Assembly: GCF_012927245.1 (NCBI RefSeq)
Contig: NZ_JABBGE010000003.1
Span: 434,001 to 498,000, forward strand
Source of the DNA: Streptomyces sp. R302
Lineage (GTDB): Bacteria > Actinomycetota > Actinomycetes > Streptomycetales > Streptomycetaceae
Direction of reading: 5' to 3'
DNA length: 64,000 nt
Shown here: positions 1-64,000 of the stretch, piece by piece
How the letters are laid out: each line of letters begins with the position of its first letter
Position numbering within the stretch: the first letter of the stretch is position 1
Position numbers and translations under genes: made by a program
Notes under the pieces: generated by a model
What the model saw: the letters and a program-made list of their open reading frames with translations, nothing else
Told to the model about the DNA's origin: nothing
Databases searched by the model: none

Positions 1-879
1 CCCCGCCGAGCGCAGCAGCCGCACCGGGGCCGTACCCCGCCGCTCGGTCCCCGCGCAGCCGCCCTGCGGCAGGCACATCACCGTCACGCCCGCCGCCGCA
101 AGCCGCTCCGCCGCCCGGCCCGCCACGTCCTCCGGCAGCCGCGCGAGCCCCGCGCACGGGCCGATCGTCACCCCGGGCCGCAGCCCGCCGGCCATCGCCG
201 CGAACCGGGCGAGCCGCGCCGGGTCGTCCCCGTCCGTGTGCAGGTCCACCGGCACCCCGTGCTCGGCCGCCACCTCCAGGACCGCTTCCACGTACCCCGC
301 CGGGTCCGGGTCCAGGTCCGGGCAGCCGCCCACCACCCCGGCGCCCATCTTCACCGCGTCCCGCAGCAGTGCGAGCCCGTCCGCGCCCGCCGCCCCGGTC
401 AGCAGCCGCGGCACCGCCACCGCCGTCAGGTCCGTCAGGCCGCGCAGCGACCGCCGCGCCTGGAGCACGGCCTCCAGCGGTCCGAGCGCGTGCACGTCAC
501 CGATCCGCACGTGCGCCCGCAGCGCGGTCGCCCCGTGCCCGAGCTGCAGCAGCGCCGCCTCGGTGGCCCGCCGCTGCACGTCCTCTGGGGCGTACGAGAC
601 GGGGCCCGGGGCGTCGGCCGAGAGCGCCGTGTCGGCGTGGGCGTGCGGCTCGGCCGGCGCCGGCAGCAGCAGATAGCCGCCCAGGTCCACCCGGGCCCCC
701 GCCGTGCTCAGGCTCCCCGCGGTGCCGACGGCCTCGATCCGGCCGCGGACGAGACGCACGTCCACGGTCCGCCCGTCGGTCAGCCCGGCGTTCGACAGCA
801 GGAGCGAGCTCGCGTCCTCGGTCGCCGCGCCGCCCGCGTCGTCGGAAGGCGGACGGGGCTGCTTGCTGTCGGCCGACAT
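1..879 (-). CDS. amidohydrolase, cytosine-deaminase-like (3' end cut by window)
   Basis: I read 293 codons on the minus strand from ATG at 879, preceded by a GAGGAGCCC Shine-Dalgarno; the C-terminus lies off the window. After a short polar N-terminus there is an LSNAGLTDGRTVDVRLVRG strand typical of the amidohydrolase beta-sandwich. A metal-binding EPHAHAD motif follows near residue 80, and a DLHTDGDD segment resembles the second metal/substrate motif of CodA-type cytosine deaminases. The family hydrolyses amino or amide bonds on purine/pyrimidine-like rings in the cytoplasm, but the substrate here is unknown. It is divergent from the tRNA-Thr/tRNA-Met/rpmG unit. Family level is secure; the precise enzyme is inference. 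Confidence 0.75.
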   Translation of the reverse strand, partial: MSADSKQPRPPSDDAGGAATEDASSLLLSNAGLTDGRTVDVRLVRGRIEAVGTAGSLSTAGARVDLGGYLLLPAPAEPHAHADTALSADAPGPVSYAPEDVQRRATEAALLQLGHGATALRAHVRIGDVHALGPLEAVLQARRSLRGLTDLTAVAVPRLLTGAAGADGLALLRDAVKMGAGVVGGCPDLDPDPAGYVEAVLEVAAEHGVPVDLHTDGDDPARLARFAAMAGGLRPGVTIGPCAGLARLPEDVAGRAAERLAAAGVTVMCLPQGGCAGTERRGTAPVRLLRSAG

Positions 880-1044
880 CGGGCTCCTCACCAAGTCACC
901 AAGATCGAGATCACGCAGCGTGGGGCAGAGCCTAGGGGCGGGTCGAGCCGCCTTCGAGGAGGAGCGCAATAGTCGTACCGATGAGTCCACGAGTGGCGTA
1001 CGAGGCGGGTGCGAGCCCCTCCCCGGCGGCCAGGGGAAACGGAT

Positions 1045-1074
1045 TTGGGTGATGGGCCGGAGACCGTGTAATGT
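1045..1074 (+). promoter_or_regulatory. candidate promoter of the tRNA-Thr/tRNA-Met/rpmG unit
   Basis: TTGGGT at 1045-1050 and TAATGT at 1069-1074 are separated by 18 nt, close to the Streptomyces vegetative (HrdB-type) -35/-10 pattern. The predicted start lies a few bases before the tRNA-Thr at 1086. Seen by eye only. Confidence 0.45.
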
Positions 1075-1085
1075 CTTCCTCGCTC

Positions 1086-1158
1086 GCCCCAATAGCTCAG
1101 TCGGCAGAGCGTCTCCATGGTAAGGAGAAGGTCTACGGTTCGATTCCGTATTGGGGCT
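1086..1158 (+). tRNA. tRNA-Thr (GGT)
   Basis: This 73-nt cloverleaf has a GCCCCAA/TTGGGGC acceptor stem, a D-arm TAGCTCAGTCGG, an anticodon loop ATGGTAA giving anticodon GGT, and a T-loop GGTTCGATTCC. It reads ACC/ACT. CCA is not encoded. It is followed by tRNA-Met and rpmG, an arrangement familiar in Streptomyces. Confidence 0.95.
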
Positions 1159-1202
1159 CTGGTGAAGGGAATCCCGCCTTCGGGCGGGATGACCGACATC
1201 AA

Positions 1203-1275
1203 AGCGGTGTAGCTCAGTCGGTAGAGCAAGCGGCTCATAATCGCTGTGTCACCGGTTCAAGTCCGGTCACCGCTA
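1203..1275 (+). tRNA. tRNA-Met (CAT), elongator type
   Basis: This 73-nt tRNA has acceptor stem AGCGGTG/CACCGCT, D-arm TAGCTCAGTCGGTAGAGC, anticodon stem-loop AGCGG-CTCATAA-TCGCT (anticodon CAT) and T-arm ACCGG-TTCAAGT-CCGGT. The fully paired first acceptor pair and the lack of three G-C pairs in the anticodon stem indicate elongator rather than initiator tRNA. Confidence 0.92.
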
Positions 1276-1280
1276 CACAC

Positions 1281-1325
1281 AGTAGCCGATTGCGGGGTCG
1301 GTCCTGCGATCGGCTACTCTTTCAT
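1281..1325 (+). terminator. hairpin after tRNA-Met, before rpmG
   Basis: AGTAGCCGAT (1281-1290) pairs perfectly with ATCGGCTACT (1309-1318) and is followed by CTTTC. It probably forms a partial terminator or processing hairpin between the tRNA pair and rpmG. Confidence 0.6.
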
Positions 1326-1392
1326 GTCCCCCTAGTTTCGACTCGGGGGGTAAGACCATCCCATCCCCATCCGTCCGTCAAGGAGCACTCAC

Positions 1393-1557
1393 GTGGCTGC
1401 CACCGACGTCCGCCCGAAGATCACGCTGGCCTGCGTGGAGTGCAAGGAGCGGAACTACATCACCAAGAAGAACCGGCGTAACAACCCGGACCGTCTTGAG
1501 ATGAAGAAGCACTGCCCCCGCTGCAACTCGCACACCGCGCACCGCGAGACGCGCTAA
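1393..1557 (+). CDS. rpmG: 50S ribosomal protein L33, zinc-ribbon form
   Basis: This 54-residue protein starts at GTG 1393, with AAGGAG 10 nt upstream. CVEC near residue 15 and CPRC near residue 41 form a four-cysteine zinc ribbon, so this is the C+ (zinc-containing) L33 paralogue. L33 sits near the E site of the large subunit. Streptomyces usually also carries a Zur-regulated cysteine-less copy elsewhere; this copy next to tRNA genes is the housekeeping one. A strong terminator follows directly. Confidence 0.95.
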
Positions 1558-1568
1558 TCAGGCTCGTT

Positions 1569-1612
1569 CACGAGGCCGCCCCCCTCTCAGGGGGCGGCCT
1601 CGTGGCGTTTTT
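1569..1612 (+). terminator. intrinsic terminator of rpmG
   Basis: Arms CACGAGGCCGCCCCC and GGGGGCGGCCTCGTG pair over 15 bp with a short loop and are followed by GCGTTTTTC. This is a classic factor-independent terminator, 12 nt after the rpmG stop. Confidence 0.9.
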
Positions 1613-1645
1613 CGCACCAGATCCAGCAGAGGAGGTATCGAGGCC

Positions 1646-2098
1646 ATGGCACTCGACCAGTCCTTCGTGGGCCGGACCTATCCGCCCACCCCGGCCTATG
1701 AGGTCGGCCGCGAGAAGATCCGCGAATTCGCCGAGGCGATCGGTGACGCGAATCCCGCGTACACCGACGCGGAGGCGGCCAAGGAACTCGGCCACCCCGA
1801 TGTGATCGCCCCGCCGACCTTCGTGTTCGCGATCACATTCAAGGCCGCCGGCCAGGTCATCGAGGACCCGCAGCTCGGCCTCGACTACAGCCGCGTCGTC
1901 CACGGCGACCAGAAGTTCGCCTACACCCGGCCCGTCCGGGCCGGCGACCGCCTCACGGTCACCTCCACCATCGAGGCGATCAAGTCGCTGGCCGGCAACG
2001 ACATCCTGGACATCCGCGGCGAGGTCCACGACGAGACCGGCGAGCACGTCGTCACCGCCTGGACCAAGCTCGTCTCCCGCGCCCCCGAGGAGGCCTGA
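1646..2098 (+). CDS. MaoC-like dehydratase, HadA-type subunit (FAS1-like N-terminal hot-dog)
   Basis: This 150-residue hot-dog-fold protein starts at ATG 1646 with AGGAGG 12 nt upstream. It begins MALDQSFVGRTYPP and matches the MaoC N-terminal (UPF0336) family, whose mycobacterial members HadA/HadC supply the substrate-binding half of (3R)-hydroxyacyl-ACP dehydratase. The catalytic Asp/His hydratase motif is not obvious here but is present in the next gene, 2 nt downstream, so the two probably form an obligate heterodimer. Streptomyces makes no mycolic acids, so the acyl substrate is unknown. Family and pairing are well supported; the reaction is inferred. Confidence 0.85.
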   Translation: MALDQSFVGRTYPPTPAYEVGREKIREFAEAIGDANPAYTDAEAAKELGHPDVIAPPTFVFAITFKAAGQVIEDPQLGLDYSRVVHGDQKFAYTRPVRAGDRLTVTSTIEAIKSLAGNDILDIRGEVHDETGEHVVTAWTKLVSRAPEEA

Positions 2099-2100
2099 CC

Positions 2101-2529
2101 ATGACCGCGAAGATCGCCTACGACGAGGTCGAGGTCGGCACCGAGCTGCCCGCGCGGACCTTCCCCGTGACCCGCGCCACCCTCGTCCGGTACGCCGGTG
2201 CCTCCGGGGACTTCAACCCCATCCACTGGAACGAGAAGTTCGCGGTGGAGGTCGGCCTCCCCGACGTCATCGCCCACGGCATGTTCACCATGGCCGAGGC
2301 GATCCGCGTCGTCACCGACTGGGCCGGTGACCCCGCCGCCGTCGTCGAGTACGGCGTCCGCTTCACCAAGCCCGTCGTCGTCCCGAACGACGGCGTCGGC
2401 GCCGTGATCGAGGTCTCCGCGAAGGTCGCCGCCAAGCTGGACGACCGACAGGTGCGGGTGGACCTCACGGCCACCAGCGCGGGCCAGAAGGTCCTGGGCA
2501 TGAGCCGCGCGGTCGTCCGCCTGGCCTGA
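2101..2529 (+). CDS. MaoC-like dehydratase, HadB-type catalytic subunit
   Basis: This 142-residue protein starts at ATG 2101, 2 nt after the HadA-like stop, so the two are translationally coupled. It carries the R-specific hydratase signature YAGASGDFNPIHWNEKFA (Asp and His catalytic dyad) followed by VIAHGMFTM. It should hydrate or dehydrate trans-2-enoyl/(3R)-hydroxyacyl thioesters together with the HadA-like subunit. It is the last gene of the pair; murB follows after a 58-nt gap that may hold its own promoter. Confidence 0.88.
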   Translation: MTAKIAYDEVEVGTELPARTFPVTRATLVRYAGASGDFNPIHWNEKFAVEVGLPDVIAHGMFTMAEAIRVVTDWAGDPAAVVEYGVRFTKPVVVPNDGVGAVIEVSAKVAAKLDDRQVRVDLTATSAGQKVLGMSRAVVRLA

Positions 2530-2560
2530 CGGTCGTACGTGCTCGCGTGCAGGTACCTCT

Positions 2561-2587
2561 TGCACGCGTGCACGTACCCTTGAGCCC
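2561..2587 (+). promoter_or_regulatory. palindrome and candidate -10 box directly upstream of murB
   Basis: The perfect 12-bp palindrome TGCACGCGTGCA spans 2561-2572, and TACCCT at 2575-2580 fits the TANNNT -10 pattern only 7 nt before the murB GTG. No Shine-Dalgarno is visible, so a leaderless transcript is plausible. No convincing -35 box was found. Confidence 0.3.
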
Positions 2588-3643
2588 GTGCAGCAGCTCA
2601 AGGACGCCCCCCTCGCCCCCCTGACCACCTTCCGGCTCGGCGGCCCCGCCACCCGGCTCGTCACGGCCACCACCGACGACGAGGTGATCGCCGCGGTCCG
2701 CGAGGCCGACGCGGCCGGGACCCCGCTGCTCGTCATCGGCGGCGGCTCCAACCTGGTCATCGGCGACAAGGGCTTCGAGGGCACCGCGCTGCACATCGCC
2801 ACCACCGGCTTCTCCCTCGACGGGACCCGCCTGGAGCTCGCCGCGGGCGAGATCTGGACGGACGCGGTCGCCCGGGCCGTGGAGGCCGGACTCGCCGGCG
2901 TCGAGTGCCTGGCCGGGATCCCCGGCTCGGCCGGCGCCACCCCGATCCAGAACGTCGGCGCGTACGGGCAGGACGTCTCCGCCACCATCCGCGAGGTCGT
3001 CGCCTACGACCGCCGGGCCGAAAAGACGGTCACCCTCACGAACGCCGAGTGCGCCTTCTCGTACCGGCACAGCCTCTTCAAGGAGCACCCCGAGCGGTAC
3101 GTCGTGCTGCGGGTCCGCTTCGACCTGGAGGACGCCGACGGGCTCTCCGCCCCGATCGCGTACCCGGAGACCGCCCGCGCCCTCGGCGTCGAGGCGGGCG
3201 ACCGCGTCCCGCTCGCACGCGCGCGTGAGACCGTCCTGAAGCTCCGCGCGGGCAAGGGCATGGTCCTCGACCCCGAGGACCACGACACCTGGTCGGCCGG
3301 CTCCTTCTTCACCAACCCCATCCTCGCGGAGGGGGAGTACGAGGCCTTCCTCACGCGCGTGGCGGAGCGCCTCGGCGCCGACGTCACCCCGCCCGCCTAC
3401 CCGGCCGGCGAGGGCCGCACCAAGACCTCCGCCGCCTGGCTCATCGACAAGGCCGGCTTCACCAAGGGGTACGGCTCCGGGCCCGCACGCATCTCCACCA
3501 AGCACACCCTCGCCCTGACGAACCGGGGCGAGGCCACCACGGAGGACCTCCTGGCCCTCGCCCGTGAGGTCGTCGCCGGCGTCCACGCCGCCTTCGGCGT
3601 CACCCTCGTCAACGAGCCGGTGACGGTCGGGGTCGAGCTCTAG
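2588..3643 (+). CDS. murB: UDP-N-acetylenolpyruvoylglucosamine reductase
   Basis: This 351-residue cytoplasmic flavoenzyme catalyses the NADPH-dependent second step of UDP-MurNAc synthesis for peptidoglycan. FAD-binding motifs are clear: LTTFRLGGPA near residue 13, VIGGGSNLVIGDKGF near residue 56, and GIPGSAGATPIQNVGAYGQ near residue 110. The substrate/catalytic C-terminal region contains AGSFFTNP (catalytic Ser) and SAAWLIDKAGFKG-like residues around 285. Start is GTG 2588; there is no Shine-Dalgarno, so translation may be leaderless. It converges on the NmrA-like gene, with an inverted-repeat element in between. Confidence 0.95.
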   Translation: MQQLKDAPLAPLTTFRLGGPATRLVTATTDDEVIAAVREADAAGTPLLVIGGGSNLVIGDKGFEGTALHIATTGFSLDGTRLELAAGEIWTDAVARAVEAGLAGVECLAGIPGSAGATPIQNVGAYGQDVSATIREVVAYDRRAEKTVTLTNAECAFSYRHSLFKEHPERYVVLRVRFDLEDADGLSAPIAYPETARALGVEAGDRVPLARARETVLKLRAGKGMVLDPEDHDTWSAGSFFTNPILAEGEYEAFLTRVAERLGADVTPPAYPAGEGRTKTSAAWLIDKAGFTKGYGSGPARISTKHTLALTNRGEATTEDLLALAREVVAGVHAAFGVTLVNEPVTVGVEL

Positions 3644-3650
3644 GCCTCGA

Positions 3651-3813
3651 GGGCCTGTCTGACAATTCCCGTCGGGTCCGGCCCGCCCGGCACGCACGCT
3701 CGCCGCACGGCAGAAACGCCCAAGTAGCTCTGCTACGAGGGCGCCTCTGCCGCACGCCGATCGCACGCACCGGACGACCCGGCCTGATCCGACGCGAATT
3801 GTCAGACAGGCCC
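3651..3813. repeat. 163-bp imperfect inverted-repeat element (MITE-like or bidirectional terminator)
   Basis: The ends GGGCCTGTCTGACAATT (3651-3667) and AATTGTCAGACAGGCCC (3797-3813) are perfect 17-bp inverted repeats. The interior continues to pair imperfectly down to a central GTAGC-TCT-GCTAC hairpin near 3725, so the whole unit folds as one long stem. It lies between convergent murB and the NmrA-like gene and touches the latter's stop codon. It resembles the small non-coding inverted-repeat elements scattered in Streptomyces genomes; no transposase is present. Confidence 0.7.
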
Positions 3814-4451
3814 TAGTACGCGACGCCCACGCCCTGGCGGACCGTCGACGGGTCGTCGAGGACCGCCAGCATCGCGTGGGCCACGTCCGCGCGGGCCAGG
3901 GTGCGGCCCCGGGGCGGGGTGCCGCCGACGAGCGTGCGGTAGCGGCCGGTGACCGGCTTGCCGGTCAGCTTGGGGGGCCGGACCGAGGTCCAGTCGGCGG
4001 CGCTCGCGGCCAGCTCGGACTCCATGACCCGCAGGTCGGCGTAGACGTCCTTCAGGACGTTGCCGATGATCGCCAGGACGGCCTTGTCGAGCAGGCCGTC
4101 GCCCTCCGCGGGCGGTCCCACGGGGGCCGCGCTGACCACGACGAGCCGCCGCACGCCCTCCGCGGCCATCGCGCCGAGCACCGGCCGCGTCAGCCGGGCC
4201 GCGATGCCGGAGGCCGCGTCCGCGCGGTTGCGGGCGCCCAGGCCCGAGAGGACCGCGTCCCGGCCGGCCACCGCGCCGCGCAGGGCCCCGGCGTCGGAGA
4301 GGTCGCTGCGGAAGACCTCCAGACGCTCGCCGGTGACGGTGAACCGCGCGGGGTCCCGTACGACCGCCGTCACCTCGTGACCCGCGTCCAGCGCCTGCCG
4401 GACGATCTCCCGGCCGACACCCCCGGTCGCACCGAAGACGGTGAGCTTCAT
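3813..4451 (-). CDS. NAD(P)H-binding NmrA/SDR-like protein
   Basis: This 212-residue Rossmann-fold protein begins MKLTVFGATGGVGREIV, the GxxGxxG dinucleotide-binding loop of atypical short-chain dehydrogenases (NmrA/HSCARG type). I chose ATG 4451 because GGGAGG lies 7 nt upstream; a longer reading from 4484 would run through the operator. The RRLVVVSAAPVG and DWTSVRPPKLTG segments are family-typical. No canonical catalytic Tyr-x3-Lys is evident, so it may be an NAD(P)H-sensing or reductase-like protein. It is divergent from a TetR regulator, with palindromes in the gap, and is very likely its target. Confidence 0.85.
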   Translation of the reverse strand: MKLTVFGATGGVGREIVRQALDAGHEVTAVVRDPARFTVTGERLEVFRSDLSDAGALRGAVAGRDAVLSGLGARNRADAASGIAARLTRPVLGAMAAEGVRRLVVVSAAPVGPPAEGDGLLDKAVLAIIGNVLKDVYADLRVMESELAASAADWTSVRPPKLTGKPVTGRYRTLVGGTPPRGRTLARADVAHAMLAVLDDPSTVRQGVGVAY

Positions 4452-4472
4452 GACAGCCTCCCAGAGTGGTAA

Positions 4473-4488
4473 GTGAGTGCTCACTCAC
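4473..4488. promoter_or_regulatory. TetR operator palindrome
   Basis: GTGAGTG-CT-CACTCAC is a perfect 7-bp inverted repeat with a 2-nt centre. It lies 21 nt upstream of the NmrA-like ATG in the 88-bp gap between the divergent genes, which is a typical operator position for a TetR repressor. Confidence 0.6.
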
Positions 4489-4505
4489 CCCCAGGGTGGG
4501 TGGAT

Positions 4506-4530
4506 ACTCACCTACGCGTCAAGCGTGAGT
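4506..4530. promoter_or_regulatory. second TetR half-site pair
   Basis: ACTCAC (4506-4511) and GTGAGT (4525-4530) are inverted copies of the half-site in the palindrome at 4473-4488, spaced 13 nt apart, just upstream of the tetR start at 4540. This would fit autorepression. Confidence 0.45.
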
Positions 4531-4539
4531 GGAGGATGC

Positions 4540-5136
4540 ATGGAACAGAAGCCGACCCGGGTCCGGATCGTCGACGCCGCGCGCGACCTCATGGGCACCG
4601 TGGGGCTCGCCCGCACCACCACCAAGGAGATCGCCAAGGCGGCGGGCTGCTCGGAGGCCGCGCTCTACAAGCACTTCGCCAGCAAGGAGCAGCTCTTCCT
4701 CACCGTCCTGACGGAACGGCTGCCGCGGCTCGGCGGCCTCCTGGAGGCGCTCGCCGTGGACCCCGGCGGACGGACGGTCGAGGAGAACCTGACCGAGATC
4801 GCCCGCCAGGCCGCCCTCTTCTACGAGCGGACCTTCCCGATCGTCGCCTCGCTGTACGCGGAGCCCCGCCTCAAGGCCCGGCACGACGCCGGCATGCGGG
4901 AGCTCGGTGTCGGACCGCACCGGCCGGTCGAGGGGCTCACCGCCTACCTGCGGGCCGAGCAGCGGCACGGCCGCGTCGGACCCGACGCCGACCCGCAGGC
5001 CGCCGCCGCGCTCCTCCTCGGAGCCTGTGTCCAGCGGGCCTTCGCCTACGACGCGCTGCCGGAGGGCGAGGAGTCCCCGGCCCTCGACGACTTCGCGCGC
5101 GCGATCGCCCGCACCCTGATGCGGGGGCTCAGCTAG
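4540..5136 (+). CDS. TetR/AcrR family transcriptional regulator
   Basis: This 198-residue protein has an N-terminal helix-turn-helix: ARTTTKEIAKAAGCSEAAL followed by YKHFASKEQLF at residues about 24-52. The C-terminal ligand/dimerisation domain is all-helical and variable. Start ATG 4540 was chosen because GGAGG lies 5 nt upstream; an in-frame ATG at 4477 would place the operator inside the gene. It is divergent from the NmrA-like gene, with two GTGAGT-type inverted repeats between them, and overlaps the convergent adenosine deaminase gene by 8 nt at the 3' end. The ligand is unknown. Confidence 0.9.
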   Translation: MEQKPTRVRIVDAARDLMGTVGLARTTTKEIAKAAGCSEAALYKHFASKEQLFLTVLTERLPRLGGLLEALAVDPGGRTVEENLTEIARQAALFYERTFPIVASLYAEPRLKARHDAGMRELGVGPHRPVEGLTAYLRAEQRHGRVGPDADPQAAAALLLGACVQRAFAYDALPEGEESPALDDFARAIARTLMRGLS

Positions 5137-6148
5137 CCAGCCAGTCGTCGATCCCCGCCAGGAGCGATTTCCGGACGTCCTCCGGGGCTGCCGAGCCGCG
5201 GATCGACTGGCGGGCCAGTTCGGCGAGCTCCGGGTCCGTGAAGCCGTGGTGGCGGCGGGCGAGTTCGTACTGGGCGGCCAGGCGGGAGCCGAAGAGGAGG
5301 GGGTCGTCGGCGCCCAGGGCCAGCGGGACGCCCGCCTCGAAGAGGGTGCGCAGGGGGACATCCTCGTGCTTCTCGTAGACGCCCAGGGCCACGTTCGAGG
5401 CCGGGCAGACCTCGCAGGTCACGCCCCGCTCGGCGAGCTTGCGGAGCAGGCGCTCGTCCTCCGCCGCGCGGACGCCGTGGCCGACGCGGGACGCCCGCAG
5501 GTCGTCCAGGCAGTCGCGGACGGAGGAGGGGCCGGTCAGCTCGCCGCCGTGCGGGGCCGCCAGGAGGCCGCCCTCGCGGGCGATGGCGAAGGCCCGGTCG
5601 AAGTCGCGGGCCATGCCCCGGCGCTCGTCGTTGGAGAGCCCGAAGCCGACCACGCCCCGGTCCGCGTACCGCACCGCGAGGCGGGCCAGCGTGCGGGCCT
5701 CCAGGGGGTGCTTCATGCGGTTCGCCGCGACCAGGACCCGCATCCCGAGGCCGGTCTCCCGGGAGGCCGCGTCGACCGCGTCCAGGATGATCTCCAGGGC
5801 CGGGATGAGGCCGCCCAGGTGCGGCGCGTACGAGGTCGGGTCGACCTGGATCTCCAGCCATCCCGAACCGTCCCGGACGTCCTCCTGCGCCGCCTCCCGC
5901 ACCAGCCGCTGGATGTCCTCGGGGGCGCGCAGGCAGGAGCGGGCGATGTCGTACAGGCGCTGGAAGCGGAACCAGCCGCGCTCGTCGGTCGCCCGCAGCT
6001 GCGGAGGCGTCCCGCCCTTCAGCGCCTCCGGGAGGTGCACCCCGTACTTGTCGGCCAGTTCGAGGAGGGTCGAGGGCCGCATCGAACCGGTGAAGTGCAG
6101 GTGCAGATGGGCCTTGGGCAGCTGGGTGAGATCGCGGGGGTGCTCCAT
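5129..6148 (-). CDS. add: adenosine deaminase
   Basis: This 339-residue TIM-barrel purine-salvage enzyme deaminates adenosine to inosine in the cytoplasm. Zinc ligands appear in PKAHLHLHFTGSMRP near residue 13. HGGELTG (HAGE-type catalytic Glu) is near 200, VGHGVRA near 222, CPASNVALG near 250, and the catalytic LGADDPLLF near 280. Start ATG 6148 has an AGGA 8 nt upstream; an in-frame start at 6184 has no ribosome-binding site. The 3' end overlaps tetR by 8 nt. The HFTGSMRP variant of the usual HLDG motif is common in actinobacterial homologues. Confidence 0.9.
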   Translation of the reverse strand: MEHPRDLTQLPKAHLHLHFTGSMRPSTLLELADKYGVHLPEALKGGTPPQLRATDERGWFRFQRLYDIARSCLRAPEDIQRLVREAAQEDVRDGSGWLEIQVDPTSYAPHLGGLIPALEIILDAVDAASRETGLGMRVLVAANRMKHPLEARTLARLAVRYADRGVVGFGLSNDERRGMARDFDRAFAIAREGGLLAAPHGGELTGPSSVRDCLDDLRASRVGHGVRAAEDERLLRKLAERGVTCEVCPASNVALGVYEKHEDVPLRTLFEAGVPLALGADDPLLFGSRLAAQYELARRHHGFTDPELAELARQSIRGSAAPEDVRKSLLAGIDDWLAS

Positions 6149-6222
6149 TGGCCGATCCTGCCTTACCCGAATGGCGGTATGCACGGCGATTCCCCGATCG
6201 ATACCCGACCGAACGCAAGAAC

Positions 6223-6250
6223 GGGCCCCGACTCGGAGGAGTCGGGGCCC
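6223..6250. terminator. hairpin downstream of aspC
   Basis: GGGCCCCGACTC and GAGTCGGGGCCC form a perfect 12-bp stem with a GGAG loop, 19 nt past the aspC stop on the minus strand. There is no strong U-tract. It probably ends aspC transcription before add. Confidence 0.7.
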
Positions 6251-6268
6251 GCCTCAGGACTCACCGGA

Positions 6269-7495
6269 TCAGTCGCGGGCTTCCGCCAGCAGCTTCTGCA
6301 TCCGGGACACGCCCTCGACCAGGTCCTCGTCACCGAGCGCGTACGACAGGCGCAGGTAGCCGGGGGTGCCGAAGGCCTCGCCCGGGACGACCGCGACCTC
6401 GGCCTCGTCCAGGATCAGCGCGGCCAGCTCGACGGAGCTCTGCGGGCGCTTGCCGCGGATCTCCTTGCCGAGCAGGGCCTTCACCGAGGGGTACACGTAG
6501 AACGCGCCCTCCGGGGTCGGGCAGACGACGCCCTCGATCTCGTTGAGCATCCGCACGATGGTCTGGCGGCGGCGGTCGAAGGCCCGGCCCATCTTCTCGA
6601 CCGCGTCCAGGTTCCCGGAGACGGCGGCGAGCGCGGCGATCTGGGCCACGTTGGAGACGTTGGAGGTGGCGTGCGACTGGAGGTTGGTCGCGGCCTTCAC
6701 GACGTCCTTCGGGCCGATGATCCACCCCACGCGCCAGCCCGTCATGGCGTACGTCTTGGCGACGCCGTTGACGACGATGCACTTGTCGCGCAGCTCCGGC
6801 AGGACGGCCGGCAGCGAGGCGGCGGTGGCGCCGCCGTACACCAGGTGCTCGTAGATCTCGTCGGTGAGGACCCACAGGCCGTGCTCGACGGCCCAGCGGC
6901 CGATCGCCTCGGTCTCGGCCTCGCTGTAGACGGCGCCGGTCGGGTTCGACGGGGAGACGAAGAGGACGACCTTCGTCTTCTCCGTGCGGGCCGCCTCCAG
7001 CTGCTCCACCGAGACGCGGTAGCCGGTGGTCTCGTCGGCGACGACCTCCACCGGGACGCCGCCGGCGAGGCGGATCGACTCCGGGTAGGTGGTCCAGTAC
7101 GGCGCCGGGACGATGACCTCGTCGCCCGGGTCGAGGATCGCGGCGAACGCCTCGTAGATCGCCTGCTTGCCGCCGTTGGTCACCAGGACCTGGGAGGCGT
7201 CCACCTCGTAGCCGGAGTCGCGGAGCGTCTTGGCGGCGATCGCGGCCTTCAGCTCGGGCAGGCCGCCGGCCGGCGTGTAGCGGTGGAACTTCGGGTTCTT
7301 GCAGGCCTCGACGGCCGCGTCGACGATGTAGTCCGGGGTCGGGAAGTCGGGCTCTCCGGCGCCGAAACCGATCACCGGGCGCCCGGCGGCCTTGAGGGCC
7401 TTGGCCTTGGCGTCGACGGCGAGAGTGGCGGACTCGGAGATCGCACCGATCCGGGCGGAGACCCGACGCTCGGTGGGAGGGGTAGGAGCGCTCAT
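6269..7495 (-). CDS. aspC: pyridoxal-phosphate aminotransferase, aspartate type
   Basis: This 408-residue fold-type I aminotransferase interconverts aspartate/2-oxoglutarate and oxaloacetate/glutamate. Visible motifs are [11 protein letters not shown] (substrate loop) near residue 38, [11 protein letters not shown] near 100, [11 protein letters not shown] near 176, [13 protein letters not shown] near 205, and the PLP-lysine segment [15 protein letters not shown] near 235. An Arg in YLRLSYA near the C-terminus binds the alpha-carboxylate. Start ATG 7495 (MSAPTPP) suits the family length better than the upstream in-frame start. It lies immediately before tRNA-Trp and secE, which run in the opposite direction. 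Confidence 0.9.
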
Positions 7496-7607
7496 GCGGC
7501 CATCGTCCCAGACCGTTTCCCGGCCCGGCACACAGGTTTCAGGGAGCGGACAGGAGCGGTCGATACCGGTCGCGGAACGGCCCTCGGGCAGGTCGGCGCG
7601 GTTCCTG

Positions 7608-7638
7608 TTCGACGTGAGGCCCCAAGACCACGTACACT
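7608..7638 (+). promoter_or_regulatory. candidate promoter for tRNA-Trp and secE-nusG
   Basis: TTCGAC at 7608-7613 and TACACT at 7633-7638 are spaced 19 nt, about 60 nt upstream of the tRNA-Trp. The spacing is longer than ideal, and a second weak -10-like TAGGTT lies at 7679-7684. Confidence 0.3.
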
Positions 7639-7698
7639 CACTCCTCGTTGGCCCGCAGCCGCCCCGTCACACATGGGGTAGGTTGGGGGACACCGCAA

Positions 7699-7771
7699 AG
7701 GGTCGTAGCTCAATTGGTAGAGCACCGGTCTCCAAAACCGGCGGTTGGGGGTTCAAGTCCCTCCGGCCCTG
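7699..7771 (+). tRNA. tRNA-Trp (CCA)
   Basis: This 73-nt tRNA has acceptor AGGGTCG/CGGCCCT, D-arm TAGCTCAATTGGTAGAGC, anticodon loop CTCCAAA (anticodon CCA) and T-arm GGGGG-TTCAAGT-CCCTC. It lies directly upstream of secE-nusG, as usual in actinobacteria. Confidence 0.95.
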
Positions 7772-7876
7772 CTACACACACCGCCAGGCTGTGTGCGCAT
7801 GTACGTCTTCATTGCATTGTCGTGCGGCTCCACCCGGGCGCGGCACGGCCACGACCCGGAATTCAGGTGAGAGATC

Positions 7877-8161
7877 GTGACGGACGCCGTTGGCTCCATC
7901 GACATGCCTGATGCCGAAGACGCGTCCGAGTCGAAGAAGAAGGGCCGCAAGGGCGGCAAGCGCGGGAAGAAGGGCCCCCTGGGCCGTCTCGCCGTCTTCT
8001 ACCGGCAGATCATCGCCGAGCTCCGCAAGGTCGTCTGGCCGACGCGTAGTCAGCTCACCTCGTACACCACGGTCGTCATCATCTTCGTGGTCGTGATGAT
8101 CGGCCTGGTGACCGTGATTGACTTTGGCTTCCAGGAAGCAGTCAAGTACGTCTTCGGCTGA
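7877..8161 (+). CDS. secE: preprotein translocase subunit SecE
   Basis: This 94-residue single-span membrane protein clamps SecY in the SecYEG channel. A basic, Lys-rich N-terminal extension (residues 19-36) precedes the conserved amphipathic [13 protein letters not shown] at about 49-61 and one transmembrane helix at about 65-85. Start is GTG 7877 after AGGTGAGAG. It is co-directional with nusG 44 nt downstream, the near-universal secE-nusG pair. Confidence 0.95.
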
Positions 8162-8205
8162 CTTTTTGTTCCACCCCATCTGTATCGCAGGAAGAAGCAG
8201 CCACC

Positions 8206-9096
8206 GTGTCTGACGCGAACCTGAACGACGCCTTCGAGTCCGAGTCCGTCGAGGACGAGCTGGACATCGTCGAGGCCGCCGACGAGGACGAGGACCTGGA
8301 CGAGGCTGCGGACGCCGCGGCGGGCGACGTCGAGGACGCGGACGACGCGGACGACACCGAGGAAGCGGACGAGGAGTCCGCCGACGAGGACACCGACGAC
8401 TCCGAGGACGACGAGGCCGAGGCCGACGACGTCGAGGCCGAGGTCGAGACCGAGGAGGAGGCCGAGCCGGCCGCCCCGGTCGACCCCGTCGCCGCCCTCC
8501 GCGAGGAGCTGCGCACCCTGCCCGGCGAGTGGTACGTCATCCACACCTACGCGGGCTACGAGAAGCGCGTGAAGGCCAACCTGGAGCAGCGCGCCGTCTC
8601 GCTCAACGTCGAGGACTTCATCTACCAGGCCGAGGTGCCCGAGGAAGAGATCGTCCAGATCAAGGGCGGCGAGCGGAAGAACGTCAAGCAGAACAAGCTC
8701 CCCGGCTACGTCCTCGTCCGCATGGACCTGACGAACGAGTCCTGGGGCGTCGTCCGCAACACGCCCGGCGTCACCGGCTTCGTGGGCAACGCCTACGACC
8801 CGTACCCGCTGACCCTGGACGAGATCGTCAAGATGCTCGCCCCGGAGGCCGAGGAGAAGGCCGCCCGCGAGGCCGCCGAGGCCGAGGGCAAGCCGGCTCC
8901 GGCCCGCAAGCTGGAGGTCCAGGTCCTGGACTTCGAGGTCGGCGACTCGGTCACCGTCACCGACGGCCCCTTCGCCACCCTCCAGGCCACGATCAACGAG
9001 ATCAACCCGGACTCGAAGAAGGTCAAGGGCCTCGTCGAGATCTTCGGTCGCGAGACCCCGGTCGAGCTCAGCTTCGACCAGATCCAGAAGAACTGA
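8206..9096 (+). CDS. nusG: transcription termination/antitermination factor NusG, with long acidic N-terminus
   Basis: This 296-residue protein binds RNA polymerase through an NGN domain (about residues 105-215, [19 protein letters not shown], then GYVLVRMDL and [10 protein letters not shown]). A C-terminal KOW domain (about 240-296, [13 protein letters not shown]) contacts Rho or ribosomal S10. The first ~90 residues are almost entirely Asp/Glu/Ala, an extension characteristic of actinobacterial NusG and absent from E. coli (about 181 residues). Start is GTG 8206. A strong terminator follows. Confidence 0.95.
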
Positions 9097-9113
9097 CGAC
9101 ACAAGTTTCCGGA

Positions 9114-9158
9114 CAGGTCAGAGGGGCTGCTACAGCCCCTCTGACCTGCTCGGTTTTT
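9114..9158 (+). terminator. intrinsic terminator between nusG and rplK
   Basis: CAGGTCAGAGGGGCT pairs with AGCCCCTCTGACCTG (15 bp, 5-nt loop GCTAC), followed by CTCGGTTTTT. It should separate secE-nusG from rplKA transcription. Confidence 0.88.
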
Positions 9159-9184
9159 GGACGCGCAGCCATACCCGTTATCGT
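9157..9184 (+). promoter_or_regulatory. candidate rplK promoter
   Basis: TTGGAC (9157-9162) starts inside the terminator T-run, and TATCGT (9179-9184) lies 16 nt later. Nested CATCCGGATG/CCGGATGG repeats follow at 9200-9221 before the rplK ribosome-binding site. Weak match. Confidence 0.28.
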
Positions 9185-9255
9185 TGTGCGGTATGCCTCC
9201 ATCCGGATGACCGGATGGATCGGCTGAAAACTCTCACTAGGACCCGGAGAGAGCA

Positions 9256-9690
9256 ATGCCTCCCAAGAAGAAGAAGGTCACGGGGCTTATCAAGCTCCAG
9301 ATCAACGCCGGTGCGGCCAACCCGGCCCCGCCGGTCGGCCCCGCGCTCGGTCAGCACGGCGTCAACATCATGGAGTTCTGCAAGGCCTACAACGCCGCGA
9401 CCGAGTCGCAGCGTGGCTGGGTGATCCCGGTGGAGATCACGGTCTACGAGGACCGTTCCTTCACCTTCATCACCAAGACTCCGCCGGCCGCCAAGATGAT
9501 CCTCAAGGCCGCGGGCGTGGAGAAGGGCTCCGGCGAGCCGCACAAGACCAAGGTCGCCAAGATCACCGAGGCGCAGGTCCGCGAGATCGCCACCACGAAG
9601 ATGCCCGACCTCAACGCGAACGACCTGGACGCCGCGTCGAAGATCATCGCCGGCACCGCCCGTTCCATGGGCATCACGGTCGAGGGCTGA
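9256..9690 (+). CDS. rplK: 50S ribosomal protein L11
   Basis: This 144-residue protein forms the GTPase-associated centre on 23S rRNA and activates RelA-type ppGpp synthesis on stalled ribosomes. The N-terminal proline-rich [20 protein letters not shown] segment, the site of thiostrepton-type contacts, is intact at about residues 18-37. The C-terminal RNA-binding domain ends [12 protein letters not shown]. Start ATG 9256 has GGAGAG upstream. It pairs with rplA after a 107-nt gap. Confidence 0.97.
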
Positions 9691-9797
9691 TCACCCCCCT
9701 CGTGACCTCAGTGGTAGGGCCAAGCGCTGGTCCGCACCACGACTCCACACCCGCCACGCGGCGAAGCCGCATGGTGAAAACGTAACCAGGAGCAGAA

Positions 9798-10526
9798 GTG
9801 AAGCGCAGCAAGTCCCTCCGGGCTGCCGACGCCAAGATCGACCGGGAGAAGCTCTACGCTCCCCTCGAGGCCGTCCGCCTTGCCAAGGAGACCTCCACCA
9901 CCAAGTTCGACGGCACCGTCGAGGTGGCCTTCCGTCTGGGCGTCGACCCGCGCAAGGCCGACCAGATGGTCCGTGGCACCGTGAACCTTCCGCACGGCAC
10001 CGGCAAGACCGCCCGGGTCCTGGTCTTCGCGACCGGTGAGCGTGCCGAGGCCGCGGTCGCCGCGGGCGCCGACATCGTCGGCTCCGACGAGCTGATCGAC
10101 GAGATCGCCAAGGGCCAGCGCCTGAACGAGTTCGACGCCGTGGTCGCCACCCCGGACCTCATGGGCAAGGTCGGCCGCCTCGGCCGCGTGCTCGGTCCGC
10201 GTGGTCTCATGCCGAACCCGAAGACCGGCACCGTGACCCCCGATGTCGCCAAGGCTGTCAACGACATCAAGGGCGGCAAGATCGAGTTCCGCGTCGACAA
10301 GCACTCGAACCTGCACTTCATCATCGGCAAGACGTCCTTCGACGACACGCAGCTGGTGGAGAACTACGGCGCGGCCCTGGAGGAGATCCTCCGTCTGAAG
10401 CCGTCCGCCGCCAAGGGCCGCTACATCAAGAAGGCCGCCATCAGCACCACGATGGGCCCCGGCATCCCGGTCGACGGCAACCGCACCCGCAACCTCCTCG
10501 TCGAGGAGGACCCGGCCGCGGTCTGA
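9798..10526 (+). CDS. rplA: 50S ribosomal protein L1
   Basis: This 242-residue protein forms the mobile L1 stalk at the E site and is a translational repressor of the L11-L1 operon in many bacteria. The conserved [21 protein letters not shown] loop lies at about residues 132-152. Start is GTG 9798 with AACCAGGAG upstream. The 107-nt rplK-rplA gap is GC-rich and could contain an L1 binding structure, but I cannot align one. A strong terminator follows. Confidence 0.96.
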
Positions 10527-10556
10527 GCCCTTCCGGCTCGGTAGCAGTCAGTCCTG

Positions 10557-10604
10557 AAGCCGCCCCCCGTTCCTCTCCGGAGGAACGGGGGGCGGCTTTA
10601 TTTG
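10557..10604 (+). terminator. intrinsic terminator of rplKA
   Basis: AAGCCGCCCCCCGTTCCTC pairs with GAGGAACGGGGGGCGGCTT over 19 bp with a TCCG loop, followed by TATTTG. It is a very strong hairpin, 30 nt after the rplA stop. Confidence 0.9.
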
Positions 10605-10687
10605 CGTCTCCTTCTGTCGTGGCCGTCGGATACGGTTCAAGAGAACGCAAAGACGATGATCCGAAGATCAAGGGGTGGGGAACACCT

Positions 10688-11602
10688 ATGAGCAAGTCCA
10701 CCTGGAAGCGCGCGGGCGTCGCGACCCTCTCCGCGGCGGCTCTCGTCGCGGGCCTGGCCGGCTGCAACGACGGGGACGCGAAGGCGGTCGGCGAGGCCCT
10801 CGGCGACCCGCTGCAGGCCCTGACGGCGGCGTACGAGAAGACCTCGGCGGCGAAGGCGGCCAAGGTCACGATGACCATGAGCATCAAGGGCGTCGGTGCC
10901 GAGTCCGGCACCATGGAGATGACCGGCGTCCAGGGCTGGGCCCCCGCGTCGATGGACATCACCATGAAGGGCTCCATGCTGAGCGCGGGCAACCCCGAGG
11001 CGCCCGAGCAGATGCGCATGGTCATGCTCGACAACGTCATGTACATGGACATGGGCGAGAAGCAGGCCGCCGAGATGGACGGCAAGCGCTGGATGAAGCT
11101 GGACATGAAGGCGGCGGCGGAGGCCTCCGGCGACAAGGCCCTCCAGAAGCAGATGACCGGCGGCCTGGACAACATGAACCAGGACCCGGCCCAGCAGCTG
11201 GCCCTGCTCATCGACTCCCCGGACCTCAAGCACGTCGGTGCCGAGAAGGTCAACGGCATGGAGACCGAGCACTACAAGGGCACGCTCACCTTCGAGCAGA
11301 TGCTCGCGGCGAACGAGTCCTCGAAGCTCCTCTCCAAGGAGGAGCACGACAAGCTCATCGAGAACGTGAAGAAGACCGGCCTCAAGGGCTACGACACCGA
11401 GGTCTGGGTCAACAAGGACGGCTACCCGGCCCGCATGGACATCGGCATGGAGATGGCCGAGGGCACCGTGCAGATCCGCGCCGACTACAGCGACTACGGC
11501 ACCAAGGCCGCCGTCCAGGCCCCGCCGGCGAGCGAGACCGTCGACCTCTTCAAGATGCTCCAGGAGGCCGGTGCCGGCGAGGGCGCGGGCGCCCAGGGCT
11601 GA
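10688..11602 (+). CDS. secreted lipoprotein, LppX/LprG-like
   Basis: This 304-residue protein starts at ATG 10688 with GGGGTGGGGAAC upstream. A signal peptide with basic MSKSTWKRAG and hydrophobic VATLSAAALVAGLAGC ends in a lipobox (LAGC), so Cys24 should be diacylated and the protein tethered outside the membrane. The mature part is Met- and Lys-rich (TMTMSIKGVG, MEMTGVQG, HYKGTLTFEQML) in the style of the LolA-fold LppX/LprG family, which binds lipids in mycobacteria. Its conserved position between rplA and rplJ in Streptomyces suggests only synteny, not a ribosomal role. The rplJ promoter overlaps its 3' end. Confidence 0.82.
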   Translation: MSKSTWKRAGVATLSAAALVAGLAGCNDGDAKAVGEALGDPLQALTAAYEKTSAAKAAKVTMTMSIKGVGAESGTMEMTGVQGWAPASMDITMKGSMLSAGNPEAPEQMRMVMLDNVMYMDMGEKQAAEMDGKRWMKLDMKAAAEASGDKALQKQMTGGLDNMNQDPAQQLALLIDSPDLKHVGAEKVNGMETEHYKGTLTFEQMLAANESSKLLSKEEHDKLIENVKKTGLKGYDTEVWVNKDGYPARMDIGMEMAEGTVQIRADYSDYGTKAAVQAPPASETVDLFKMLQEAGAGEGAGAQG

Positions 11603-11603
11603 T

Positions 11604-11633
11604 TTGCCCCTGGCCCGAGCCATCACGTACTCT
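11604..11633 (+). promoter_or_regulatory. rplJL promoter
   Basis: TTGCCC (11604-11609) and TACTCT (11628-11633) are 18 nt apart and begin just after the lipoprotein stop codon. The predicted start near 11640 coincides with the 5' edge of the L10-type leader, which supports the call. Confidence 0.5.
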
Positions 11634-11640
11634 TCCACAG

Positions 11641-11800
11641 AAGCCAAAGACCGCTGGTCGTTGCTGTGCCCTTACCGGGTGCGGTGGCCGAAGGATCCGT
11701 TGACGACGGACGACCCGCGCAGGTGACTGTGGAGAGTTCCCGGGTGTTTCATCCGGTCGAGCTTTGCCCCGTGCGCCTGCGCCCGGGGCGTTTTCGTTTG
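11641..11800 (+). ncRNA. L10-type ribosomal leader with attenuator before rplJ
   Basis: The 210-nt 5' leader contains AAAGACCGCTGGTCGTTGC, AAGGATCC and ACCCGCGCAGGTGA, the conserved blocks of the actinobacterial L10(L12)4-binding leader that mimics the 23S target. Downstream, GCCCCGTGCGC...GCGCCCGGGGC followed by GTTTTCGTTT (11765-11803) looks like an intrinsic attenuator. Binding of L10-L7/L12 to the leader should reduce rplJL and possibly rpoBC expression. Confidence 0.7.
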
Positions 11801-11850
11801 TTCAGCCCCTTCTGAGCGGTCCTCATCACCCGGAAGGAGGCGAACGCACT

Positions 11851-12381
11851 ATGCCGACGCCCAACAAGGCTGCATCGGTGGCCGAGCTCACGGACCAGTT
11901 CCGCAGCTCCAACGCCGCCGTGCTGACCGAGTACCGGGGTCTCACCGTGGCGCAGCTCAAGACGCTGCGTCGTTCCCTCGGTGAGAACGCCCAGTACGCC
12001 GTGGTGAAGAACACGCTGACCAAGATTGCGGCCAACGAGGCCGGGATCACCGCACTGGACGAGCACTTCGCTGGTCCGACCGCGGTCGCCTTCGTCACCG
12101 GTGACCCGGTGGAGTCGGCGAAGGCCCTGCGTGACTTCGCCAAGGAGAACCCGAACCTCATCATCAAGGCCGGTGTCCTTGACGGTAAGGCTCTCTCCGC
12201 CGACGACATCAAGAAGCTTGCGGACCTCGAGTCCCGCGAGGTTCTGCTCAGCAAGCTGGCCGGCGCCTTCAAGGGCAAGCAGTCTCAGGCTGCTCAGCTC
12301 TTCCAGGCTCTGCCGTCGAAGCTCGTCCGCACCGTGGACGCGCTCCGTGCCAAGCAGGCCGAGCAGGGCGGTGCCGAGTAA
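11851..12381 (+). CDS. rplJ: 50S ribosomal protein L10
   Basis: This 176-residue protein anchors the L7/L12 dimers to the stalk base and autoregulates its own operon through the leader upstream. The N-terminal rRNA-binding region has [18 protein letters not shown] and [12 protein letters not shown]; the C-terminal helix (about residues 135-170) binds L7/L12 dimers. Start ATG 11851 has AAGGAGG 11 nt upstream. rplL follows after 111 nt. Confidence 0.97.
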
Positions 12382-12492
12382 TTCGGCTCGCGCATTGATC
12401 CGCGCCACTCTCGTGCACGGATCGCAGCGGGCCGTTACGCCCGCCTCTCTATACAACCGGCACCTGCCGAATTAGTGGAAGGATCGCCCATC

Positions 12493-12876
12493 ATGGCGAA
12501 GCTCTCTCAGGACGACCTCCTCGCCCAGTTCGAGGAGATGACCCTCATCGAGCTCTCCGAGTTCGTGAAGGCCTTCGAGGAGAAGTTCGACGTCACCGCC
12601 GCTGCCGCCGTCGCCGTCGCCGGCCCGGCCGCCGCTGGTGCCCCGGCCGAGGCCGAGGCCGAGCAGGACGAGTTCGACGTCATCCTCGAGGGTGCCGGCG
12701 ACAAGAAGATCCAGGTCATCAAGGTCGTGCGCGAGCTCACCTCCCTGGGCCTCAAGGAGGCCAAGGACCTCGTCGACGGCACCCCGAAGCCGGTCCTCGA
12801 GAAGGTCGCGAAGGACGCCGCCGAGAAGGCCGCCGAGGCCCTCAAGGGCGCCGGCGCCACCGTCACGGTCAAGTAA
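12493..12876 (+). CDS. rplL: 50S ribosomal protein L7/L12
   Basis: This 127-residue acidic stalk protein recruits translational GTPases. It has an N-terminal dimerisation domain (about 1-35), an Ala-rich hinge ([20 protein letters not shown], about 37-58) and the C-terminal factor-binding domain ([20 protein letters not shown]). ATG 12493 (MAKLSQ) with GGAAGGA upstream is preferred to a start 6 codons upstream. It is followed by an attenuator-like hairpin and a separate rpoB promoter. Confidence 0.97.
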
Positions 12877-12932
12877 GGCCGTTTCGGCTCGCTGAGCTGA
12901 CTCCCGCCCCCGTGTAACGCGGAGGCACCGAC

Positions 12933-12963
12933 AGGCGATCATCCATCTGGGTGGTCGCCTTTC
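12933..12963 (+). terminator. rplL-rpoB intergenic attenuator hairpin
   Basis: AGGCGATCA (12933-12941) pairs with TGGTCGCCT (12952-12960), including one G-U pair, and is followed by TTCGG. The weak U-tract suggests partial termination, the usual way L7/L12 is made in excess over RNA polymerase subunits. Confidence 0.6.
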
Positions 12964-13212
12964 GGCGTTCCCGGGACCCGCGTGGCGGGGGTCCTCGGGG
13001 CCCCCGGAAGCGGAGTATGGTGATCTTCGCCGTGCGCCGCCCAGGGGCGGGGGCCTTGACGAACGGCACGCCGCGCGCAATTCTCAGGACGCGTCGTCAC
13101 AACGATCCGTTTCCGAGGCATGGATCGACGACCGAACGGGCAGTATCGAGGTGCGCCGCACGGCGCGAGTACCGCGGAGTTGAGAGCAACGAGGGTCGCG
13201 AGGAAGTCGCCC

Positions 13213-13241
13213 TGGACATCAGTGGGCCAAGTGGCTACACT
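13213..13241 (+). promoter_or_regulatory. rpoB promoter
   Basis: TGGACA (13213-13218), 17 nt, TACACT (13236-13241) is one of the better vegetative promoter matches in the window. It gives a leader of about 175 nt before the rpoB start. The rest of the 546-nt rplL-rpoB gap (12877-13422) holds only the hairpin at 12933 and no coding sequence I can support. Confidence 0.6.
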
Positions 13242-13422
13242 GTCCCTTTGCGCTGCCTGTTAGCTGCCCCCTGCCCGTCACCAGGGGCATACCTTCGCAT
13301 CAGCTTCGTGGACCGACCCCGTCTGACCTGGCCATTTGGTCAATTCAGGAAACGTCTGCCGTGAAGCGTTGCTGGGGACCGGTACGCGCGTAGTGAGTCC
13401 GAGCCCTCGGAAGGACCCCCTC

Positions 13423-16400
13423 TTGGCCGCCTCGCGCAACGCCTCGAACAACATGAACAACGCCGCCAGCACCGCCCCGCTGCGCATCTCCTTCGCAAAG
13501 ATCAAGGAGCCCCTCGAGGTTCCGAACCTCCTCGCGCTGCAGACCGAGAGCTTCGACTGGCTGCTCGGCAACGCCGCCTGGAAGGCTCGCGTCGAGGCTG
13601 CCCTCGAGTCGGGACAGGACGTCCCCACGAAGTCCGGTCTGGAGGAGATCTTCGAGGAGATCTCTCCGATCGAGGACTTCTCCGGGTCGATGTCGCTGAC
13701 CTTCCGCGACCACCGCTTCGAGCCTCCGAAGAACTCCATCGACGAGTGCAAGGACCGTGACTTCACGTACGGCGCCCCGCTCTTCGTCACCGCCGAGTTC
13801 ACCAACAACGAGACCGGCGAGATCAAGTCCCAGACGGTCTTCATGGGCGACTTCCCGCTCATGACGAACAAGGGCACCTTCGTCATCAACGGCACCGAGC
13901 GTGTCGTCGTCTCGCAGCTCGTCCGCTCGCCGGGCGTCTACTTCGACTCCTCCATCGACAAGACGTCCGACAAGGACATCTTCTCCGCCAAGATCATCCC
14001 GTCCCGGGGTGCCTGGCTGGAGATGGAGATCGACAAGCGCGACCTCGTCGGTGTCCGCATCGACCGCAAGCGCAAGCAGTCCGTCACCGTCCTCCTCAAG
14101 GCTCTCGGCTGGACCACCGAGCAGATCCTCCAGGAGTTCGGCGAGTACGAGTCCATGCGCGCCACCCTGGAGAAGGACCACACCCAGGGCCAGGACGACG
14201 CGCTGCTCGACATCTACCGCAAGCTGCGTCCGGGCGAGCCGCCGACCCGCGAGGCCGCTCAGACGCTGCTCGAGAACCTCTACTTCAACCCGAAGCGCTA
14301 CGACCTCGCGAAGGTCGGCCGCTACAAGGTGAACAAGAAGCTCGGCGCCGACGAGCCGCTCGACGCCGGCATCCTCACCACCGACGACATCATCGCCACG
14401 ATCAAGTACCTCGTGAAGCTCCACGCGGGCGAGACCGAGACGATCGGTGAGAACGGCAGCGAGATCGTCGTCGAGACCGACGACATCGACCACTTCGGCA
14501 ACCGTCGTCTGCGCAACGTCGGCGAGCTCATCCAGAACCAGGTCCGCACGGGTCTGGCTCGTATGGAGCGCGTCGTCCGCGAGCGCATGACCACCCAGGA
14601 CGTCGAGGCGATCACGCCGCAGACCCTGATCAACATCCGGCCGGTCGTCGCCTCCATCAAGGAGTTCTTCGGCACCAGCCAGCTGTCCCAGTTCATGGAC
14701 CAGAACAACCCGCTGTCCGGGCTGACGCACAAGCGTCGTCTGTCCGCGCTCGGCCCGGGTGGTCTCTCCCGTGAGCGGGCCGGCTTCGAGGTCCGAGACG
14801 TGCACCCGTCCCACTACGGACGCATGTGCCCGATCGAGACCCCCGAAGGCCCGAACATCGGTCTGATCGGTTCGCTCGCCTCGTACGGCCGCGTCAACGC
14901 GTTCGGCTTCATCGAGACGCCGTACCGCAAGGTCGTCGACGGCCAGGTCACCGACGAGGTCGACTACGTCACCGCCGACGAGGAGGACCGGTTCGTCATC
15001 GCGCAGGCCAACGCCGCGCTCAACGACGACCTGCAGTTCACCGAACCGCGCGTCCTGGTCCGCAAGCGTGGCGGCGAGGTCGACTACGTCGAGCCGTCGG
15101 ACGTGGACTACATGGACGTCTCGCCGCGCCAGATGGTGTCGGTCGCGACCGCCATGATCCCCTTCCTCGAGCACGACGACGCCAACCGTGCCCTCATGGG
15201 CGCGAACATGATGCGCCAGGCCGTCCCGCTCATCAAGGCGGAGGCCCCGCTCGTCGGCACCGGCATGGAGTACCGCTGTGCCACCGACGCCGGCGACGTC
15301 CTCAAGGCCGAGAAGGCCGGTGTCGTCCAGGAGCTGTCGGCCGACTACATCACGGTCGCCAACGACGACGGCACGTACAACACGTACCGCCTGCACAAGT
15401 TCTCCCGGTCGAACCAGGGCACCTCCGTCAACCAGAAGGTCGTCGTCGCCGAGGGTGACCACGTCATCGAGGGCCAGGTCCTCGCCGACGGTCCCGCCAC
15501 CGAAGACGGCGAGATGGCGCTCGGCAAGAACCTCCTCGTGGCGTTCATGCCGTGGGAGGGCCACAACTACGAGGACGCGATCATCCTGTCGCAGCGCCTC
15601 GTGCAGGACGACGTCCTCTCCTCGATCCACATCGAGGAGCACGAGGTCGACGCCCGTGACACCAAGCTCGGCCCCGAGGAGATCACCCGGGACATCCCGA
15701 ACGTCTCCGAGGAGGTCCTCGCCGACCTCGACGAGCGCGGCATCATCCGCATCGGTGCCGAGGTCGTCGCCGGCGACATCCTGGTCGGCAAGGTCACGCC
15801 CAAGGGCGAGACCGAGCTGACCCCGGAGGAGCGCCTGCTCCGCGCGATCTTCGGTGAGAAGGCCCGCGAGGTCCGCGACACCTCCCTGAAGGTCCCGCAC
15901 GGCGAGACCGGCAAGATCATCGGTGTCCGCGTCTTCGACCGCGAGGAGGGGGACGAGCTTCCCCCGGGCGTGAACCAGCTGGTCCGCGTCTACGTCGCCC
16001 AGAAGCGCAAGATCACCGACGGTGACAAGCTCGCCGGCCGCCACGGCAACAAGGGTGTCATCTCCAAGATCCTCCCGATCGAGGACATGCCCTTCCTGGA
16101 GGACGGCACCCCGGTCGACATCATCCTCAACCCGCTGGGTGTCCCGTCCCGAATGAACCCGGGACAGGTCCTGGAGATCCACCTCGGCTGGCTCGCCAGC
16201 CGCGGCTGGGACGTCTCCGGCCTCGCGGACGAGTGGGCGCAGCGCCTCCAGGCCATCGGCGCCGACCAGGTCGCCCCCGGCACCAACGTCGCGACCCCGG
16301 TCTTCGACGGTGCCCGCGAGGACGAGCTCGCCGGTCTGCTCCAGCACACCATCCCGAACCGCGACGGCGAGCGCATGGTGCTCCCGACCGGTAAGGCGCG

Positions 16401-16905
16401 CCTGTTCGACGGCCGCTCCGGCGAGCCGTTCCCGGACCCGATCTCGGTCGGGTACATGTACATCCTCAAGCTCCACCACCTGGTCGACGACAAGCTGCAC
16501 GCCCGGTCGACCGGCCCGTACTCGATGATCACCCAGCAGCCGCTGGGTGGTAAGGCCCAGTTCGGTGGCCAGCGCTTCGGTGAGATGGAGGTGTGGGCGC
16601 TGGAGGCTTACGGCGCCGCGTACGCCCTCCAGGAGCTGCTGACGATCAAGTCCGACGACGTGACCGGCCGCGTGAAGGTCTACGAGGCCATCGTCAAGGG
16701 CGAGAACATCCCTGAGCCCGGCATCCCCGAGTCCTTCAAGGTGCTCATCAAGGAGATGCAGTCCCTGTGCCTCAACGTGGAGGTGCTGTCCTCGGACGGC
16801 ATGTCCATCGAGATGCGCGACACCGACGAGGACGTCTTCCGCGCAGCGGAGGAGCTCGGCATCGACCTGTCCCGGCGCGAGCCGAGCAGCGTCGAAGAGG
16901 TCTGA
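13423..16905 (+). CDS. rpoB: RNA polymerase beta subunit
   Basis: This 1160-residue catalytic subunit forms the polymerase with RpoC, RpoA and RpoZ. I chose TTG 13423 (then AASRNASNN) because AAGGA lies 7 nt upstream and the length matches Streptomyces RpoB; a GTG at 13336 is in frame but unlikely. The rifampicin pocket [16 protein letters not shown] then [14 protein letters not shown] (about residues 419-450) has wild-type Gln, Asp, His, Arg and Ser, so sensitivity is expected. [19 protein letters not shown] and [14 protein letters not shown] are intact. It has its own promoter and sits 98 nt from rpoC. Confidence 0.98.
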
Positions 16906-16912
16906 CGGGAGT

Positions 16913-16944
16913 CCGGCGGGCCTTGAGCGATCAAGGCCCGCCGG
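16913..16944 (+). other. 14-bp hairpin between rpoB and rpoC
   Basis: CCGGCGGGCCTTGA and TCAAGGCCCGCCGG pair perfectly around a GCGA tetraloop (GNRA type), 7 nt after the rpoB stop. There is no U-tract, so it is more likely an RNA-stability or processing element than a terminator, since rpoC must be cotranscribed. Confidence 0.65.
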
Positions 16945-17003
16945 CCCCAGGACCCCCGTATCAGACCCCACAGCCTTACAACCCTGAGAGGGATTGACGC
17001 ATA

Positions 17004-20903
<3,900 letters not shown>

Positions 20904-20920
20904 GCGAGTCGCTTGACCGA

Positions 20921-20970
20921 CCGAAGGGCGGCACCCCGTTGCGTACGGGGTGCCGCCCTTCGGGGTTTCC
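20921..20970. terminator. rpoBC terminator, shared with the convergent accessory gene
   Basis: CCGAAGGGCGGCACCCCGT and ACGGGGTGCCGCCCTTCGG form a perfect 19-bp stem with a 5-nt loop, then GGTTTCC. It lies between convergent rpoC and the gene ending at 20975, so it probably works in both directions. Confidence 0.88.
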
Positions 20971-20974
20971 GGGC

Positions 20975-22312
20975 TCAGACGCGGCGGTGATGGGGGGCCA
21001 GGCTCCACCAGTCCTCGGTGTCGACGTGGACACTGGCGACGTCGTCCAGGCCGAGGTAGAGCCGGGCGGGGCCCTCGCCCTCGGCCAGGATCCGGCCGGT
21101 GGTGACGTTCTGGGCGTCGGGTTCGCGGACGAGGAACTCGCCCTCGCCGTGGTGCTCGAAGACGGCGGCGTGGTGCCGGGCCGCGTTCGACAGCAGCTCC
21201 GAGCCCATGCCGTGGAGCGTGCCGTGGAGGACGCGTGCTCTGCGTGCCGGGAGCAGGGCGGTCCACCACGGGCCCTCGGTAGTGATCTCGACGGTCAGCG
21301 CGTCCTCCGCGGTGTTCGGCACGGGGACGCGTACGGCCCCCGGGCCGCGTAGCTGGCGCGCCAGCCGCACGGTGCGGTTGCTGCGGCGGCCACCGGTCCG
21401 GGCGTGCACCGTGAAGCCCTCCGGGTCGGTGCCCTCGAAGACCAGCAGACACGGCCCCGACCACCCCTCCGGCTTGGGGAGGCGTACGGTCGCGGGGCCG
21501 GTGCCGTGACTGCTCAGCTCCGGGTCGAGCGGCGCGGGCGGCCGGTGCACGGCGGGGCGGGCGAGGCCGTCGAGCGCGGCGCCTCCGCGGGCGAGGATCT
21601 CGGGCACCTGCCCCGGCTCGGCCCGCTTCGCCTCGTCGTAGGCGTCGAACGCGATACGCCAGGAGGCGGCGGTCGCCGGGGTTGCGTGCCCGTGCAGGGG
21701 GTGCCGGGCGAGCCGCTCCCCGTACCGGGTGATCGCGGCGTCCGCGGCCGCCCGGTCGGTGTGGGGCGGCAGCGGGTCGGGCCCCGAGGCCCGCGTACGG
21801 CGACCGCGCAGGTGGACGGCGGCCGAGTGGCCGAGGACGGTGAGCGCCATGGAGGCGCCGAGCGTTGTCGCGGGGGTGACGCCGAAGGCGAGGAGCAGGG
21901 CGCCCAGGGCCAGGCCGAGGCACACGACGTGCCGCGGGACGGTGCGGCGACGGCGGCCGGTCCGGGGTGGCCCGGGCGGCTCGGTGGGCGTGGTGGGTGG
22001 GATGGCTGGGGTACGCGCGTGGTGCCGGTCCTCGGGGAGCCGGTCCTCGGGGAGCCGGTCCTCGGGGAGCCGGTCCTCGTCGGGGTCGCGGAGCCAGGAG
22101 GGGAGCGCGTCCTCGTCGGGCTCGCGGAGCCGGAAGGGGAGCTGCTCGCCGACGTGGGCCTCGTACCGGTCGTGCGACCAGTCGTCGGAACGGTGCCTGC
22201 CGGGGTCGCGGAGCCAGTCGTCGAGCTGGTCGCGGTCGTCGTCGCGGTGCCAGTCGCGCCGCCAGTCGCGGTCGCGGGTGTGGTGTCGGTCGTGATGCCG
22301 GTCGCGCGTCAT
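20975..22312 (-). CDS. hypothetical membrane protein with charged repeat N-terminus
   Basis: This 445-residue protein has no family I recognise. The first ~100 residues are dominated by His, Asp and Arg (MTRDRHHDRHHTRDRDW) with WLRDP repeats and a tandem LPEDR repeat encoded by 15-bp units. Two adjacent hydrophobic segments follow at about 125-165 (VVCLGLALGALLLAFGV and TTLGASMALTVLGHSA). The remaining ~280 residues look soluble and beta-rich, including GPCLLVFEGTDPEGFTVHA. ATG 22312 has GAGGGGG upstream. It is the last of three minus-strand genes after the tail operon terminator and converges on rpoC. Function unknown. Confidence 0.7.
   Translation of the reverse strand: MTRDRHHDRHHTRDRDWRRDWHRDDDRDQLDDWLRDPGRHRSDDWSHDRYEAHVGEQLPFRLREPDEDALPSWLRDPDEDRLPEDRLPEDRLPEDRHHARTPAIPPTTPTEPPGPPRTGRRRRTVPRHVVCLGLALGALLLAFGVTPATTLGASMALTVLGHSAAVHLRGRRTRASGPDPLPPHTDRAAADAAITRYGERLARHPLHGHATPATAASWRIAFDAYDEAKRAEPGQVPEILARGGAALDGLARPAVHRPPAPLDPELSSHGTGPATVRLPKPEGWSGPCLLVFEGTDPEGFTVHARTGGRRSNRTVRLARQLRGPGAVRVPVPNTAEDALTVEITTEGPWWTALLPARRARVLHGTLHGMGSELLSNAARHHAAVFEHHGEGEFLVREPDAQNVTTGRILAEGEGPARLYLGLDDVASVHVDTEDWWSLAPHHRRV
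22027..22080. repeat. 15-bp tandem repeat, about 3.6 copies
   Basis: The unit GGTCCTCGGGGAGCC is repeated exactly three times from 22027 and then partially. On the minus strand it encodes the repeating pentapeptide LPEDR in the preceding hypothetical membrane protein. Copy number probably varies between strains by slippage, staying in frame. Confidence 0.85.
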
Positions 22313-22331
22313 GGAGATCCCCCTCGCGTGA

Positions 22332-22610
22332 CTAGCCGAGCAGCGCCCGGTGGACGCGGAGCAGGGCCCGGGTGCCGATGGCGAGGACCGCCGGGACGTC
22401 GGCTTCCGGTACCCGGTGGGCCAGGGCGAGGGCGTCGACCACGATCGCGTAGTCGTCCACGATCGCCTGGGGTGTGTCGGGATGGCCGGCGGCGGACGCG
22501 TACTCGGCGGCGATCGTGCCGTACGCGAGGACGGTGAGGCGTACCTCCACGTCGAGATCGGTCGGCGGGGTCCTGCCGGGTGTGGGCAGGGCACGGTCGT
22601 CCGTGGCCAT
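22332..22610 (-). CDS. small hypothetical protein
   Basis: This 92-residue soluble, mostly helical protein (AYGTIAAEYASAAGHPD and VVDALALAHRVPEADVPAV) has no motif I can name. ATG 22610 has GGAGG 10 nt upstream. It ends 19 nt before the start of the 445-residue membrane protein, so the two are probably cotranscribed. Codon use is normal for the window. Confidence 0.65.
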   Translation of the reverse strand: MATDDRALPTPGRTPPTDLDVEVRLTVLAYGTIAAEYASAAGHPDTPQAIVDDYAIVVDALALAHRVPEADVPAVLAIGTRALLRVHRALLG

Positions 22611-22762
22611 GGCGGGCCTCCGGTTCTTCGGCGACTGGGCAGTTGTTGCTGATGTGCAGTGTCCGGGCAGGTGGACCCTGGCAACAGGGCCTGTATCAGG
22701 CCGTGTTGGGGCCCGCTTGTTGCCGGGGTCCGGCAGGTGGCGCGGCAGGGTGGGCTGTGGTG

Positions 22763-24301
22763 TCAGCTGTGGCGCAGGACGCGGACCGGTGCGCGGCCGT
22801 TCGTCCCGTCCTCGTTGACGAGCGTGTACCGGTCACCCGAGACCCGCAGGTCGACCGGGTGCCGGGGGGTGTCGTCCAGCTCGTGGAGCGAGACGTCGCG
22901 GACGATACGGCCGGTGCGCGGGTCGATCCGGAGCAGGTCGGTGTCCTTCAGCGCCCAGACCGCGGACCCGTCGCTCGTCAGGCCGTGGAGGTGGTTCTTC
23001 AGCTCCTCCGTGGTCCACAGTCGGCGGCCCGTGGCGAGTGAGTGGCCGACGAGCCGGGACCGCTTCACCCAGGTGGCCCCCTTGCCGGTGCCGCGATGCT
23101 CGTTGTCCCCGGGGCGCACCCCGGGCATGACCAGGGTGTCGCCGACGACGACGGCGGTACGGGTGGGGCGGGCGGCGAAGACGGGTTCCGGCAGGTCGCC
23201 GAGGGCGGGAACGACGCGGAGCTCGTGGCGGGGCGCGGAGGCCGGGATGGTGGCGCGCCGCTTGCCGAGCTCGTCGTACGAGAGGACCGCGCGGGTGCCC
23301 CGTACCTCGCGCTCCCACACCCAGACGGCGAGCGGGCGGGCCGAGAGCACGGCCAGCTGCTCCGGGACACCCCGCGCGGGCAGCGCGGCGCGGGCGGTCT
23401 GCCGCCCGGTTCCGGGGGCGAGGGTGCGCAGGACGGGAGCCTTCCCGGCTCCGCAGTCCGCGACCGTGACGAGGGTTCCGGGGCGGATTCCGGCGCCGGT
23501 TCCGGGGCCGGTGTCGGTGTCGGTGTCGGGGTCGTTGTCGGGGTCCGTGTGGACGAGCAGGGGTACGCAGCCGGGCTCGGCGCGGGTGAGCCAGCGGTCC
23601 TTGCCGTCCTTGGCGTCGAGGGCCCGCCAGCCGTCGGCGGTCGGCAGTAGGGCCAGACCGTGCCCGGCGGCCACCAGGTCGGGGCGCGGCCCGCCGGCCT
23701 TGACCGCCCGTACGGGAAGCGTCGCCGTCCAGCGCGGACCGCCGGTGGTGAGGTCGAGGGCGCGGACGGTGGTGCAGGGCCTGCCCTCGGGGGCGTGCCC
23801 GATCAGGCCGACGCCGCCGGTCGTCTCGCGGCTCATCGCGCACACGACGTCCCGGCCGGGCGGCGCCCAGGACCAGGCGGCGGTGCCGTCGGAGAGCGCG
23901 CGGGCGGTCACCCGGTCGGGCCGGGCCCGGATCACCAGGTCGTCGGTCTGCCAGCTGCCGACCGCCTCGATGCCGAGCGGGCGTTCCGTGCGTGCCTCCC
24001 AGACGCCGACGGCGCCCTCGCCGAGCGTCGTGTACAGCAGGGCGCCTATCACGGCGGCGCCGCCGAGGGAGCCGGCCAGCGCCCCGCTGGACGACAGGGA
24101 CAGTCCGACGCGGAACAGCGGAGTGGTGACGATGAGGCCGATGAACCCGACGAAGCCCCAGATGGCCGGTGCGTCCCCACCGGTCTCGCTGAGGGTGAGC
24201 CCGCACCCGCCGAGCAGGGCGGTGAGGGCGGCGCCGAACGCCCCGCCGAGGACGAGGCCGATCACGTCGTGTGTGTCGTCGGACTTCGGGCGGCTCGCCA
24301 T
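22763..24301 (-). CDS. membrane-anchored PQQ-like beta-propeller protein
   Basis: This 512-residue protein has three hydrophobic segments in the first ~110 residues (VIGLVLGGAFGAALTALL, IWGFVGFIGLIVTTPLF, LAGSLGGAAVIGALLY). A large outward-facing domain with repeated WxxA/LD-type blades follows (TAAWSWAPPG, GGPRWTATLPV, DGWRALDAKDGKDRWLT, GRRLWTTEELKN, DLLRIDPRTGRIV). This is the pattern of PQQ-like/quinoprotein propellers, but nothing shows cofactor binding or catalysis. ATG 24301 has GGAGG upstream. It lies just beyond the tail operon's terminator, so I treat it as a neighbouring unit. Function unknown. Confidence 0.75.
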   Translation of the reverse strand: MASRPKSDDTHDVIGLVLGGAFGAALTALLGGCGLTLSETGGDAPAIWGFVGFIGLIVTTPLFRVGLSLSSSGALAGSLGGAAVIGALLYTTLGEGAVGVWEARTERPLGIEAVGSWQTDDLVIRARPDRVTARALSDGTAAWSWAPPGRDVVCAMSRETTGGVGLIGHAPEGRPCTTVRALDLTTGGPRWTATLPVRAVKAGGPRPDLVAAGHGLALLPTADGWRALDAKDGKDRWLTRAEPGCVPLLVHTDPDNDPDTDTDTGPGTGAGIRPGTLVTVADCGAGKAPVLRTLAPGTGRQTARAALPARGVPEQLAVLSARPLAVWVWEREVRGTRAVLSYDELGKRRATIPASAPRHELRVVPALGDLPEPVFAARPTRTAVVVGDTLVMPGVRPGDNEHRGTGKGATWVKRSRLVGHSLATGRRLWTTEELKNHLHGLTSDGSAVWALKDTDLLRIDPRTGRIVRDVSLHELDDTPRHPVDLRVSGDRYTLVNEDGTNGRAPVRVLRHS

Positions 24302-24449
24302 GTGTCCCTCCCCCTCGCTGTCGCTCCCCGACGGTGATTGTTCCGGCGGGCGGGCGGAGACGTCAGGTGGGGCGGCGGGCACGCCGAGGTTCGGTTCGCT
24401 GCCGGGACCCGGCAGGAGCGGGGCCCGGCAGCGGCGGGTGCCGGGTGCC

Positions 24450-24489
24450 GGGTGGCCTCCGTCCCGTACGGGACGAGGGAAGGCCACCC
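24450..24489 (-). terminator. terminator of the phage-tail operon
   Basis: GGGTGGCCT pairs with AGGCCACCC, enclosing an inner GTCCCGTACGGGAC palindrome. It lies 9 nt beyond the stop of the last tail-operon gene on the minus strand. It marks the likely 3' end of that operon. Confidence 0.65.
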
Positions 24490-24497
24490 GGGGGCGG

Positions 24498-24761
24498 TCA
24501 GCGTCCCGCCAGTTCCCAGATCGCGAGCAGTACCCCCGCGCCCGCGGTGAGCGCGGCGACGGAGGCGAGCGGCCAGCGGGACCGCTCCAGGTCGTCGAGC
24601 CTGGCCTCGTGGTCGGCGAGCTGCTTGTCGGTCTGGTCGCTGCGCTGGACGAGCAGGGCGAGCGAGCCGTCGACGCGGGCGAAGCCGGCTTCGAGGGTGC
24701 CGCGGAGCCGTTCCAGTTCGAGCGCGACCGCGACCGGGTCGTTCGGGTCAGCCTCGGTCAT
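24498..24761 (-). CDS. coiled-coil membrane protein of the lysis module
   Basis: This 87-residue protein has a long charged helix with heptad character (LELERLRGTLEAGFARVD through DHEARLDDLERSRWP, about residues 15-62), then one C-terminal transmembrane helix (LASVAALTAGAGVLLAIWEL). Its ATG overlaps the holin gene end by 14 nt. Small tail-anchored coiled-coil proteins beside holins are common in actinophage lysis cassettes and may act as antiholin or second holin, but the role here is inference. Last gene before the operon terminator. Confidence 0.65.
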   Translation of the reverse strand: MTEADPNDPVAVALELERLRGTLEAGFARVDGSLALLVQRSDQTDKQLADHEARLDDLERSRWPLASVAALTAGAGVLLAIWELAGR

Positions 24762-24981
24762 CGGCGCCGCCCTGTTCCGTCCGCAGCCAGGAGGGCAGCA
24801 GGAGCTGGACGGCGGGGACCGCCATGGCCCGGGTCAGGGCGCCGGCGACGGTGAGCGCGCCGGCGACCCAGGGGAGGGTGGCGGGGATGCCGGAGGCGTC
24901 GACGAGCGCGGGCAGGACCAGGGCGAGGGCGACGGCGGTCTGGAGGACGGTGCGGGCCGTGCGCTTCGCGGCTTCGGACAT
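24748..24981 (-). CDS. putative holin
   Basis: This 77-residue protein has two hydrophobic helices (TVLQTAVALALVLPALVDA, about residues 12-31, and LPWVAGALTVAGALTRAMAV, about 36-55) and a charged C-terminus. Size, topology and position between the amidase and a small coiled-coil membrane protein fit a phage holin that lets the endolysin reach peptidoglycan. ATG 24981 has GGAGAG upstream. It starts 12 nt after the amidase stop. Holins diverge greatly, so the call rests on topology and context. Confidence 0.65.
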   Translation of the reverse strand: MSEAAKRTARTVLQTAVALALVLPALVDASGIPATLPWVAGALTVAGALTRAMAVPAVQLLLPSWLRTEQGGADDRG

Positions 24982-24993
24982 GGGGGTCTCTCC

Positions 24994-25905
24994 TTACGGG
25001 GTGTGCGGGACCTTCAGCGCGTTCCAGGAGGTGGCGCCGGGCCAGCCGTCCGCGTCGGCGCCGCGGAAGCCGAGCTTGCGCTGCCAGGCCGCGTACGACT
25101 GGCGGTCGGCCTCGGTCCAGCGGGGGCCGGGGCCGATCCGGTAGCGGGCGCAGCCCTCGGCCGTCAGCCGGCGGCCCATCGCCGTGATCACCGGGGAGCT
25201 GGGGGCGTCCCGGAAGAACTGGGTGCCGGGGAAGGGGTGGTACTTCGGGGTGGCGGGCCTCGCCGGGGCGGTCGGCCTGGAGGCGGGGGCGGCGCCGAGC
25301 CGCTTCTGCACCCGGTCGCGCATGACGGGCATGGCGAAGCCCTTGGGGTCGCTCTTCCAGTCGGACCACTCCAGGTGGCCGATGACGGACTTGGCGCCCC
25401 AGCCGTGGGCCCGGCAGAGCGCGGCGGAGACCCGTTCGATCGCGTCGAGCTGGGCGGCCGGCCAGGGGTCGGTGCCGTTGCCGAGGTTGACGCACTCGAA
25501 GCCGTAGAAGCGGGAGTTGCCGTCGACGGCGCCGGCGCTGCCCTGGTGCTCGCGCGGGGCCGGGGGCCGGTCGCCGTACGCCTCGGTGACGACGGCCCGC
25601 AGGACGGACGGGTCGCCGCCGCCGGCGTGGTTGGCGCGGCCGTCGGAGACGAGGTGGACGGTGCCGTCCTTGGCGATGACGCCGTGGCAGAGCGGGCCGG
25701 GGAGTCCTGCGTAGCCGTCGAAGCACAGGGCTACGGAGGATGCGGTGCCGCTGGACACCGTGTGATGGATCATGACGCCGTTCACCGGACCCCAGGCGCC
25801 GACGCGGTTGCGGTGGTGGCCGCGCCAGCCGGGGTGCTCGACGACGGTGACGCCTTCGGCGCGGAGCGCGGCGAGGAGCCGGTCCGCGGAGAGGGGAGTG
25901 GCCAT
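24994..25905 (-). CDS. N-acetylmuramoyl-L-alanine amidase (phage-type endolysin)
   Basis: This 303-residue enzyme has no signal peptide. An N-terminal Amidase_2 domain (about residues 1-190) carries the zinc/catalytic motifs VMIHHTVSSG, CHGVIAKDGTVHLVSDG, YGFECVNLGNG and GHLEWSDWKSDP. A proline-rich linker follows, then a C-terminal domain ending TEADRQSYAAWQRKLGF and DGWPGATSWNALKVP, the putative peptidoglycan-binding repeat common in Streptomyces phage endolysins. It should cut the MurNAc-L-Ala bond. ATG 25905 has GGGAAT upstream. Together with the holin it gives the tail cluster a lysis route. Confidence 0.88.
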   Translation of the reverse strand: MATPLSADRLLAALRAEGVTVVEHPGWRGHHRNRVGAWGPVNGVMIHHTVSSGTASSVALCFDGYAGLPGPLCHGVIAKDGTVHLVSDGRANHAGGGDPSVLRAVVTEAYGDRPPAPREHQGSAGAVDGNSRFYGFECVNLGNGTDPWPAAQLDAIERVSAALCRAHGWGAKSVIGHLEWSDWKSDPKGFAMPVMRDRVQKRLGAAPASRPTAPARPATPKYHPFPGTQFFRDAPSSPVITAMGRRLTAEGCARYRIGPGPRWTEADRQSYAAWQRKLGFRGADADGWPGATSWNALKVPHTP

Positions 25906-25984
25906 GGAATTCCCTTCGACGGCCGGAGCGCCCCGCGGCGGCTCGGCCGTCGCGGGGCGCTCCGGAGGGGGCAGGAGGTACGGG

Positions 25985-27433
25985 TCAGGCGGCCAGGGCG
26001 GCCCAGATGGCGTTGGCGTCGGCCACCACCGTGGAGGGGGTGAAGGACGCCGGGAGCGAGGTCTGGCCCGTGGTGGACAGCCGGCCGTGCCGGACGAAGG
26101 CGCCGGGCATCCGGGCGCTGCCGCCCGGGAACTCGCCCACGCTCGCGGCACGGAGGAAGGCCGGACCGTTGTAGTTGGGGCTCGGCCCGTTGACCACCAG
26201 CGCGACCCAGTAGTGCCCCGGCTGCGCGTTGTAGGCGGTGGTCAGCGGGCACACCACGGTCTTGCCCTCGGTGGCGGGGATCAGCGTGGTGAGGCTGGCG
26301 GTGAGGCCGACCCGGGCTCCGGCACTGGTGTAGAGACCGGCGTACGAGGAGGCGCTCAGGGTGCCGCCGACATAGCCGGGGACGTAGAACACCACGTTCC
26401 GTACGGTGGTCGCGGCGTGCAGCGGCACGCCGATCAGGTAGACCGTGCCGTTGGTGCAGTACTGCACCTGGTCCGCCGAGGCCGCCGCCGGGTCGAACGC
26501 CCAGCCGGAGAAGCCCAGGGCGCCGGGGGTCCAGGTCCCGGTGGCCGCGACGGAGTCGACGTAGCTCTTGCGCGTGAGGTGGTCGGGGTTGGTCGGCGCG
26601 GTCGTGGAGAACGGCGGGGTGGTGAACACCTTGGCGCTCTCGATGGTCTGCGCCCCGGTGAGCAGGACCGCGTCCCCGGCCGCCACCGCCGACACGTCGG
26701 CGGCGCTCAGCTGCACCGCGCCCGCCTGCCCGTTGACGGAGGTGACGGGGGCGCCGTCGATCGCCAGATAGCGCAGGTCGCCGGCGGCCGGGGTGAGTGC
26801 GCCGAGGTCGGCGGCGGCCAGCACCACGTCGCCGGTCCGGCCGTTCACGGAGGCGACCGCGCCGCCCGCGGCCGGCAGCTGCTCCACCGGCACCTTCCCG
26901 TCGGCGCCCAGGGTGGCCACCCCGCCGGCGGTGCCGGCGGTGGTGGCCGCGAGGGCGGAGACGTCGGCGGCGGTCAGCACGATGTCCGCCGCGGTCTGGC
27001 CGTTGACGGACCGCACCGGTCCTGCGGGGCCCTGCGGGCCGAGTTCTCCGGCGGGGCCGGGCGGGCCCGGCACGGCGACGTAGTGCGGGGTGTTCGGGTC
27101 CGCCGGGCGGATGTCGGCCAGGTCGACCACGGGGTTCGCGGCGGGCAGGGCGATCTGGTAGACGCGTACCCGGTCCAGGCCGCCGAGCTTCTCGGTGACC
27201 TGGTACGTCCAGTCGACGGGGTTCCAGCCGGGGAGGTCGGTCGCCGGCAGGACGACGGTGAACCGGCCCTCGGCGTCGAGGGTGGCCCGGGTCGGACCGC
27301 CCACGAAGACATCGGCCTCGGCGTGGGTGAGCAGTGCGGGCGGCCGGAACTCGACGGACCCGCTCATGGGGCCGCCGTCCGGGGTGAGGTACCGGGCGGT
27401 GACCTGGACGGTGGAGAGGGACGGAGGCAGCAC
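25985..27433 (-). CDS. tail fibre / receptor-binding protein candidate with collagen-like segment
   Basis: This 482-residue protein begins with a beta-rich N-terminal domain (about 1-115). A short collagen-like VPGPPGPAGELGPQGPAG stretch follows, then repeats of the form SVNGQTAADIVLTAADVSAL, SVNGRTGDVVLAAADLGAL and SVNGQAGAVQLSAADVSAV, and a LTRKSYVDSV segment seen in many phage fibres. The ~200-residue C-terminal beta domain is likely the variable receptor-binding tip. Position between the hub/fibre genes and the amidase fits. Trimerisation and the cell-surface target are inferred. Confidence 0.75.
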   Translation of the reverse strand: MLPPSLSTVQVTARYLTPDGGPMSGSVEFRPPALLTHAEADVFVGGPTRATLDAEGRFTVVLPATDLPGWNPVDWTYQVTEKLGGLDRVRVYQIALPAANPVVDLADIRPADPNTPHYVAVPGPPGPAGELGPQGPAGPVRSVNGQTAADIVLTAADVSALAATTAGTAGGVATLGADGKVPVEQLPAAGGAVASVNGRTGDVVLAAADLGALTPAAGDLRYLAIDGAPVTSVNGQAGAVQLSAADVSAVAAGDAVLLTGAQTIESAKVFTTPPFSTTAPTNPDHLTRKSYVDSVAATGTWTPGALGFSGWAFDPAAASADQVQYCTNGTVYLIGVPLHAATTVRNVVFYVPGYVGGTLSASSYAGLYTSAGARVGLTASLTTLIPATEGKTVVCPLTTAYNAQPGHYWVALVVNGPSPNYNGPAFLRAASVGEFPGGSARMPGAFVRHGRLSTTGQTSLPASFTPSTVVADANAIWAALAA

Positions 27434-27573
27434 GGGGGCTCCTTACGGGTGGTGCGGGGGACGCCGGGACGGGCGTACGCCACGGGCGGGAAGTTCACGA
27501 CGGGCCGGGCGCGGCGGGCGTGCGGGTGCGCCCGGCCGGCCGCGGTGCGCGGCCGGCCGGGCGGCGGGAGGCG

Positions 27574-28290
27574 TCAGGACTGGACGCCGTACAGCGCCAG
27601 CGGGCGGCAGCGGACGGTGCCGCCCGCCGCCGCGACCTTCGCCTGGACCTCGAAGGTGACCGTCGCGCCGTAGTCGGCGGTGAGGCTCTCGGTGAAGACC
27701 AGGCCCGTTCCGGGCGTGCCCGACGGACCCACCGGGGTGCCGTTCACCAGGACCCGCACCTCGGCGCCGGCGGTCCCCTCGGCGGCGACCCGGCAGTGCA
27801 GGCGAGGGTGCTGGACGATGCCAGGACCGCGGTACAGCGTGGTCCACGTGGTCGATCCGGTGGACACCCAGCGGGTGGTGTCCACGGGCTCCGGCAGCGG
27901 ATAGGGGATGTAGGGGCGGGCGAGGCCGCGCTGGGCGGCGTCGTCGGCGACGACCACGTTCCCGCGCCGGTCGAGGATCTGCACGGGCTGGACCGGGAGC
28001 GTGTCGGGGCTGCCGGTCCAGACGGTCAGCGCGAGGGAGCCGTCGTCCCGCCGGACGACGAGGCCCTGCTGCGGGGTGTTCTCGTCCCGGCCGGGTTCGA
28101 CCCGGCCCAGGTAGAGCAGGTCCTCGCCGCCGGCCGTGCGGACCCGCAGCCGGCCGCCGTCGCCGATGACGACCTCGCCGCTGCTGATCTGGTTGAGTGC
28201 CGGGCTGGTGTTCGCGCTGCCCATCAGCTCGCGGACCTGGCGTTCCAGGGCGCGGATGCGGTCGAGCAGGTCGGTGGGGATGATCGCCAC
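27574..28290 (-). CDS. minor tail protein with N-terminal coiled coil
   Basis: This 238-residue protein starts at GTG 28290, 2 nt after the Gp37-like gene stop, with GGAAGGGG upstream. An N-terminal helix LDRIRALERQVRELM (about 8-22) is a probable trimerisation coil. It is followed by SGEVVIGDGGRLRVR, a turn-rich fibre-like segment, and a C-terminal beta-sandwich-like region (VLVNGTPVGPSGTPGTG). Such proteins accompany ReqiPepy6-type hub proteins in actinophage tails. Structural minor tail protein is the best reading. Confidence 0.65.
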   Translation of the reverse strand: MAIIPTDLLDRIRALERQVRELMGSANTSPALNQISSGEVVIGDGGRLRVRTAGGEDLLYLGRVEPGRDENTPQQGLVVRRDDGSLALTVWTGSPDTLPVQPVQILDRRGNVVVADDAAQRGLARPYIPYPLPEPVDTTRWVSTGSTTWTTLYRGPGIVQHPRLHCRVAAEGTAGAEVRVLVNGTPVGPSGTPGTGLVFTESLTADYGATVTFEVQAKVAAAGGTVRCRPLALYGVQS

Positions 28291-28292
28291 CG

Positions 28293-29399
28293 TCAGACCC
28301 CTTCCAGGTAGAGCGTGGCCGTCTCGGCCTTGGTGCGCTGCGGCGGGTTCACCGCCAGGCCGACGACGCGGTACTGCCGGTCGAGGCCCTCCGGATGCCA
28401 CAGGTCGTGGATCCGCAGCCGGACGCGGGCGCCGAGGAGCGCCGGGGTGATCCGCCCGTCGAGGACGACGGTGAGTTCCGGGATGGTCTCGGGGCGGTTC
28501 TGGCGCGACAGTTCGGCGGCGGCCAGGGAGCGCAGCGTCTCCTGGTCCTTCACCCCGCTGTGGTCGGAGGTCCGTTCCAGCCGGGGCCAGCCGCCGAGCA
28601 GGTCCTCGGACATCTCCGCCTCGACGGTGAGCGGCTGGGACTCCTGGGACTGGTCGGTGTTGGCCGATTCGCCGCGGGCCACCCACACGTTCGCCTGCAC
28701 GGTGGAGTCCGTGGGCAGGCTGTAGGTGAGGATCTGGCCCGGGTGGTCGAGCACGATGTCGGTGGTGCCCGTCTGGATCGTCGGGTGGCCCAGCTGGAGC
28801 CGCTTGACGCGGCGCCCCTGGGCGTCGCGGTAGCAGTGGATCCGCCACTCGAACCCGTCGGCGAGCTGGGCCAGCTTGTCGAGCAGTTCACGGATCCGGG
28901 CGAGGGCGGAGTAGGCGTACGCGTAGTCCCGCCGGACGCCCGACATCTCGTGGCCGAGGCTGATGTCGATCCGTCCGCCGGGCTGCTCCTCGGCGTGCGC
29001 GACGATCAGCCGGGCGATGTCGAACTGGTCGGTGGCGGTGCCGAGGAGGTCGGTGGAGAGGATGCGGTGGTCGAGGTACGAGTCGAAGGTGCCGGCCTGG
29101 AACTGCACCTTCAGGCGTCCCTGCTCGTCGGAGACCGGCGTACAGGTCCACAGCACACCGCCCCACCAGATGTCGCCGTCCCGCTCCAGCCAGACCGCGG
29201 TGCGGCCCGGCTGGAGCGCCTCCCGGGCCCGGGCGGCCAGGGAGCCGTCCGGGAGGGGGATCGTCGCGGTGAGCGAACCCGGCTTGCCGATGAAGTCGTC
29301 GAACTTCGCCTCGGTGAGCGGCAGCACGTCCACCACGCGGTCGGTGCGCAGGTCGCAGAAGAGCGCCCGGTAGGCGGGCGTCGTCGGGGATTCGGCCAC
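28293..29399 (-). CDS. Siphovirus ReqiPepy6 Gp37-like tail hub protein
   Basis: This 368-residue protein starts at GTG 29399, 8 nt after the preceding fibre-like gene. Segments such as CDLRTDRVVDVLPLTEAKFD, VWLERDGDIWWGGVLW and WVARGESANTDQSQ, and the C-terminal VRLRIHDLWHPEGLDRQYRV, match the Gp37-like family of actinobacterial siphophages. This family occupies the distal tail hub/tail-associated position. It probably forms the tip ring on which fibres are mounted. No lytic domain is visible in this one. Confidence 0.8.
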   Translation of the reverse strand: MAESPTTPAYRALFCDLRTDRVVDVLPLTEAKFDDFIGKPGSLTATIPLPDGSLAARAREALQPGRTAVWLERDGDIWWGGVLWTCTPVSDEQGRLKVQFQAGTFDSYLDHRILSTDLLGTATDQFDIARLIVAHAEEQPGGRIDISLGHEMSGVRRDYAYAYSALARIRELLDKLAQLADGFEWRIHCYRDAQGRRVKRLQLGHPTIQTGTTDIVLDHPGQILTYSLPTDSTVQANVWVARGESANTDQSQESQPLTVEAEMSEDLLGGWPRLERTSDHSGVKDQETLRSLAAAELSRQNRPETIPELTVVLDGRITPALLGARVRLRIHDLWHPEGLDRQYRVVGLAVNPPQRTKAETATLYLEGV

Positions 29400-29407
29400 G
29401 GTCCGCC

Positions 29408-30619
29408 TCACAGGGCCGGGTCGACGCGGATGAACCGGTTGTCGTACCAGACGCGGCTGCTGGTCGCCGAGGAGCAGTAGGCGGAGACGGCGGTGTGGGT
29501 GGCACCCACCTCCAGGCCGGTGACGCGGAAGGTGTGGGAGACGGACTGCGCCTGGCCCTTGTGGGCGATCTGCGCCGAGCGGACCTCGTCGGCGCCGAGC
29601 ACCAGCGCGCCGTTCTTGCGGATGTTGGCCGACATCCGGCCCCACTGGCCGTCGACCGCGACCTGTCCCATGTAGCCGACCGTGACGTAGACCGCCCCGG
29701 ACACCGGGACCGTGAAGGTCGCGGTGATGGTGGGGCCGGTGGTGTCGGTGACCGCCTCGACCCAGCTGGTGGACGCGCAGAAGCCGCCGTCGTTGTGGTA
29801 CGCCCACGCGGTCGAGGGCACGGCGGTGGCCGGGCGCCACACGGTGCCGTCCCAGCGCTGGAGCCTGCCTCCCTCGTCCCGGTACTGGCCGGTGTACTCG
29901 CCGGCCGCCAGCGCCCCCTGCGGGGCGATGCCGCCGACCTGGCGCGGGTAGGACACCCAGCGGTCGCCGGCCCAGCGCTGGAGGTGGGCGGAGGTGTCGC
30001 GGTACTGGCCGGTGTAGCCGCCGGGCACGTCCCGGTTCCAGCCCTCGGCGAGGATGCCGCCGACGGCGACGGTGGTGTGGCGCAGGTCGTAGACGGCGGT
30101 GCTCCAGTCGAGGCCGCCGGTTCCGACGGAGGCGCCCGCCGGGACGGTGACCCGGGCGAGCGGCAGGGACACGTCCGGCAGGAGCGGGGGCTCGGGCGTG
30201 GCGGACGGCTGGCCCTTGACGATCTCCAGGACCGCCTCGGTGCGCCCGTTGACGGTGTCGAACTGGGCGTCGTAGACGCGGAGGACGACCAGGTCGACGC
30301 GCGGGTTGCTCGCGTCGCCGTCGTCGAAGGTGATCGTGGTGTAGTCCGTCAGGACGACCGGGTACGCGCCGGCGGCGGGGCTGCCCTGGATGACGGCCCG
30401 GCCCGGGGCCACGTTCGCCGTCATCCCGGCCGTGTCGCCGAAGACGTACAGCGCGGACATCAGGTACTTGCCGTCGGTGGAGCCCGGGATGATGCCGGAG
30501 GCGGTGGTCAGGGCGCCGCTCGGGGCCAGGGTGCCCAGCGGCGAGAGCCGGGTGTCGGTGCGGGACTGGCCGGACTCGGTCTCGGTGCGGTTGATCAGCC
30601 ATGCGCTGCGCACGGGCAT
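29408..30619 (-). CDS. tail fibre-like minor tail protein with YTGQYRD repeats
   Basis: This 403-residue protein starts at ATG 30619 with GGAGGACGAC upstream. The N-terminal ~190 residues resemble phage baseplate/minor tail adaptors (ALYVFGDTAGMTANVAPGRA). Two repeats follow, GGYTGQYRDTSAHLQRWAG and GEYTGQYRDEGGRLQRWDG (about 205 and 245), each with aromatic and charged residues spaced as in carbohydrate-contacting beta repeats. A ~130-residue beta-rich C-terminal domain follows. It lies between the distal tail protein and the Gp37-like hub gene. Probably an adhesion or adaptor fibre. Confidence 0.68.
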   Translation of the reverse strand: MPVRSAWLINRTETESGQSRTDTRLSPLGTLAPSGALTTASGIIPGSTDGKYLMSALYVFGDTAGMTANVAPGRAVIQGSPAAGAYPVVLTDYTTITFDDGDASNPRVDLVVLRVYDAQFDTVNGRTEAVLEIVKGQPSATPEPPLLPDVSLPLARVTVPAGASVGTGGLDWSTAVYDLRHTTVAVGGILAEGWNRDVPGGYTGQYRDTSAHLQRWAGDRWVSYPRQVGGIAPQGALAAGEYTGQYRDEGGRLQRWDGTVWRPATAVPSTAWAYHNDGGFCASTSWVEAVTDTTGPTITATFTVPVSGAVYVTVGYMGQVAVDGQWGRMSANIRKNGALVLGADEVRSAQIAHKGQAQSVSHTFRVTGLEVGATHTAVSAYCSSATSSRVWYDNRFIRVDPAL

Positions 30620-30683
30620 GTCGTCCTCCTGGAGGGAAAAGGGGCGGGTGAAGAGGGGGAGCGGGTGGGGTGGGGCGGTGCTC

Positions 30684-31619
30684 TCACCAGTGGGAGTCGC
30701 GCCACAGCACGGTCACCGAGGCAGCGGGGTCCGGAGTGCTGTCGTTGGAGCGGAAGGCCAGGGCCGTCTCGCCGGGGGCGAGCGTGAAGAGCTGCTCGGG
30801 GGCGGAGGCGGAGGTGGCGGTGTAGAGCCGGGACGTGGTCCCGTTCAGCCGGACGGTGCCCGCCTCGGTGTCCACGGTCAGGACGTCCTGCGGGCCGAGC
30901 ACGATGTCGTACTGGAGCTGGCGGCCGTCGGAGAGCCGGGTCAGGGTCGGCCGGCGCAGCGGCCCCCGGAACTCGACCACCGGGTGGCTCGCGGCCGAGC
31001 CCGAGTTGACCGCGGTGAGGGTGCCGGCGACGCCGGCTCCGCCCCAGTCGAGCGGGAACTCCAGACCGCCGGCCGCGGGGCCCTGCCAGGACAGGCCCGG
31101 TTCCATGACGGGCAGTGCGGCCTCGCCCCTCAGGAGCCGGGCGCCGAAGCGCCGGGGATCGGTGGCGGTCCACTGCAGGCTGGTCTTCGTGGTGCCCTCG
31201 CGGACGTAGGAGCGGTCCTGCGGAACCACCTTGCGGCTGAGCCGGGCCCGTACCGCGAGTGTCTCGCCGTGCAGGCGCACGGCCAGCCATTCCTCGCCGC
31301 CGTCGGCTCCGGTCGCGGCGCGGAAGGCGGCGGTCACCTCGTGGGCCCGGTCGGCCGCGTCCGGCAGCAGCCAGACGGTCGCGCCGACCAGCCGGGGCTG
31401 GGCCCAGCGGGCGCCGGGCCAGGAGCCGTGCTGGTCGGGGCGGGGGATGTCACCGGTGTCCAGGACCGGGAGGTCGTCCCAGCCGGTGATGCCGGTGCGG
31501 TCGATCTGATACGGGGTACCGGGCCCCATCAGCAGGCCGGCCCACTGGATCTGCCCGTCGCGGGTGATCAGTGAGCCGGGTGCGGTGTCGGTCTGGTACC
31601 TGTCTGCGGTCTCGGCCAT
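30684..31619 (-). CDS. phage distal tail protein (Dit-like)
   Basis: This 311-residue protein has an N-terminal half with DGQIQWAGLLMGPGTPYQI and QWTATDPRRFGA, and a C-terminal half with a galectin-like beta-sandwich pattern (NSGSAASHPVVEFRGPL, VLGPQDVLTVDTEAGTV, FTLAPGETALAFRSND). This is the layout of siphophage distal tail proteins that close the tube and carry the hub. It directly follows the tape-measure genes, the canonical Dit position. ATG 31619 is used; it lies 35 nt after the tape-measure stop. Confidence 0.78.
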   Translation of the reverse strand: MAETADRYQTDTAPGSLITRDGQIQWAGLLMGPGTPYQIDRTGITGWDDLPVLDTGDIPRPDQHGSWPGARWAQPRLVGATVWLLPDAADRAHEVTAAFRAATGADGGEEWLAVRLHGETLAVRARLSRKVVPQDRSYVREGTTKTSLQWTATDPRRFGARLLRGEAALPVMEPGLSWQGPAAGGLEFPLDWGGAGVAGTLTAVNSGSAASHPVVEFRGPLRRPTLTRLSDGRQLQYDIVLGPQDVLTVDTEAGTVRLNGTTSRLYTATSASAPEQLFTLAPGETALAFRSNDSTPDPAASVTVLWRDSHW

Positions 31620-31654
31620 GACGGGCCGTCACCTCACTTCTGTCGGGGGCGCGT

Positions 31655-32941
31655 TCAGGCGGCCGCTGTCCGGTGGAGGAACAGCAGGTCGGCGGCGACG
31701 GCGAGCGGGCCGCGCCCCTCGGCCGCGTGGTAGGCGTGCAGCCTGACCCGCTCCGCGGGACGGGACGCGGCCTGCGTGCGGTGCCCGGCCTCGGCGGGCC
31801 GGAGCCGGTCCAGGGAGGCCAGTGGACGGACGGAGCCCGGTCCGCCGCCGGACGGGGGCTCGACGACGCCGCCCTCGGCGAGCTGCGGGATCTTCGGCAG
31901 GTCGACGCCGAACTTCTTGCCGAGGATGTTGACGCTGATGCTGTTGAGGCCGTCGATGACCCAGTTGGCGAAGGCGATGAGGCCGTTCAGCGGGCCCTTG
32001 ATCACGCCCAGCAGGTTCTGCATGCCGGTGGTGACGAAGTCGCCGATGCCGCGCAGGGTGCCGGACATGGCGTCCTTCACCCGGGTGAACATGTCGGGGA
32101 TCTTCTTCGTGATCCAGTCGAGGACGGGCTGGAGGACCTTCTTGAAGCCGCCCCAGGCGGCGCGGATGAGGCCGGTGACGGCGCGGGTCGCCGCGGAGAT
32201 GGCGGAGCGGGCGCCGGCGAACCCCTTCGACAGGGCGCCGCCGATCACCTTCACGACACCCGTGATGATCGTCCTGACCACGGTGAAGTAGGTCGAGATC
32301 ACCTTGGCGTACGCCTGGATCACCGGACCGAGGAACTTCCCGATCGCCCGGAAGACCTTGAGCACCTGGTCGAAGACCTGCTTCATGATCTTCTGTCCGG
32401 TCTCGGAGTTCATCGCGAAGGTGATGATCGCGGCGACGAGCGGCACGATCAGGCCCAGGACGAAGCCGAGCGGGTTGGCACGCATCGCCACGTTCACGGC
32501 CGTCATCGCGCCGGCGGCGACGGTGAGCCCGCCGCCGAGCAGGCCCATGAGGGTGGAGACGGTGCCGGACGCCTTGCCGAGCAGCCCCGCCATCGAGCCG
32601 AACAGGCCGGAGCCGGAGGCGATCGAGTTCAGCGGCCGGGTCGCCCCGCGGGCCCTGGTGCCCGTGCCCTTGAGCCGGGTGGCGGTGGTGCCGGCCGTCC
32701 GGCCGGTCTTGGTGAGCGACCTTCCGGCGGCCTCCGCGCGGGTCCTGACCTGGCGCAGCGCGGTACCGGTGGAGGCGGCGCCGCTCCTGATCCCGTCCAC
32801 GGCGGAACCCGCCCGGTGGGCGGAGCCCCCGAAGCCCTTGAGTGCCCGCCCCGCCTCGCCGAGCCGGGTGCGGAAGCCCGTCAGCGCCCCCGCGACCCCG
32901 GCGAGCGGGTCCAGGCGGGGGGCGAGCGCCGCCGCACTCAT
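31655..32941 (-). CDS. tape measure protein A
   Basis: This 428-residue protein has an Ala/Gly/Arg-rich helical N-terminus (about 1-110). A hydrophobic middle follows (GLLGGGLTVAAGAMTAVN, GFVLGLIVPLVAAIITFAM, about 135-175). The actinophage tape-measure C-terminal motif GPLNGLIAFANWVIDGLN with VDLPKIPQLAEGGVV comes next, and a final DLLFLHR. Tape measures fill the tail tube, set its length and cross the host membrane. It overlaps the next upstream tape measure by 4 nt (ATGA). The C-terminal motif and gene position make the family call firm; the short length is notable. Confidence 0.82.
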   Translation of the reverse strand: MSAAALAPRLDPLAGVAGALTGFRTRLGEAGRALKGFGGSAHRAGSAVDGIRSGAASTGTALRQVRTRAEAAGRSLTKTGRTAGTTATRLKGTGTRARGATRPLNSIASGSGLFGSMAGLLGKASGTVSTLMGLLGGGLTVAAGAMTAVNVAMRANPLGFVLGLIVPLVAAIITFAMNSETGQKIMKQVFDQVLKVFRAIGKFLGPVIQAYAKVISTYFTVVRTIITGVVKVIGGALSKGFAGARSAISAATRAVTGLIRAAWGGFKKVLQPVLDWITKKIPDMFTRVKDAMSGTLRGIGDFVTTGMQNLLGVIKGPLNGLIAFANWVIDGLNSISVNILGKKFGVDLPKIPQLAEGGVVEPPSGGGPGSVRPLASLDRLRPAEAGHRTQAASRPAERVRLHAYHAAEGRGPLAVAADLLFLHRTAAA

Positions 32942-34137
32942 CCGCGGGCCTTGGAGAGGAAGAGCAGGGCGTGGGCGGTCTCGCGCAGGTCGCTGGAGGA
33001 CGCCTCGTAGTAGTTCTCGATCTGGAATCCGGCGGTCGCGCCGGTACCGGCGTTCAGCGCCTCGGCGCGGGCGCGGCGGGCGGTGTGGCGCATCAGGCGG
33101 TCCAGCTTGGACAGCGGCAGGACGGCCTCGGCCTCACCGGCCTCGGCGACGATGGTGTGGACGCCGCCCCGGCGGGGCTGGACGACACCACCCTGGGCGA
33201 GCCGGGGAATGGTGGGCAGGCTGACGCCGAAGGTCTTGCCGCCGACCAGGGGTACCCAGCCGGGGATCGAGACCTTGATCCCGTTGAGCTTGCGGATCGC
33301 GGAGTTGATGAGGTCGATGACGGCGTTGATCGGGCCCTTGACGGCGCCCTTGATCTTGTCGAAGGCCCGGCCGGCGATGTCCTTGAGCCCGCCCCAGATG
33401 CGGGAGAGCTTGTCCTTGACGGCGGTGAACGCCTTCGGGACGACGTTCTTGATCCAGTTGACGACGGGGGTGATGACCTTCTTGATGCCGTTCCAGACGC
33501 TGGAGATCACCTTCTTGACGGCGTTCATCACCGTCGTGATGATCTTCTTCCAGGCGTTGAAGTAGGTCTTGATGACCTTGGCGACGGCCTTGATGACGAC
33601 CGTGATCGCCTTCTTGATGCCGTTCCAGACCTTCTTGATCAGCGCCCCGGCCTTCTTCATGATCGGGCCGACGACCTTCATGACCGAGCTGATGACCTTC
33701 TTGATCGCACCGAAGGCGACCTTGAGGATCTTCTGCATGGTCTTGGAGCGGGTGGCCATCTCGACCACCTTCTCGATGAGCGGCGCGAAGAGCGCGAGCA
33801 GGGTGCCGATGATGTTGCCCTTCATCGACTTGTTCAGGCCCTTCATGCCCTTGGACGCCTTGTCGGCGCCGGACTTGAACTTCCCGACCTGGGTGCCGCT
33901 CTTCTGCCCGGTCCTCCCGGCCTTGGCCATGGACCGCTCGGCCTTGTCCGCGGCGCGCTGCATCTTCTGCAGCTCTGTGGCCGCCCGCTGCGAACTCGTA
34001 CGCACCTTGGAGACGCCGCGGTCGGCGGTGACCGCCTGGCGTCCGAGCCCTGCGGTGGCGCGGTTCGCCGTATCCGTAGCCGACTTGAACTGTCTGAGCG
34101 AGCCGGACGCCCGCCCGAGGGAGCTTCTCAATGACAT
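32938..34137 (-). CDS. tape measure protein B (paralogue)
   Basis: This 399-residue protein has a basic helical N-terminus, then a long series of WNGIKK/VMKVV-type amphipathic repeats (KKVWNGIKKAITVVIKAV, SVWNGIKKVITPVVNWI). The same C-terminal block as tape measure A follows: GPINAVIDLINSAIRKLNG, SLPTIPRLAQGGVV, and a final AHALLFLSKARG. The shared ends and ATGA coupling indicate a duplicated tape-measure gene rather than a split one. By the usual ~1.5 angstrom per residue, each would specify a tail of only about 60 nm. Confidence 0.8.
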   Translation of the reverse strand: MSLRSSLGRASGSLRQFKSATDTANRATAGLGRQAVTADRGVSKVRTSSQRAATELQKMQRAADKAERSMAKAGRTGQKSGTQVGKFKSGADKASKGMKGLNKSMKGNIIGTLLALFAPLIEKVVEMATRSKTMQKILKVAFGAIKKVISSVMKVVGPIMKKAGALIKKVWNGIKKAITVVIKAVAKVIKTYFNAWKKIITTVMNAVKKVISSVWNGIKKVITPVVNWIKNVVPKAFTAVKDKLSRIWGGLKDIAGRAFDKIKGAVKGPINAVIDLINSAIRKLNGIKVSIPGWVPLVGGKTFGVSLPTIPRLAQGGVVQPRRGGVHTIVAEAGEAEAVLPLSKLDRLMRHTARRARAEALNAGTGATAGFQIENYYEASSSDLRETAHALLFLSKARG

Positions 34138-34191
34138 GGGTGTGTCCCTGTCCCGGATGGTGGTCTGATGAGGGGCTGTGCGTCCGGCGGA

Positions 34192-35091
34192 TCATCCGAG
34201 CCGGGAGATCAAGGTGGCCGTTGCCGACTCGAGCGCCCGGAGCTGGCTGACCTCCTGGTCCATGCGGACCTGGGCCCGCCGGTTCGCACGGGACGCGGGG
34301 AGGGTCCCGAAGGCACGCCGCCGGCCCAGCCGCTCGGCCTGGCCGGAGACGCGCTCCCTGGTGGTACGCGCCTGGGTCTGGCGGTCCTTCAGGAGAGCTC
34401 GGAGGGCGCTGTCGTGGGCCGACAGCTTGCGGTCGACGCCCTTCCGCCACGGATCCAGCCGGTTGAGCACCTTCTGGATCAGTTTGTTGTTCGACGATTC
34501 GCCGCGGGCGGGCCGCGCGTCGGCCCGCCCGTCCGTCGAGGGCCGGGAGTCGTCGGGCGTGTTCCCGGACGTGCCGTCGAGGATGCCCGGCACGCCGGTG
34601 CCGCTCGTCCTCCTCGCTGCCCGCTCGTCGGCCGACAGGGCGGTGCCTTCGAGCCAGGTGGTGAGGGGGTTCTTCAGGACGGTGACACCGGCGACCTTGA
34701 CCCCGGACTCGTCGATGGTGAAAAGGCTGGGGTCCCACTTGAATACCTGGTTGCTGGAGTAGACCATCTGCTGGGCGACGTTCTGCTCGCCGAGGTCCAC
34801 CGGCCCGATGCTGGTTTCCGAGACATTCCAGAAAAGCCAGTTCTTGTTGTCCGCAGCGGCCTGGTCCTGATCTTTCGCAATGCTTTCCTTGAGGGCCCTG
34901 ACGAGTCGTGAGACCTCCGTCTCGGGCAGCTCTTTCTGCTCGTTGAGGCCACGGACGACGGATTCGACTTCACCGGAGCCGACGAAGTCCTCCGCGCTGA
35001 GCCTCGCGTCGAGTCTCGCGCTGATTCTTTCTTCGAGTTCCTGGCTGGTCACATAGTCCGGTTTGCCCTCCGGATTCGGGGAAGTGGTCAT
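34192..35091 (-). CDS. hypothetical protein inserted between chaperone and tape-measure genes
   Basis: This 299-residue soluble, highly charged protein starts at ATG 35091 with GGAGA upstream. The first ~90 residues are helical and acidic (TSQELEERISARLDARL); the middle is mixed (NKNWLFWNVSETSIGPV, NPLTTWLEGTALSADERA). The last ~90 are basic and helical (RQTQARTTRERVSGQAERL). No family recognised. Local GC and codon use are lower than in flanking tail genes around 34700-34950, which suggests separate acquisition. A short divergent gene for a membrane protein lies 46 bp upstream. It could be tail cargo, a moron, or a tail accessory protein. Confidence 0.65.
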   Translation of the reverse strand: MTTSPNPEGKPDYVTSQELEERISARLDARLSAEDFVGSGEVESVVRGLNEQKELPETEVSRLVRALKESIAKDQDQAAADNKNWLFWNVSETSIGPVDLGEQNVAQQMVYSSNQVFKWDPSLFTIDESGVKVAGVTVLKNPLTTWLEGTALSADERAARRTSGTGVPGILDGTSGNTPDDSRPSTDGRADARPARGESSNNKLIQKVLNRLDPWRKGVDRKLSAHDSALRALLKDRQTQARTTRERVSGQAERLGRRRAFGTLPASRANRRAQVRMDQEVSQLRALESATATLISRLG

Positions 35092-35137
35092 GAGGTCTCC
35101 TTCCTCCGCGGTGATCGTTTTGGCATGATGGGCGACC

Positions 35138-35536
35138 GTGCAGACTCTTGTGGACGTACTGTTCGGCACTGTGGTCATCGGCGGCGTGGTGGCGCTCTTC
35201 CTCTTCTCCGCCGCCCGCCTCTTCTCCCTCGTGTGGCTGAAATGGAAGGGGGTGGCGACGGAAGGAAGGTGCCTCGATGTCACGCTGGGGAAGAATGCCA
35301 GCACCGCTCATATCGCCTACGCGGCGCCCGACGGAAAGACGCGCTTCACGAAGGCGCGCACGCATTCGCTTGCGCAGGGGCTTCCCGGGGAGATCTGGGA
35401 CGTGGTGTACATCCCGTCGTTCCCGAGTGTCTCGGCGGCAGCTCCGGTCACCTTCGGCAGGATTGCCGGAGGGGTGGTGATCGTCGCGCAGACGACCGGG
35501 CTCATGGTTTTCACCCTGTACTACTTCACACGTTGA
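35138..35536 (+). CDS. small membrane protein, DUF3592-like
   Basis: This 132-residue protein is the only plus-strand gene inside the tail operon. Start is GTG 35138. It has an N-terminal transmembrane helix (VVIGGVVALFLFSAARLF, about 12-30), a ~60-residue extracytoplasmic or cytoplasmic beta domain (GRCLDVTLGKNASTAHIAY, DGKTRFTKARTHSL), and a second helix (IAGGVVIVAQTTGLMVFTL). The topology fits DUF3592-like proteins. It is divergent from the 299-residue gene and ends in a bidirectional terminator, so it is expressed independently of the tail operon. Immunity or moron function is only a hypothesis. Confidence 0.7.
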   Translation: MQTLVDVLFGTVVIGGVVALFLFSAARLFSLVWLKWKGVATEGRCLDVTLGKNASTAHIAYAAPDGKTRFTKARTHSLAQGLPGEIWDVVYIPSFPSVSAAAPVTFGRIAGGVVIVAQTTGLMVFTLYYFTR

Positions 35537-35579
35537 GCACGGCCCGACTCCGATCGAATCGTGGGCGGGCCGTGCTCAA
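35533..35579. terminator. bidirectional terminator between convergent genes in the tail cluster
   Basis: TTGAGCACGGCCCG and CGGGCCGTGCTCAA form a 14-bp perfect inverted repeat that overlaps the stop codons of both the plus-strand membrane protein and the minus-strand GT chaperone. It would isolate the divergent accessory pair, and on the minus strand could also limit readthrough into the tape-measure genes. Confidence 0.75.
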
Positions 35580-36282
35580 CTGAAGAAGCGGGCGATTTCC
35601 ATGGGGCCGGGTGAGGACCCTCCGGATTCCGGTTCCGCGTTCGGCCCCGCACCGTCCGTGTCGGGCGGGGCATCGTCGCCCGGCCGCGGCACCGGGACCG
35701 GCGCCTCCGGCGGGTCGGCGTCCTCGTCCGTGTTGACGGAGGCGAACATCCAGTTGGCGGCGGCGAGATGGTCGACGGCGGCGGCCAGCAGATAGTCGGT
35801 GACCGTCCACTGGGAGTCCTCGCCGCTCTGGGCCCGGGCCACGGCGCTGTCCTGTGGCATGTGCCTGATCAGCACCGCGAGCCGGCGGGAGGAGAGCCGG
35901 CCGCGGTGCCAGTCGAGCAGGTCCACGCCGTAGTGCCGGAGCAGGTCGGCTTCGAGGGCCTCGGCGTGTTCTTCGGCGAACGCGTCGAGGCTCAGCCTTC
36001 CCCCAGGCCCAGCCCCGTCTCCTTGCCGTACGCCTCAAGGATCGCGGCGATGTCCTGCATGGTGATGTCGTGGGTCTCGAAGCGTCCGAACTGCTCCTCG
36101 CCCATCAGCAGCTTCAGCAGGCCGTCCACGTCGTTGTCGTCGAGCCCGCGCAGCGACTTGGCCACGGAGCGGGAGAGTTCGGTGGGCAGCTGGAAGGTGT
36201 CGCCGTCGAGCTCGAAGGACCAGGAGCGGCCGAGTGCCTCCATGCGCTGGGCGCGGGCGGCGTTGACGTCGAAGGAAGCCAT
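35576..36282 (-). CDS. tail assembly chaperone GT fusion (predicted -1 frameshift product)
   Basis: The T part lies in the -1 frame of the G gene, has no good start of its own, and overlaps the end of G. If ribosomes slip back one base at GGGGGAA (35998-36004), residue 95 of G continues RLSLDAFAEEHAEALEADLL, then YGVDLLDWHRGRLSSRRL and AVLIRHMPQ, a hallmark of actinophage T domains. The tail is acidic and proline-rich, for a total of about 235 residues. GT coats the tape measure and recruits tube subunits during assembly; it is not in the finished tail. The slip site is inferred from frame and position. Confidence 0.75.
35992..36282 (-). CDS. tail assembly chaperone G
   Basis: This 96-residue, mostly helical protein (MASFDVNAARAQRMEALGRS; LRGLDDNDVDGLLKLLMG; ITMQDIAAILEAYGKETGL) is the unshifted product. 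It ends GLGEG-stop just after a run of five G. Position between the tube and the tape measures, and overlap with a -1 frame T domain, match the conserved G/GT chaperone arrangement of siphophages. G is normally made in large excess over GT. ATG 36282 has a weak upstream purine tract. Confidence 0.78.
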   Translation of the reverse strand: MASFDVNAARAQRMEALGRSWSFELDGDTFQLPTELSRSVAKSLRGLDDNDVDGLLKLLMGEEQFGRFETHDITMQDIAAILEAYGKETGLGLGEG

Positions 36283-36371
36283 GGACGTGTTCTCCGTACG
36301 TAGAGGAAGGGGGGGAGGGAGCGGGGGCGGGGCCGGCCGAGGTCGTCGGCCGGCCCCGCCCCCACGGGGTG

Positions 36372-36968
36372 TTACACGGCGGCGTAGGCGCCGTCCTTCA
36401 TGACGAAGGTGGCCAGGGCCTGGCCCTCGCCCGGCGACAGGGCGGTGAAGGTGACGCCGAGCATCGCCGCGGCCTTGCGGGCGAGCTTGAGGTCGTCGGT
36501 GGCCGTCACCTGGCCGCGCGGGATGACGAAGCGGTACGTGACCGCGGAGCCGTCGGTGAACTCCAGGCCCAGGGCCCGCTCGTCGAAGGTCGGACCGTCC
36601 GGCACGTCGAACTCGTAGACGCCCGGGTTGTTGGTGGCGTCGTTGCGGAAGTCCGTCTTCTTGCCGCCGAGGAAGAACGGCAGCGTGTCCTCGTTGAACT
36701 GCAGCATCGAGAACTTCAGCGTCAGGTCGCGGTCCGCGTAGACGAAGCGGGCCGGGCTGATCGACTGCCAGGTCTCCACCGGGTCGAGCTTGTCCTTCTT
36801 GGAGAAGGTCACGCCGTCGGTGGAGGTGTAGCCGAGGTCCGTCCAGCCGGCACCCCAGTCGGTGGCGGGGTTGTCGGTGAAGGTCGTCGGCAGCGCCGCG
36901 CCGACCTCGGCGACGAGGATGCGGCCGGTGCCGGCGACGCGGATCTCGGAGGCGTTGTTGCCTGCCAT
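36372..36968 (-). CDS. major tail tube protein
   Basis: This 198-residue protein is beta-rich with MAGNNASEIRVAGTGRILVA, DLGYTSTDGVTFSKKDKLD, PVETWQSISPARFVYADRD and LGLEFTDGSAVTYRFVIPRG. This is the pattern of actinophage phage_tail_tube subunits that stack as hexamers. ATG 36968 has AAGGAG 5 nt upstream, a strong site fitting a high-copy structural protein. A sheath gene is absent, so the tail is the non-contractile type. It is the second gene of the tail operon. Confidence 0.85.
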   Translation of the reverse strand: MAGNNASEIRVAGTGRILVAEVGAALPTTFTDNPATDWGAGWTDLGYTSTDGVTFSKKDKLDPVETWQSISPARFVYADRDLTLKFSMLQFNEDTLPFFLGGKKTDFRNDATNNPGVYEFDVPDGPTFDERALGLEFTDGSAVTYRFVIPRGQVTATDDLKLARKAAAMLGVTFTALSPGEGQALATFVMKDGAYAAV

Positions 36969-37069
36969 GTGTACTCCTTGATGGGTTGGGTGGTGCGGGG
37001 TGTCCGCCGTGGGTACGGCGAAGGCCCCGCCGGTCGGCGGGGCCTTGTCTGTGGGCACGGGCGGGTGGG

Positions 37070-37477
37070 TCAGCCCGTGCGGAGGGACAACCGCAGGACG
37101 CAGAGGTAGCGGTTGGCCGCGGTGTAGACGTAGTCGGGCAGCCAGCGGGGGCCGTCCGCCTCGGCGACGTCGCTGATGAACGTCGTGCCGTACGTGGTGC
37201 CGGCGGCGTGCAGCAGTTCCGCCCGGGCCGCGTTGGCGAGCAGGTGCGCGGTCGGCTTGTCGGGCCCGTAGCACTCCAGCTCGATCAGGGGCTGGTCGAG
37301 ATGGAGGTCGTCGATCCAGGCCCCGCCGCGGCGGGAGACGATCACCGCCTTCTGCGTGCCGTCGAAGCCCGCCGGCGGGGTGTCGTCGACGATCGCGTCC
37401 GCCAGCTCCGGCCGGTCGGAGAGGAGGTCCACGACGATGGCCTCCACGTCCGGGAAGGTGCTCGGTGCTGAGCTCAT
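37070..37477 (-). CDS. tail terminator / head-tail joining-like protein
   Basis: This 135-residue alpha/beta protein (FPDVEAIVVDLLSDRPEL, DQPLIELECYGPDKPTAH, AANRYLCVLRLSLRTG) is of the size and style of siphophage tail-terminator proteins that cap the tube at the head-proximal end. It is the first gene of the tail operon, preceding the tube gene by 101 nt. ATG 37477 has AGGAGTGATGCC upstream. In a headless particle it would close the tube end. Other neck and head proteins are not found upstream. Confidence 0.72.
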   Translation of the reverse strand: MSSAPSTFPDVEAIVVDLLSDRPELADAIVDDTPPAGFDGTQKAVIVSRRGGAWIDDLHLDQPLIELECYGPDKPTAHLLANAARAELLHAAGTTYGTTFISDVAEADGPRWLPDYVYTAANRYLCVLRLSLRTG

Positions 37478-37583
37478 GACGTGGCATCACTCCTGTGGGA
37501 AGGGGACGGGGGAGGGGGCGTGGGAAACGCGACGGCGGAGCCGTGCCCTGGAGGGATGCGGGCACAGCTCCGCCGCTGCATCC

Positions 37584-37618
37584 ATTGTGATTGATAGCGC
37601 GCGAGCGCGCAACTAGTT
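37584..37618 (-). promoter_or_regulatory. tail operon promoter with overlapping GC palindrome
   Basis: On the minus strand TTGCGC (37612-37607), 17 nt, CACAAT (37589-37584) forms a plausible promoter about 107 nt upstream of the first tail gene. Its spacer is filled by the palindromic GCGCGCTCGCGCGC. The -35 flank CACGAACTAGTTGCGCGC recurs with few changes upstream of the whiB-like gene. Confidence 0.45.
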
Positions 37619-37766
37619 CGTGCGAGAGCGATCGTTTCGTTCGAGCGGGTGGGTCCGGTTCCGGCGCGTGGGGGCGTGGTGAGTGGTTCGGATCCCGAGG
37701 GGGCGCTACCCTCGGGCATCCGTAGATATTCGAATGAACATTCGATTCGATGGTGGAGAGGTGGGG

Positions 37767-38063
37767 GTGCGTGTGGTCGGCGGAGGCGGCAGTGCGCAGG
37801 AGCGGCTGACCGAGGTGGTCGTGGCGGCCGTGGAGGTCGCCGCCGAGGCGGGGGAGGCCGGGCGGTACACCGGGGATGTCGGACGGACCCTCGCCGCGGT
37901 GGTGGGCAAGGTCGGCGCGAGGATCGCCGTGGACGCGGAGGTCCGCGGCTTCGCCAGCGGATGGCAGGAGGCCCTGGGCGGGGCGGCGGCCCGGACCGTC
38001 CGAGCCGGGTCGCGGAGGGGCGCGCAGGTGCGGACGGGTCCCGAGGGGGGCGTCGGAACATGA
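37767..38063 (+). CDS. small hypothetical protein divergent from the tail operon
   Basis: This 98-residue protein starts at GTG 37767 with GGAGAG 6 nt upstream; an earlier in-frame ATG at 37734 would encode AT-rich codons unlike the rest. From 37767 on, third positions are strongly G/C, which supports coding. The sequence is Ala/Val/Glu-rich and helical (QERLTEVVVAAVEVAAEAG, VGRTLAAVVGKVGARIAVD) with a basic end. No family recognised. It faces the tail operon across a 290-bp region with palindromes and could be a regulator or a structural accessory. Confidence 0.6.
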   Translation: MRVVGGGGSAQERLTEVVVAAVEVAAEAGEAGRYTGDVGRTLAAVVGKVGARIAVDAEVRGFASGWQEALGGAAARTVRAGSRRGAQVRTGPEGGVGT

Positions 38064-38190
38064 GCGCGGACAGACGCGGAGAGGCGGCCGCCCCACAGGG
38101 CGACCGCCTCTCCGCGTCTTCGGTCCGGTCGGGCCGGCCTCCGGTCCCGGGGCCTGCCGGGACCGACGTGCTGTGGTGCGGCCCGGACCG

Positions 38191-38406
38191 TCACCCGCTC
38201 GCGCGCTCCGGCCCCGGGCGTCCGAGGCGTACGGTCCGCTCGGCGGCGAACACGTCCTCCAGCCGGTAGAGCAGGGACCGCCCCTGCCGGCCCGCCGGCG
38301 CGAGATGGCCCAGCTGGACCCACTTGCGGATGGTCGCGGGCACGACACCGGCCTCCTCGGCGGCCAGCGCGGCGTTGATCAAGGGGGAGACCGCGGCGGT
38401 GGTCAT
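38191..38406 (-). CDS. MerR/excisionase-like helix-turn-helix protein
   Basis: This 71-residue protein has AALAAEEAGVVPATIRKWV followed by QLGHLAPAGRQGRSLLYRLEDV. This is the winged HTH of excisionase/MerR-type DNA-binding domains (binding helix ATIRKW, wing around GRQGR). ATG 38406 has GGAGGAGT upstream and overlaps the preceding gene stop (ATGA). With no integrase nearby, it is more likely a transcriptional regulator of the tail cluster than a true excisionase. Confidence 0.72.
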   Translation of the reverse strand: MTTAAVSPLINAALAAEEAGVVPATIRKWVQLGHLAPAGRQGRSLLYRLEDVFAAERTVRLGRPGPERASG

Positions 38407-39119
38407 CGGCGTACTCCTCCGTCGGCGACGTCCATGGACCGTGCGAGTTCGGCGCGGTCGGCGCCCCCGGCCTCCGCCAGCACCTCCCAGGCGCCCTCCG
38501 GCCAGACGTGGCGCAGGGCCGGATCGGTGCGGCAGTCGCACTCCTCGTCGGTGCAGCGGCAGGCGGGGTTCACGCACAGGACCGCACGGCGCGCCGGGAA
38601 GGCCCGCAGGGACACCGAGTCGCACCAGGGGCACCGGCCGCGGACCCGCACGATGGTCTCGGAGTCCCCGAGCGTCCGGCCGCAGCGCCGGGCCATCCGC
38701 CGCGCCTCGTTCCGCACGTGTGCGAGGAGCGCCGGTTCGTTCTCCGTCCGGTCCAGCAGGGCGAGGATCCGGGCGAGCCGTTCGGGCACCCGTGCGCGCG
38801 GGGGCCGGCCGAGCCCGAGCCCGGCGTGCACGGCCTCGTCGAGCTCGACGACACCGTCGGTGATGTCACGGATGGCGTCGGAGACGTGCAGGCGCAGGGG
38901 CGCCGTCGAGTGGCCGGGCACGGTGAGTCCGTGCCGCTGCTCCATGAGCAGGGCCTCGCGGCGCTCCTGGCGCGACGCCTCGGCGTCCTGGGCGGTCGCC
39001 TGCCGAGCGGGCCTCCCGGACGGGCCGGTCCGCCCGGGGGCGAGTTCGGTGAGCAGCTCGGGGAACTGCCGCAGCAACGCTTCGATCCAGAGCGACGCGT
39101 CCTGTGCCGGCGTGGTCAT
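38403..39119 (-). CDS. hypothetical protein with C-terminal zinc ribbon
   Basis: This 238-residue, mostly helical protein has many Arg residues. The C-terminal part holds CPWC (about 174) and CVNPACRCTDEECDC (about 192-206), which could bind one or two zinc ions. The helical N-terminus starts ASLWIEALLRQFPELLTEL. The ATG overlap with the MerR-like gene implies cotranscription. Nucleic-acid binding is plausible given the ribbon, but no family could be assigned. Confidence 0.65.
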   Translation of the reverse strand: MTTPAQDASLWIEALLRQFPELLTELAPGRTGPSGRPARQATAQDAEASRQERREALLMEQRHGLTVPGHSTAPLRLHVSDAIRDITDGVVELDEAVHAGLGLGRPPRARVPERLARILALLDRTENEPALLAHVRNEARRMARRCGRTLGDSETIVRVRGRCPWCDSVSLRAFPARRAVLCVNPACRCTDEECDCRTDPALRHVWPEGAWEVLAEAGGADRAELARSMDVADGGVRR

Positions 39120-39259
39120 GGGGCCTCCTGGCGGTGCGGTGGTGGGGTCGGCGGGCGGCGGGCCCGGGGTGCGCGGGCGGCCGGCGCCGGTCGGTGTACG
39201 CGGGACGTCGTCGAGGGACCGGCGGAGACGGCGTAGCTTCCCTACGCGCGGAGTACGCG

Positions 39260-39559
39260 TCAGTCATCGACCTTTGTCCGGGAACATCCGAATGGTTCGT
39301 GCGACCTCGCAACGGAGGTGAGCCGCAGGCGCGCCGGTCGGCCGTTGCGCCACAGGCGGCCCGCGGCGACACCGTCGAAGAAGGTGTCGGCCGGTGCCAC
39401 GGTCTCCTCGCAGTGGTGCGTGACCGGGCAGGCTCGGCATGCCATCAACGCAGGCAGGGCCTCCGATTCCCGACGGGCGAAGATCACCCGGGGCGGCAGG
39501 CCCAGACAGGCGGCCGCGGCGCGCCAGTCGTCGGGCTCCGCGGTTTCGGGCAGGGGCAT
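39260..39559 (-). CDS. WhiB-like iron-sulfur transcription factor
   Basis: This 99-residue protein has the four-cysteine WhiB pattern: AAACLG, then CRACPVTHHC (Cys-x2-Cys-x5-Cys), preceded by DWRAAAAC. This ligates a [4Fe-4S] cluster that tunes binding to the sigma factor and DNA. The usual G[VI]WGG turn is replaced by DGVAAGRLWRNGRPAR, with the basic DNA-binding tail kept; such deviation is common in phage-borne WhiB proteins. ATG 39559 has GGGAGCC upstream. It lies at the head of the minus-strand regulatory genes, divergent from the XRE gene. It may activate or time the tail operon. Confidence 0.85.
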   Translation of the reverse strand: MPLPETAEPDDWRAAAACLGLPPRVIFARRESEALPALMACRACPVTHHCEETVAPADTFFDGVAAGRLWRNGRPARLRLTSVARSHEPFGCSRTKVDD

Positions 39560-39599
39560 GGGGCGGCTCCCGGGCTCGGAAGTGTCGTTGCGAACACGC

Positions 39600-39640
39600 A
39601 CGTTGTCATGTTGCGAGTGCGCTCGCAACTAATTTGTGAA
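39600..39640 (-). promoter_or_regulatory. whiB-like gene promoter with GTTGCGAG palindrome
   Basis: GTTGCGAG-TGCG-CTCGCAAC (39610-39629) is a perfect 8-bp inverted repeat. On the minus strand TTGCGA (39628-39623), 17 nt, CAACGT (39605-39600) could serve as promoter. The upstream flank CACAAATTAGTTGCGAGC matches the tail operon box CACGAACTAGTTGCGCGC at 15 of 18 positions. Confidence 0.45.
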
Positions 39641-39682
39641 GAGGATTCCCTCGAATCAGCACCGTGCGCGCGCAGGAGCACG

Positions 39683-39711
39683 TAATTCTGTGCGCGCAAG
39701 CGCGATATTCT
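39683..39711 (+). promoter_or_regulatory. candidate promoter/operator of the XRE gene
   Basis: TAATTC (39683-39688), 17 nt, TATTCT (39706-39711). The spacer contains TGCGCGCAAGCGCG, an inverted repeat of the same GC-rich type as those before the tail operon and the whiB-like gene. Suggests autoregulation by the XRE protein. Confidence 0.35.
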
Positions 39712-39741
39712 GAGGTCCGCTTCGGAGGGAGGCGACCCACC

Positions 39742-40185
39742 ATGACCGCCAGTGACCTGGACCAGTTCGCCGCCTGGATCGAAGAGCTCATCCGGCGCCG
39801 CGGCTTCGACATCGACAGCCCCCGGGGCGGGGGCAAGTCCCGCCTCGCGGACGAAGCCGGCGTGCACCGCGCCGCCATCACCCGCCTGCTCCAACGCCAG
39901 TCGATGCCCGACCTGGAGACGACGCGGCGCCTCGCCCACGTGCTGGGCGTGCCCGTGCGGGACATGCTCATCCGGTCCGGCCGCCTCACCGAGGAGGACC
40001 TGCCGCTTCCGGACGACACCACCGAACGGGCGGCCGTGGCGGCCGAGGGGTCGCGCCTCACCCTGGAGGAGGCGGCTGCCGCCCTCGGTGTCCCCGCCGA
40101 GCAGCGGGAGATGTTCATCCGGGTGGCCGGCCAGTTCCTGCCGCCCTCGCCCGCGGTGCGGCACGCTCCCGCGGTCCGGGACTGA
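39742..40185 (+). CDS. XRE-family (Cro/C1) transcriptional regulator
   Basis: This 147-residue protein has an N-terminal helix-turn-helix at about residues 25-62: KSRLADEAGVHRAAITRLL, then PDLETTRRLAHVLGVPVRDM. The C-terminal part is short, helical and acidic, ending in a proline-rich tail, without a LexA-type protease domain. ATG 39742 has GGAGGGAGG 12 nt upstream. It is divergent from the whiB-like gene across a 182-bp region with GC-rich inverted repeats. It is the best candidate for the cluster's repressor. Confidence 0.82.
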   Translation: MTASDLDQFAAWIEELIRRRGFDIDSPRGGGKSRLADEAGVHRAAITRLLQRQSMPDLETTRRLAHVLGVPVRDMLIRSGRLTEEDLPLPDDTTERAAVAAEGSRLTLEEAAAALGVPAEQREMFIRVAGQFLPPSPAVRHAPAVRD

Positions 40186-40252
40186 TCCGCCCGCGCCCCG
40201 CCCGTCCCGGCGTCGCCCGTCCCGGAGCCCACCACCCCGCCGCCGGCCCGCC

Positions 40253-40276
40253 GTCCGTCACGTCGTCCGTCACGTC
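40253..40276. repeat. 12-bp direct repeat in the XRE downstream gap
   Basis: GTCCGTCACGTC occurs twice head to tail at 40253-40276. It is the only structure I see in the 266-nt gap (40186-40451), which is otherwise proline-codon-like GC-rich sequence without a supportable gene or clear terminator. Confidence 0.6.
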
Positions 40277-40451
40277 GTCCACCCCGCCGTCGGCTCCGCC
40301 GTCGGCCGCCTGCTTCGCCGTCGGCCGAGGCGCCCGAGTACGCTGTTGCGATCCGTTCCCCCGCCTCGTGTGACGCAGGTCGGGGCCGGCGGGCGGGGGC
40401 AGTGAGGCAGTGGGGCAGGAGCGTGAGCGTCGCGGTGGCGAGGGGGGCGAA

Positions 40452-41270
40452 GTGTCGCCACCCGACGACGGCGATGCCGCGGCGACCATGCCGCCCCCGA
40501 ACCTGCCGCCTCCCTCGGAGGACCTGCCGGGCCTGCTGGCCCTTCTCGGCCAGCTCCTCGAAGGGCACGCCCCGGACGAGGTCGAGGTCATCCTGCGCGA
40601 GGAGCTCGACCGGCGTGAGGCGGCCGCCTACGCGAGTGGCTGGCGTGACGCGGCGGAGGCGTACGCCATCGCCCTGGAGGAAGCCCGGCGCCGCGCCGGA
40701 GCGCCTCCTCTGCGGCTGGTGGGGCGGCTGCCCGGCCAGGCCGCGGTGATCCCCTTCCCCCGCGGTCGGGCCGACTCCGGTGCGGGCGACCGCGCCGGGG
40801 CGGGGGGTGCGGCCTCGGCCGAGCGGACCGGGTCCGCCCCGGACCCGGCCTCGGTCCCGGACCCGGCCTCGGTTCCGGCCCGGGATCCGGGGGAGAGGAT
40901 CCTCCCGGAGCCGCCCCCGGGGCATGGCGCCGCGACCGGAGGGCCGGCGGCGGCCGACCCGGAGGACGACCCGGCGGCCGACGCGGTGCCGGGCTCGGCC
41001 CCGCCGCGGCCCCGTGGCGGCACGCCCGCGTTCGAGGCGAAGAGCCGGAAGTCCAAGGTGCCGACGATCCCGCGCCTCGCCTCCCCTCAGGGGAGGGGCA
41101 CCCGGCGAGGCCCGGTGTCCGGTGACGCGACGGACCGCCCCCGGCGCCGCCCTCCGGGCGGGGGCCCGCAGCCCGGCCGCCCCCAGGAGCCGGACCCGCG
41201 GCAGGACCCGCGGCCGGAGCCGGAACGGGAGTCGCGGCCGGGGCCGGAGCGTGAGGCCGGACCGGAATAG
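40452..41270 (+). CDS. proline-rich hypothetical protein upstream of rpsL
   Basis: This 272-residue protein starts at GTG 40452 with GAGGGGG upstream. An N-terminal helical domain (about 18-95: PPSEDLPGLLALLGQLLEG, VEVILREELDRREAAAYAS, WRDAAEAYAIALEEARRRA) is followed by ~180 residues of low-complexity Pro/Arg/Gly/Glu sequence with repeats such as PDPASVPDPASVPARDPG. The folded part is conserved-looking; the tail is probably disordered. It ends just before the rpsL promoter. No function recognised; it may be native to the rpoC-rpsL interval rather than part of the tail cluster. Confidence 0.65.
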   Translation: MSPPDDGDAAATMPPPNLPPPSEDLPGLLALLGQLLEGHAPDEVEVILREELDRREAAAYASGWRDAAEAYAIALEEARRRAGAPPLRLVGRLPGQAAVIPFPRGRADSGAGDRAGAGGAASAERTGSAPDPASVPDPASVPARDPGERILPEPPPGHGAATGGPAAADPEDDPAADAVPGSAPPRPRGGTPAFEAKSRKSKVPTIPRLASPQGRGTRRGPVSGDATDRPRRRPPGGGPQPGRPQEPDPRQDPRPEPERESRPGPEREAGPE

Positions 41271-41300
41271 CCCGAGATGTTGACGGCGTGGGCTTTTCTT

Positions 41301-41329
41301 TTGACCGCAGTCCGTGCGATAGGTACGCT
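41301..41329 (+). promoter_or_regulatory. rpsL (str operon) promoter
   Basis: TTGACC (41301-41306), 17 nt, TACGCT (41324-41329) is a strong vegetative promoter match, giving a leader of about 185 nt before rpsL. Confidence 0.65.
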
Positions 41330-41447
41330 CATGCCTTGTGCCTGGGGTGTGCCTGGGCTCCTGTGCGTGTCCACAACCGCACGGTGAGTCCAAGATCGGC
41401 CACCGTGATCCGCGCCTTTCCGCGCTCAGCGGAAGGTCCACCGGATC

Positions 41448-41472
41448 CGACACGCCCGACCGCGTGGGTCGG
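41448..41472 (+). promoter_or_regulatory. conserved leader stem-loop of rpsL, identical to one before rpsJ
   Basis: The 25-nt block from CGACACGCC to GGGTCGG is identical to 51852-51876 upstream of rpsJ. It contains CCGACC-GCGTG-GGTCGG, a 6-bp hairpin. It lies 50-75 nt before the rpsL start codon. Shared occurrence in two ribosomal-protein leaders suggests a common RNA-level element. Confidence 0.7.
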
Positions 41473-41522
41473 TGAATGTTCCAGGTTAGTAGTACTTACG
41501 GCACACAGAAACCGGAGAAGTA

Positions 41523-41894
41523 GTGCCTACGATCCAGCAGCTGGTCCGGAAGGGCCGGCAGGACAAGGTCGAGAAGAACAAGACGCCCGCACTCGAGGGT
41601 TCGCCCCAGCGCCGTGGCGTCTGCACGCGTGTGTTCACGACCACCCCGAAGAAGCCGAACTCGGCCCTCCGTAAGGTCGCGCGTGTGCGTCTGACCAGCG
41701 GCATCGAGGTCACGGCCTACATCCCGGGTGAGGGACACAACCTGCAGGAGCACTCCATCGTGCTCGTGCGTGGTGGCCGTGTGAAGGACCTGCCTGGTGT
41801 TCGTTACAAGATCATCCGCGGCTCCCTCGACACCCAGGGTGTCAAGAACCGCAAGCAGGCCCGCAGCCGCTACGGCGCCAAGAAGGAGAAGTAA
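41523..41894 (+). CDS. rpsL: 30S ribosomal protein S12
   Basis: This 123-residue protein shapes the decoding centre. Lys43 ([17 protein letters not shown]) and Lys88 ([12 protein letters not shown]) are wild type, so no streptomycin-resistance substitution is present. Start is GTG 41523 with GGAGAAG upstream. It is the first gene of the rpsL-rpsG-fusA-tuf operon; the leader carries the stem-loop shared with rpsJ. Confidence 0.98.
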
Positions 41895-41896
41895 GA

Positions 41897-42367
41897 ATGC
41901 CTCGTAAGGGCCCCGCCCCGAAGCGCCCGGTCATCATCGACCCGGTCTACGGTTCTCCTCTTGTCACGTCGCTGATCAACAAGATCCTGCTCGACGGCAA
42001 GCGCTCCACCGCTGAGCGCATCGTCTACGGCGCCATGGAGGGCCTGCGCGAGAAGACCGGTGCTGACCCGGTCGTCACGCTGAAGCGCGCCCTCGAGAAC
42101 GTCAAGCCGGCTCTCGAGGTCAAGTCCCGCCGTGTCGGTGGCGCCACCTACCAGGTGCCGATCGAGGTCAAGCCCGGTCGTGCCTCCACCCTCGCGCTGC
42201 GCTGGCTCGTCGGTTACTCCCGCGCCCGCCGCGAGAAGACCATGACCGAGCGCCTCATGAACGAGCTCCTGGACGCCTCGAACGGCCTGGGTGCTTCGGT
42301 CAAGAAGCGCGAGGACACGCACAAGATGGCCGAGTCCAACAAGGCCTTCGCGCACTACCGCTGGTAG
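41897..42367 (+). CDS. rpsG: 30S ribosomal protein S7
   Basis: This 156-residue protein nucleates assembly of the 30S head and contacts the E-site tRNA. It starts [20 protein letters not shown] and includes [21 protein letters not shown] 41897 lies 2 nt after the rpsL stop, so translation is probably coupled. In E. coli S7 represses the str operon; no matching site was identified here. Confidence 0.98.
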
Positions 42368-42406
42368 TCGCAACCCCCATCGAGACCGAGAGAAGACTGA
42401 AGCCTT

Positions 42407-44533
42407 ATGGCTACCACTTCGCTTGACCTGGCCAAGGTGCGCAACATCGGCATCATGGCCCACATCGACGCGGGCAAGACGACCACCACCGAGCGGATCC
42501 TGTTCTACACCGGCGTTTCGTACAAGATCGGTGAGGTCCACGACGGCGCTGCCACGATGGACTGGATGGAGCAGGAGCAGGAGCGTGGCATCACGATCAC
42601 GTCCGCTGCCACCACCTGCCACTGGCCGCTCGAGAACGTCGACCACACGATCAACATCATCGACACGCCGGGTCACGTCGACTTCACCGTCGAGGTGGAG
42701 CGTTCCCTGCGCGTGCTCGACGGTGCCGTGACCGTGTTCGACGGCGTGGCCGGCGTCGAGCCCCAGTCCGAGACCGTCTGGCGTCAGGCGGACCGCTACG
42801 GCGTTCCGCGCATCTGCTTCGTCAACAAGCTCGACCGCACGGGTGCCGACTTCTTCCGCTGTGTCGACATGATCGTGAGCCGCCTCGGTGCGACCCCGAT
42901 CGTCATGCAGCTCCCGATCGGTGCCGAGGCCGACTTCGAGGGCGTCATCGACCTCGTGAAGATGAAGGCCCTCGTCTGGTCCGCCGAGGCCACCAAGGGC
43001 GAGATGTACGACACCGTCGACATCCCGGCCGACAAGCAGGAGCTCGCCGAGGAGTACCGCGGCAAGCTCGTCGAGGCCGTCGCCGAGAACGACGAGGAGC
43101 TCATGGAGCTCTTCCTCGAGGGCGTCGAGCCCACCGAGGAGCAGCTCTACACCGCGATCCGTCGCATCACCATCGCCTCCGGCAAGGGCGGCGACACCAC
43201 GGTCACCCCGGTGTTCTGTGGCACCGCGTTCAAGAACAAGGGCGTTCAGCCCCTGCTCGACGCCGTCGTCCGCTACCTGCCGTCGCCCCTCGACGTCGAG
43301 GCCATCGAGGGCCACGACGTCAAGGACGCCGAGGTCGTCGTCAAGCGCAAGCCGTCCGACGACGAGCCGCTGTCGGCCCTCGCGTTCAAGATCGCGAGCG
43401 ACCCGCACCTCGGCAAGCTCACCTTCGTCCGGATCTACTCCGGTCGCCTGGAGGCCGGCACCGCGGTGCTGAACTCCGTCAAGGGCAAGAAGGAGCGCAT
43501 CGGCAAGATCTACCGCATGCACGCGAACAAGCGTGAGGAGATCGACTCGGTGGGCGCCGGCGACATCGTCGCCGTCATGGGCCTGAAGCAGACCACCACC
43601 GGTGAGACGCTGTGCGACGAGAAGAACCCGGTCATCCTGGAGTCCATGGACTTCCCGGCGCCGGTCATCCAGGTCGCGATCGAGCCCAAGTCCAAGGGTG
43701 ACCAGGAGAAGCTGGGTGTCGCCATCCAGCGTCTCGCGGAGGAGGACCCCTCCTTCCAGGTCCACTCGGACGAGGAGACCGGCCAGACCATCATCGGTGG
43801 CATGGGCGAGCTCCACCTCGACATCCTCGTCGACCGCATGCGTCGCGAGTTCAAGGTCGAGGCGAACGTCGGCAAGCCGCAGGTCGCGTACCGCGAGACG
43901 ATCCGCAAGGCCGTCGAGCGTGTGGACTTCACCCACAAGAAGCAGACCGGTGGTACCGGTCAGTTCGCCAAGGTGCAGATCGCGATCGAGCCCATCGAGG
44001 GCGGCGAGGCGTCGTACGAGTTCGTGAACAAGGTCACCGGTGGCCGCATCCCGAAGGAGTACATCCCTTCGGTCGACGCGGGTGCGCAGGAGGCCATGCA
44101 GTTCGGCATCCTGGCCGGCTACGAGATGACGGGCGTCCGCGTCATTCTTCTCGACGGTGCCTACCACGAGGTCGACTCCTCCGAGCTCGCGTTCAAGATC
44201 GCCGGCTCGCAGGCCTTCAAGGAGGCCGCGCGCAAGGCTTCTCCCGTGCTCCTTGAGCCGATGATGGCCGTCGAGGTCACCACGCCCGAGGACTACATGG
44301 GCGAGGTCATCGGCGACATCAACTCCCGCCGTGGCCAGATCCAGGCCATGGAGGAGCGTCACGGTGCCCGCATCGTGAAGGGCCTCGTGCCCCTGTCGGA
44401 GATGTTCGGCTACGTCGGCGACCTCCGCAGCAAGACCTCGGGTCGCGCAAGCTACTCGATGCAGTTCGACTCCTACGCCGAGGTTCCGCGGAACGTCGCC
44501 GAGGAGATCATCGCGAAGGCCAAGGGCGAGTAA
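42407..44533 (+). CDS. fusA: elongation factor G
   Basis: This 708-residue translocase GTPase has the G1 motif [14 protein letters not shown] (about 19-32), G2 [12 protein letters not shown]3 [15 protein letters not shown] and G4 NKLDRTG. Domains II-V include the domain IV tip region [21 protein letters not shown]. Length and motifs are standard. ATG 42407 has GAGAG upstream, 39 nt after rpsG. It acts on the ribosome with GTP to move tRNA-mRNA. Confidence 0.98.
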
Positions 44534-44542
44534 CGCACCGCG

Positions 44543-44573
44543 TTCAACGCACCGCGTCCACACGCTTTAGGCT
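44543..44573 (+). promoter_or_regulatory. candidate internal promoter for tuf
   Basis: TTCAAC (44543-44548), 19 nt, TAGGCT (44568-44573) in the 160-nt fusA-tuf gap. A separate tuf1 promoter is known in Streptomyces; this is my best candidate, though the spacing is long. Confidence 0.35.
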
Positions 44574-44693
44574 TGACACCGACCGGTGGGGGGCCGTCCC
44601 GAGAGGGATACCCCCTGCCGGGCGGCACCCCAGCAAAGATCACCTGGCGCCGATGAAGCAAGGCGTTCAGAACCACTCCACAGGAGGACCCCA

Positions 44694-45887
<1,194 letters not shown>

Positions 45888-45932
45888 TCTTGAACTGACC
45901 TGGTAGCTCGTACGAGCTGCTAGCAGTGAGGG

Positions 45933-45964
45933 AAGGCCCCGCACCGGAAGGTGCGGGGCCTTCT
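45933..45964 (+). terminator. str operon terminator
   Basis: AAGGCCCCGCACC and GGTGCGGGGCCTT form a 13-bp stem with a GGAA loop, followed by CTCG. A perfect palindrome AGCTCGTACGAGCT lies just before it at 45905-45918. Confidence 0.85.
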
Positions 45965-46024
45965 CGCGTTCCCGGCGACACGTTCCCGGCGACACTTTCC
46001 TGGCGCCGTTCGCACGGCGACCTC

Positions 46025-48004
46025 CTACGGCCGCCAGGACCAGGGCCGGCCGTCCGGGCCGAGCCCCACCACCGTCACCCCGCCGGCGCCCAGGTGCAGC
46101 GCGGCCGCCACCGCCGCGGGCTCCTCCCTCCGGGTACGCAGCCGCCCGCCGGCCCGGACGCACACCCGGCCCTCGGCGTCCGTGCCGAGCAGCACCGTGC
46201 CGAGCGCCGCCGAGCGCGCCGCCCGCACCTCCCCGTAGCCGTCCAGGCCCGCGTCCCCGCCGTCCGGGCCGAGCAGCCGCGCCGAGGCCGGCGGCCGGTG
46301 GTAGAGCCCGCCGGCCGCGCTCGCCACCGTCGAACCCGACAGCGGCAGCGCGCCCGGCGCCTCCCGGCCGTCCACCCAGTGGCGTACGGCCTCCGGCCCC
46401 GCCGCGTACAGATGCGTTCGCCCGTCCGGGTCCGTCGAGACGGCGAAACCGTCCTGCACGACGGCGTCACCCGGAAGCGTCCGCCACGGCCCCCAGGAAC
46501 CGTCCGGCTCGCGGACCCGCTCGGCGACGCCCCGCGCCGCGTTCCGCACGTACAGCCGCACCCGGCCGTCCGGATCCGCCACCGCCACCGGCGCGCCGAG
46601 CCGGCGGCTGCGGTCCGCCCCCAGGTCCGGGGTGCCGAGACCGCGCCAGGCGAGGAACGGGCCGCCGGGGGAGCGCTGCTCCAGGACGACCACCTCCCGC
46701 CGGTTCGGGCCGCCGTGCCCCTCCAGGGCCGCGAACCGCACCCCGAGGAGCAGCACCCGCCCGTCCGGCAGCACCGCCGAACCGAGGCCCGGCGCCAGCG
46801 GGCCGCCGCCCAGGTCCTCGGGACCGCCCCACACCCCGGGCGCGGACTCCCGCCACCGCACCGCGCGCAGCCCGAGGACCCCGTACGCGGCGAGCCGCCC
46901 GTCCGGCTCCGCGGCGAGCGCGAGGCCCGGGCCCGGCCAGCGGCGGTGGGTGGAGCGGACCCAGCCCTTGCGGTTGGTCAGCGGCCGGTCGCCGCCGACG
47001 CCGTAGTCGCCGCACCCCGACGGATTGCCGCACTCCCAGGACGGGTCGCCGCCGTACGGCACCAGGCGGGCCGCCTTCCCCGCCAGCACGGCGGGCGGCA
47101 GGTTCTTGGGCCAGTGGCGGTTGTAGTAGCCGCGGAAGGCGGCCGCCGTGAAGAGCGGGACCGGGGCCCCGTCCCGTATCTCCTCCGCCACCCAGCGCAC
47201 CAGCGCCGACCAGGCGAAACAGGCCGCCGCCGTGTGGTCCCCGTGGTCCGAGTAGCCCGGCTGCTCGGAGTCCCGGCGGCGGACCGCCTCGGGGCTCGGC
47301 TGGACGTCCGGGTCCGGGTCGAGGGTGTGCACCACGGTGGGCCGGTAGCGCCGCAGCAGCCCGGTCAGCGCCGCGACCAGGCCCTCGTGGTCGTACGTCC
47401 CCGGGCGCGCGACCGGCGAGCCCGCCGAGCGGTGCGCGGACAGCTCCAGGGCCCGGTCCTCCCACAGCGCCGGCAGCGCCATGTACCGGCGCGGGGTGTG
47501 CATCGGCAGGTCGAGGTGGACCAGCTCGACCCGGCGCCCGCCGTGCGCGAGCACCGCCCGCTCGGCCGTCCGGCCGCCGCCGAGGGCCAGCGCCTCGCGG
47601 CGCCAGGGGGTGAAGAGCGGCAGGCCGAGGGCGCGGGCGTAGCTCTGCCGCAGGCCCTGGCGGCGGGCGGAGGAGTACGCGGCCCGGTCCGGCGGGGTCC
47701 TCGGCATGCCCTCGACGCGGTTGACGCCGGTGTGCTCGCCGGCCGTCACGTAGACGGAGACCAGCGGCACCCCGGCGTCGAGCAGCCGCTGCGCGTCCGG
47801 GTTCATGAAGTACAGGTCGTCGTCCGGGTGGGCCACGATCTGGAGCAGCAGCGCGCGGCGCGGCTCCCCGCCGGCGAACGGCTTGCCCGGCGCGGGGTCC
47901 GCGGCCGGGGAGGTCCGGCGCGGGGCCGCGGGCACGGAGCAGCCCGCGGCGAGCGCCGTGGTCACGGCGGCGGCCAGGAGCGTACGGCGGGACGGTCGGT
48001 GCAC
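46025..48004 (-). CDS. secreted PIG-L family deacetylase lipoprotein
   Basis: This 659-residue protein has a signal of Tat/lipoprotein type: [21 protein letters not shown] ends in a lipobox Cys about residue 21. The PIG-L (LmbE) domain shows the zinc motif [14 protein letters not shown] (AHPDD) near 55, plus [16 protein letters not shown] ~400-residue C-terminal region has repeated beta-propeller-like strands ([42 protein letters not shown]). The family removes acetyl from GlcNAc-type sugars. I prefer GTG 48004 (GAAGGG 9 nt upstream) over TTG 48025. Substrate is probably an exported glycan. Confidence 0.82.
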
Positions 48005-48063
48005 GGCGGATGGCCCTTCCCCCAAGGTCGGTCCCTGGCAAGACGGGCGGCGCGGGGCCCGGG

Positions 48064-48839
48064 TTGCCCGCCGCCGCGCACGCCTCCCGGGCCGTCGCGG
48101 AGGCGGCGGGCGTGGCGGCCCGGGAGGCCGGGGAGGCGGCCGGGGCGTACGCGGAAGGGGTACGGGCCGCGGCCGAGGCCAGGGCGCGCGCCACCCTGGA
48201 GGCCGCCCGCGAACGCGCCGAGGAACTGGCCGTCATCGCCGGCCGGGAGATCGGCTGCCCCTTCGGCCGGTACCGGCCGATCACCGACCGCTGGGAGGCC
48301 GGCGTCCTCACCGGCAAGGGCACCGGCCGGGGCGGCTCCGCGATCCGGCCGGAGGCGACGGGTCACGGCAGCGTGCTCTTCGCCACGGCGATGCTGCGCG
48401 AGCGCGGCGAGGACCCGGAGGGCCGGACCGCGGTCGTCTCCGACTCCGGCGGTCACGTCCACGACGACGAGGGCACCGACCTGGCCCTCCTGAAGCAGAT
48501 CAAGGAGGCCGAACGCGGCCGGGCCGCCGACGACGCCGAACGGCGCGGCGCCTCCGCCCGCTTCGTCCCCGGCGGCCGGGGCCGGGAGGTCCCCGCCGAC
48601 GTGACCCCTCCCCTCCGCCACCCAGAACGAACGGAACGGGTCCGACGCGGCGGCCCTGATCCGCGACGGCGCCAAGGCCGTCGCCCTGGAGACGGCCCAG
48701 AACCAGAACCACTCCCGTACGTCCTGGTCCGCGGCCCGCGTCGAGGAGCCGGAGGCCGTCATGACGGACTTCCACCGCACCCGCGTCGAGACCGCCGACC
48801 GCTACGGCACCCCCGGCGGTCGCGCAGGGCGTGATCTGA
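48064..48839 (+). pseudogene. frameshifted hypothetical gene
   Basis: Coding signal runs in one frame from about 48064 (start uncertain, TTG 48064 or ATG 48010): an Ala/Glu-rich helix, then CPFGRYRPITDRWEAGVL and ATAMLRERGEDPEGRTAVV. Around 48610-48635 third-position GC moves to the +1 frame, which reads NGSDAAALIRDGAKAVALE and MTDFHRTRVETADRYG without its own start. A second possible +1 slip near CACCCCC (48809) would give a natural end at 48839. Either a decayed gene or sequencing indels in C runs. No family recognised. Confidence 0.55.
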
Positions 48840-48884
48840 TGCGCGCGCCCGGGGAGACCTTCTCCGAAGATTTCTCCGGGGCGT

Positions 48885-48911
48885 TGTCGAGACCGGCGCG
48901 GCGGCTCCGAC
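48885..48911 (+). promoter_or_regulatory. ECF42-type promoter upstream of the DGPF gene
   Basis: TGTCGA (48885-48890), 17 nt, CGAC (48908-48911). From memory, ECF42 sigma factors recognise a TGTCGA -35 and a CGA -10. The site is 54 nt upstream of the DGPF start, so the sigma factor downstream probably controls its own operon. Confidence 0.6.
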
Positions 48912-48964
48912 CGTAGGGTGACAGCGCGTCACAGGGGCGCGCGGGTACGGGGAGGACACCCACC

Positions 48965-49327
48965 ATGAAGTACGTCGCGATGATCTACGGCAACCAGGCC
49001 AAGTGGGACTCCTTCCCGGCCGAGGCCTGGCCCGAGGCGATCGCCCGCCAGGAGGCCTTCAACCGCCGCTACCGCGAGACCGGCGAACTCCTCGGCGCCT
49101 ACGGCCTCGCCGACGCCGCGGCCGCCCAGCTGATCCGCCGCGAGGCCGGCGCCCCGACGGTCACCGACGGCCCCTACCTGGAGACCAAGGAGTACCTGGC
49201 CAGCTTCTACCTCCTCGACTGCGACTCCCTGGAACGCGCCCAGCAGATCGCCGCCGACATGCCCTTCGCGGACACCGACCCGGTAGAGCTCTGGCCGATC
49301 CTCCACGAGTCCGCGGCGGATCTGTGA
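48965..49327 (+). CDS. DGPF/YCII-domain protein
   Basis: This 120-residue ferredoxin-like-fold protein (KYVAMIYGNQAKWDSFPA; TVTDGPYLETKEYLASFY) carries the DGPF-family signature. Genes of this family are the usual neighbours and targets of ECF42 sigma factors; their biochemical role is unknown. ATG 48965 follows AGGACACCC. Its stop overlaps the sigma factor's GTG (GTGA), implying coupled translation. Confidence 0.88.
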   Translation: MKYVAMIYGNQAKWDSFPAEAWPEAIARQEAFNRRYRETGELLGAYGLADAAAAQLIRREAGAPTVTDGPYLETKEYLASFYLLDCDSLERAQQIAADMPFADTDPVELWPILHESAADL

Positions 49328-50568
49328 GCACGGAGCAGGCCGGCGTCGAGGACGTGCTGCGGGCGTGTGCCCCGCGCGTCCTCGGCGCGCTCGTCCGTCG
49401 GCACGGGGACTTCTACGGGTGTGAGGACGCCGTCCAGGAGGCGTTGATCGCGGCGGCGCGGCAGTGGCCGGGGCAGGGGGTGCCGGAGCGGCCGGGGGCG
49501 TGGCTGCTGACCGTCGCCCAGCGGAAGTACGTCGACCAGGTGCGCAGCGAGGTCGCCCGCCGGCGGCGCGAGGACACCGTGGCCCTGGCCACCCCGGCGG
49601 CGGAGCTGCTCGCGCCCGCCGCCGACGAGGCGGGGGAGGGGGCCGCGGACGACTCGCTCGCGCTGCTCTTCCTCTGCTGCCACCGGGACCTGTCGCCGTC
49701 CAGCCGGATCGCGCTCACCCTGCGCGCGGTCGGCGGTCTCACCACCGCGCAGATCGCCGCCGCGTTCCTCGTGCCGGAGGCGACGATGGCGCAGCGGATC
49801 AGTCGCGCCAAGCAGACCGTACGGGCCGCGGGGGACGCGCTCGCCCTGCCGGAGGGGGAGGACCGCACCGCCCGGCTCGCCGAGGTCCGGCACGTGCTGT
49901 ACCTCGTCTTCAACGAGGGGTACACGGCGAGCGGCGGGGAGGAGCTGACCGCGCCCGAGCTGTCGACGGAGGCGATCCGGCTCGCGCGGCTGCTGTGCCG
50001 GCTCGTCCCGGACGACGCCGAGACCGCCGGCCTGCTGGCCCTCATGCTGCTGACCGACGCCCGCCGCCCGGCGCGTACCGGCCCGCACGGCGAGCTCGTG
50101 CCGCTGGCCGAGCAGGACCGGACCCGCTGGGACGCGGGCCTGGTGGCCGAGGGCGTCGCCCTGATCAGCCGCACCCTTCCGCTGGGCCGGGTGGGCCCGT
50201 ACCAGCTCCAGGCGGCGATCGCGGCCGTCCACGACGAGGCGGAGTCCGCGGACGCGACCGACTGGCCGCAGATCCTCGCCCTGTACGAACTCCTGGAGCA
50301 CGCGGCCCCGAACCCCATGGTCACCCTGAACCGGGCGGTCGCGGTCGCCATGGTCCAGGGACCCGGGGCCGGGCTCGCCCTCCTCGACACCCTCGCCGCC
50401 GACAAGCGCCTCGCCCGCCACCACCGGCTCCTGGCGACCCGCGCGCACCTCCTTGAGCTCACCGGTGACCGGGCCGCGGCGGCGGAGGCGTACCGCGAGG
50501 CGGCCCGCCGCACGTCCAGCGCCCCGGAGCGCCGCCACCTGACGGAGCGGGCCCGGGGGCTGGGCTGA
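49324..50568 (+). CDS. ECF42-type RNA polymerase sigma factor
   Basis: This 414-residue protein starts at GTG 49324, overlapping the DGPF stop by 4 nt. Sigma region 2 is at about 10-75 (GCEDAVQEALIAAARQWPGQ, ERPGAWLLTVAQRKYVDQV) and region 4 at about 120-165 (ALTLRAVGGLTTAQIAAAFL, EATMAQRISRAKQTVR). A long C-terminal extension (about 180-414) with TPR-like helices (LDTLAADKRLARHHRLLAT, AAAEAYREAARRT) follows. This extension and the DGPF neighbour are diagnostic of ECF42, which lacks a classical anti-sigma factor. An ECF42-like promoter lies upstream of the operon. Confidence 0.88.
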   Translation: MSTEQAGVEDVLRACAPRVLGALVRRHGDFYGCEDAVQEALIAAARQWPGQGVPERPGAWLLTVAQRKYVDQVRSEVARRRREDTVALATPAAELLAPAADEAGEGAADDSLALLFLCCHRDLSPSSRIALTLRAVGGLTTAQIAAAFLVPEATMAQRISRAKQTVRAAGDALALPEGEDRTARLAEVRHVLYLVFNEGYTASGGEELTAPELSTEAIRLARLLCRLVPDDAETAGLLALMLLTDARRPARTGPHGELVPLAEQDRTRWDAGLVAEGVALISRTLPLGRVGPYQLQAAIAAVHDEAESADATDWPQILALYELLEHAAPNPMVTLNRAVAVAMVQGPGAGLALLDTLAADKRLARHHRLLATRAHLLELTGDRAAAAEAYREAARRTSSAPERRHLTERARGLG

Positions 50569-50580
50569 GGCTCGTACCGC

Positions 50581-51447
50581 CTACTCGGCGTCGAACAGCT
50601 CCTCGGCGGAGGCGGCGGTGACCGCGCGGTCGAGGAGGAGGTCGAGCTCGTCGGGGTCGGTCACGGCGGTGACCCGCTCGGCGACGGCCTCGGGAACGTC
50701 GATCCCGCGCGCCCGCAGGACGCGGAGCACGGCCTGGGCCTGGCCCTTGGCCTGGCCCTTGGCCTGGCCCTCCAGGAAGGTCTCCTCGACGAGCGTGCCC
50801 CGCCCGGGGAAGAAGCTGCCCACGTGCCGCATCAGGTGCCTCCAGGTGTTCCTGGCCGGGGTGTCGCCCAGGCCGATCTCCAGCAGTTCCGAGTAGTACG
50901 CGACCGAGTCCGGCTCGGCCGTCGACAGGGCCTGTGCCAGTGCCTCCAGCATGGTGGAGAGGTCCTGGTCGTGGCCGTGGGTCATGGCGGAGAAGGCGGC
51001 CATGGCGAGGTTCCGTCCCGCCTCCTCCGGGTCCGTGATGACGGGCACGTTGTCGGGCCCGAGGACGAGTGGGTGCGTCCGCAGCGCCGTCCAGCCGTCG
51101 ATGCCCGTGAGGAACGGGCCGGTGGCCCACCGGGCGGTCGCCCGGTCCTGGCAGACGACGAGCAGCAGGGCGGGGACGTCGTACTTGGCTCTGAGGTGGG
51201 CGAGGTGATGCGTCCAGCCCGACGCCTGCTCCGGATCGCGCCGGACGCGGGTCTCGATCGCGAGCAGGAAGCCGGGCCCCTCGGAGGGGCTGATCCGCAG
51301 CACGCTGTCGACCTGGGGCGAAGGCGTCAGCACCTCGACCGCGGCCTTCGGCGGCAGCCGTAGCCCCAGGACCCGGAAGACGGGGGAGAGGAGCTCCGGG
51401 CGGTCCTGGAAGATCCGGTGGGACGCTTCGTGGGAGGAAGTGACCAT
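50581..51447 (-). CDS. Rpn/YhgA-like putative nuclease
   Basis: This 288-residue protein has an N-terminal PD-(D/E)xK-like region (VDSVLRISPSEGPGFLLAIE, then HLAHLRAKYDVPALLLVV) and a helical middle. A C-terminal segment with GQAKGQAKGQAQ repeats and VLRVLRARGIDVPEAVAERV is typical of the recombination-promoting nuclease/putative transposase (YhgA-like) group abundant in Streptomyces. ATG 51447 has GGAGGAAG upstream. It is divergent from the rpsJ leader. Endonuclease activity is inferred from the family. Confidence 0.7.
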   Translation of the reverse strand: MVTSSHEASHRIFQDRPELLSPVFRVLGLRLPPKAAVEVLTPSPQVDSVLRISPSEGPGFLLAIETRVRRDPEQASGWTHHLAHLRAKYDVPALLLVVCQDRATARWATGPFLTGIDGWTALRTHPLVLGPDNVPVITDPEEAGRNLAMAAFSAMTHGHDQDLSTMLEALAQALSTAEPDSVAYYSELLEIGLGDTPARNTWRHLMRHVGSFFPGRGTLVEETFLEGQAKGQAKGQAQAVLRVLRARGIDVPEAVAERVTAVTDPDELDLLLDRAVTAASAEELFDAE

Positions 51448-51591
51448 GGGGCGCAACGTACGACCGCCGACACGATTCGGAATATGCCTTTGGGATATGA
51501 CCACCCCGGAGGGTGAAGTCGGCGCGTCCCGGACCCCGCGCGCCCCCTGCGTGTACCCGTACGTGACGTGGGGTACAGTCTTCGACCCCGA

Positions 51592-51622
51592 TTGGCGGCC
51601 CGCAGGGGCCGTATGGCAGACT
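51592..51622 (+). promoter_or_regulatory. candidate rpsJ (S10 operon) promoter
   Basis: TTGGCG (51592-51597), 19 nt, CAGACT (51617-51622). Another possible -10 is TACAGT at 51574-51579, with a poor -35. The 492-nt stretch 51448-51939 holds no gene: it is promoter region and a roughly 300-nt leader containing the shared stem-loop at 51852. Confidence 0.3.
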
Positions 51623-51851
51623 AGCGGGGTTGCTCGGTTGAGTGCCGATGCTGCGCGCCTCCCGCCGGGAGGACCGGAAGCGAGTCCCACAGTACTCGTC
51701 GCTCCTTTTGGGGCGGACGTACGGGAATCTTCCGGGAAGTGTCAGCGGGGTACCAGCCAGGCGTCCGGTGGGTGTTCACCCCCGCACCGCGGTCTTCGGC
51801 CCGCACCCCCTTGGTTGGGAAATCCTTCGGGAGTTCTTCGTAGAGGGAGTG

Positions 51852-51876
51852 CGACACGCCCGACCGCGTGGGTCGG
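51852..51876 (+). promoter_or_regulatory. conserved leader stem-loop of rpsJ, identical to one before rpsL
   Basis: This is the same 25 nt as 41448-41472, including CCGACC-GCGTG-GGTCGG. It lies 64-88 nt upstream of the rpsJ ATG. Confidence 0.7.
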
Positions 51877-51939
51877 AGGAAGAACGCGAACCGACCGGGT
51901 TCCAGGGCGTTAACAAAGAGACAGGACTACGAAGTAGCC

Positions 51940-52248
51940 ATGGCGGGACAGAAGATCCGCATCCGGCTCAAGGCCTACGACCACGAGGTCATCGACTCCT
52001 CGGCGAAGAAGATCGTCGAGACGGTGACCCGCACTGGTGCGTCGGTCGCGGGCCCGGTGCCGCTGCCCACTGAGAAGAACGTGTACTGCGTCATCAAGTC
52101 GCCGCACAAGTACAAGGACTCGCGCGAGCACTTCGAGATGCGCACGCACAAGCGCCTCATCGACATCCTCGACCCCACGCCGAAGACGGTTGACTCGCTG
52201 ATGCGTCTCGACCTCCCGGCTGGCGTCGACATCGAGATCAAGCTCTGA
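51940..52248 (+). CDS. rpsJ: 30S ribosomal protein S10 (NusE)
   Basis: This 102-residue protein of the 30S head also acts as NusE, bridging NusG to the ribosome. It begins [18 protein letters not shown]; the rRNA-binding loop holds [22 protein letters not shown] 51940 was chosen over upstream in-frame starts because the family begins here. First gene of the S10 superoperon. Confidence 0.98.
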
Positions 52249-52261
52249 GGTGACGCGCGAG

Positions 52262-52906
52262 ATGGCTAAGAACATCAAGGGCATCCTGGGCGAGAAGCTC
52301 GGCATGACGCAGGTCTGGGACGAGAACAACCGGGTCGTCCCGGTGACCGTCGTCAAGGCCGGCCCCAATGTCGTGACCCAGGTGCGTACGAACGACGTCG
52401 ACGGCTACGAGTCGGTCCAGATCGCCTTCGGCGAGATCGACCCGCGCAAGGTGAACAAGCCCCTCAAGGGCCACTTCGCCAAGGCCGACGTCACCCCGCG
52501 CCGTCACCTCGTCGAGCTGCGTACCGCTGACGCCAGCGAGTACACCCTCGGCCAGGAGATCACCGCCGAGGTCTTCGAGGCGGGCATCAAGGTCGACGTG
52601 ACCGGCAAGAGCAAGGGCAAGGGCTTCGCCGGTGTCATGAAGCGCCACAACTTCCGTGGTGGCAAGGCCTCCCACGGTGCCCACCGCGTGCACCGCAAGC
52701 CCGGTTCGATCGGTGGCTGCGCCACCCCGGGCCGTGTCTTCAAGGGCATGCGCATGGCCGGCCGCATGGGCAACGAGCGCGTGACCACCCAGAACCTGAC
52801 CGTTCACGCCGTTGACGCGGAGAAGGGCCTGCTGCTCATCAAGGGCGCGGTTCCTGGTCCGAACGGCGGCCTCGTCCTGGTCCGCACCGCGGCCAAGGGG
52901 GCCTGA
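52262..52906 (+). CDS. rplC: 50S ribosomal protein L3
   Basis: This 214-residue early assembly protein has a loop that reaches the peptidyl transferase centre ([20 protein letters not shown] region). It begins [23 protein letters not shown] 52262 lies 13 nt after the rpsJ stop; a start 4 codons upstream is in frame but less likely. Confidence 0.97.
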
Positions 52907-52910
52907 GGAT

Positions 52911-53561
52911 ATGAGCACCATTGACATTCTGTCGCCCGCGGGCGACAAGACCGGGACCGTCGAGCTCCCGGCCGAGATCTTCGAGGCCAAGGTCAGCATC
53001 CCGCTGATCCACCAGGTCGTCGTCGCGCAGCTGGCCGCGGCCCGTCAGGGCACGCACAAGACCAAGACGCGTGGCGAGGTCCGTGGTGGTGGCAAGAAGC
53101 CCTACCGCCAGAAGGGCACCGGCCGCGCCCGTCAGGGTTCGACCCGCGCCCCGCAGTTCGCCGGTGGTGGCGTCGTGCACGGTCCCGTGCCGCGTGACTA
53201 CTCGCAGCGGACCCCGAAGAAGATGAAGGCCGCCGCCCTCCGCGGTGCCCTCTCCGACCGGGCGAACCACTCCCGCATCCACGTCGTCTCCGGCGTGGTC
53301 GAGGGTGGCATCTCCACCAAGGCCGCCAAGACGCTGTTCGGCAAGATCTCGGAGCGCAAGAACCTGCTCCTGGTCGTCGAGCGTTCCGACGAGGCCGCGT
53401 GGCTGTCCGCCCGCAACCTGCCCCAGGTGCACATCCTGGAGCCGGGCCAGCTGAACACGTACGACGTGATGCGATCCGACGACGTGGTCTTCACCCAGGC
53501 CGCCCTCGAGTCCTTCGTGTCTGGCCCCAAGGCCGACGACAACGAGGGGAACGAAGCCTGA
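52911..53561 (+). CDS. rplD: 50S ribosomal protein L4
   Basis: This 216-residue protein lines the exit tunnel and in enterobacteria represses the S10 operon. The long tunnel loop contains [20 protein letters not shown] and [22 protein letters not shown] 52911 lies 4 nt after rplC, with TGAGGAT upstream. Confidence 0.97.
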
Positions 53562-53878
53562 TGGCCGAGATCACCAGCAAGACCTTCACGGACCCGCGCG
53601 ACGTCCTCGTCAAGCCGGTCGTCTCCGAGAAGAGCTACGCCCTGCTCGACGAGAACAAGTACACGTTCATCGTCGCGCCCGGCTCCAACAAGACCCAGAT
53701 CAAGCAGGCCGTCGAGGCGGTCTTCTCGGTCAAGGTCACCGGGGTCAACACGATCAACCGCCAGGGCAAGCGCAAGCGCACCCGCACCGGTTTCGGCAAG
53801 CGCGCCAACACCAAGCGCGCCATCGTGACCCTTGCTGAGGGCAACCGAATCGACATCTTCGGCGGCCCGACCGCCTGA
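53561..53878 (+). CDS. rplW: 50S ribosomal protein L23
   Basis: This 105-residue protein at the tunnel exit is the docking site for trigger factor and SRP. It begins [20 protein letters not shown]; the basic loop is [20 protein letters not shown]. The ATG overlaps the rplD stop by one base (TGATG). Confidence 0.97.
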
Positions 53879-53917
53879 CGGCGGTCGAGTCGTCCGATAT
53901 CGGACGAGGACTGAGAA

Positions 53918-54754
53918 ATGGGTATCCGCAAGTACAAGCCGACTACGCCGGGCCGTCGTGGCTCCTCCGTAGCCGACTTCGTCGAGATCACGCGGTCCAC
54001 GCCGGAGAAGTCGCTGGTCCGCCCCCTGCACAGCAAGGGCGGCCGTAACAACACCGGTCGTGTGACCGTCCGTCACCAGGGCGGTGGCCACAAGCGTGCC
54101 TACCGCGTGATCGACTTCCGTCGTCACGACAAGGACGGCGTGCCGGCCAAGGTCGCTCACATCGAGTACGACCCCAACCGCACCGCGCGCATCGCGCTGC
54201 TCCACTACGCGGACGGCGAGAAGCGCTACATCATCGCTCCCAAGGGTCTGACGCAGGGTGACCGCGTCGAGAACGGCCCGGGCGCGGACATCAAGCCCGG
54301 CAACAACCTGGCCCTCCGCAACATCCCGGTCGGTACCACGATCCACGCGATCGAGCTCCGTCCCGGCGGTGGCGCCAAGTTCGCCCGCTCCGCGGGTGCC
54401 TCCGTGCAGCTGCTCGCGAAGGAGGGCACCATGGCCCACCTCCGCATGCCGTCCGGCGAGATCCGTCTCGTCGACGCCCGCTGCCGTGCCACCATCGGCG
54501 AGGTCGGCAACGCCGAGCAGTCGAACATCAACTGGGGCAAGGCCGGCCGCAAGCGCTGGCTGGGCGTCCGCCCGACCGTTCGCGGTGTGGCGATGAACCC
54601 GGTTGACCACCCGCACGGTGGTGGTGAGGGCAAGACCTCCGGTGGTCGCCACCCGGTCTCCCCGTGGGGTCAGAAGGAGGGTCGTACTCGTTCGCCGAAG
54701 AAGGCTTCGAACAAGTACATCGTCCGCCGCCGCAAGACGAACAAGAAGCGCTAG
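53918..54754 (+). CDS. rplB: 50S ribosomal protein L2
   Basis: This 278-residue core protein is needed for subunit joining and peptidyl transfer. Conserved segments are [19 protein letters not shown] near the start and the C-terminal [19 protein letters not shown] containing the critical His. ATG 53918 is preceded by GAGGACTGAGAA. Confidence 0.98.
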
Positions 54755-54766
54755 GAGCGGGTTTAG

Positions 54767-55048
54767 ATGCCGCGCAGTCTCAAGAAGGGACCCTTCGTCG
54801 ACGGCCACCTCATCAAGAAGGTGGACGCTCAGAACGAGGCCGGTACCAAGAACGTCATCAAGACCTGGTCCCGTCGCTCCATGATCATCCCGGCGATGCT
54901 CGGGCACACGATCGCGGTGCACAACGGCAAGACCCACGTCCCGGTGTTCGTCACCGAGTCGATGGTCGGGCACAAGCTCGGCGAGTTCTCGCCGACGCGC
55001 ACCTTCCGGGGTCACGTCAAGGAAGACCGGAAGTCGAAGCGCCGCTAG
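54767..55048 (+). CDS. rpsS: 30S ribosomal protein S19
   Basis: This 93-residue protein of the 30S head contacts the A-site finger. It begins [19 protein letters not shown] and ends [18 protein letters not shown] 54767 follows GGAGCGGG, 12 nt after rplB. Confidence 0.98.
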
Positions 55049-55092
55049 TAGCGGATCGCATTCAGACACGTAAGTAACTGAGAGGGACAACC

Positions 55093-55440
55093 ATGGAAGC
55101 CAGGGCCCAGGCGCGGTACATCCGCGTCACGCCCATGAAGGCCCGCCGCGTGGTGGACCTGATCCGTGGCATGGATGCCACGGAGGCTCAGGCTGTTCTG
55201 CGATTCGCTCCGCAGGCAGCCTCCGTGCCGGTCGGCAAGGTGCTCGACAGCGCCATCGCCAACGCCGCGCACAACTACGACCACACGGACGCCTCTTCGC
55301 TGTTCATCAGCGAGGCGTTCGTCGACGAGGGTCCGACCCTGAAGCGGTTCCGTCCGCGTGCCCAGGGCCGTGCCTACCGGATCCGCAAGCGGACCAGCCA
55401 CATCACCGTGGTCGTCAGCAGCAAGGAAGGAACCCGGTAA
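55093..55440 (+). CDS. rplV: 50S ribosomal protein L22
   Basis: This 115-residue protein has a beta-hairpin that lines the exit tunnel and influences macrolide binding; the hairpin [20 protein letters not shown] is intact. It begins [23 protein letters not shown] 55093 follows GAGAGG; its stop overlaps the rpsC start (TAATG). Confidence 0.98.
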
Positions 55441-56270
55441 TGGGCCAGAAGGTTAACCCGCATGGGTTCCGGCTCGGCATCACCACGGACTTCAAGTCCC
55501 GCTGGTACGCCGACAAGCTGTACAAGGACTACGTCAAGGAAGACGTCGCCATCCGTCGGATGCTGACGTCCGGCATGGAGCGCGCCGGCATCTCGAAGGT
55601 TGAGATCGAGCGCACCCGCGACCGCGTCCGCGTGGACATCCACACCGCTCGCCCGGGCATTGTCATCGGTCGCCGTGGCGCCGAGGCCGACAAGATCCGC
55701 GGCCAGCTGGAGAAGCTGACCGGCAAGCAGGTCCAGCTGAACATCCTCGAGGTCAAGAACCCCGAGGTCGACGCTCAGCTCGTGGCCCAGGCCGTCGCCG
55801 AGCAGCTCTCCTCCCGCGTCTCCTTCCGTCGGGCCATGCGCAAGAGCATGCAGTCCGCCATGAAGGCCGGCGCCAAGGGCATCAAGATCCAGTGTGGTGG
55901 CCGTCTCGGCGGCGCCGAGATGTCCCGCTCGGAGTTCTACCGCGAGGGTCGTGTGCCGCTGCACACGCTCCGCGCGAACGTCGAGTACGGCTTCTTCGAG
56001 GCCAAGACGACCTTCGGCCGCATCGGCGTGAAGGTCTGGATCTACAAGGGCGACGTCAAGAACATCGCCGAGGTCCGCGCCGAGAACGCTGCTGCCCGTG
56101 CGGGCAACCGCCCGGCCCGTGGCGGCGCTGACCGCCCGGCCGGCCGCGGTGGCCGCGGTGGCGAGCGTGGCGGTCGCGGTCGCAAGCCGCAGCAGGCTCC
56201 CGCTGCCGAGGCCCCCAAGGCCGAGGCCGCCGCCGCTCCGGCTGCTGAGAGCACCGGAACGGAGGCCTGA
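55440..56270 (+). CDS. rpsC: 30S ribosomal protein S3
   Basis: This 276-residue protein of the mRNA entry channel and helicase region begins [23 protein letters not shown] domain carries [20 protein letters not shown]. The C-terminal ~60 residues (from about 217) form an Arg/Gly- and then Ala-rich disordered tail ([15 protein letters not shown]) longer than in E. coli S3 (233 residues), as usual in Streptomyces. Confidence 0.98.
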
Positions 56271-56275
56271 CCGAA

Positions 56276-56695
56276 ATGCTGATCCCCCGTAGGGTCAAGC
56301 ACCGCAAGCAGCACCACCCGAAGCGCGACGGCATGTCCAAGGGTGGCACGCAGGTTGCGTTCGGCGAGTACGGCATTCAGGCCCTCACCCCGGCCTACGT
56401 GACCAACCGCCAGATCGAGGCCGCGCGTATCGCGATGACCCGCCACATCAAGCGTGGCGGCAAGGTCTGGATCAACATCTACCCGGACCGTCCGCTCACG
56501 AAGAAGCCTGCCGAGACCCGCATGGGTTCCGGTAAGGGTTCGCCGGAGTGGTGGATCGCGAACGTCAAGCCCGGTCGGGTGATGTTCGAGCTGTCCTACC
56601 CGAACGAGAAGATCGCGCGTGAGGCTCTGACTCGTGCGGCTCACAAGCTGCCGATGAAGTGCAAGATCGTTAAGCGCGAGGCAGGTGAGCTGTGA
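56276..56695 (+). CDS. rplP: 50S ribosomal protein L16
   Basis: This 139-residue protein near the A-site tRNA elbow begins [20 protein letters not shown] and carries [10 protein letters not shown] and [23 protein letters not shown] 56276 lies 5 nt after rpsC. The stop overlaps the rpmC start (TGATG). Confidence 0.98.
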
Positions 56696-56919
56696 TGTCG
56701 GCCGGTACCAAGGCGTCCGAGCTGCGCGAGCTGGGCAACGAGGAGCTTGTCGCCAAGCTCCGCGAGGCCAAGGAAGAGCTGTTCAACCTCCGCTTCCAGG
56801 CGGCGACGGGCCAGCTCGAGAACCACGGCCGTCTTCGGGCGGTCCGTAAGGACATCGCCCGGATCTACACCCTCATGCGAGAGCGTGAGCTCGGCATTGA
56901 GACGGTGGAGAACGCCTGA
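56695..56919 (+). CDS. rpmC: 50S ribosomal protein L29
   Basis: This 74-residue, two-helix protein near the tunnel exit carries [20 protein letters not shown] and [21 protein letters not shown] used ATG 56695, overlapping the rplP stop, rather than the GTG one codon earlier. Its last base overlaps the rpsQ ATG. Confidence 0.96.
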
Positions 56920-57200
56920 TGAGCGAGAACAACGTGACTGAGAAGACCGAGCGCAACGCCCGCAAGGTCCGCGAGGGCCTGGTCGTCAGCGACAAGATGG
57001 ACAAGACCGTCGTCGTCGCCGTCGAGGACCGCGTGAAGCACGCGCTGTACGGCAAGGTCATCCGCCGTACGAACAAGCTCAAGGCTCACGACGAGCAGAA
57101 CGCTGCCGGCATCGGCGACCGCGTCCTCCTGATGGAGACCCGGAAGCTGTCGTCGACGAAGCACTGGCGCGTCGTCGAGATCCTCGAGAAGGCCAAGTAA
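56919..57200 (+). CDS. rpsQ: 30S ribosomal protein S17
   Basis: This 93-residue OB-fold protein has an N-terminal extension ([16 protein letters not shown]), then [20 protein letters not shown] and the [20 protein letters not shown] core. It ends the S10-type part; a 98-nt hairpin-rich gap precedes rplN. Confidence 0.97.
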
Positions 57201-57203
57201 TCA

Positions 57204-57269
57204 CCTGAGGGGTTTCCCTCAGGTCAGTTCCGCCAGGCTCGGCGGGGGTCGCGACCAGCGGCCCCCGCC
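57204..57269 (+). other. two hairpins between rpsQ and rplN
   Basis: CCTGAGGG-GTTT-CCCTCAGG (57204-57223) and GGCGGGGG (57241-57248) with CCCCCGCC (57262-57269) form consecutive stems without U-tracts. They mark the S10/spc junction and may be partial terminators or processing sites. Confidence 0.5.
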
Positions 57270-57298
57270 GGGAACCGGCAGACAATCAGGAGATAGAC

Positions 57299-57667
57299 GT
57301 GATCCAGCAGGAGTCGCGACTTCGCGTCGCCGACAACACTGGTGCCAAGGAGATCCTTTGCATCCGTGTTCTCGGTGGCTCGGGTCGCCGCTACGCGGGC
57401 ATCGGTGACGTCATCGTCGCCACCGTCAAGGACGCGATCCCCGGTGGCAACGTGAAGAAGGGTGACGTCGTCAAGGCGGTCATCGTTCGCACCGTCAAGG
57501 AGCGCCGCCGCCAGGACGGCTCGTACATCCGCTTCGACGAGAACGCCGCTGTCATTCTCAAGAACGACGGCGACCCTCGTGGCACCCGTATCTTCGGCCC
57601 GGTCGGCCGTGAGCTGCGCGAGAAGAAGTTCATGAAGATCATCTCGCTCGCGCCGGAGGTGCTGTAA
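57299..57667 (+). CDS. rplN: 50S ribosomal protein L14
   Basis: This 122-residue protein at the subunit interface is a target of the RsfS silencing factor. It begins with GTG 57299 ([19 protein letters not shown]) after CAGGAG. First gene of the spc-type segment. Confidence 0.98.
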
Positions 57668-57669
57668 GC

Positions 57670-57981
57670 ATGAAGATCAAGAAGGGCGACCTGGTCCAGG
57701 TCATCACCGGTAAGGACAAGGGCAAGCAGGGCAAGGTCATCGCGGCCTACCCCGCCGAGTCCCGCGTCCTCGTCGAGGGTGTCAACCGGGTCAAGAAGCA
57801 CACCAAGGCCGGCCCGAACCAGGCCGGCGGCATCGTGACGACCGAGGCTCCGGTCCACGTCTCCAACGTCCAGCTGGTCGTGGAGAAGGACGGCAAGAAG
57901 GTCGTCACGCGTGTCGGTTTCCGCTTCGACGACGAGGGCAACAAGATCCGCGTTGCCAAGCGGACGGGTGAGGACATCTGA
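57670..57981 (+). CDS. rplX: 50S ribosomal protein L24
   Basis: This 103-residue assembly-initiating protein with a KOW motif carries [23 protein letters not shown] 57670 lies 2 nt after rplN; the stop overlaps the rplE start (TGATG). Confidence 0.98.
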
Positions 57982-58535
57982 TGGCTACCACCACTCCGCG
58001 TCTCAAGACGAAGTACCGCGAGGAGATCGCGGGCAAGCTGCGTGACGAGTTCAAGTACGAGAACGTCATGCAGATCCCCGGCCTCGTGAAGATCGTGGTC
58101 AACATGGGTGTCGGCGACGCCGCCCGTGACTCGAAGCTGATCGAGGGCGCGATCCGCGACCTCACCACGATCACCGGTCAGAAGCCGGCCGTCACCAAGG
58201 CCCGCAAGTCCATCGCGCAGTTCAAGCTGCGTGAGGGTCAGCCGATCGGTGCCCACGTCACGCTCCGTGGCGACCGCATGTGGGAGTTCCTGGACCGCAC
58301 CCTGTCGCTCGCGCTGCCGCGCATCCGCGACTTCCGCGGCCTGTCCCCGAAGCAGTTCGACGGCCGTGGCAACTACACCTTCGGTCTCACGGAGCAGGTC
58401 ATGTTCCACGAGATCGACCAGGACAAGATCGACCGTACCCGGGGTATGGACATCACCGTGGTCACCACGGCGACCAACGACGACGAGGGCCGCGCGCTTC
58501 TCCGTCACCTCGGCTTCCCGTTCAAGGAGGCGTAA
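57981..58535 (+). CDS. rplE: 50S ribosomal protein L5
   Basis: This 184-residue protein binds 5S rRNA and contacts the P-site t[20 protein letters not shown] and [17 protein letters not shown] are typical. ATG 57981 overlaps the rplX stop. Confidence 0.98.
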
Positions 58536-58540
58536 GCGAG

Positions 58541-58726
58541 ATGGCGAAGAAGGCTCTGATCGCGAAGGCTGCCCGCAAGCCCAAGTTCGGTGTGCGTGCG
58601 TACACCCGCTGCCAGCGTTGCGGCCGCCCCCACTCCGTGTACCGCAAGTTCGGCCTCTGCCGCGTGTGCCTTCGTGAGATGGCTCACCGTGGCGAGCTGC
58701 CGGGCGTGACCAAGAGCTCCTGGTAA
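58541..58726 (+). CDS. rpsN: 30S ribosomal protein S14, zinc-binding (type Z)
   Basis: This 61-residue short S14 has two CxxC pairs: [10 protein letters not shown] at 24-27 and [11 protein letters not shown] at 40-43, which bind zinc. This is the housekeeping C+ form; Streptomyces commonly has a zinc-free, Zur-controlled paralogue elsewhere. ATG 58541 follows GGAGGCGTAAGCG. Confidence 0.97.
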
Positions 58727-58786
58727 TTCCCCTTCGCCCATTGGGCGTTGGTGAATGACCGGAGTCTCTCGGTAAGCATTGGGATG

Positions 58787-58816
58787 GCGGACTCCCACCC
58801 CCGCATGGCTTAGGCT
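58787..58816 (+). promoter_or_regulatory. possible internal promoter before rpsH
   Basis: The 223-nt rpsN-rpsH gap is unusually long for this operon. It contains TAGGCT (58811-58816), fitting TANNNT, with only a weak -35-like GCGGAC about 17 nt upstream. An internal promoter is plausible; nothing else recognisable is present. Confidence 0.3.
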
Positions 58817-58949
58817 AGTGGGGTTGGGCGTCCGCCGCCCTTACGACTTACTACGCCGTAGGTCCACCGCACCGCACCCGCCCCGTCTCGGATCGGGGAG
58901 AGGGATGGTGCACCAGGAAACCCCGGCGAGAGAGGCCGAAGGCCAATTC

Positions 58950-59348
58950 ATGACCATGACTGATCCGATCGCAGACATGCTCACGCGTCTGCGTAACGCG
59001 AACTCGGCGTACCACGACTCCGTGACGATGCCGCACAGCAAGATCAAGTCTCACATCGCGGAAATCCTCCAGCAGGAGGGTTTCATCACCGGCTGGAAGG
59101 TCGAGGACGCCGAAGTCGGCAAGAACCTCGTCGTCGAGCTCAAGTTCGGTCCGAACCGTGAGCGCTCCATCGCGGGCATCAAGCGGATCTCGAAGCCGGG
59201 CCTCCGCGTTTACGCGAAGTCCACCAACCTGCCGAAGGTCCTCGGCGGCCTGGGCGTGGCGATCATCTCCACGTCCCACGGTCTCCTGACCGGCCAGCAG
59301 GCGCAGAAGAAGGGCGTGGGTGGGGAAGTCCTCGCCTACGTCTGGTAG
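58950..59348 (+). CDS. rpsH: 30S ribosomal protein S8
   Basis: This 132-residue protein begins [20 protein letters not shown] and ends [13 protein letters not shown]. In E. coli S8 represses the spc operon at rplE; a similar site was not identified here. ATG 58950 was chosen to fit the family; upstream in-frame starts would give an atypical extension. Confidence 0.97.
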
Positions 59349-59368
59349 TCGGGAACGGAGGAATAGCA

Positions 59369-59908
59369 ATGTCGCGAATCGGCAAGCTCCCCATCACGGT
59401 TCCCGCCGGCGTGGACGTCACCATCGAGGGCCGCACGGTCACGGTGAAGGGTTCCAAGGGCACCCTGAGCCACACCGTCGCCGCGCCGATCGAGATCGTT
59501 AAGGGCGAGGGCGACGTTCTGAACGTCACCCGTCCGAACGACGAGCGTCAGAACAAGGCCCTGCACGGCCTGTCCCGCACGCTGGTGGCCAACATGATCA
59601 CCGGTGTGACCCAGGGGTACGTCAAGGCGCTCGAAATCAGCGGTGTCGGTTACCGCGTGGCCGCGAAGGGCTCCAACCTGGAGTTCCAGCTCGGCTACAG
59701 CCACCCGATCCTGGTGGAGGCGCCCGAGGGCATCTCCTTCAAGGTCGAGTCGCCGACCAAGTTCTCGGTCGAGGGCATCGACAAGCAGAAGGTCGGCGAG
59801 GTCGCCGCGAACATCCGCAAGCTGCGGAAGCCCGACCCGTACAAGGCCAAGGGCGTCAAGTACGCGGGCGAGGTCATCCGCCGCAAGGTCGGAAAGGCTG
59901 GTAAGTAA
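59369..59908 (+). CDS. rplF: 50S ribosomal protein L6
   Basis: This 179-residue protein near the sarcin-ricin loop carries [20 protein letters not shown] and the C-terminal [23 protein letters not shown] 59369 follows GGAGGAATAGCA. Confidence 0.98.
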
Positions 59909-59911
59909 GCC

Positions 59912-60295
59912 ATGGCATACGGTGTCAAGATCGCCAAGGGCGACGCTTACAAGCGCGCCGCGAAGGCGCGCCGTCACCTGCGCATCCGCAAGAACGTGTC
60001 GGGTACGGCGGAGCGTCCGCGCCTCGTCGTGACGCGCTCGAACCGCGGTATCACCGCGCAGGTCATCGACGACCTCAAGGGTCACACCCTGGCGTCGGCG
60101 TCCCACCTGGACGCTTCCGTCCGCGGTGGCGAGGGCTCCAAGTCCTCGCAGGCCCAGCAGGTCGGCGCCCTGGTCGCCGAGCGCGCCAAGGCCGCCGGTG
60201 TCGAGGCCGTCGTGTTCGACCGTGGTGGCAACAGGTACGCCGGGCGCATTGCCGCTCTGGCTGACGCCGCCCGCGAAGCCGGGCTGAAGTTCTAA
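59912..60295 (+). CDS. rplR: 50S ribosomal protein L18
   Basis: This 127-residue 5S rRNA-binding protein has a basic N-terminus ([20 protein letters not shown]) and ends [21 protein letters not shown] 59912 lies 3 nt after the rplF stop. Confidence 0.97.
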
Positions 60296-60340
60296 GCCCC
60301 GGTTCCGGGACTAACGGACGTAACAGAGAGAGGTATTCCA

Positions 60341-60946
60341 ATGGCTGGACCCCAGCGCCGCGGCAGCGGTGCCGGTGGCGGCGAGCGGCGGGACCGGAAG
60401 GGCCGCGACGGTGGCGCTGCCGCCGCCGAGAAGACCGCGTACGTTGAGCGCGTAGTCGCGATCAACCGCGTCGCCAAGGTTGTCAAGGGTGGTCGTCGTT
60501 TCTCCTTCACCGCGCTGGTCGTGGTGGGTGACGGTGACGGCACCGTGGGTGTCGGTTACGGCAAGGCCAAGGAGGTGCCGGCCGCCATCGCCAAGGGTGT
60601 TGAGGAGGCCAAGAAGCACTTCTTCAAGGTCCCCCGTATCCAGGGCACCATCCCTCACCCGATCCAGGGCGAGAAGGCCGCGGGCGTCGTCCTGCTCAAG
60701 CCGGCTTCCCCCGGTACCGGTGTTATCGCCGGTGGCCCGGTGCGCGCCGTTCTCGAGTGCGCCGGCGTTCACGACATCCTGTCGAAGTCGCTCGGCTCCG
60801 ACAACGCGATCAACATCGTGCACGCGACCGTGGAGGCCCTGAAGGGCCTGCAGCGTCCCGAGGAGATCGCGGCTCGCCGTGGTCTGCCGCTCGAGGACGT
60901 CGCCCCCGCGGCTCTGCTTCGTGCGCGTGCGGGAGCGGGTGCGTAA
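60341..60946 (+). CDS. rpsE: 30S ribosomal protein S5
   Basis: This 201-residue protein of the mRNA entry and decoding region has a Gly/Arg-rich N-terminal extension ([19 protein letters not shown]), then [19 protein letters not shown] and [20 protein letters not shown]. Spectinomycin-contacting loop residues look wild type (VVKGGRRF). ATG 60341 follows GAGAGAGG. Confidence 0.97.
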
Positions 60947-61128
60947 TGGCTCGCCTCAAGATCACGCAGACGAAGTCGTACATCGGCAGCAAGCAGAACC
61001 ACCGCGACACGCTGCGTTCGCTCGGGCTCAAGCGCCTGAACGACGTGGTCGTCAAGGAGGACCGCCCCGAGTTCCGCGGAATGGTGCACACCGTCCGCCA
61101 CCTCGTGACGGTTGAGGAGGTCGACTGA
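60946..61128 (+). CDS. rpmD: 50S ribosomal protein L30
   Basis: This 60-residue protein carries [20 protein letters not shown] and [17 protein letters not shown]. The ATG overlaps the rpsE stop (TAATG); rplO follows 2 nt later. Confidence 0.97.
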
Positions 61129-61130
61129 TC

Positions 61131-61586
61131 ATGGCGGAGAACAACCCGCTCAAGATCCACAACCTCCGTCCCGCCCCGGGCGCCAAGACCGCCAAGACCC
61201 GTGTGGGTCGTGGTGAGGCGTCGAAGGGTAAGACGGCCGGTCGTGGTACCAAGGGCACCAAGGCCCGTTACCAGGTTCCGGAGCGCTTCGAGGGTGGCCA
61301 GATGCCCCTCCACATGCGTCTCCCGAAGCTCAAGGGCTTCAAGAACCCGTTCCGCACCGAGTACCAGGTCGTGAACCTGGACAAGCTGGCCGCGCTCTAC
61401 CCGCAGGGTGGCGAGGTCACGGTGGCCGATCTGGTCGCCAAGGGTGCGGTTCGTAAGAACCAGCTCGTCAAGGTCCTGGGCCAGGGCGAGGTCTCCGTGG
61501 CGCTGCAGGTGACGGTCGACGCCGTCTCCGGCTCCGCCAAGGAGAAGATCGCCGCCGCCGGCGGCACCGTCACCGAGCTCGTCTGA
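61131..61586 (+). CDS. rplO: 50S ribosomal protein L15
   Basis: This 151-residue late-assembly protein carries [20 protein letters not shown] and [23 protein letters not shown] 61131 follows the rpmD stop by 2 nt. A terminator-like hairpin after it separates the ribosomal genes from secY. Confidence 0.98.
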
Positions 61587-61611
61587 GACGACTCGATGGC
61601 CTGAACATCCG

Positions 61612-61645
61612 ACCGGGGATGCCTCTCAAAAGGGGCATCCCCGGT
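61612..61645 (+). terminator. hairpin after rplO
   Basis: ACCGGGGATGCC pairs with GGCATCCCCGGT around a CTCTCAAAAGG loop, then TGGTCGTTCC. The U-tract is poor, so termination may be partial. The remaining gap to secY (to 61802) includes TATAGA near 61708 as a possible -10 for secY, without a clear -35. Confidence 0.6.
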
Positions 61646-61802
61646 TGGTCGTTCCTAGGGGGGCATGGTCGCCGGTAAGGTGGCGTGCACCGTCCATGCT
61701 CATGCGGTATAGACCGCCGGGGCCGGGACCGATCCACCCAGTCATTGTCGAATCACAAAACCGTCACCTCTGACGCATAGCGCGGGGGTCGCAGGAGGCA
61801 CC

Positions 61803-63119
61803 GTGCTCACCGGCTTCGCCCGGGCGTTCAAGACGCCCGACCTGCGCAAGAAGCTGCTCTTCACGCTGGCGATCATCGTGCTGTACCGCCTCGGGGCCCA
61901 CATCCCCGTTCCCGGCGTCAGCTACGAGGCCGTCCAGATGTGCGTGGACCAGGCGAGCGAGGGCAACAACAGCCTGTTCGGCCTGGTGAACATGTTCAGT
62001 GGCGGCGCACTGCTGCAGATCACCATCTTCGCGCTCGGCATCATGCCGTACATCACGGCGAGCATCATCCTGCAGCTGCTCACCGTCGTGATCCCGCGAC
62101 TGGAAGCCCTCAAGAAGGAGGGCCAGAGCGGCACGGCGAAGATCACGCAGTACACCCGTTACCTGACGATCGCGCTCGCGGTCCTGCAGGGCACGGGCCT
62201 CGTGGCCACCGCCAAGAGCGGCGCTCTCTTCAGCGGCTGCAACGTCGCCGACCAGGTCGTCCCGGACCCGTCGATCTTCACCATCGCCACCATGGTCATC
62301 ACCATGACCGCGGGCACCGCCATCGTCATGTGGCTCGGTGAGCTCATCACCGACCGCGGCATCGGCAACGGCATGTCGATCCTGATGTTCATCTCGATCG
62401 CCGCCGGCTTCCCGGGCGCCCTCTGGGCCATCAAGGAGAGCGGCAAGCTCGCCCAGGGCTGGATCGAGTTCGGCACCGTCATCGCCATCGGCTTCGTGAT
62501 GGTGGCCCTGGTGGTCTTCGTCGAGCAGGCCCAGCGCCGTATCCCGGTGCAGTACGCGAAGCGCATGATCGGCCGCAGGTCGTACGGCGGTACGTCCACG
62601 TACATCCCGTTGAAGGTGAACCAGGCAGGTGTGATTCCTGTCATCTTCGCGTCCTCGCTGCTCTACATCCCGCTCCTCGTGACCCAGTTCACGGGTGGGG
62701 ATTCGAGCTGGTCCCGGTGGATCCAGGCCAACATGGTCGACGGCAAACCGTTCCATGTCGCCGTTTACTTCCTCCTGATCGTGTTCTTCGCCTTCTTCTA
62801 CGTGGCGATCTCGTTCAACCCCGAGGAAGTCGCGGACAACATGAAGAAGTATGGTGGCTTCATCCCGGGTATCCGGGCTGGTCGACCTACTGCCGAGTAC
62901 CTGAGCTACGTGCTCAACCGGATCACTTGGCCGGGCTCGCTGTACTTGGGTCTGATCGCTCTTGTGCCGACGATGGCGTTGGCGGGCTTCGGCGGTGCCA
63001 ATGCCAACTTCCCCTTCGGTGGGACGAGCATCCTCATCATCGTGGGTGTCGGGCTGGAGACCGTGAAGCAGATCGAGAGCCAGCTCCAGCAGCGCAATTA
63101 CGAAGGGTTCCTCCGCTGA
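61803..63119 (+). CDS. secY: preprotein translocase subunit SecY
   Basis: This 438-residue channel subunit of the Sec translocon has ten predicted membrane spans, e.g. LLFTLAIIVLYRLGAHIPVP (TM1) and LIVFFAFFYVAISF near 325. The plug and lateral-gate region is near GGALLQITIFALGIMPYITA, and the C-terminal cytoplasmic loop is VGLETVKQIESQLQQRNYEG. Start is GTG 61803 with GGAGG upstream. The stop overlaps the adk ATG (TGATG). Works with SecE (7877) and SecG. Confidence 0.97.
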   Translation: MLTGFARAFKTPDLRKKLLFTLAIIVLYRLGAHIPVPGVSYEAVQMCVDQASEGNNSLFGLVNMFSGGALLQITIFALGIMPYITASIILQLLTVVIPRLEALKKEGQSGTAKITQYTRYLTIALAVLQGTGLVATAKSGALFSGCNVADQVVPDPSIFTIATMVITMTAGTAIVMWLGELITDRGIGNGMSILMFISIAAGFPGALWAIKESGKLAQGWIEFGTVIAIGFVMVALVVFVEQAQRRIPVQYAKRMIGRRSYGGTSTYIPLKVNQAGVIPVIFASSLLYIPLLVTQFTGGDSSWSRWIQANMVDGKPFHVAVYFLLIVFFAFFYVAISFNPEEVADNMKKYGGFIPGIRAGRPTAEYLSYVLNRITWPGSLYLGLIALVPTMALAGFGGANANFPFGGTSILIIVGVGLETVKQIESQLQQRNYEGFLR

Positions 63120-63766
63120 TGCGAATCGTCCTCGTCGGACCGCCCGGGGCCGGCAAGGGAACGCAGGCCGCGTTCCTTGCCAAGAACCTGGACATCCCGC
63201 ACATCTCCACCGGCGACCTGTTCCGTGCCAACATCTCGCAGGGCACGGAGCTGGGCCTGGAGGCGAAGGGTTACATGGACCGGGGCGAGCTCGTCCCGGA
63301 CGAGGTGACCATCGGGATGGCCAAGGACCGCATGGAGCAGGCGGACGCCGCGAACGGCTTCCTGCTCGACGGGTTCCCGCGCAACGTGGCCCAGGCCGAG
63401 GCCCTGGATGTCGTCCTGAAGGCCGACGACATGCAGCTGGACGCGGTTCTGGACCTCGAGGTCCCCGAGGACGAGGTCGTGAAGCGGATCGCGGGTCGCC
63501 GCATCTGCCGCAACGACTCCTCGCACGTCTTCCACGTCGAGTACAACGCCCCCAAGACCGCGGGCGTCTGCGACACCTGTGGCGGCGAGCTCTACCAGCG
63601 CGCGGACGACTCCGAGGAGACCGTCCGCACCCGCCTGGAGGTCTACCACACGCAGACCGAGCCGATCATCGACTACTACCGGGCGCAGAACCTGGTCGTG
63701 ACGATCTCGGCGCTCGGCAAGGTGGACGAGGTCACCGCGCGTGCGATGGACGCGCTGAAGAAGTAA
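63119..63766 (+). CDS. adk: adenylate kinase
   Basis: This 215-residue enzyme catalyses ATP + AMP = 2 ADP. It has the P-loop GPPGAGKGTQAAF (residues 7-19), an AMP-binding STGDLFRANI, DGFPRN, and a long LID with CRNDSSHVFH...CDTCGGE, suggesting a zinc-stabilised LID with three Cys plus a His or other ligand. ATG 63119 overlaps the secY stop, so the two genes are coupled. Confidence 0.97.
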   Translation: MRIVLVGPPGAGKGTQAAFLAKNLDIPHISTGDLFRANISQGTELGLEAKGYMDRGELVPDEVTIGMAKDRMEQADAANGFLLDGFPRNVAQAEALDVVLKADDMQLDAVLDLEVPEDEVVKRIAGRRICRNDSSHVFHVEYNAPKTAGVCDTCGGELYQRADDSEETVRTRLEVYHTQTEPIIDYYRAQNLVVTISALGKVDEVTARAMDALKK

Positions 63767-63782
63767 CCCCACGCTCACGCGG

Positions 63783-63819
63783 TACGGCCGCGGTGCCCCT
63801 CACGGGCGCCGCGGCCGTA
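63783..63819 (+). terminator. hairpin between adk and map
   Basis: TACGGCCGCGGTGCCC pairs with GGGCGCCGCGGCCGTA around CTCAC, then TCGTTGTTCT. A strong stem with a weak U-tract. Confidence 0.65.
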
Positions 63820-63863
63820 TCGTTGTTCTGTCCCCGTACTCCCCTGGAAAGGCCCCCGTCACG

Positions 63864-64000
63864 ATGGTGCAGATCAAGACCCCGGAGCAGATCGCGAAGA
63901 TGCGCGAGGCGGGGCTGGTCGTCGCCGCCATCCACGCGGCGACGCGCGAGGCGGCCGTGCCGGGCGCCACGACGAAGGACCTGGACGAGGTCGCGCGCAA
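63864..64000 (+). CDS. map: methionine aminopeptidase (5' end only)
   Basis: The first ~45 residues (MVQIKTPEQIAKMREAGLVV, ATREAAVPGATTKDLDEVAR) match type I methionine aminopeptidase, which removes the initiator Met from nascent proteins. The secY-adk-map order supports this. The gene continues beyond the window, so the metal ligands are not visible. Confidence 0.88.
   Translation, partial: MVQIKTPEQIAKMREAGLVVAAIHAATREAAVPGATTKDLDEVAR

Follow-up and report, generated by a model that had tools for sequence, protein, structure and literature searches.

A headless siphophage-type tail cluster with a candidate effector–immunity pair between rpoC and rpsL in Streptomyces

Tail and lysis genes between rpoC and rpsL

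The locus described here was analysed in a stretch of 64,000 nt from Streptomyces sp. R302 (contig NZ_JABBGE010000003.1, 434,001 to 498,000), hereafter the window, within which all coordinates are given. The site adjoins two essential genes, rpoC on the left (17004..20903, plus strand, an ORF of 1299 aa) and rpsL on the right (41523..41894, plus strand), the latter being 99-100% identical in relatives. Between them, on the minus strand, lies a headless siphophage-type tail and lysis cluster with intact frames, as the preliminary description had proposed and as ORFs, the GC3 pattern and PHROGs/Pfam matches now bear out. The tail and lysis genes named in that description stand, while its list lacked two genes, here called X and P, an HTH_3 gene and the WhiB-like nature of 39260-39559.

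In the order of transcription, the cluster encodes a tail terminator (37070..37477; phrog_123, E 2.5e-24), a major tail tube protein (36372..36989; PF25681, E 2.9e-66; phrog_117), the tail assembly chaperone G (35992..36282; phrog_10551, E 2.4e-27) and its GT extension in the -1 frame (35576..36034; phrog_3656, E 3.7e-29), all on the minus strand. A simple heptamer search for a G/GT frameshift site found nothing; a motif spotted by eye, CTG GGG GAA G[GA]C TGA, marks the stop codon of G in all 12 loci inspected and includes the putative slippery stretch G GGG GAA (35998..36004, minus strand). Among phage records, G has a relative in phage Rowa alone (32%), although phrog_10551 is a PHROGs family of chaperones equal to G in length. 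Two paralogous tape measure proteins follow on the same strand, TMP1 (399 aa, 32938..34137; phrog_3981, E 4.9e-32) and TMP2 (428 aa, 31655..32941; phrog_3981, E 1.5e-34), which share 29.6% identity (E 1.9e-51). At about 0.15 nm per residue, proteins of 399-428 aa would predict tails of roughly 60-65 nm.

The tail tip, likewise on the minus strand, comprises a distal tail protein, Dit (30684..31619; PF22768; phrog_5577, E 5.4e-92), a structural protein resembling SV1 gp18 (29408..30619; phrog_3398, E 1.3e-91), a Gp37-like baseplate hub (28293..29399; phrog_1885, E 8.7e-94; 50% identical to the SV1 and Attoomi hubs), the tail-tip protein p245 (27574..28305; phrog_9849, E 3.8e-93) and a tail fibre (25985..27433; phrog_14726, E 1.2e-146). 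Phrog_3398 is labelled 'head and packaging', yet its SV1 homologue gp18 sits between Dit and hub. At the lysis end, still on the minus strand, are an amidase endolysin (24994..25905; PF01510, E 2.5e-23), a small membrane protein that is probably the holin (24748..24981; phrog_4316; 74% to SV1 gp22) and a conserved orf87 (24498..24761; phrog_5225; 74% to SV1 gp23). From terminator, tube, chaperones and tape measure to Dit, hub and fibre, the non-contractile siphophage-type set expected of an F-type tailocin is complete, and the lysis genes of such an element are present as well, the amidase recognised by its PF01510 domain and the holin-like gene by its likeness to SV1 gp22.

Regulator-like genes stand at the head of the cluster. 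The WhiB-like gene (39260..39559, minus strand; PF02467, E 7.6e-6, above cut-off) encodes a protein with cysteines at 18, 41, 44 and 50, and the divergent HTH_3 (XRE-type) gene occupies 39664..40185 on the plus strand (PF01381, E 1.5e-8). The HTH_3 gene is a candidate regulator of the cluster, and both genes may contribute to its regulation; a search of 74 related loci, many of them ending before they reach the gene, found an HTH_3 homologue in 35. Between these genes and the tail lies p238 (38403..39119, minus strand), a Cys-rich conserved protein that is intact in 31 of 31 cases and 23-24% identical to Arthrobacter phage proteins. A promoter scan found no site.

Absence of head genes, conservation and selection

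PHROGs and Pfam searches with the 20 proteins of the rpoC-rpsL interval matched no portal, terminase, capsid, sheath or integrase, in agreement with the preliminary description; head, packaging and integration genes, which mark a prophage, were without a match there. A contractile system, such as an R-type tailocin or eCIS, was rejected since no sheath was matched. In relatives, tblastn with SV1/Attoomi head queries, which cover those head types while others would escape, found no such genes in 54 of 54 Streptomyces loci (L033-L086), in 13 further loci (L091-L103) or in 14 of 14 family-level loci (three of these contigs are also counted in the 54). With the same queries, head genes were found in L090 and in L104-L108. 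L089/L090 represent an SV1-like prophage on the same contig, about 180 kb away, with terminase, portal and head-morphogenesis genes.

Of 199 Streptomyces genomes, 198 match the C-terminal 500 aa of RpoC (identity 93-99% among the matches listed, the window itself left out) and 33 have the G chaperone gene; at least 16 of the 33 clusters lie within 20 kb of rpoC, the remaining ones being elsewhere or undecided. The cluster is present in 54 Streptomyces contigs, the fetched stretch including rpoC in 38 of them, and also in other genera of the family. Records L043 and L084, both of S. griseus, carry it. The synteny comparison at rpoC-rpsL that had been suggested earlier shows an arrangement kept in many species, that is, a conserved and intact occupant of a fixed locus, as in F-type tailocins.

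Neither frequent inactivation nor relaxed selection, both named in advance as evidence that would tell against domestication, was found. With the window included, frames are intact in 52 of 52 loci for tmp1, 52 of 52 for tmp2, 54 of 54 for the hub and 54 of 55 for dit, and lysis genes in 47 of 47 (amidase) and 46 of 46 (holin-like). Exceptions are few: G056 (L119) retains only a remnant, G012 has a split or partial cluster, and loss or rearrangement has occurred in some species (L119, L099/L172). L119, considered as an orphan X, was rejected: its X has a disrupted frame and is followed by the end of an amidase-like gene, which marks the site as the remnant of a deletion. The dN/dS ratio is below 1 throughout, the one exception being the short holin gene, in 2 of 9 pairs, and the tail genes are under purifying selection. 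A domesticated tail resembling an F-type tailocin, rather than a decaying prophage, is therefore a well-supported reading of these genes, headless, intact, under purifying selection and syntenic as they are.

The exchangeable genes X and P

Gene X (34192..35091, minus strand), between GT and TMP1, encodes a hypervariable coiled-coil protein, here proposed to be a tail-borne effector. Among L054, L055 and L058 the tail genes are 94-100% identical and X only 25-30%; between the window and L033, Dit is 97%, the hub 98% and X 25% identical. For the fibre (25985-27433), measured in eight close pairs, identity is 85-99%, and in most of these pairs X is far lower. A hypervariable gene swapped within a conserved backbone, as expected of an effector, is thus what is found. 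Several X and P frames were chosen by hand among ORFs, and some start codons are doubtful.

The window X matches nothing in PHROGs and nothing above cut-off in Pfam, profile searches yielded no toxin family matching X, and PADLOC on five proteins gave no match. Searches of 19 X proteins against PHROGs returned scattered hits; the strongest, at 2e-8, was to a minor head protein, which 3 of the 19 matched. Against PDB profiles, X and P showed weak similarity, for the most part to coiled coils or designed proteins. In phages Attoomi and SV1 the interval from GT to the tape measure lacks an X gene, and three X queries and one P query found no match in 50,697 phage records. In a comparison of hydropathy with shuffled sequences, a hydrophobic segment stood out in only some X types and not in the window X, so a general pore-forming role is unsupported. 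X as a split tape-measure piece was also rejected, the window X matching no tape-measure profile and TMP1 and TMP2 being paralogous to each other.

Gene P (35138..35536, plus strand) adjoins X in divergent orientation and encodes a small membrane protein with two transmembrane segments, the proposed immunity protein. In related loci P lies mostly on the strand opposite the cluster, and in one class it is soluble rather than of the membrane type. The nearest neighbours of X and P agree in 15 of 32 loci (null mean 1.06, maximum 6 in 2000 permutations), while the backbone neighbour agrees in only 4 of the 32. Agreement is still 15 of 32 without one doubtful P, and 16 of 32 (null mean 1.07, maximum 7) without neighbours of similar backbone. 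The doubtful gene, a second P in L055, was rejected as a broken remnant that resembles the P of the sister L054 and lies farther from X. Among 29 further loci, 21 were left out because their class was not assignable, and the 8 assignable ones all agree (null mean 2.25, unreached in 5000 permutations). Over all pairs together the Mantel correlation is weak, with a rho of 0.165 that 42 of 2000 permutations also reached. In loci with a classable X and two P genes of unlike type, the matching one is proximal to X (L068, L094/L180, L166). The adjacent partner follows the type of the putative effector, as in effector–immunity pairs.

P also occurs without a tail or in surplus. Orphan P genes stand at tail-less rpoC-rpsL sites, two in G029 and one in G136; G114, G119 and G079, initially candidates for 'immunity-only' sites, turned out to have a tail of a second type together with X and P, and therefore only G029 and G136 are counted as such. 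L042 has an array of P-like ORFs, one 50% identical to the window P, and G170 has three beside a duplicated 3' piece of rpoC, so that, by gene presence, orphan immunity-like genes are found in all four. Lone P homologues elsewhere (L161, L164, L165) share 50-58% identity with the P genes of cassettes. Because P has a sub-threshold Pfam resemblance to the DUF3592 kind, some lone hits may be unrelated. No P was recognised in L072-L083 and in most loci of other genera. Most clusters carry an exchangeable X/P pair.

Proposed mechanism and alternative explanations

Taken as a whole, a domesticated headless tail with an exchangeable X effector and P immunity pair is the best explanation of these data, and we hold it to be somewhat probable. 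The cluster would encode a long-domesticated, non-contractile phage tail resembling an F-type tailocin, which the producer would assemble and free by lysing part of its cells. X, made next to the tape measures, would most probably travel with the tail, inside it or attached to it, and reach the envelope or cytoplasm of a target cell, where it would kill or complete a lethal channel. P, expressed independently of the tail operon, would protect siblings with the matching allele. New X/P pairs would displace an old X by recombination, the old P sometimes being kept as an orphan immunity gene. The more specific proposal, that the flexible tail is a delivery machine for polymorphic effectors in which X decides who dies, P gives allele-specific immunity and orphans are kept after loss or replacement of the weapon, stands about evenly balanced between right and wrong.

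An F-type tailocin of the plain kind, in which the tail alone kills and the fibres determine its specificity, would make X no toxin and instead a fast-evolving structural coiled coil, perhaps a third tape-measure-like or fibre-like protein, and P a superinfection-exclusion-type block on tails with matching X. The coiled-coil character of X, its place directly upstream of TMP1, the weak tape-measure, fibre or minor-head PHROGs hits of a few X proteins and the lack of a toxin family match fit this, as do the known exclusion proteins that act on tape measures (PMC10883804; PMC13190303). We regard it as unlikely, however, as replacement by unrelated sequence inside a near-identical tail is unexpected of a structural part, the X queries have no phage relative, and the fibre is far less variable than X in most close pairs. 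A domesticated particle acting in the producer's own colony, in developmental cell death or stress response, is more doubtful still and quite improbable. The WhiB-like and HTH_3 genes would link it to development, and the contractile injection system of Streptomyces offers a reported precedent (PMC10066040), but neither allele swapping between species nor orphan P genes would be needed for development, the G chaperone occurs in 33 of 199 species, an amidase and a holin-like gene are present, and the 17 genes checked contain no TTA (bldA) codons.

That the cluster donates tails to a mobile element, be it a head-only satellite, a gene transfer agent or this genome's SV1-like prophage, is suggested by the terminase, portal and head-morphogenesis genes about 180 kb away; this prophage, however, is equipped with a Dit, tip and lysis genes of its own, no SV1/Attoomi-type head genes were matched at any of the 54 Streptomyces loci, and G is almost without relatives in phage records, making the idea very improbable. 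Decay of a prophage has hardly any probability: the 37-74% likeness of tail-tip and lysis genes to SV1/Attoomi phages and the remnants or partial clusters in some species (L119, L099/L172) accord with it, and it is rejected by the frames intact in nearly all loci, purifying selection, the conserved frameshift site and occurrence in several genera.

Relation to known systems and implications

Like F-type tailocins such as the F-type pyocins and similar flexible bacteriocins, the cluster occupies a fixed chromosomal site and combines a headless, non-contractile siphophage tail, from tube, chaperones and tape measure to tip and fibres, with lysis genes; it differs in the swapped X/P between GT and the tape measures, in its two short paralogous tape measures and in its host, a filamentous actinobacterium. 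F-type clusters are not known to carry an immunity gene. The swappable X/P cassette was missed in the preliminary description. In operons of pore-forming colicins, a small membrane immunity gene lies on the strand opposite the toxin gene. P is likewise a small membrane gene opposite X, whereas X belongs to a set of tail genes and has no match to a colicin domain. The Streptomyces phages SV1 and Attoomi, with their relatives, share the order of the tail-tip and lysis genes, at 37-74% identity, and differ in possessing heads, a single long tape measure (by coordinates, 805 and 1141 aa) and neither X nor P. The Streptomyces CIS/SLP is also a domesticated phage-tail-like particle, whereas the cluster is of the siphophage type with no sheath matched.

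By analogy, X/P resembles an effector–immunity pair such as those with T6SS immunity arrays, within a non-contractile tail. In Vibrio cholerae, exchangeable pairs occur in a conserved tail-like machine, with orphan immunity arrays and recombination-driven spread (PMC5361080); here the machine is a tail without a sheath and X a putative effector. Tape-measure-directed exclusion proteins (HK97 gp15, Ltp, Sie2009) and SNIPE are, like P, envelope proteins, and act on components ejected by siphophage tails (PMC10883804; PMC13190303), while P follows X type and comes with its own matching tail. For contractile systems, a review notes that immunity proteins to counter their antibacterial effectors have yet to be identified (PMC10598620).

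A literature search, with preprints and most subscription journals outside it, gave no title on this locus among the matches listed, and X/P would be, as far as that literature shows, the first effector–immunity system on a siphophage-type tail. The mechanism of non-contractile tailocins 'remains largely unknown', in the words of a review (PMC8910223). If X/P is an effector–immunity pair, how these particles kill becomes directly testable by genetics, and X/P would explain killing by at least some F-type tailocins. As read from the genes, a swapped gene with its own protection-like gene suggests a kin-killing weapon with self-immunity, which, if true, would add a tail-based kin-recognition system to the antibiotic-producing Streptomyces, at a site by rpoC and rpsL.

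The tail cluster and its place in the genome

The tail genes are encoded on the minus strand between rpoC, a plus-strand gene ending at 20903 on the left flank, and rpsL, also on the plus strand and starting at 41523 on the right. They follow phage order: tail terminator, tube, tail assembly chaperones (G/GT), two tape measures (TMP1 and TMP2), Dit and a phrog_3398 tip protein, downstream of which lie hub, p245, fibre, amidase, a holin-like protein and orf87. Ahead of the tail genes are a WhiB-like protein and a Cys-rich protein, and divergent from the WhiB-like gene is an HTH_3 gene (39664-40185, +), homologues of which were recovered from 35 of 74 related loci, a sample in which many stretches stop short of the gene. 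Among 20 proteins scanned, no match was found to head, packaging, sheath or integrase families, apart from the head/packaging label of phrog_3398, a family whose SV1 member is located in the tail tip. The preliminary description of a headless tail cluster between rpoC and rpsL is upheld. From rpoC to the lysis genes (20975-24301, -) there are two ORFs without match and a PQQ_2-type protein (22763-24301), recognised in one related locus only (L036).

The window occupies G000:C19:434001-498000, and all named relatives found are Streptomyces, the closest being Streptomyces sp. AC1-42W (L033; Dit 97%). A Dit protein scan of genome contigs yielded 54 Streptomyces loci (L033-L086), and synteny across the genus agrees with the placement first described: by tblastn with the cluster proteins gene order is largely constant, and of the 54 fetched stretches 38 contain rpoC and 8 contain rpsL, the 16 that lack rpoC being short contigs or other sites. 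The fibre (25985-27433) is unrecognised in L072-L083, L085, L086 and L042, in the last together with p245, and p238 is inverted in L047, L054, L055 and L058. A Dit match of some kind, prophages counted in, occurs in 47 of 199 Streptomyces species genomes and the G chaperone of the cluster in 33, with at least 16 of these 33 G-bearing clusters within 20 kb of rpoC (hand comparison of coordinates; L098 used for G125). At the family level, Dit matches at E <= 1e-40 are found in 22/150 genomes and 8/17 genera; of the 14 such loci retrieved, 10 belong to other genera (L140, L142 and L143 probably lie in the same genomes as L035, L067 and L072), and 8 of the 14 have rpoC within the stretch.

In 20 stretches taken as presumed empty sites or for comparison (L109-L128, among them the cluster of genome G170 and the remnant L119), rpoC and rpsL are 361-1603 bases apart in 13 and 2.8, 7.4 and 15.3 kb apart in three more, while rpsL falls outside the fetched stretch in L113 and L124. 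In L113, L115 and L116, which belong to this set, unrelated genes fill 7-15 kb or more; hence, the interval accepts other insertions too. The window's own genome also has an isolated second G-chaperone homologue (78%; G000:C21:19420-19701, L170), with no further tail gene recognised nearby.

A probably domesticated particle

Identity to the Streptomyces phages SV1 and Attoomi is 37-74% in tail-tip and lysis genes. These phages have a single tape measure (805 and 1141 aa) after the chaperones, whereas the present cluster has a pair of short tape measures that are paralogues of each other (29.6%, E 1.9e-51). The G chaperone found only two matches among 50,697 phage records, both in phage Rowa (32%), and the chaperone family phrog_10551 in PHROGs has the same length as G. 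Searching IMG/VR for near homologues of G gave a single contig of 11.3 kb, L181 (IMGVR_UViG_2862207470_000003), which is catalogued as a virus and is itself a headless tail of this kind, only genes of the tail cluster being recognised.

SV1/Attoomi-type heads were absent from all 14 family-level loci, and among L033-L086 and L089-L108 they occur only in L090 and L104-L108, all prophages, consistent with the reported lack of head genes. One of these is an SV1-like prophage in the window's own genome (L089/L090; G000:C19, ~653-672 kb), which is ~180 kb away from the tail genes and has matches to terminase, portal, head-morphogenesis, connector, tail-tip and lysis genes and no match to the SV1 major capsid.

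Decay of the tail genes is rare. Counting only contigs that span the gene, window included, intact frames are p238 31/31, terminator and tube 44/45 each, G and GT 48/48 each, TMP1 and TMP2 52/52 each, Dit 54/55, fib403 55/55, hub 54/54, p245 50/51, fib482 34/34, amidase 47/47, holin 46/46 and orf87 47/47. Across all cluster genes counted, the search for inactivating mutations thus gave four broken frames, two of them from L086, apparently a long-read assembly. Relaxed selection finds as little favour, dN/dS being below 1 across 11 close pairs except for the holin gene in 2/9 pairs, although these values are rough because of strong codon bias at high GC. The CTG GGG GAA sequence at G/GT is identical in the 12 loci inspected out of 48. 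Against intactness count G012, where the cluster is split or partial (L099, L172), and a cluster trace in G056 at rpoC-rpsL (L119:16632-17204), a deletion remnant in which a frame-disrupted start of gene X, the variable gene considered next, runs into the last part of an amidase-like gene. What the cluster encodes is most likely a domesticated particle, not a remnant.

A hypervariable gene and its divergent partner

The GT-TMP1 gap measures 1.1-2.9 kb in the 48 first-set loci with both genes (4.7 kb in L042) and holds an ORF of ~190-380 aa, X (34192-35091, - in the window), ending directly before TMP1. Forty-seven X were extracted, window included, with L060 handled separately and frame or start doubtful in L045, L054, L072 and L074. 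In sequence conservation X stands apart from the rest of the cluster: tail genes are 94-100% identical in the pairs L054/L055 and L055/L058 and X only 30% and 25%, and the window and L033 share 97% in Dit and 25% in X. In an alignment of 19 X proteins of one broad group, two glycines are the only invariant residues; many X share a C-terminus of leucine heptads with [AR]-[LF]-[GSA] at the extreme end. The window's X has no match in PHROGs and none above cut-off in Pfam, no toxin fold was recognised in X, and hydropathy supports a membrane-active role for some X types only.

Between GT and X lies a small gene, P (35138-35536, + in the window), on the opposite strand in most loci and on the same strand as X in L056 and L066; the two starts are 46 bases apart in the window, against 15-120 in most other loci as judged by eye. 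Of 35 P candidates, 31 have two or more predicted TM segments, the other four comprising a soluble class of ~220 aa (L037, L039, L040) and the L055 remnant. Lysine and arginine are concentrated after TM1 (143 in the 22-residue loop starts vs 28 and 16 in the 15-residue outer flanks), suggesting that this loop is cytoplasmic. Three P proteins match DUF3592 below cut-off, and the window's P has no family match. In L073-L083, a clade without recognised P, the GT-X interval contains a conserved opposite-strand ORF of ~257-330 aa near 4.8-5.9 kb and a small ORF of ~70-110 aa.

Co-inheritance and probable displacement

X and P travel together. In 15 of 32 loci with both assigned, the locus nearest in X is also nearest in P (null mean 1.06, maximum 6 in 2000 permutations), a count unchanged without the L055 remnant, and the backbone's nearest neighbour agrees with X in four and with P in four. 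Excluding neighbours of backbone similarity >=0.8 gives 16/32 (null mean 1.07, maximum 7), and pairings span distant backbones, e.g. L055-L041, L056-L066, L064-L065, L063-L068 and L033-L035. Because most types are unrelated, a Mantel test on the full set of pairs shows weak correlation (0.165; 42/2000 permutations get as high). Among 29 further loci, 8 were usable (X and P both scoring >=0.12 to the first set) and 21 unclassed; in all 8, which fall into five classes and are thus not fully independent, the P of the locus matched by X was among the 3 best of 32 (null mean 2.25; 8/8 unreached in 5000 permutations).

A second cluster family came to light in the P and G searches, with the same terminator-to-TMP half and lysis genes, a different tip and, in most, WhiB-like and p238 genes. 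It lies at rpoC in L158, L159 and L160 and without rpoC in the stretch in L155, L156, L163, L166, L173, L174, L175 and L179. The X/P types of the first family recur in L158, L160, L163, L166 and L174, which means that both tail types share the cassette.

P is also found in excess of X. L042 has one X and four P-like ORFs that fall in the large P similarity cluster, two of full length with two TM segments apiece and two altered, of 105 and 323 aa, with a single TM, best matching L084, L071, the window (50% identity) and L038. In G170 (L125:7536-9269), three P genes, one 87% identical to the P of L062, lie between rpsL and a duplicated rpoC 3' piece ahead of that genome's own tail cluster, an arrangement that suggests locus exchange by recombination at rpoC. 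A P profile search of the 199 genomes gave 109 matches at E <= 1e-8, 17 within 20 kb of a G match (hand count). Three of the 92 others, two in G029 and one in G136, are no more than 5 kb away from where rpoC ends, for which chance predicts ~0.05 (hand arithmetic, 8.6-Mb genomes); both genomes lack a Dit or G match, and G029 (L154) has a faint X match (E 6.5e-4). Lone P homologues at other sites (L161, L164, L165) are 50-58% identical to cassette partners. In all three loci with at least two unlike intact P and a classed X (L068, L094/L180, L166), the X-adjacent P is the matching one, and L055:5418-5909 (-) holds a broken remnant like the P of its sister L054 alongside a new X/P pair that belongs to a different type. 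This pattern is the one described for T6SS, where effectors are displaced and immunity genes retained (PMC5361080).

Meaning of the X/P pair

That X is an effector and P its immunity protein is the most economical reading. P occurs in the absence of X, both singly and in arrays, which argues against it being a mere helper of X. In a close rival, X would be a portion of the tail that is ejected and touches the envelope, and P an exclusion protein; tape-measure-directed exclusion is known (PMC10883804). Flexible tailocins are already known, their mechanism being largely unknown according to PMC8910223; among the literature matches listed, whose scope excludes preprints and most subscription journals, no title describes this locus or an F-type tailocin immunity gene. 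Both the effector-immunity and the exclusion reading predict allele-specific self-protection.
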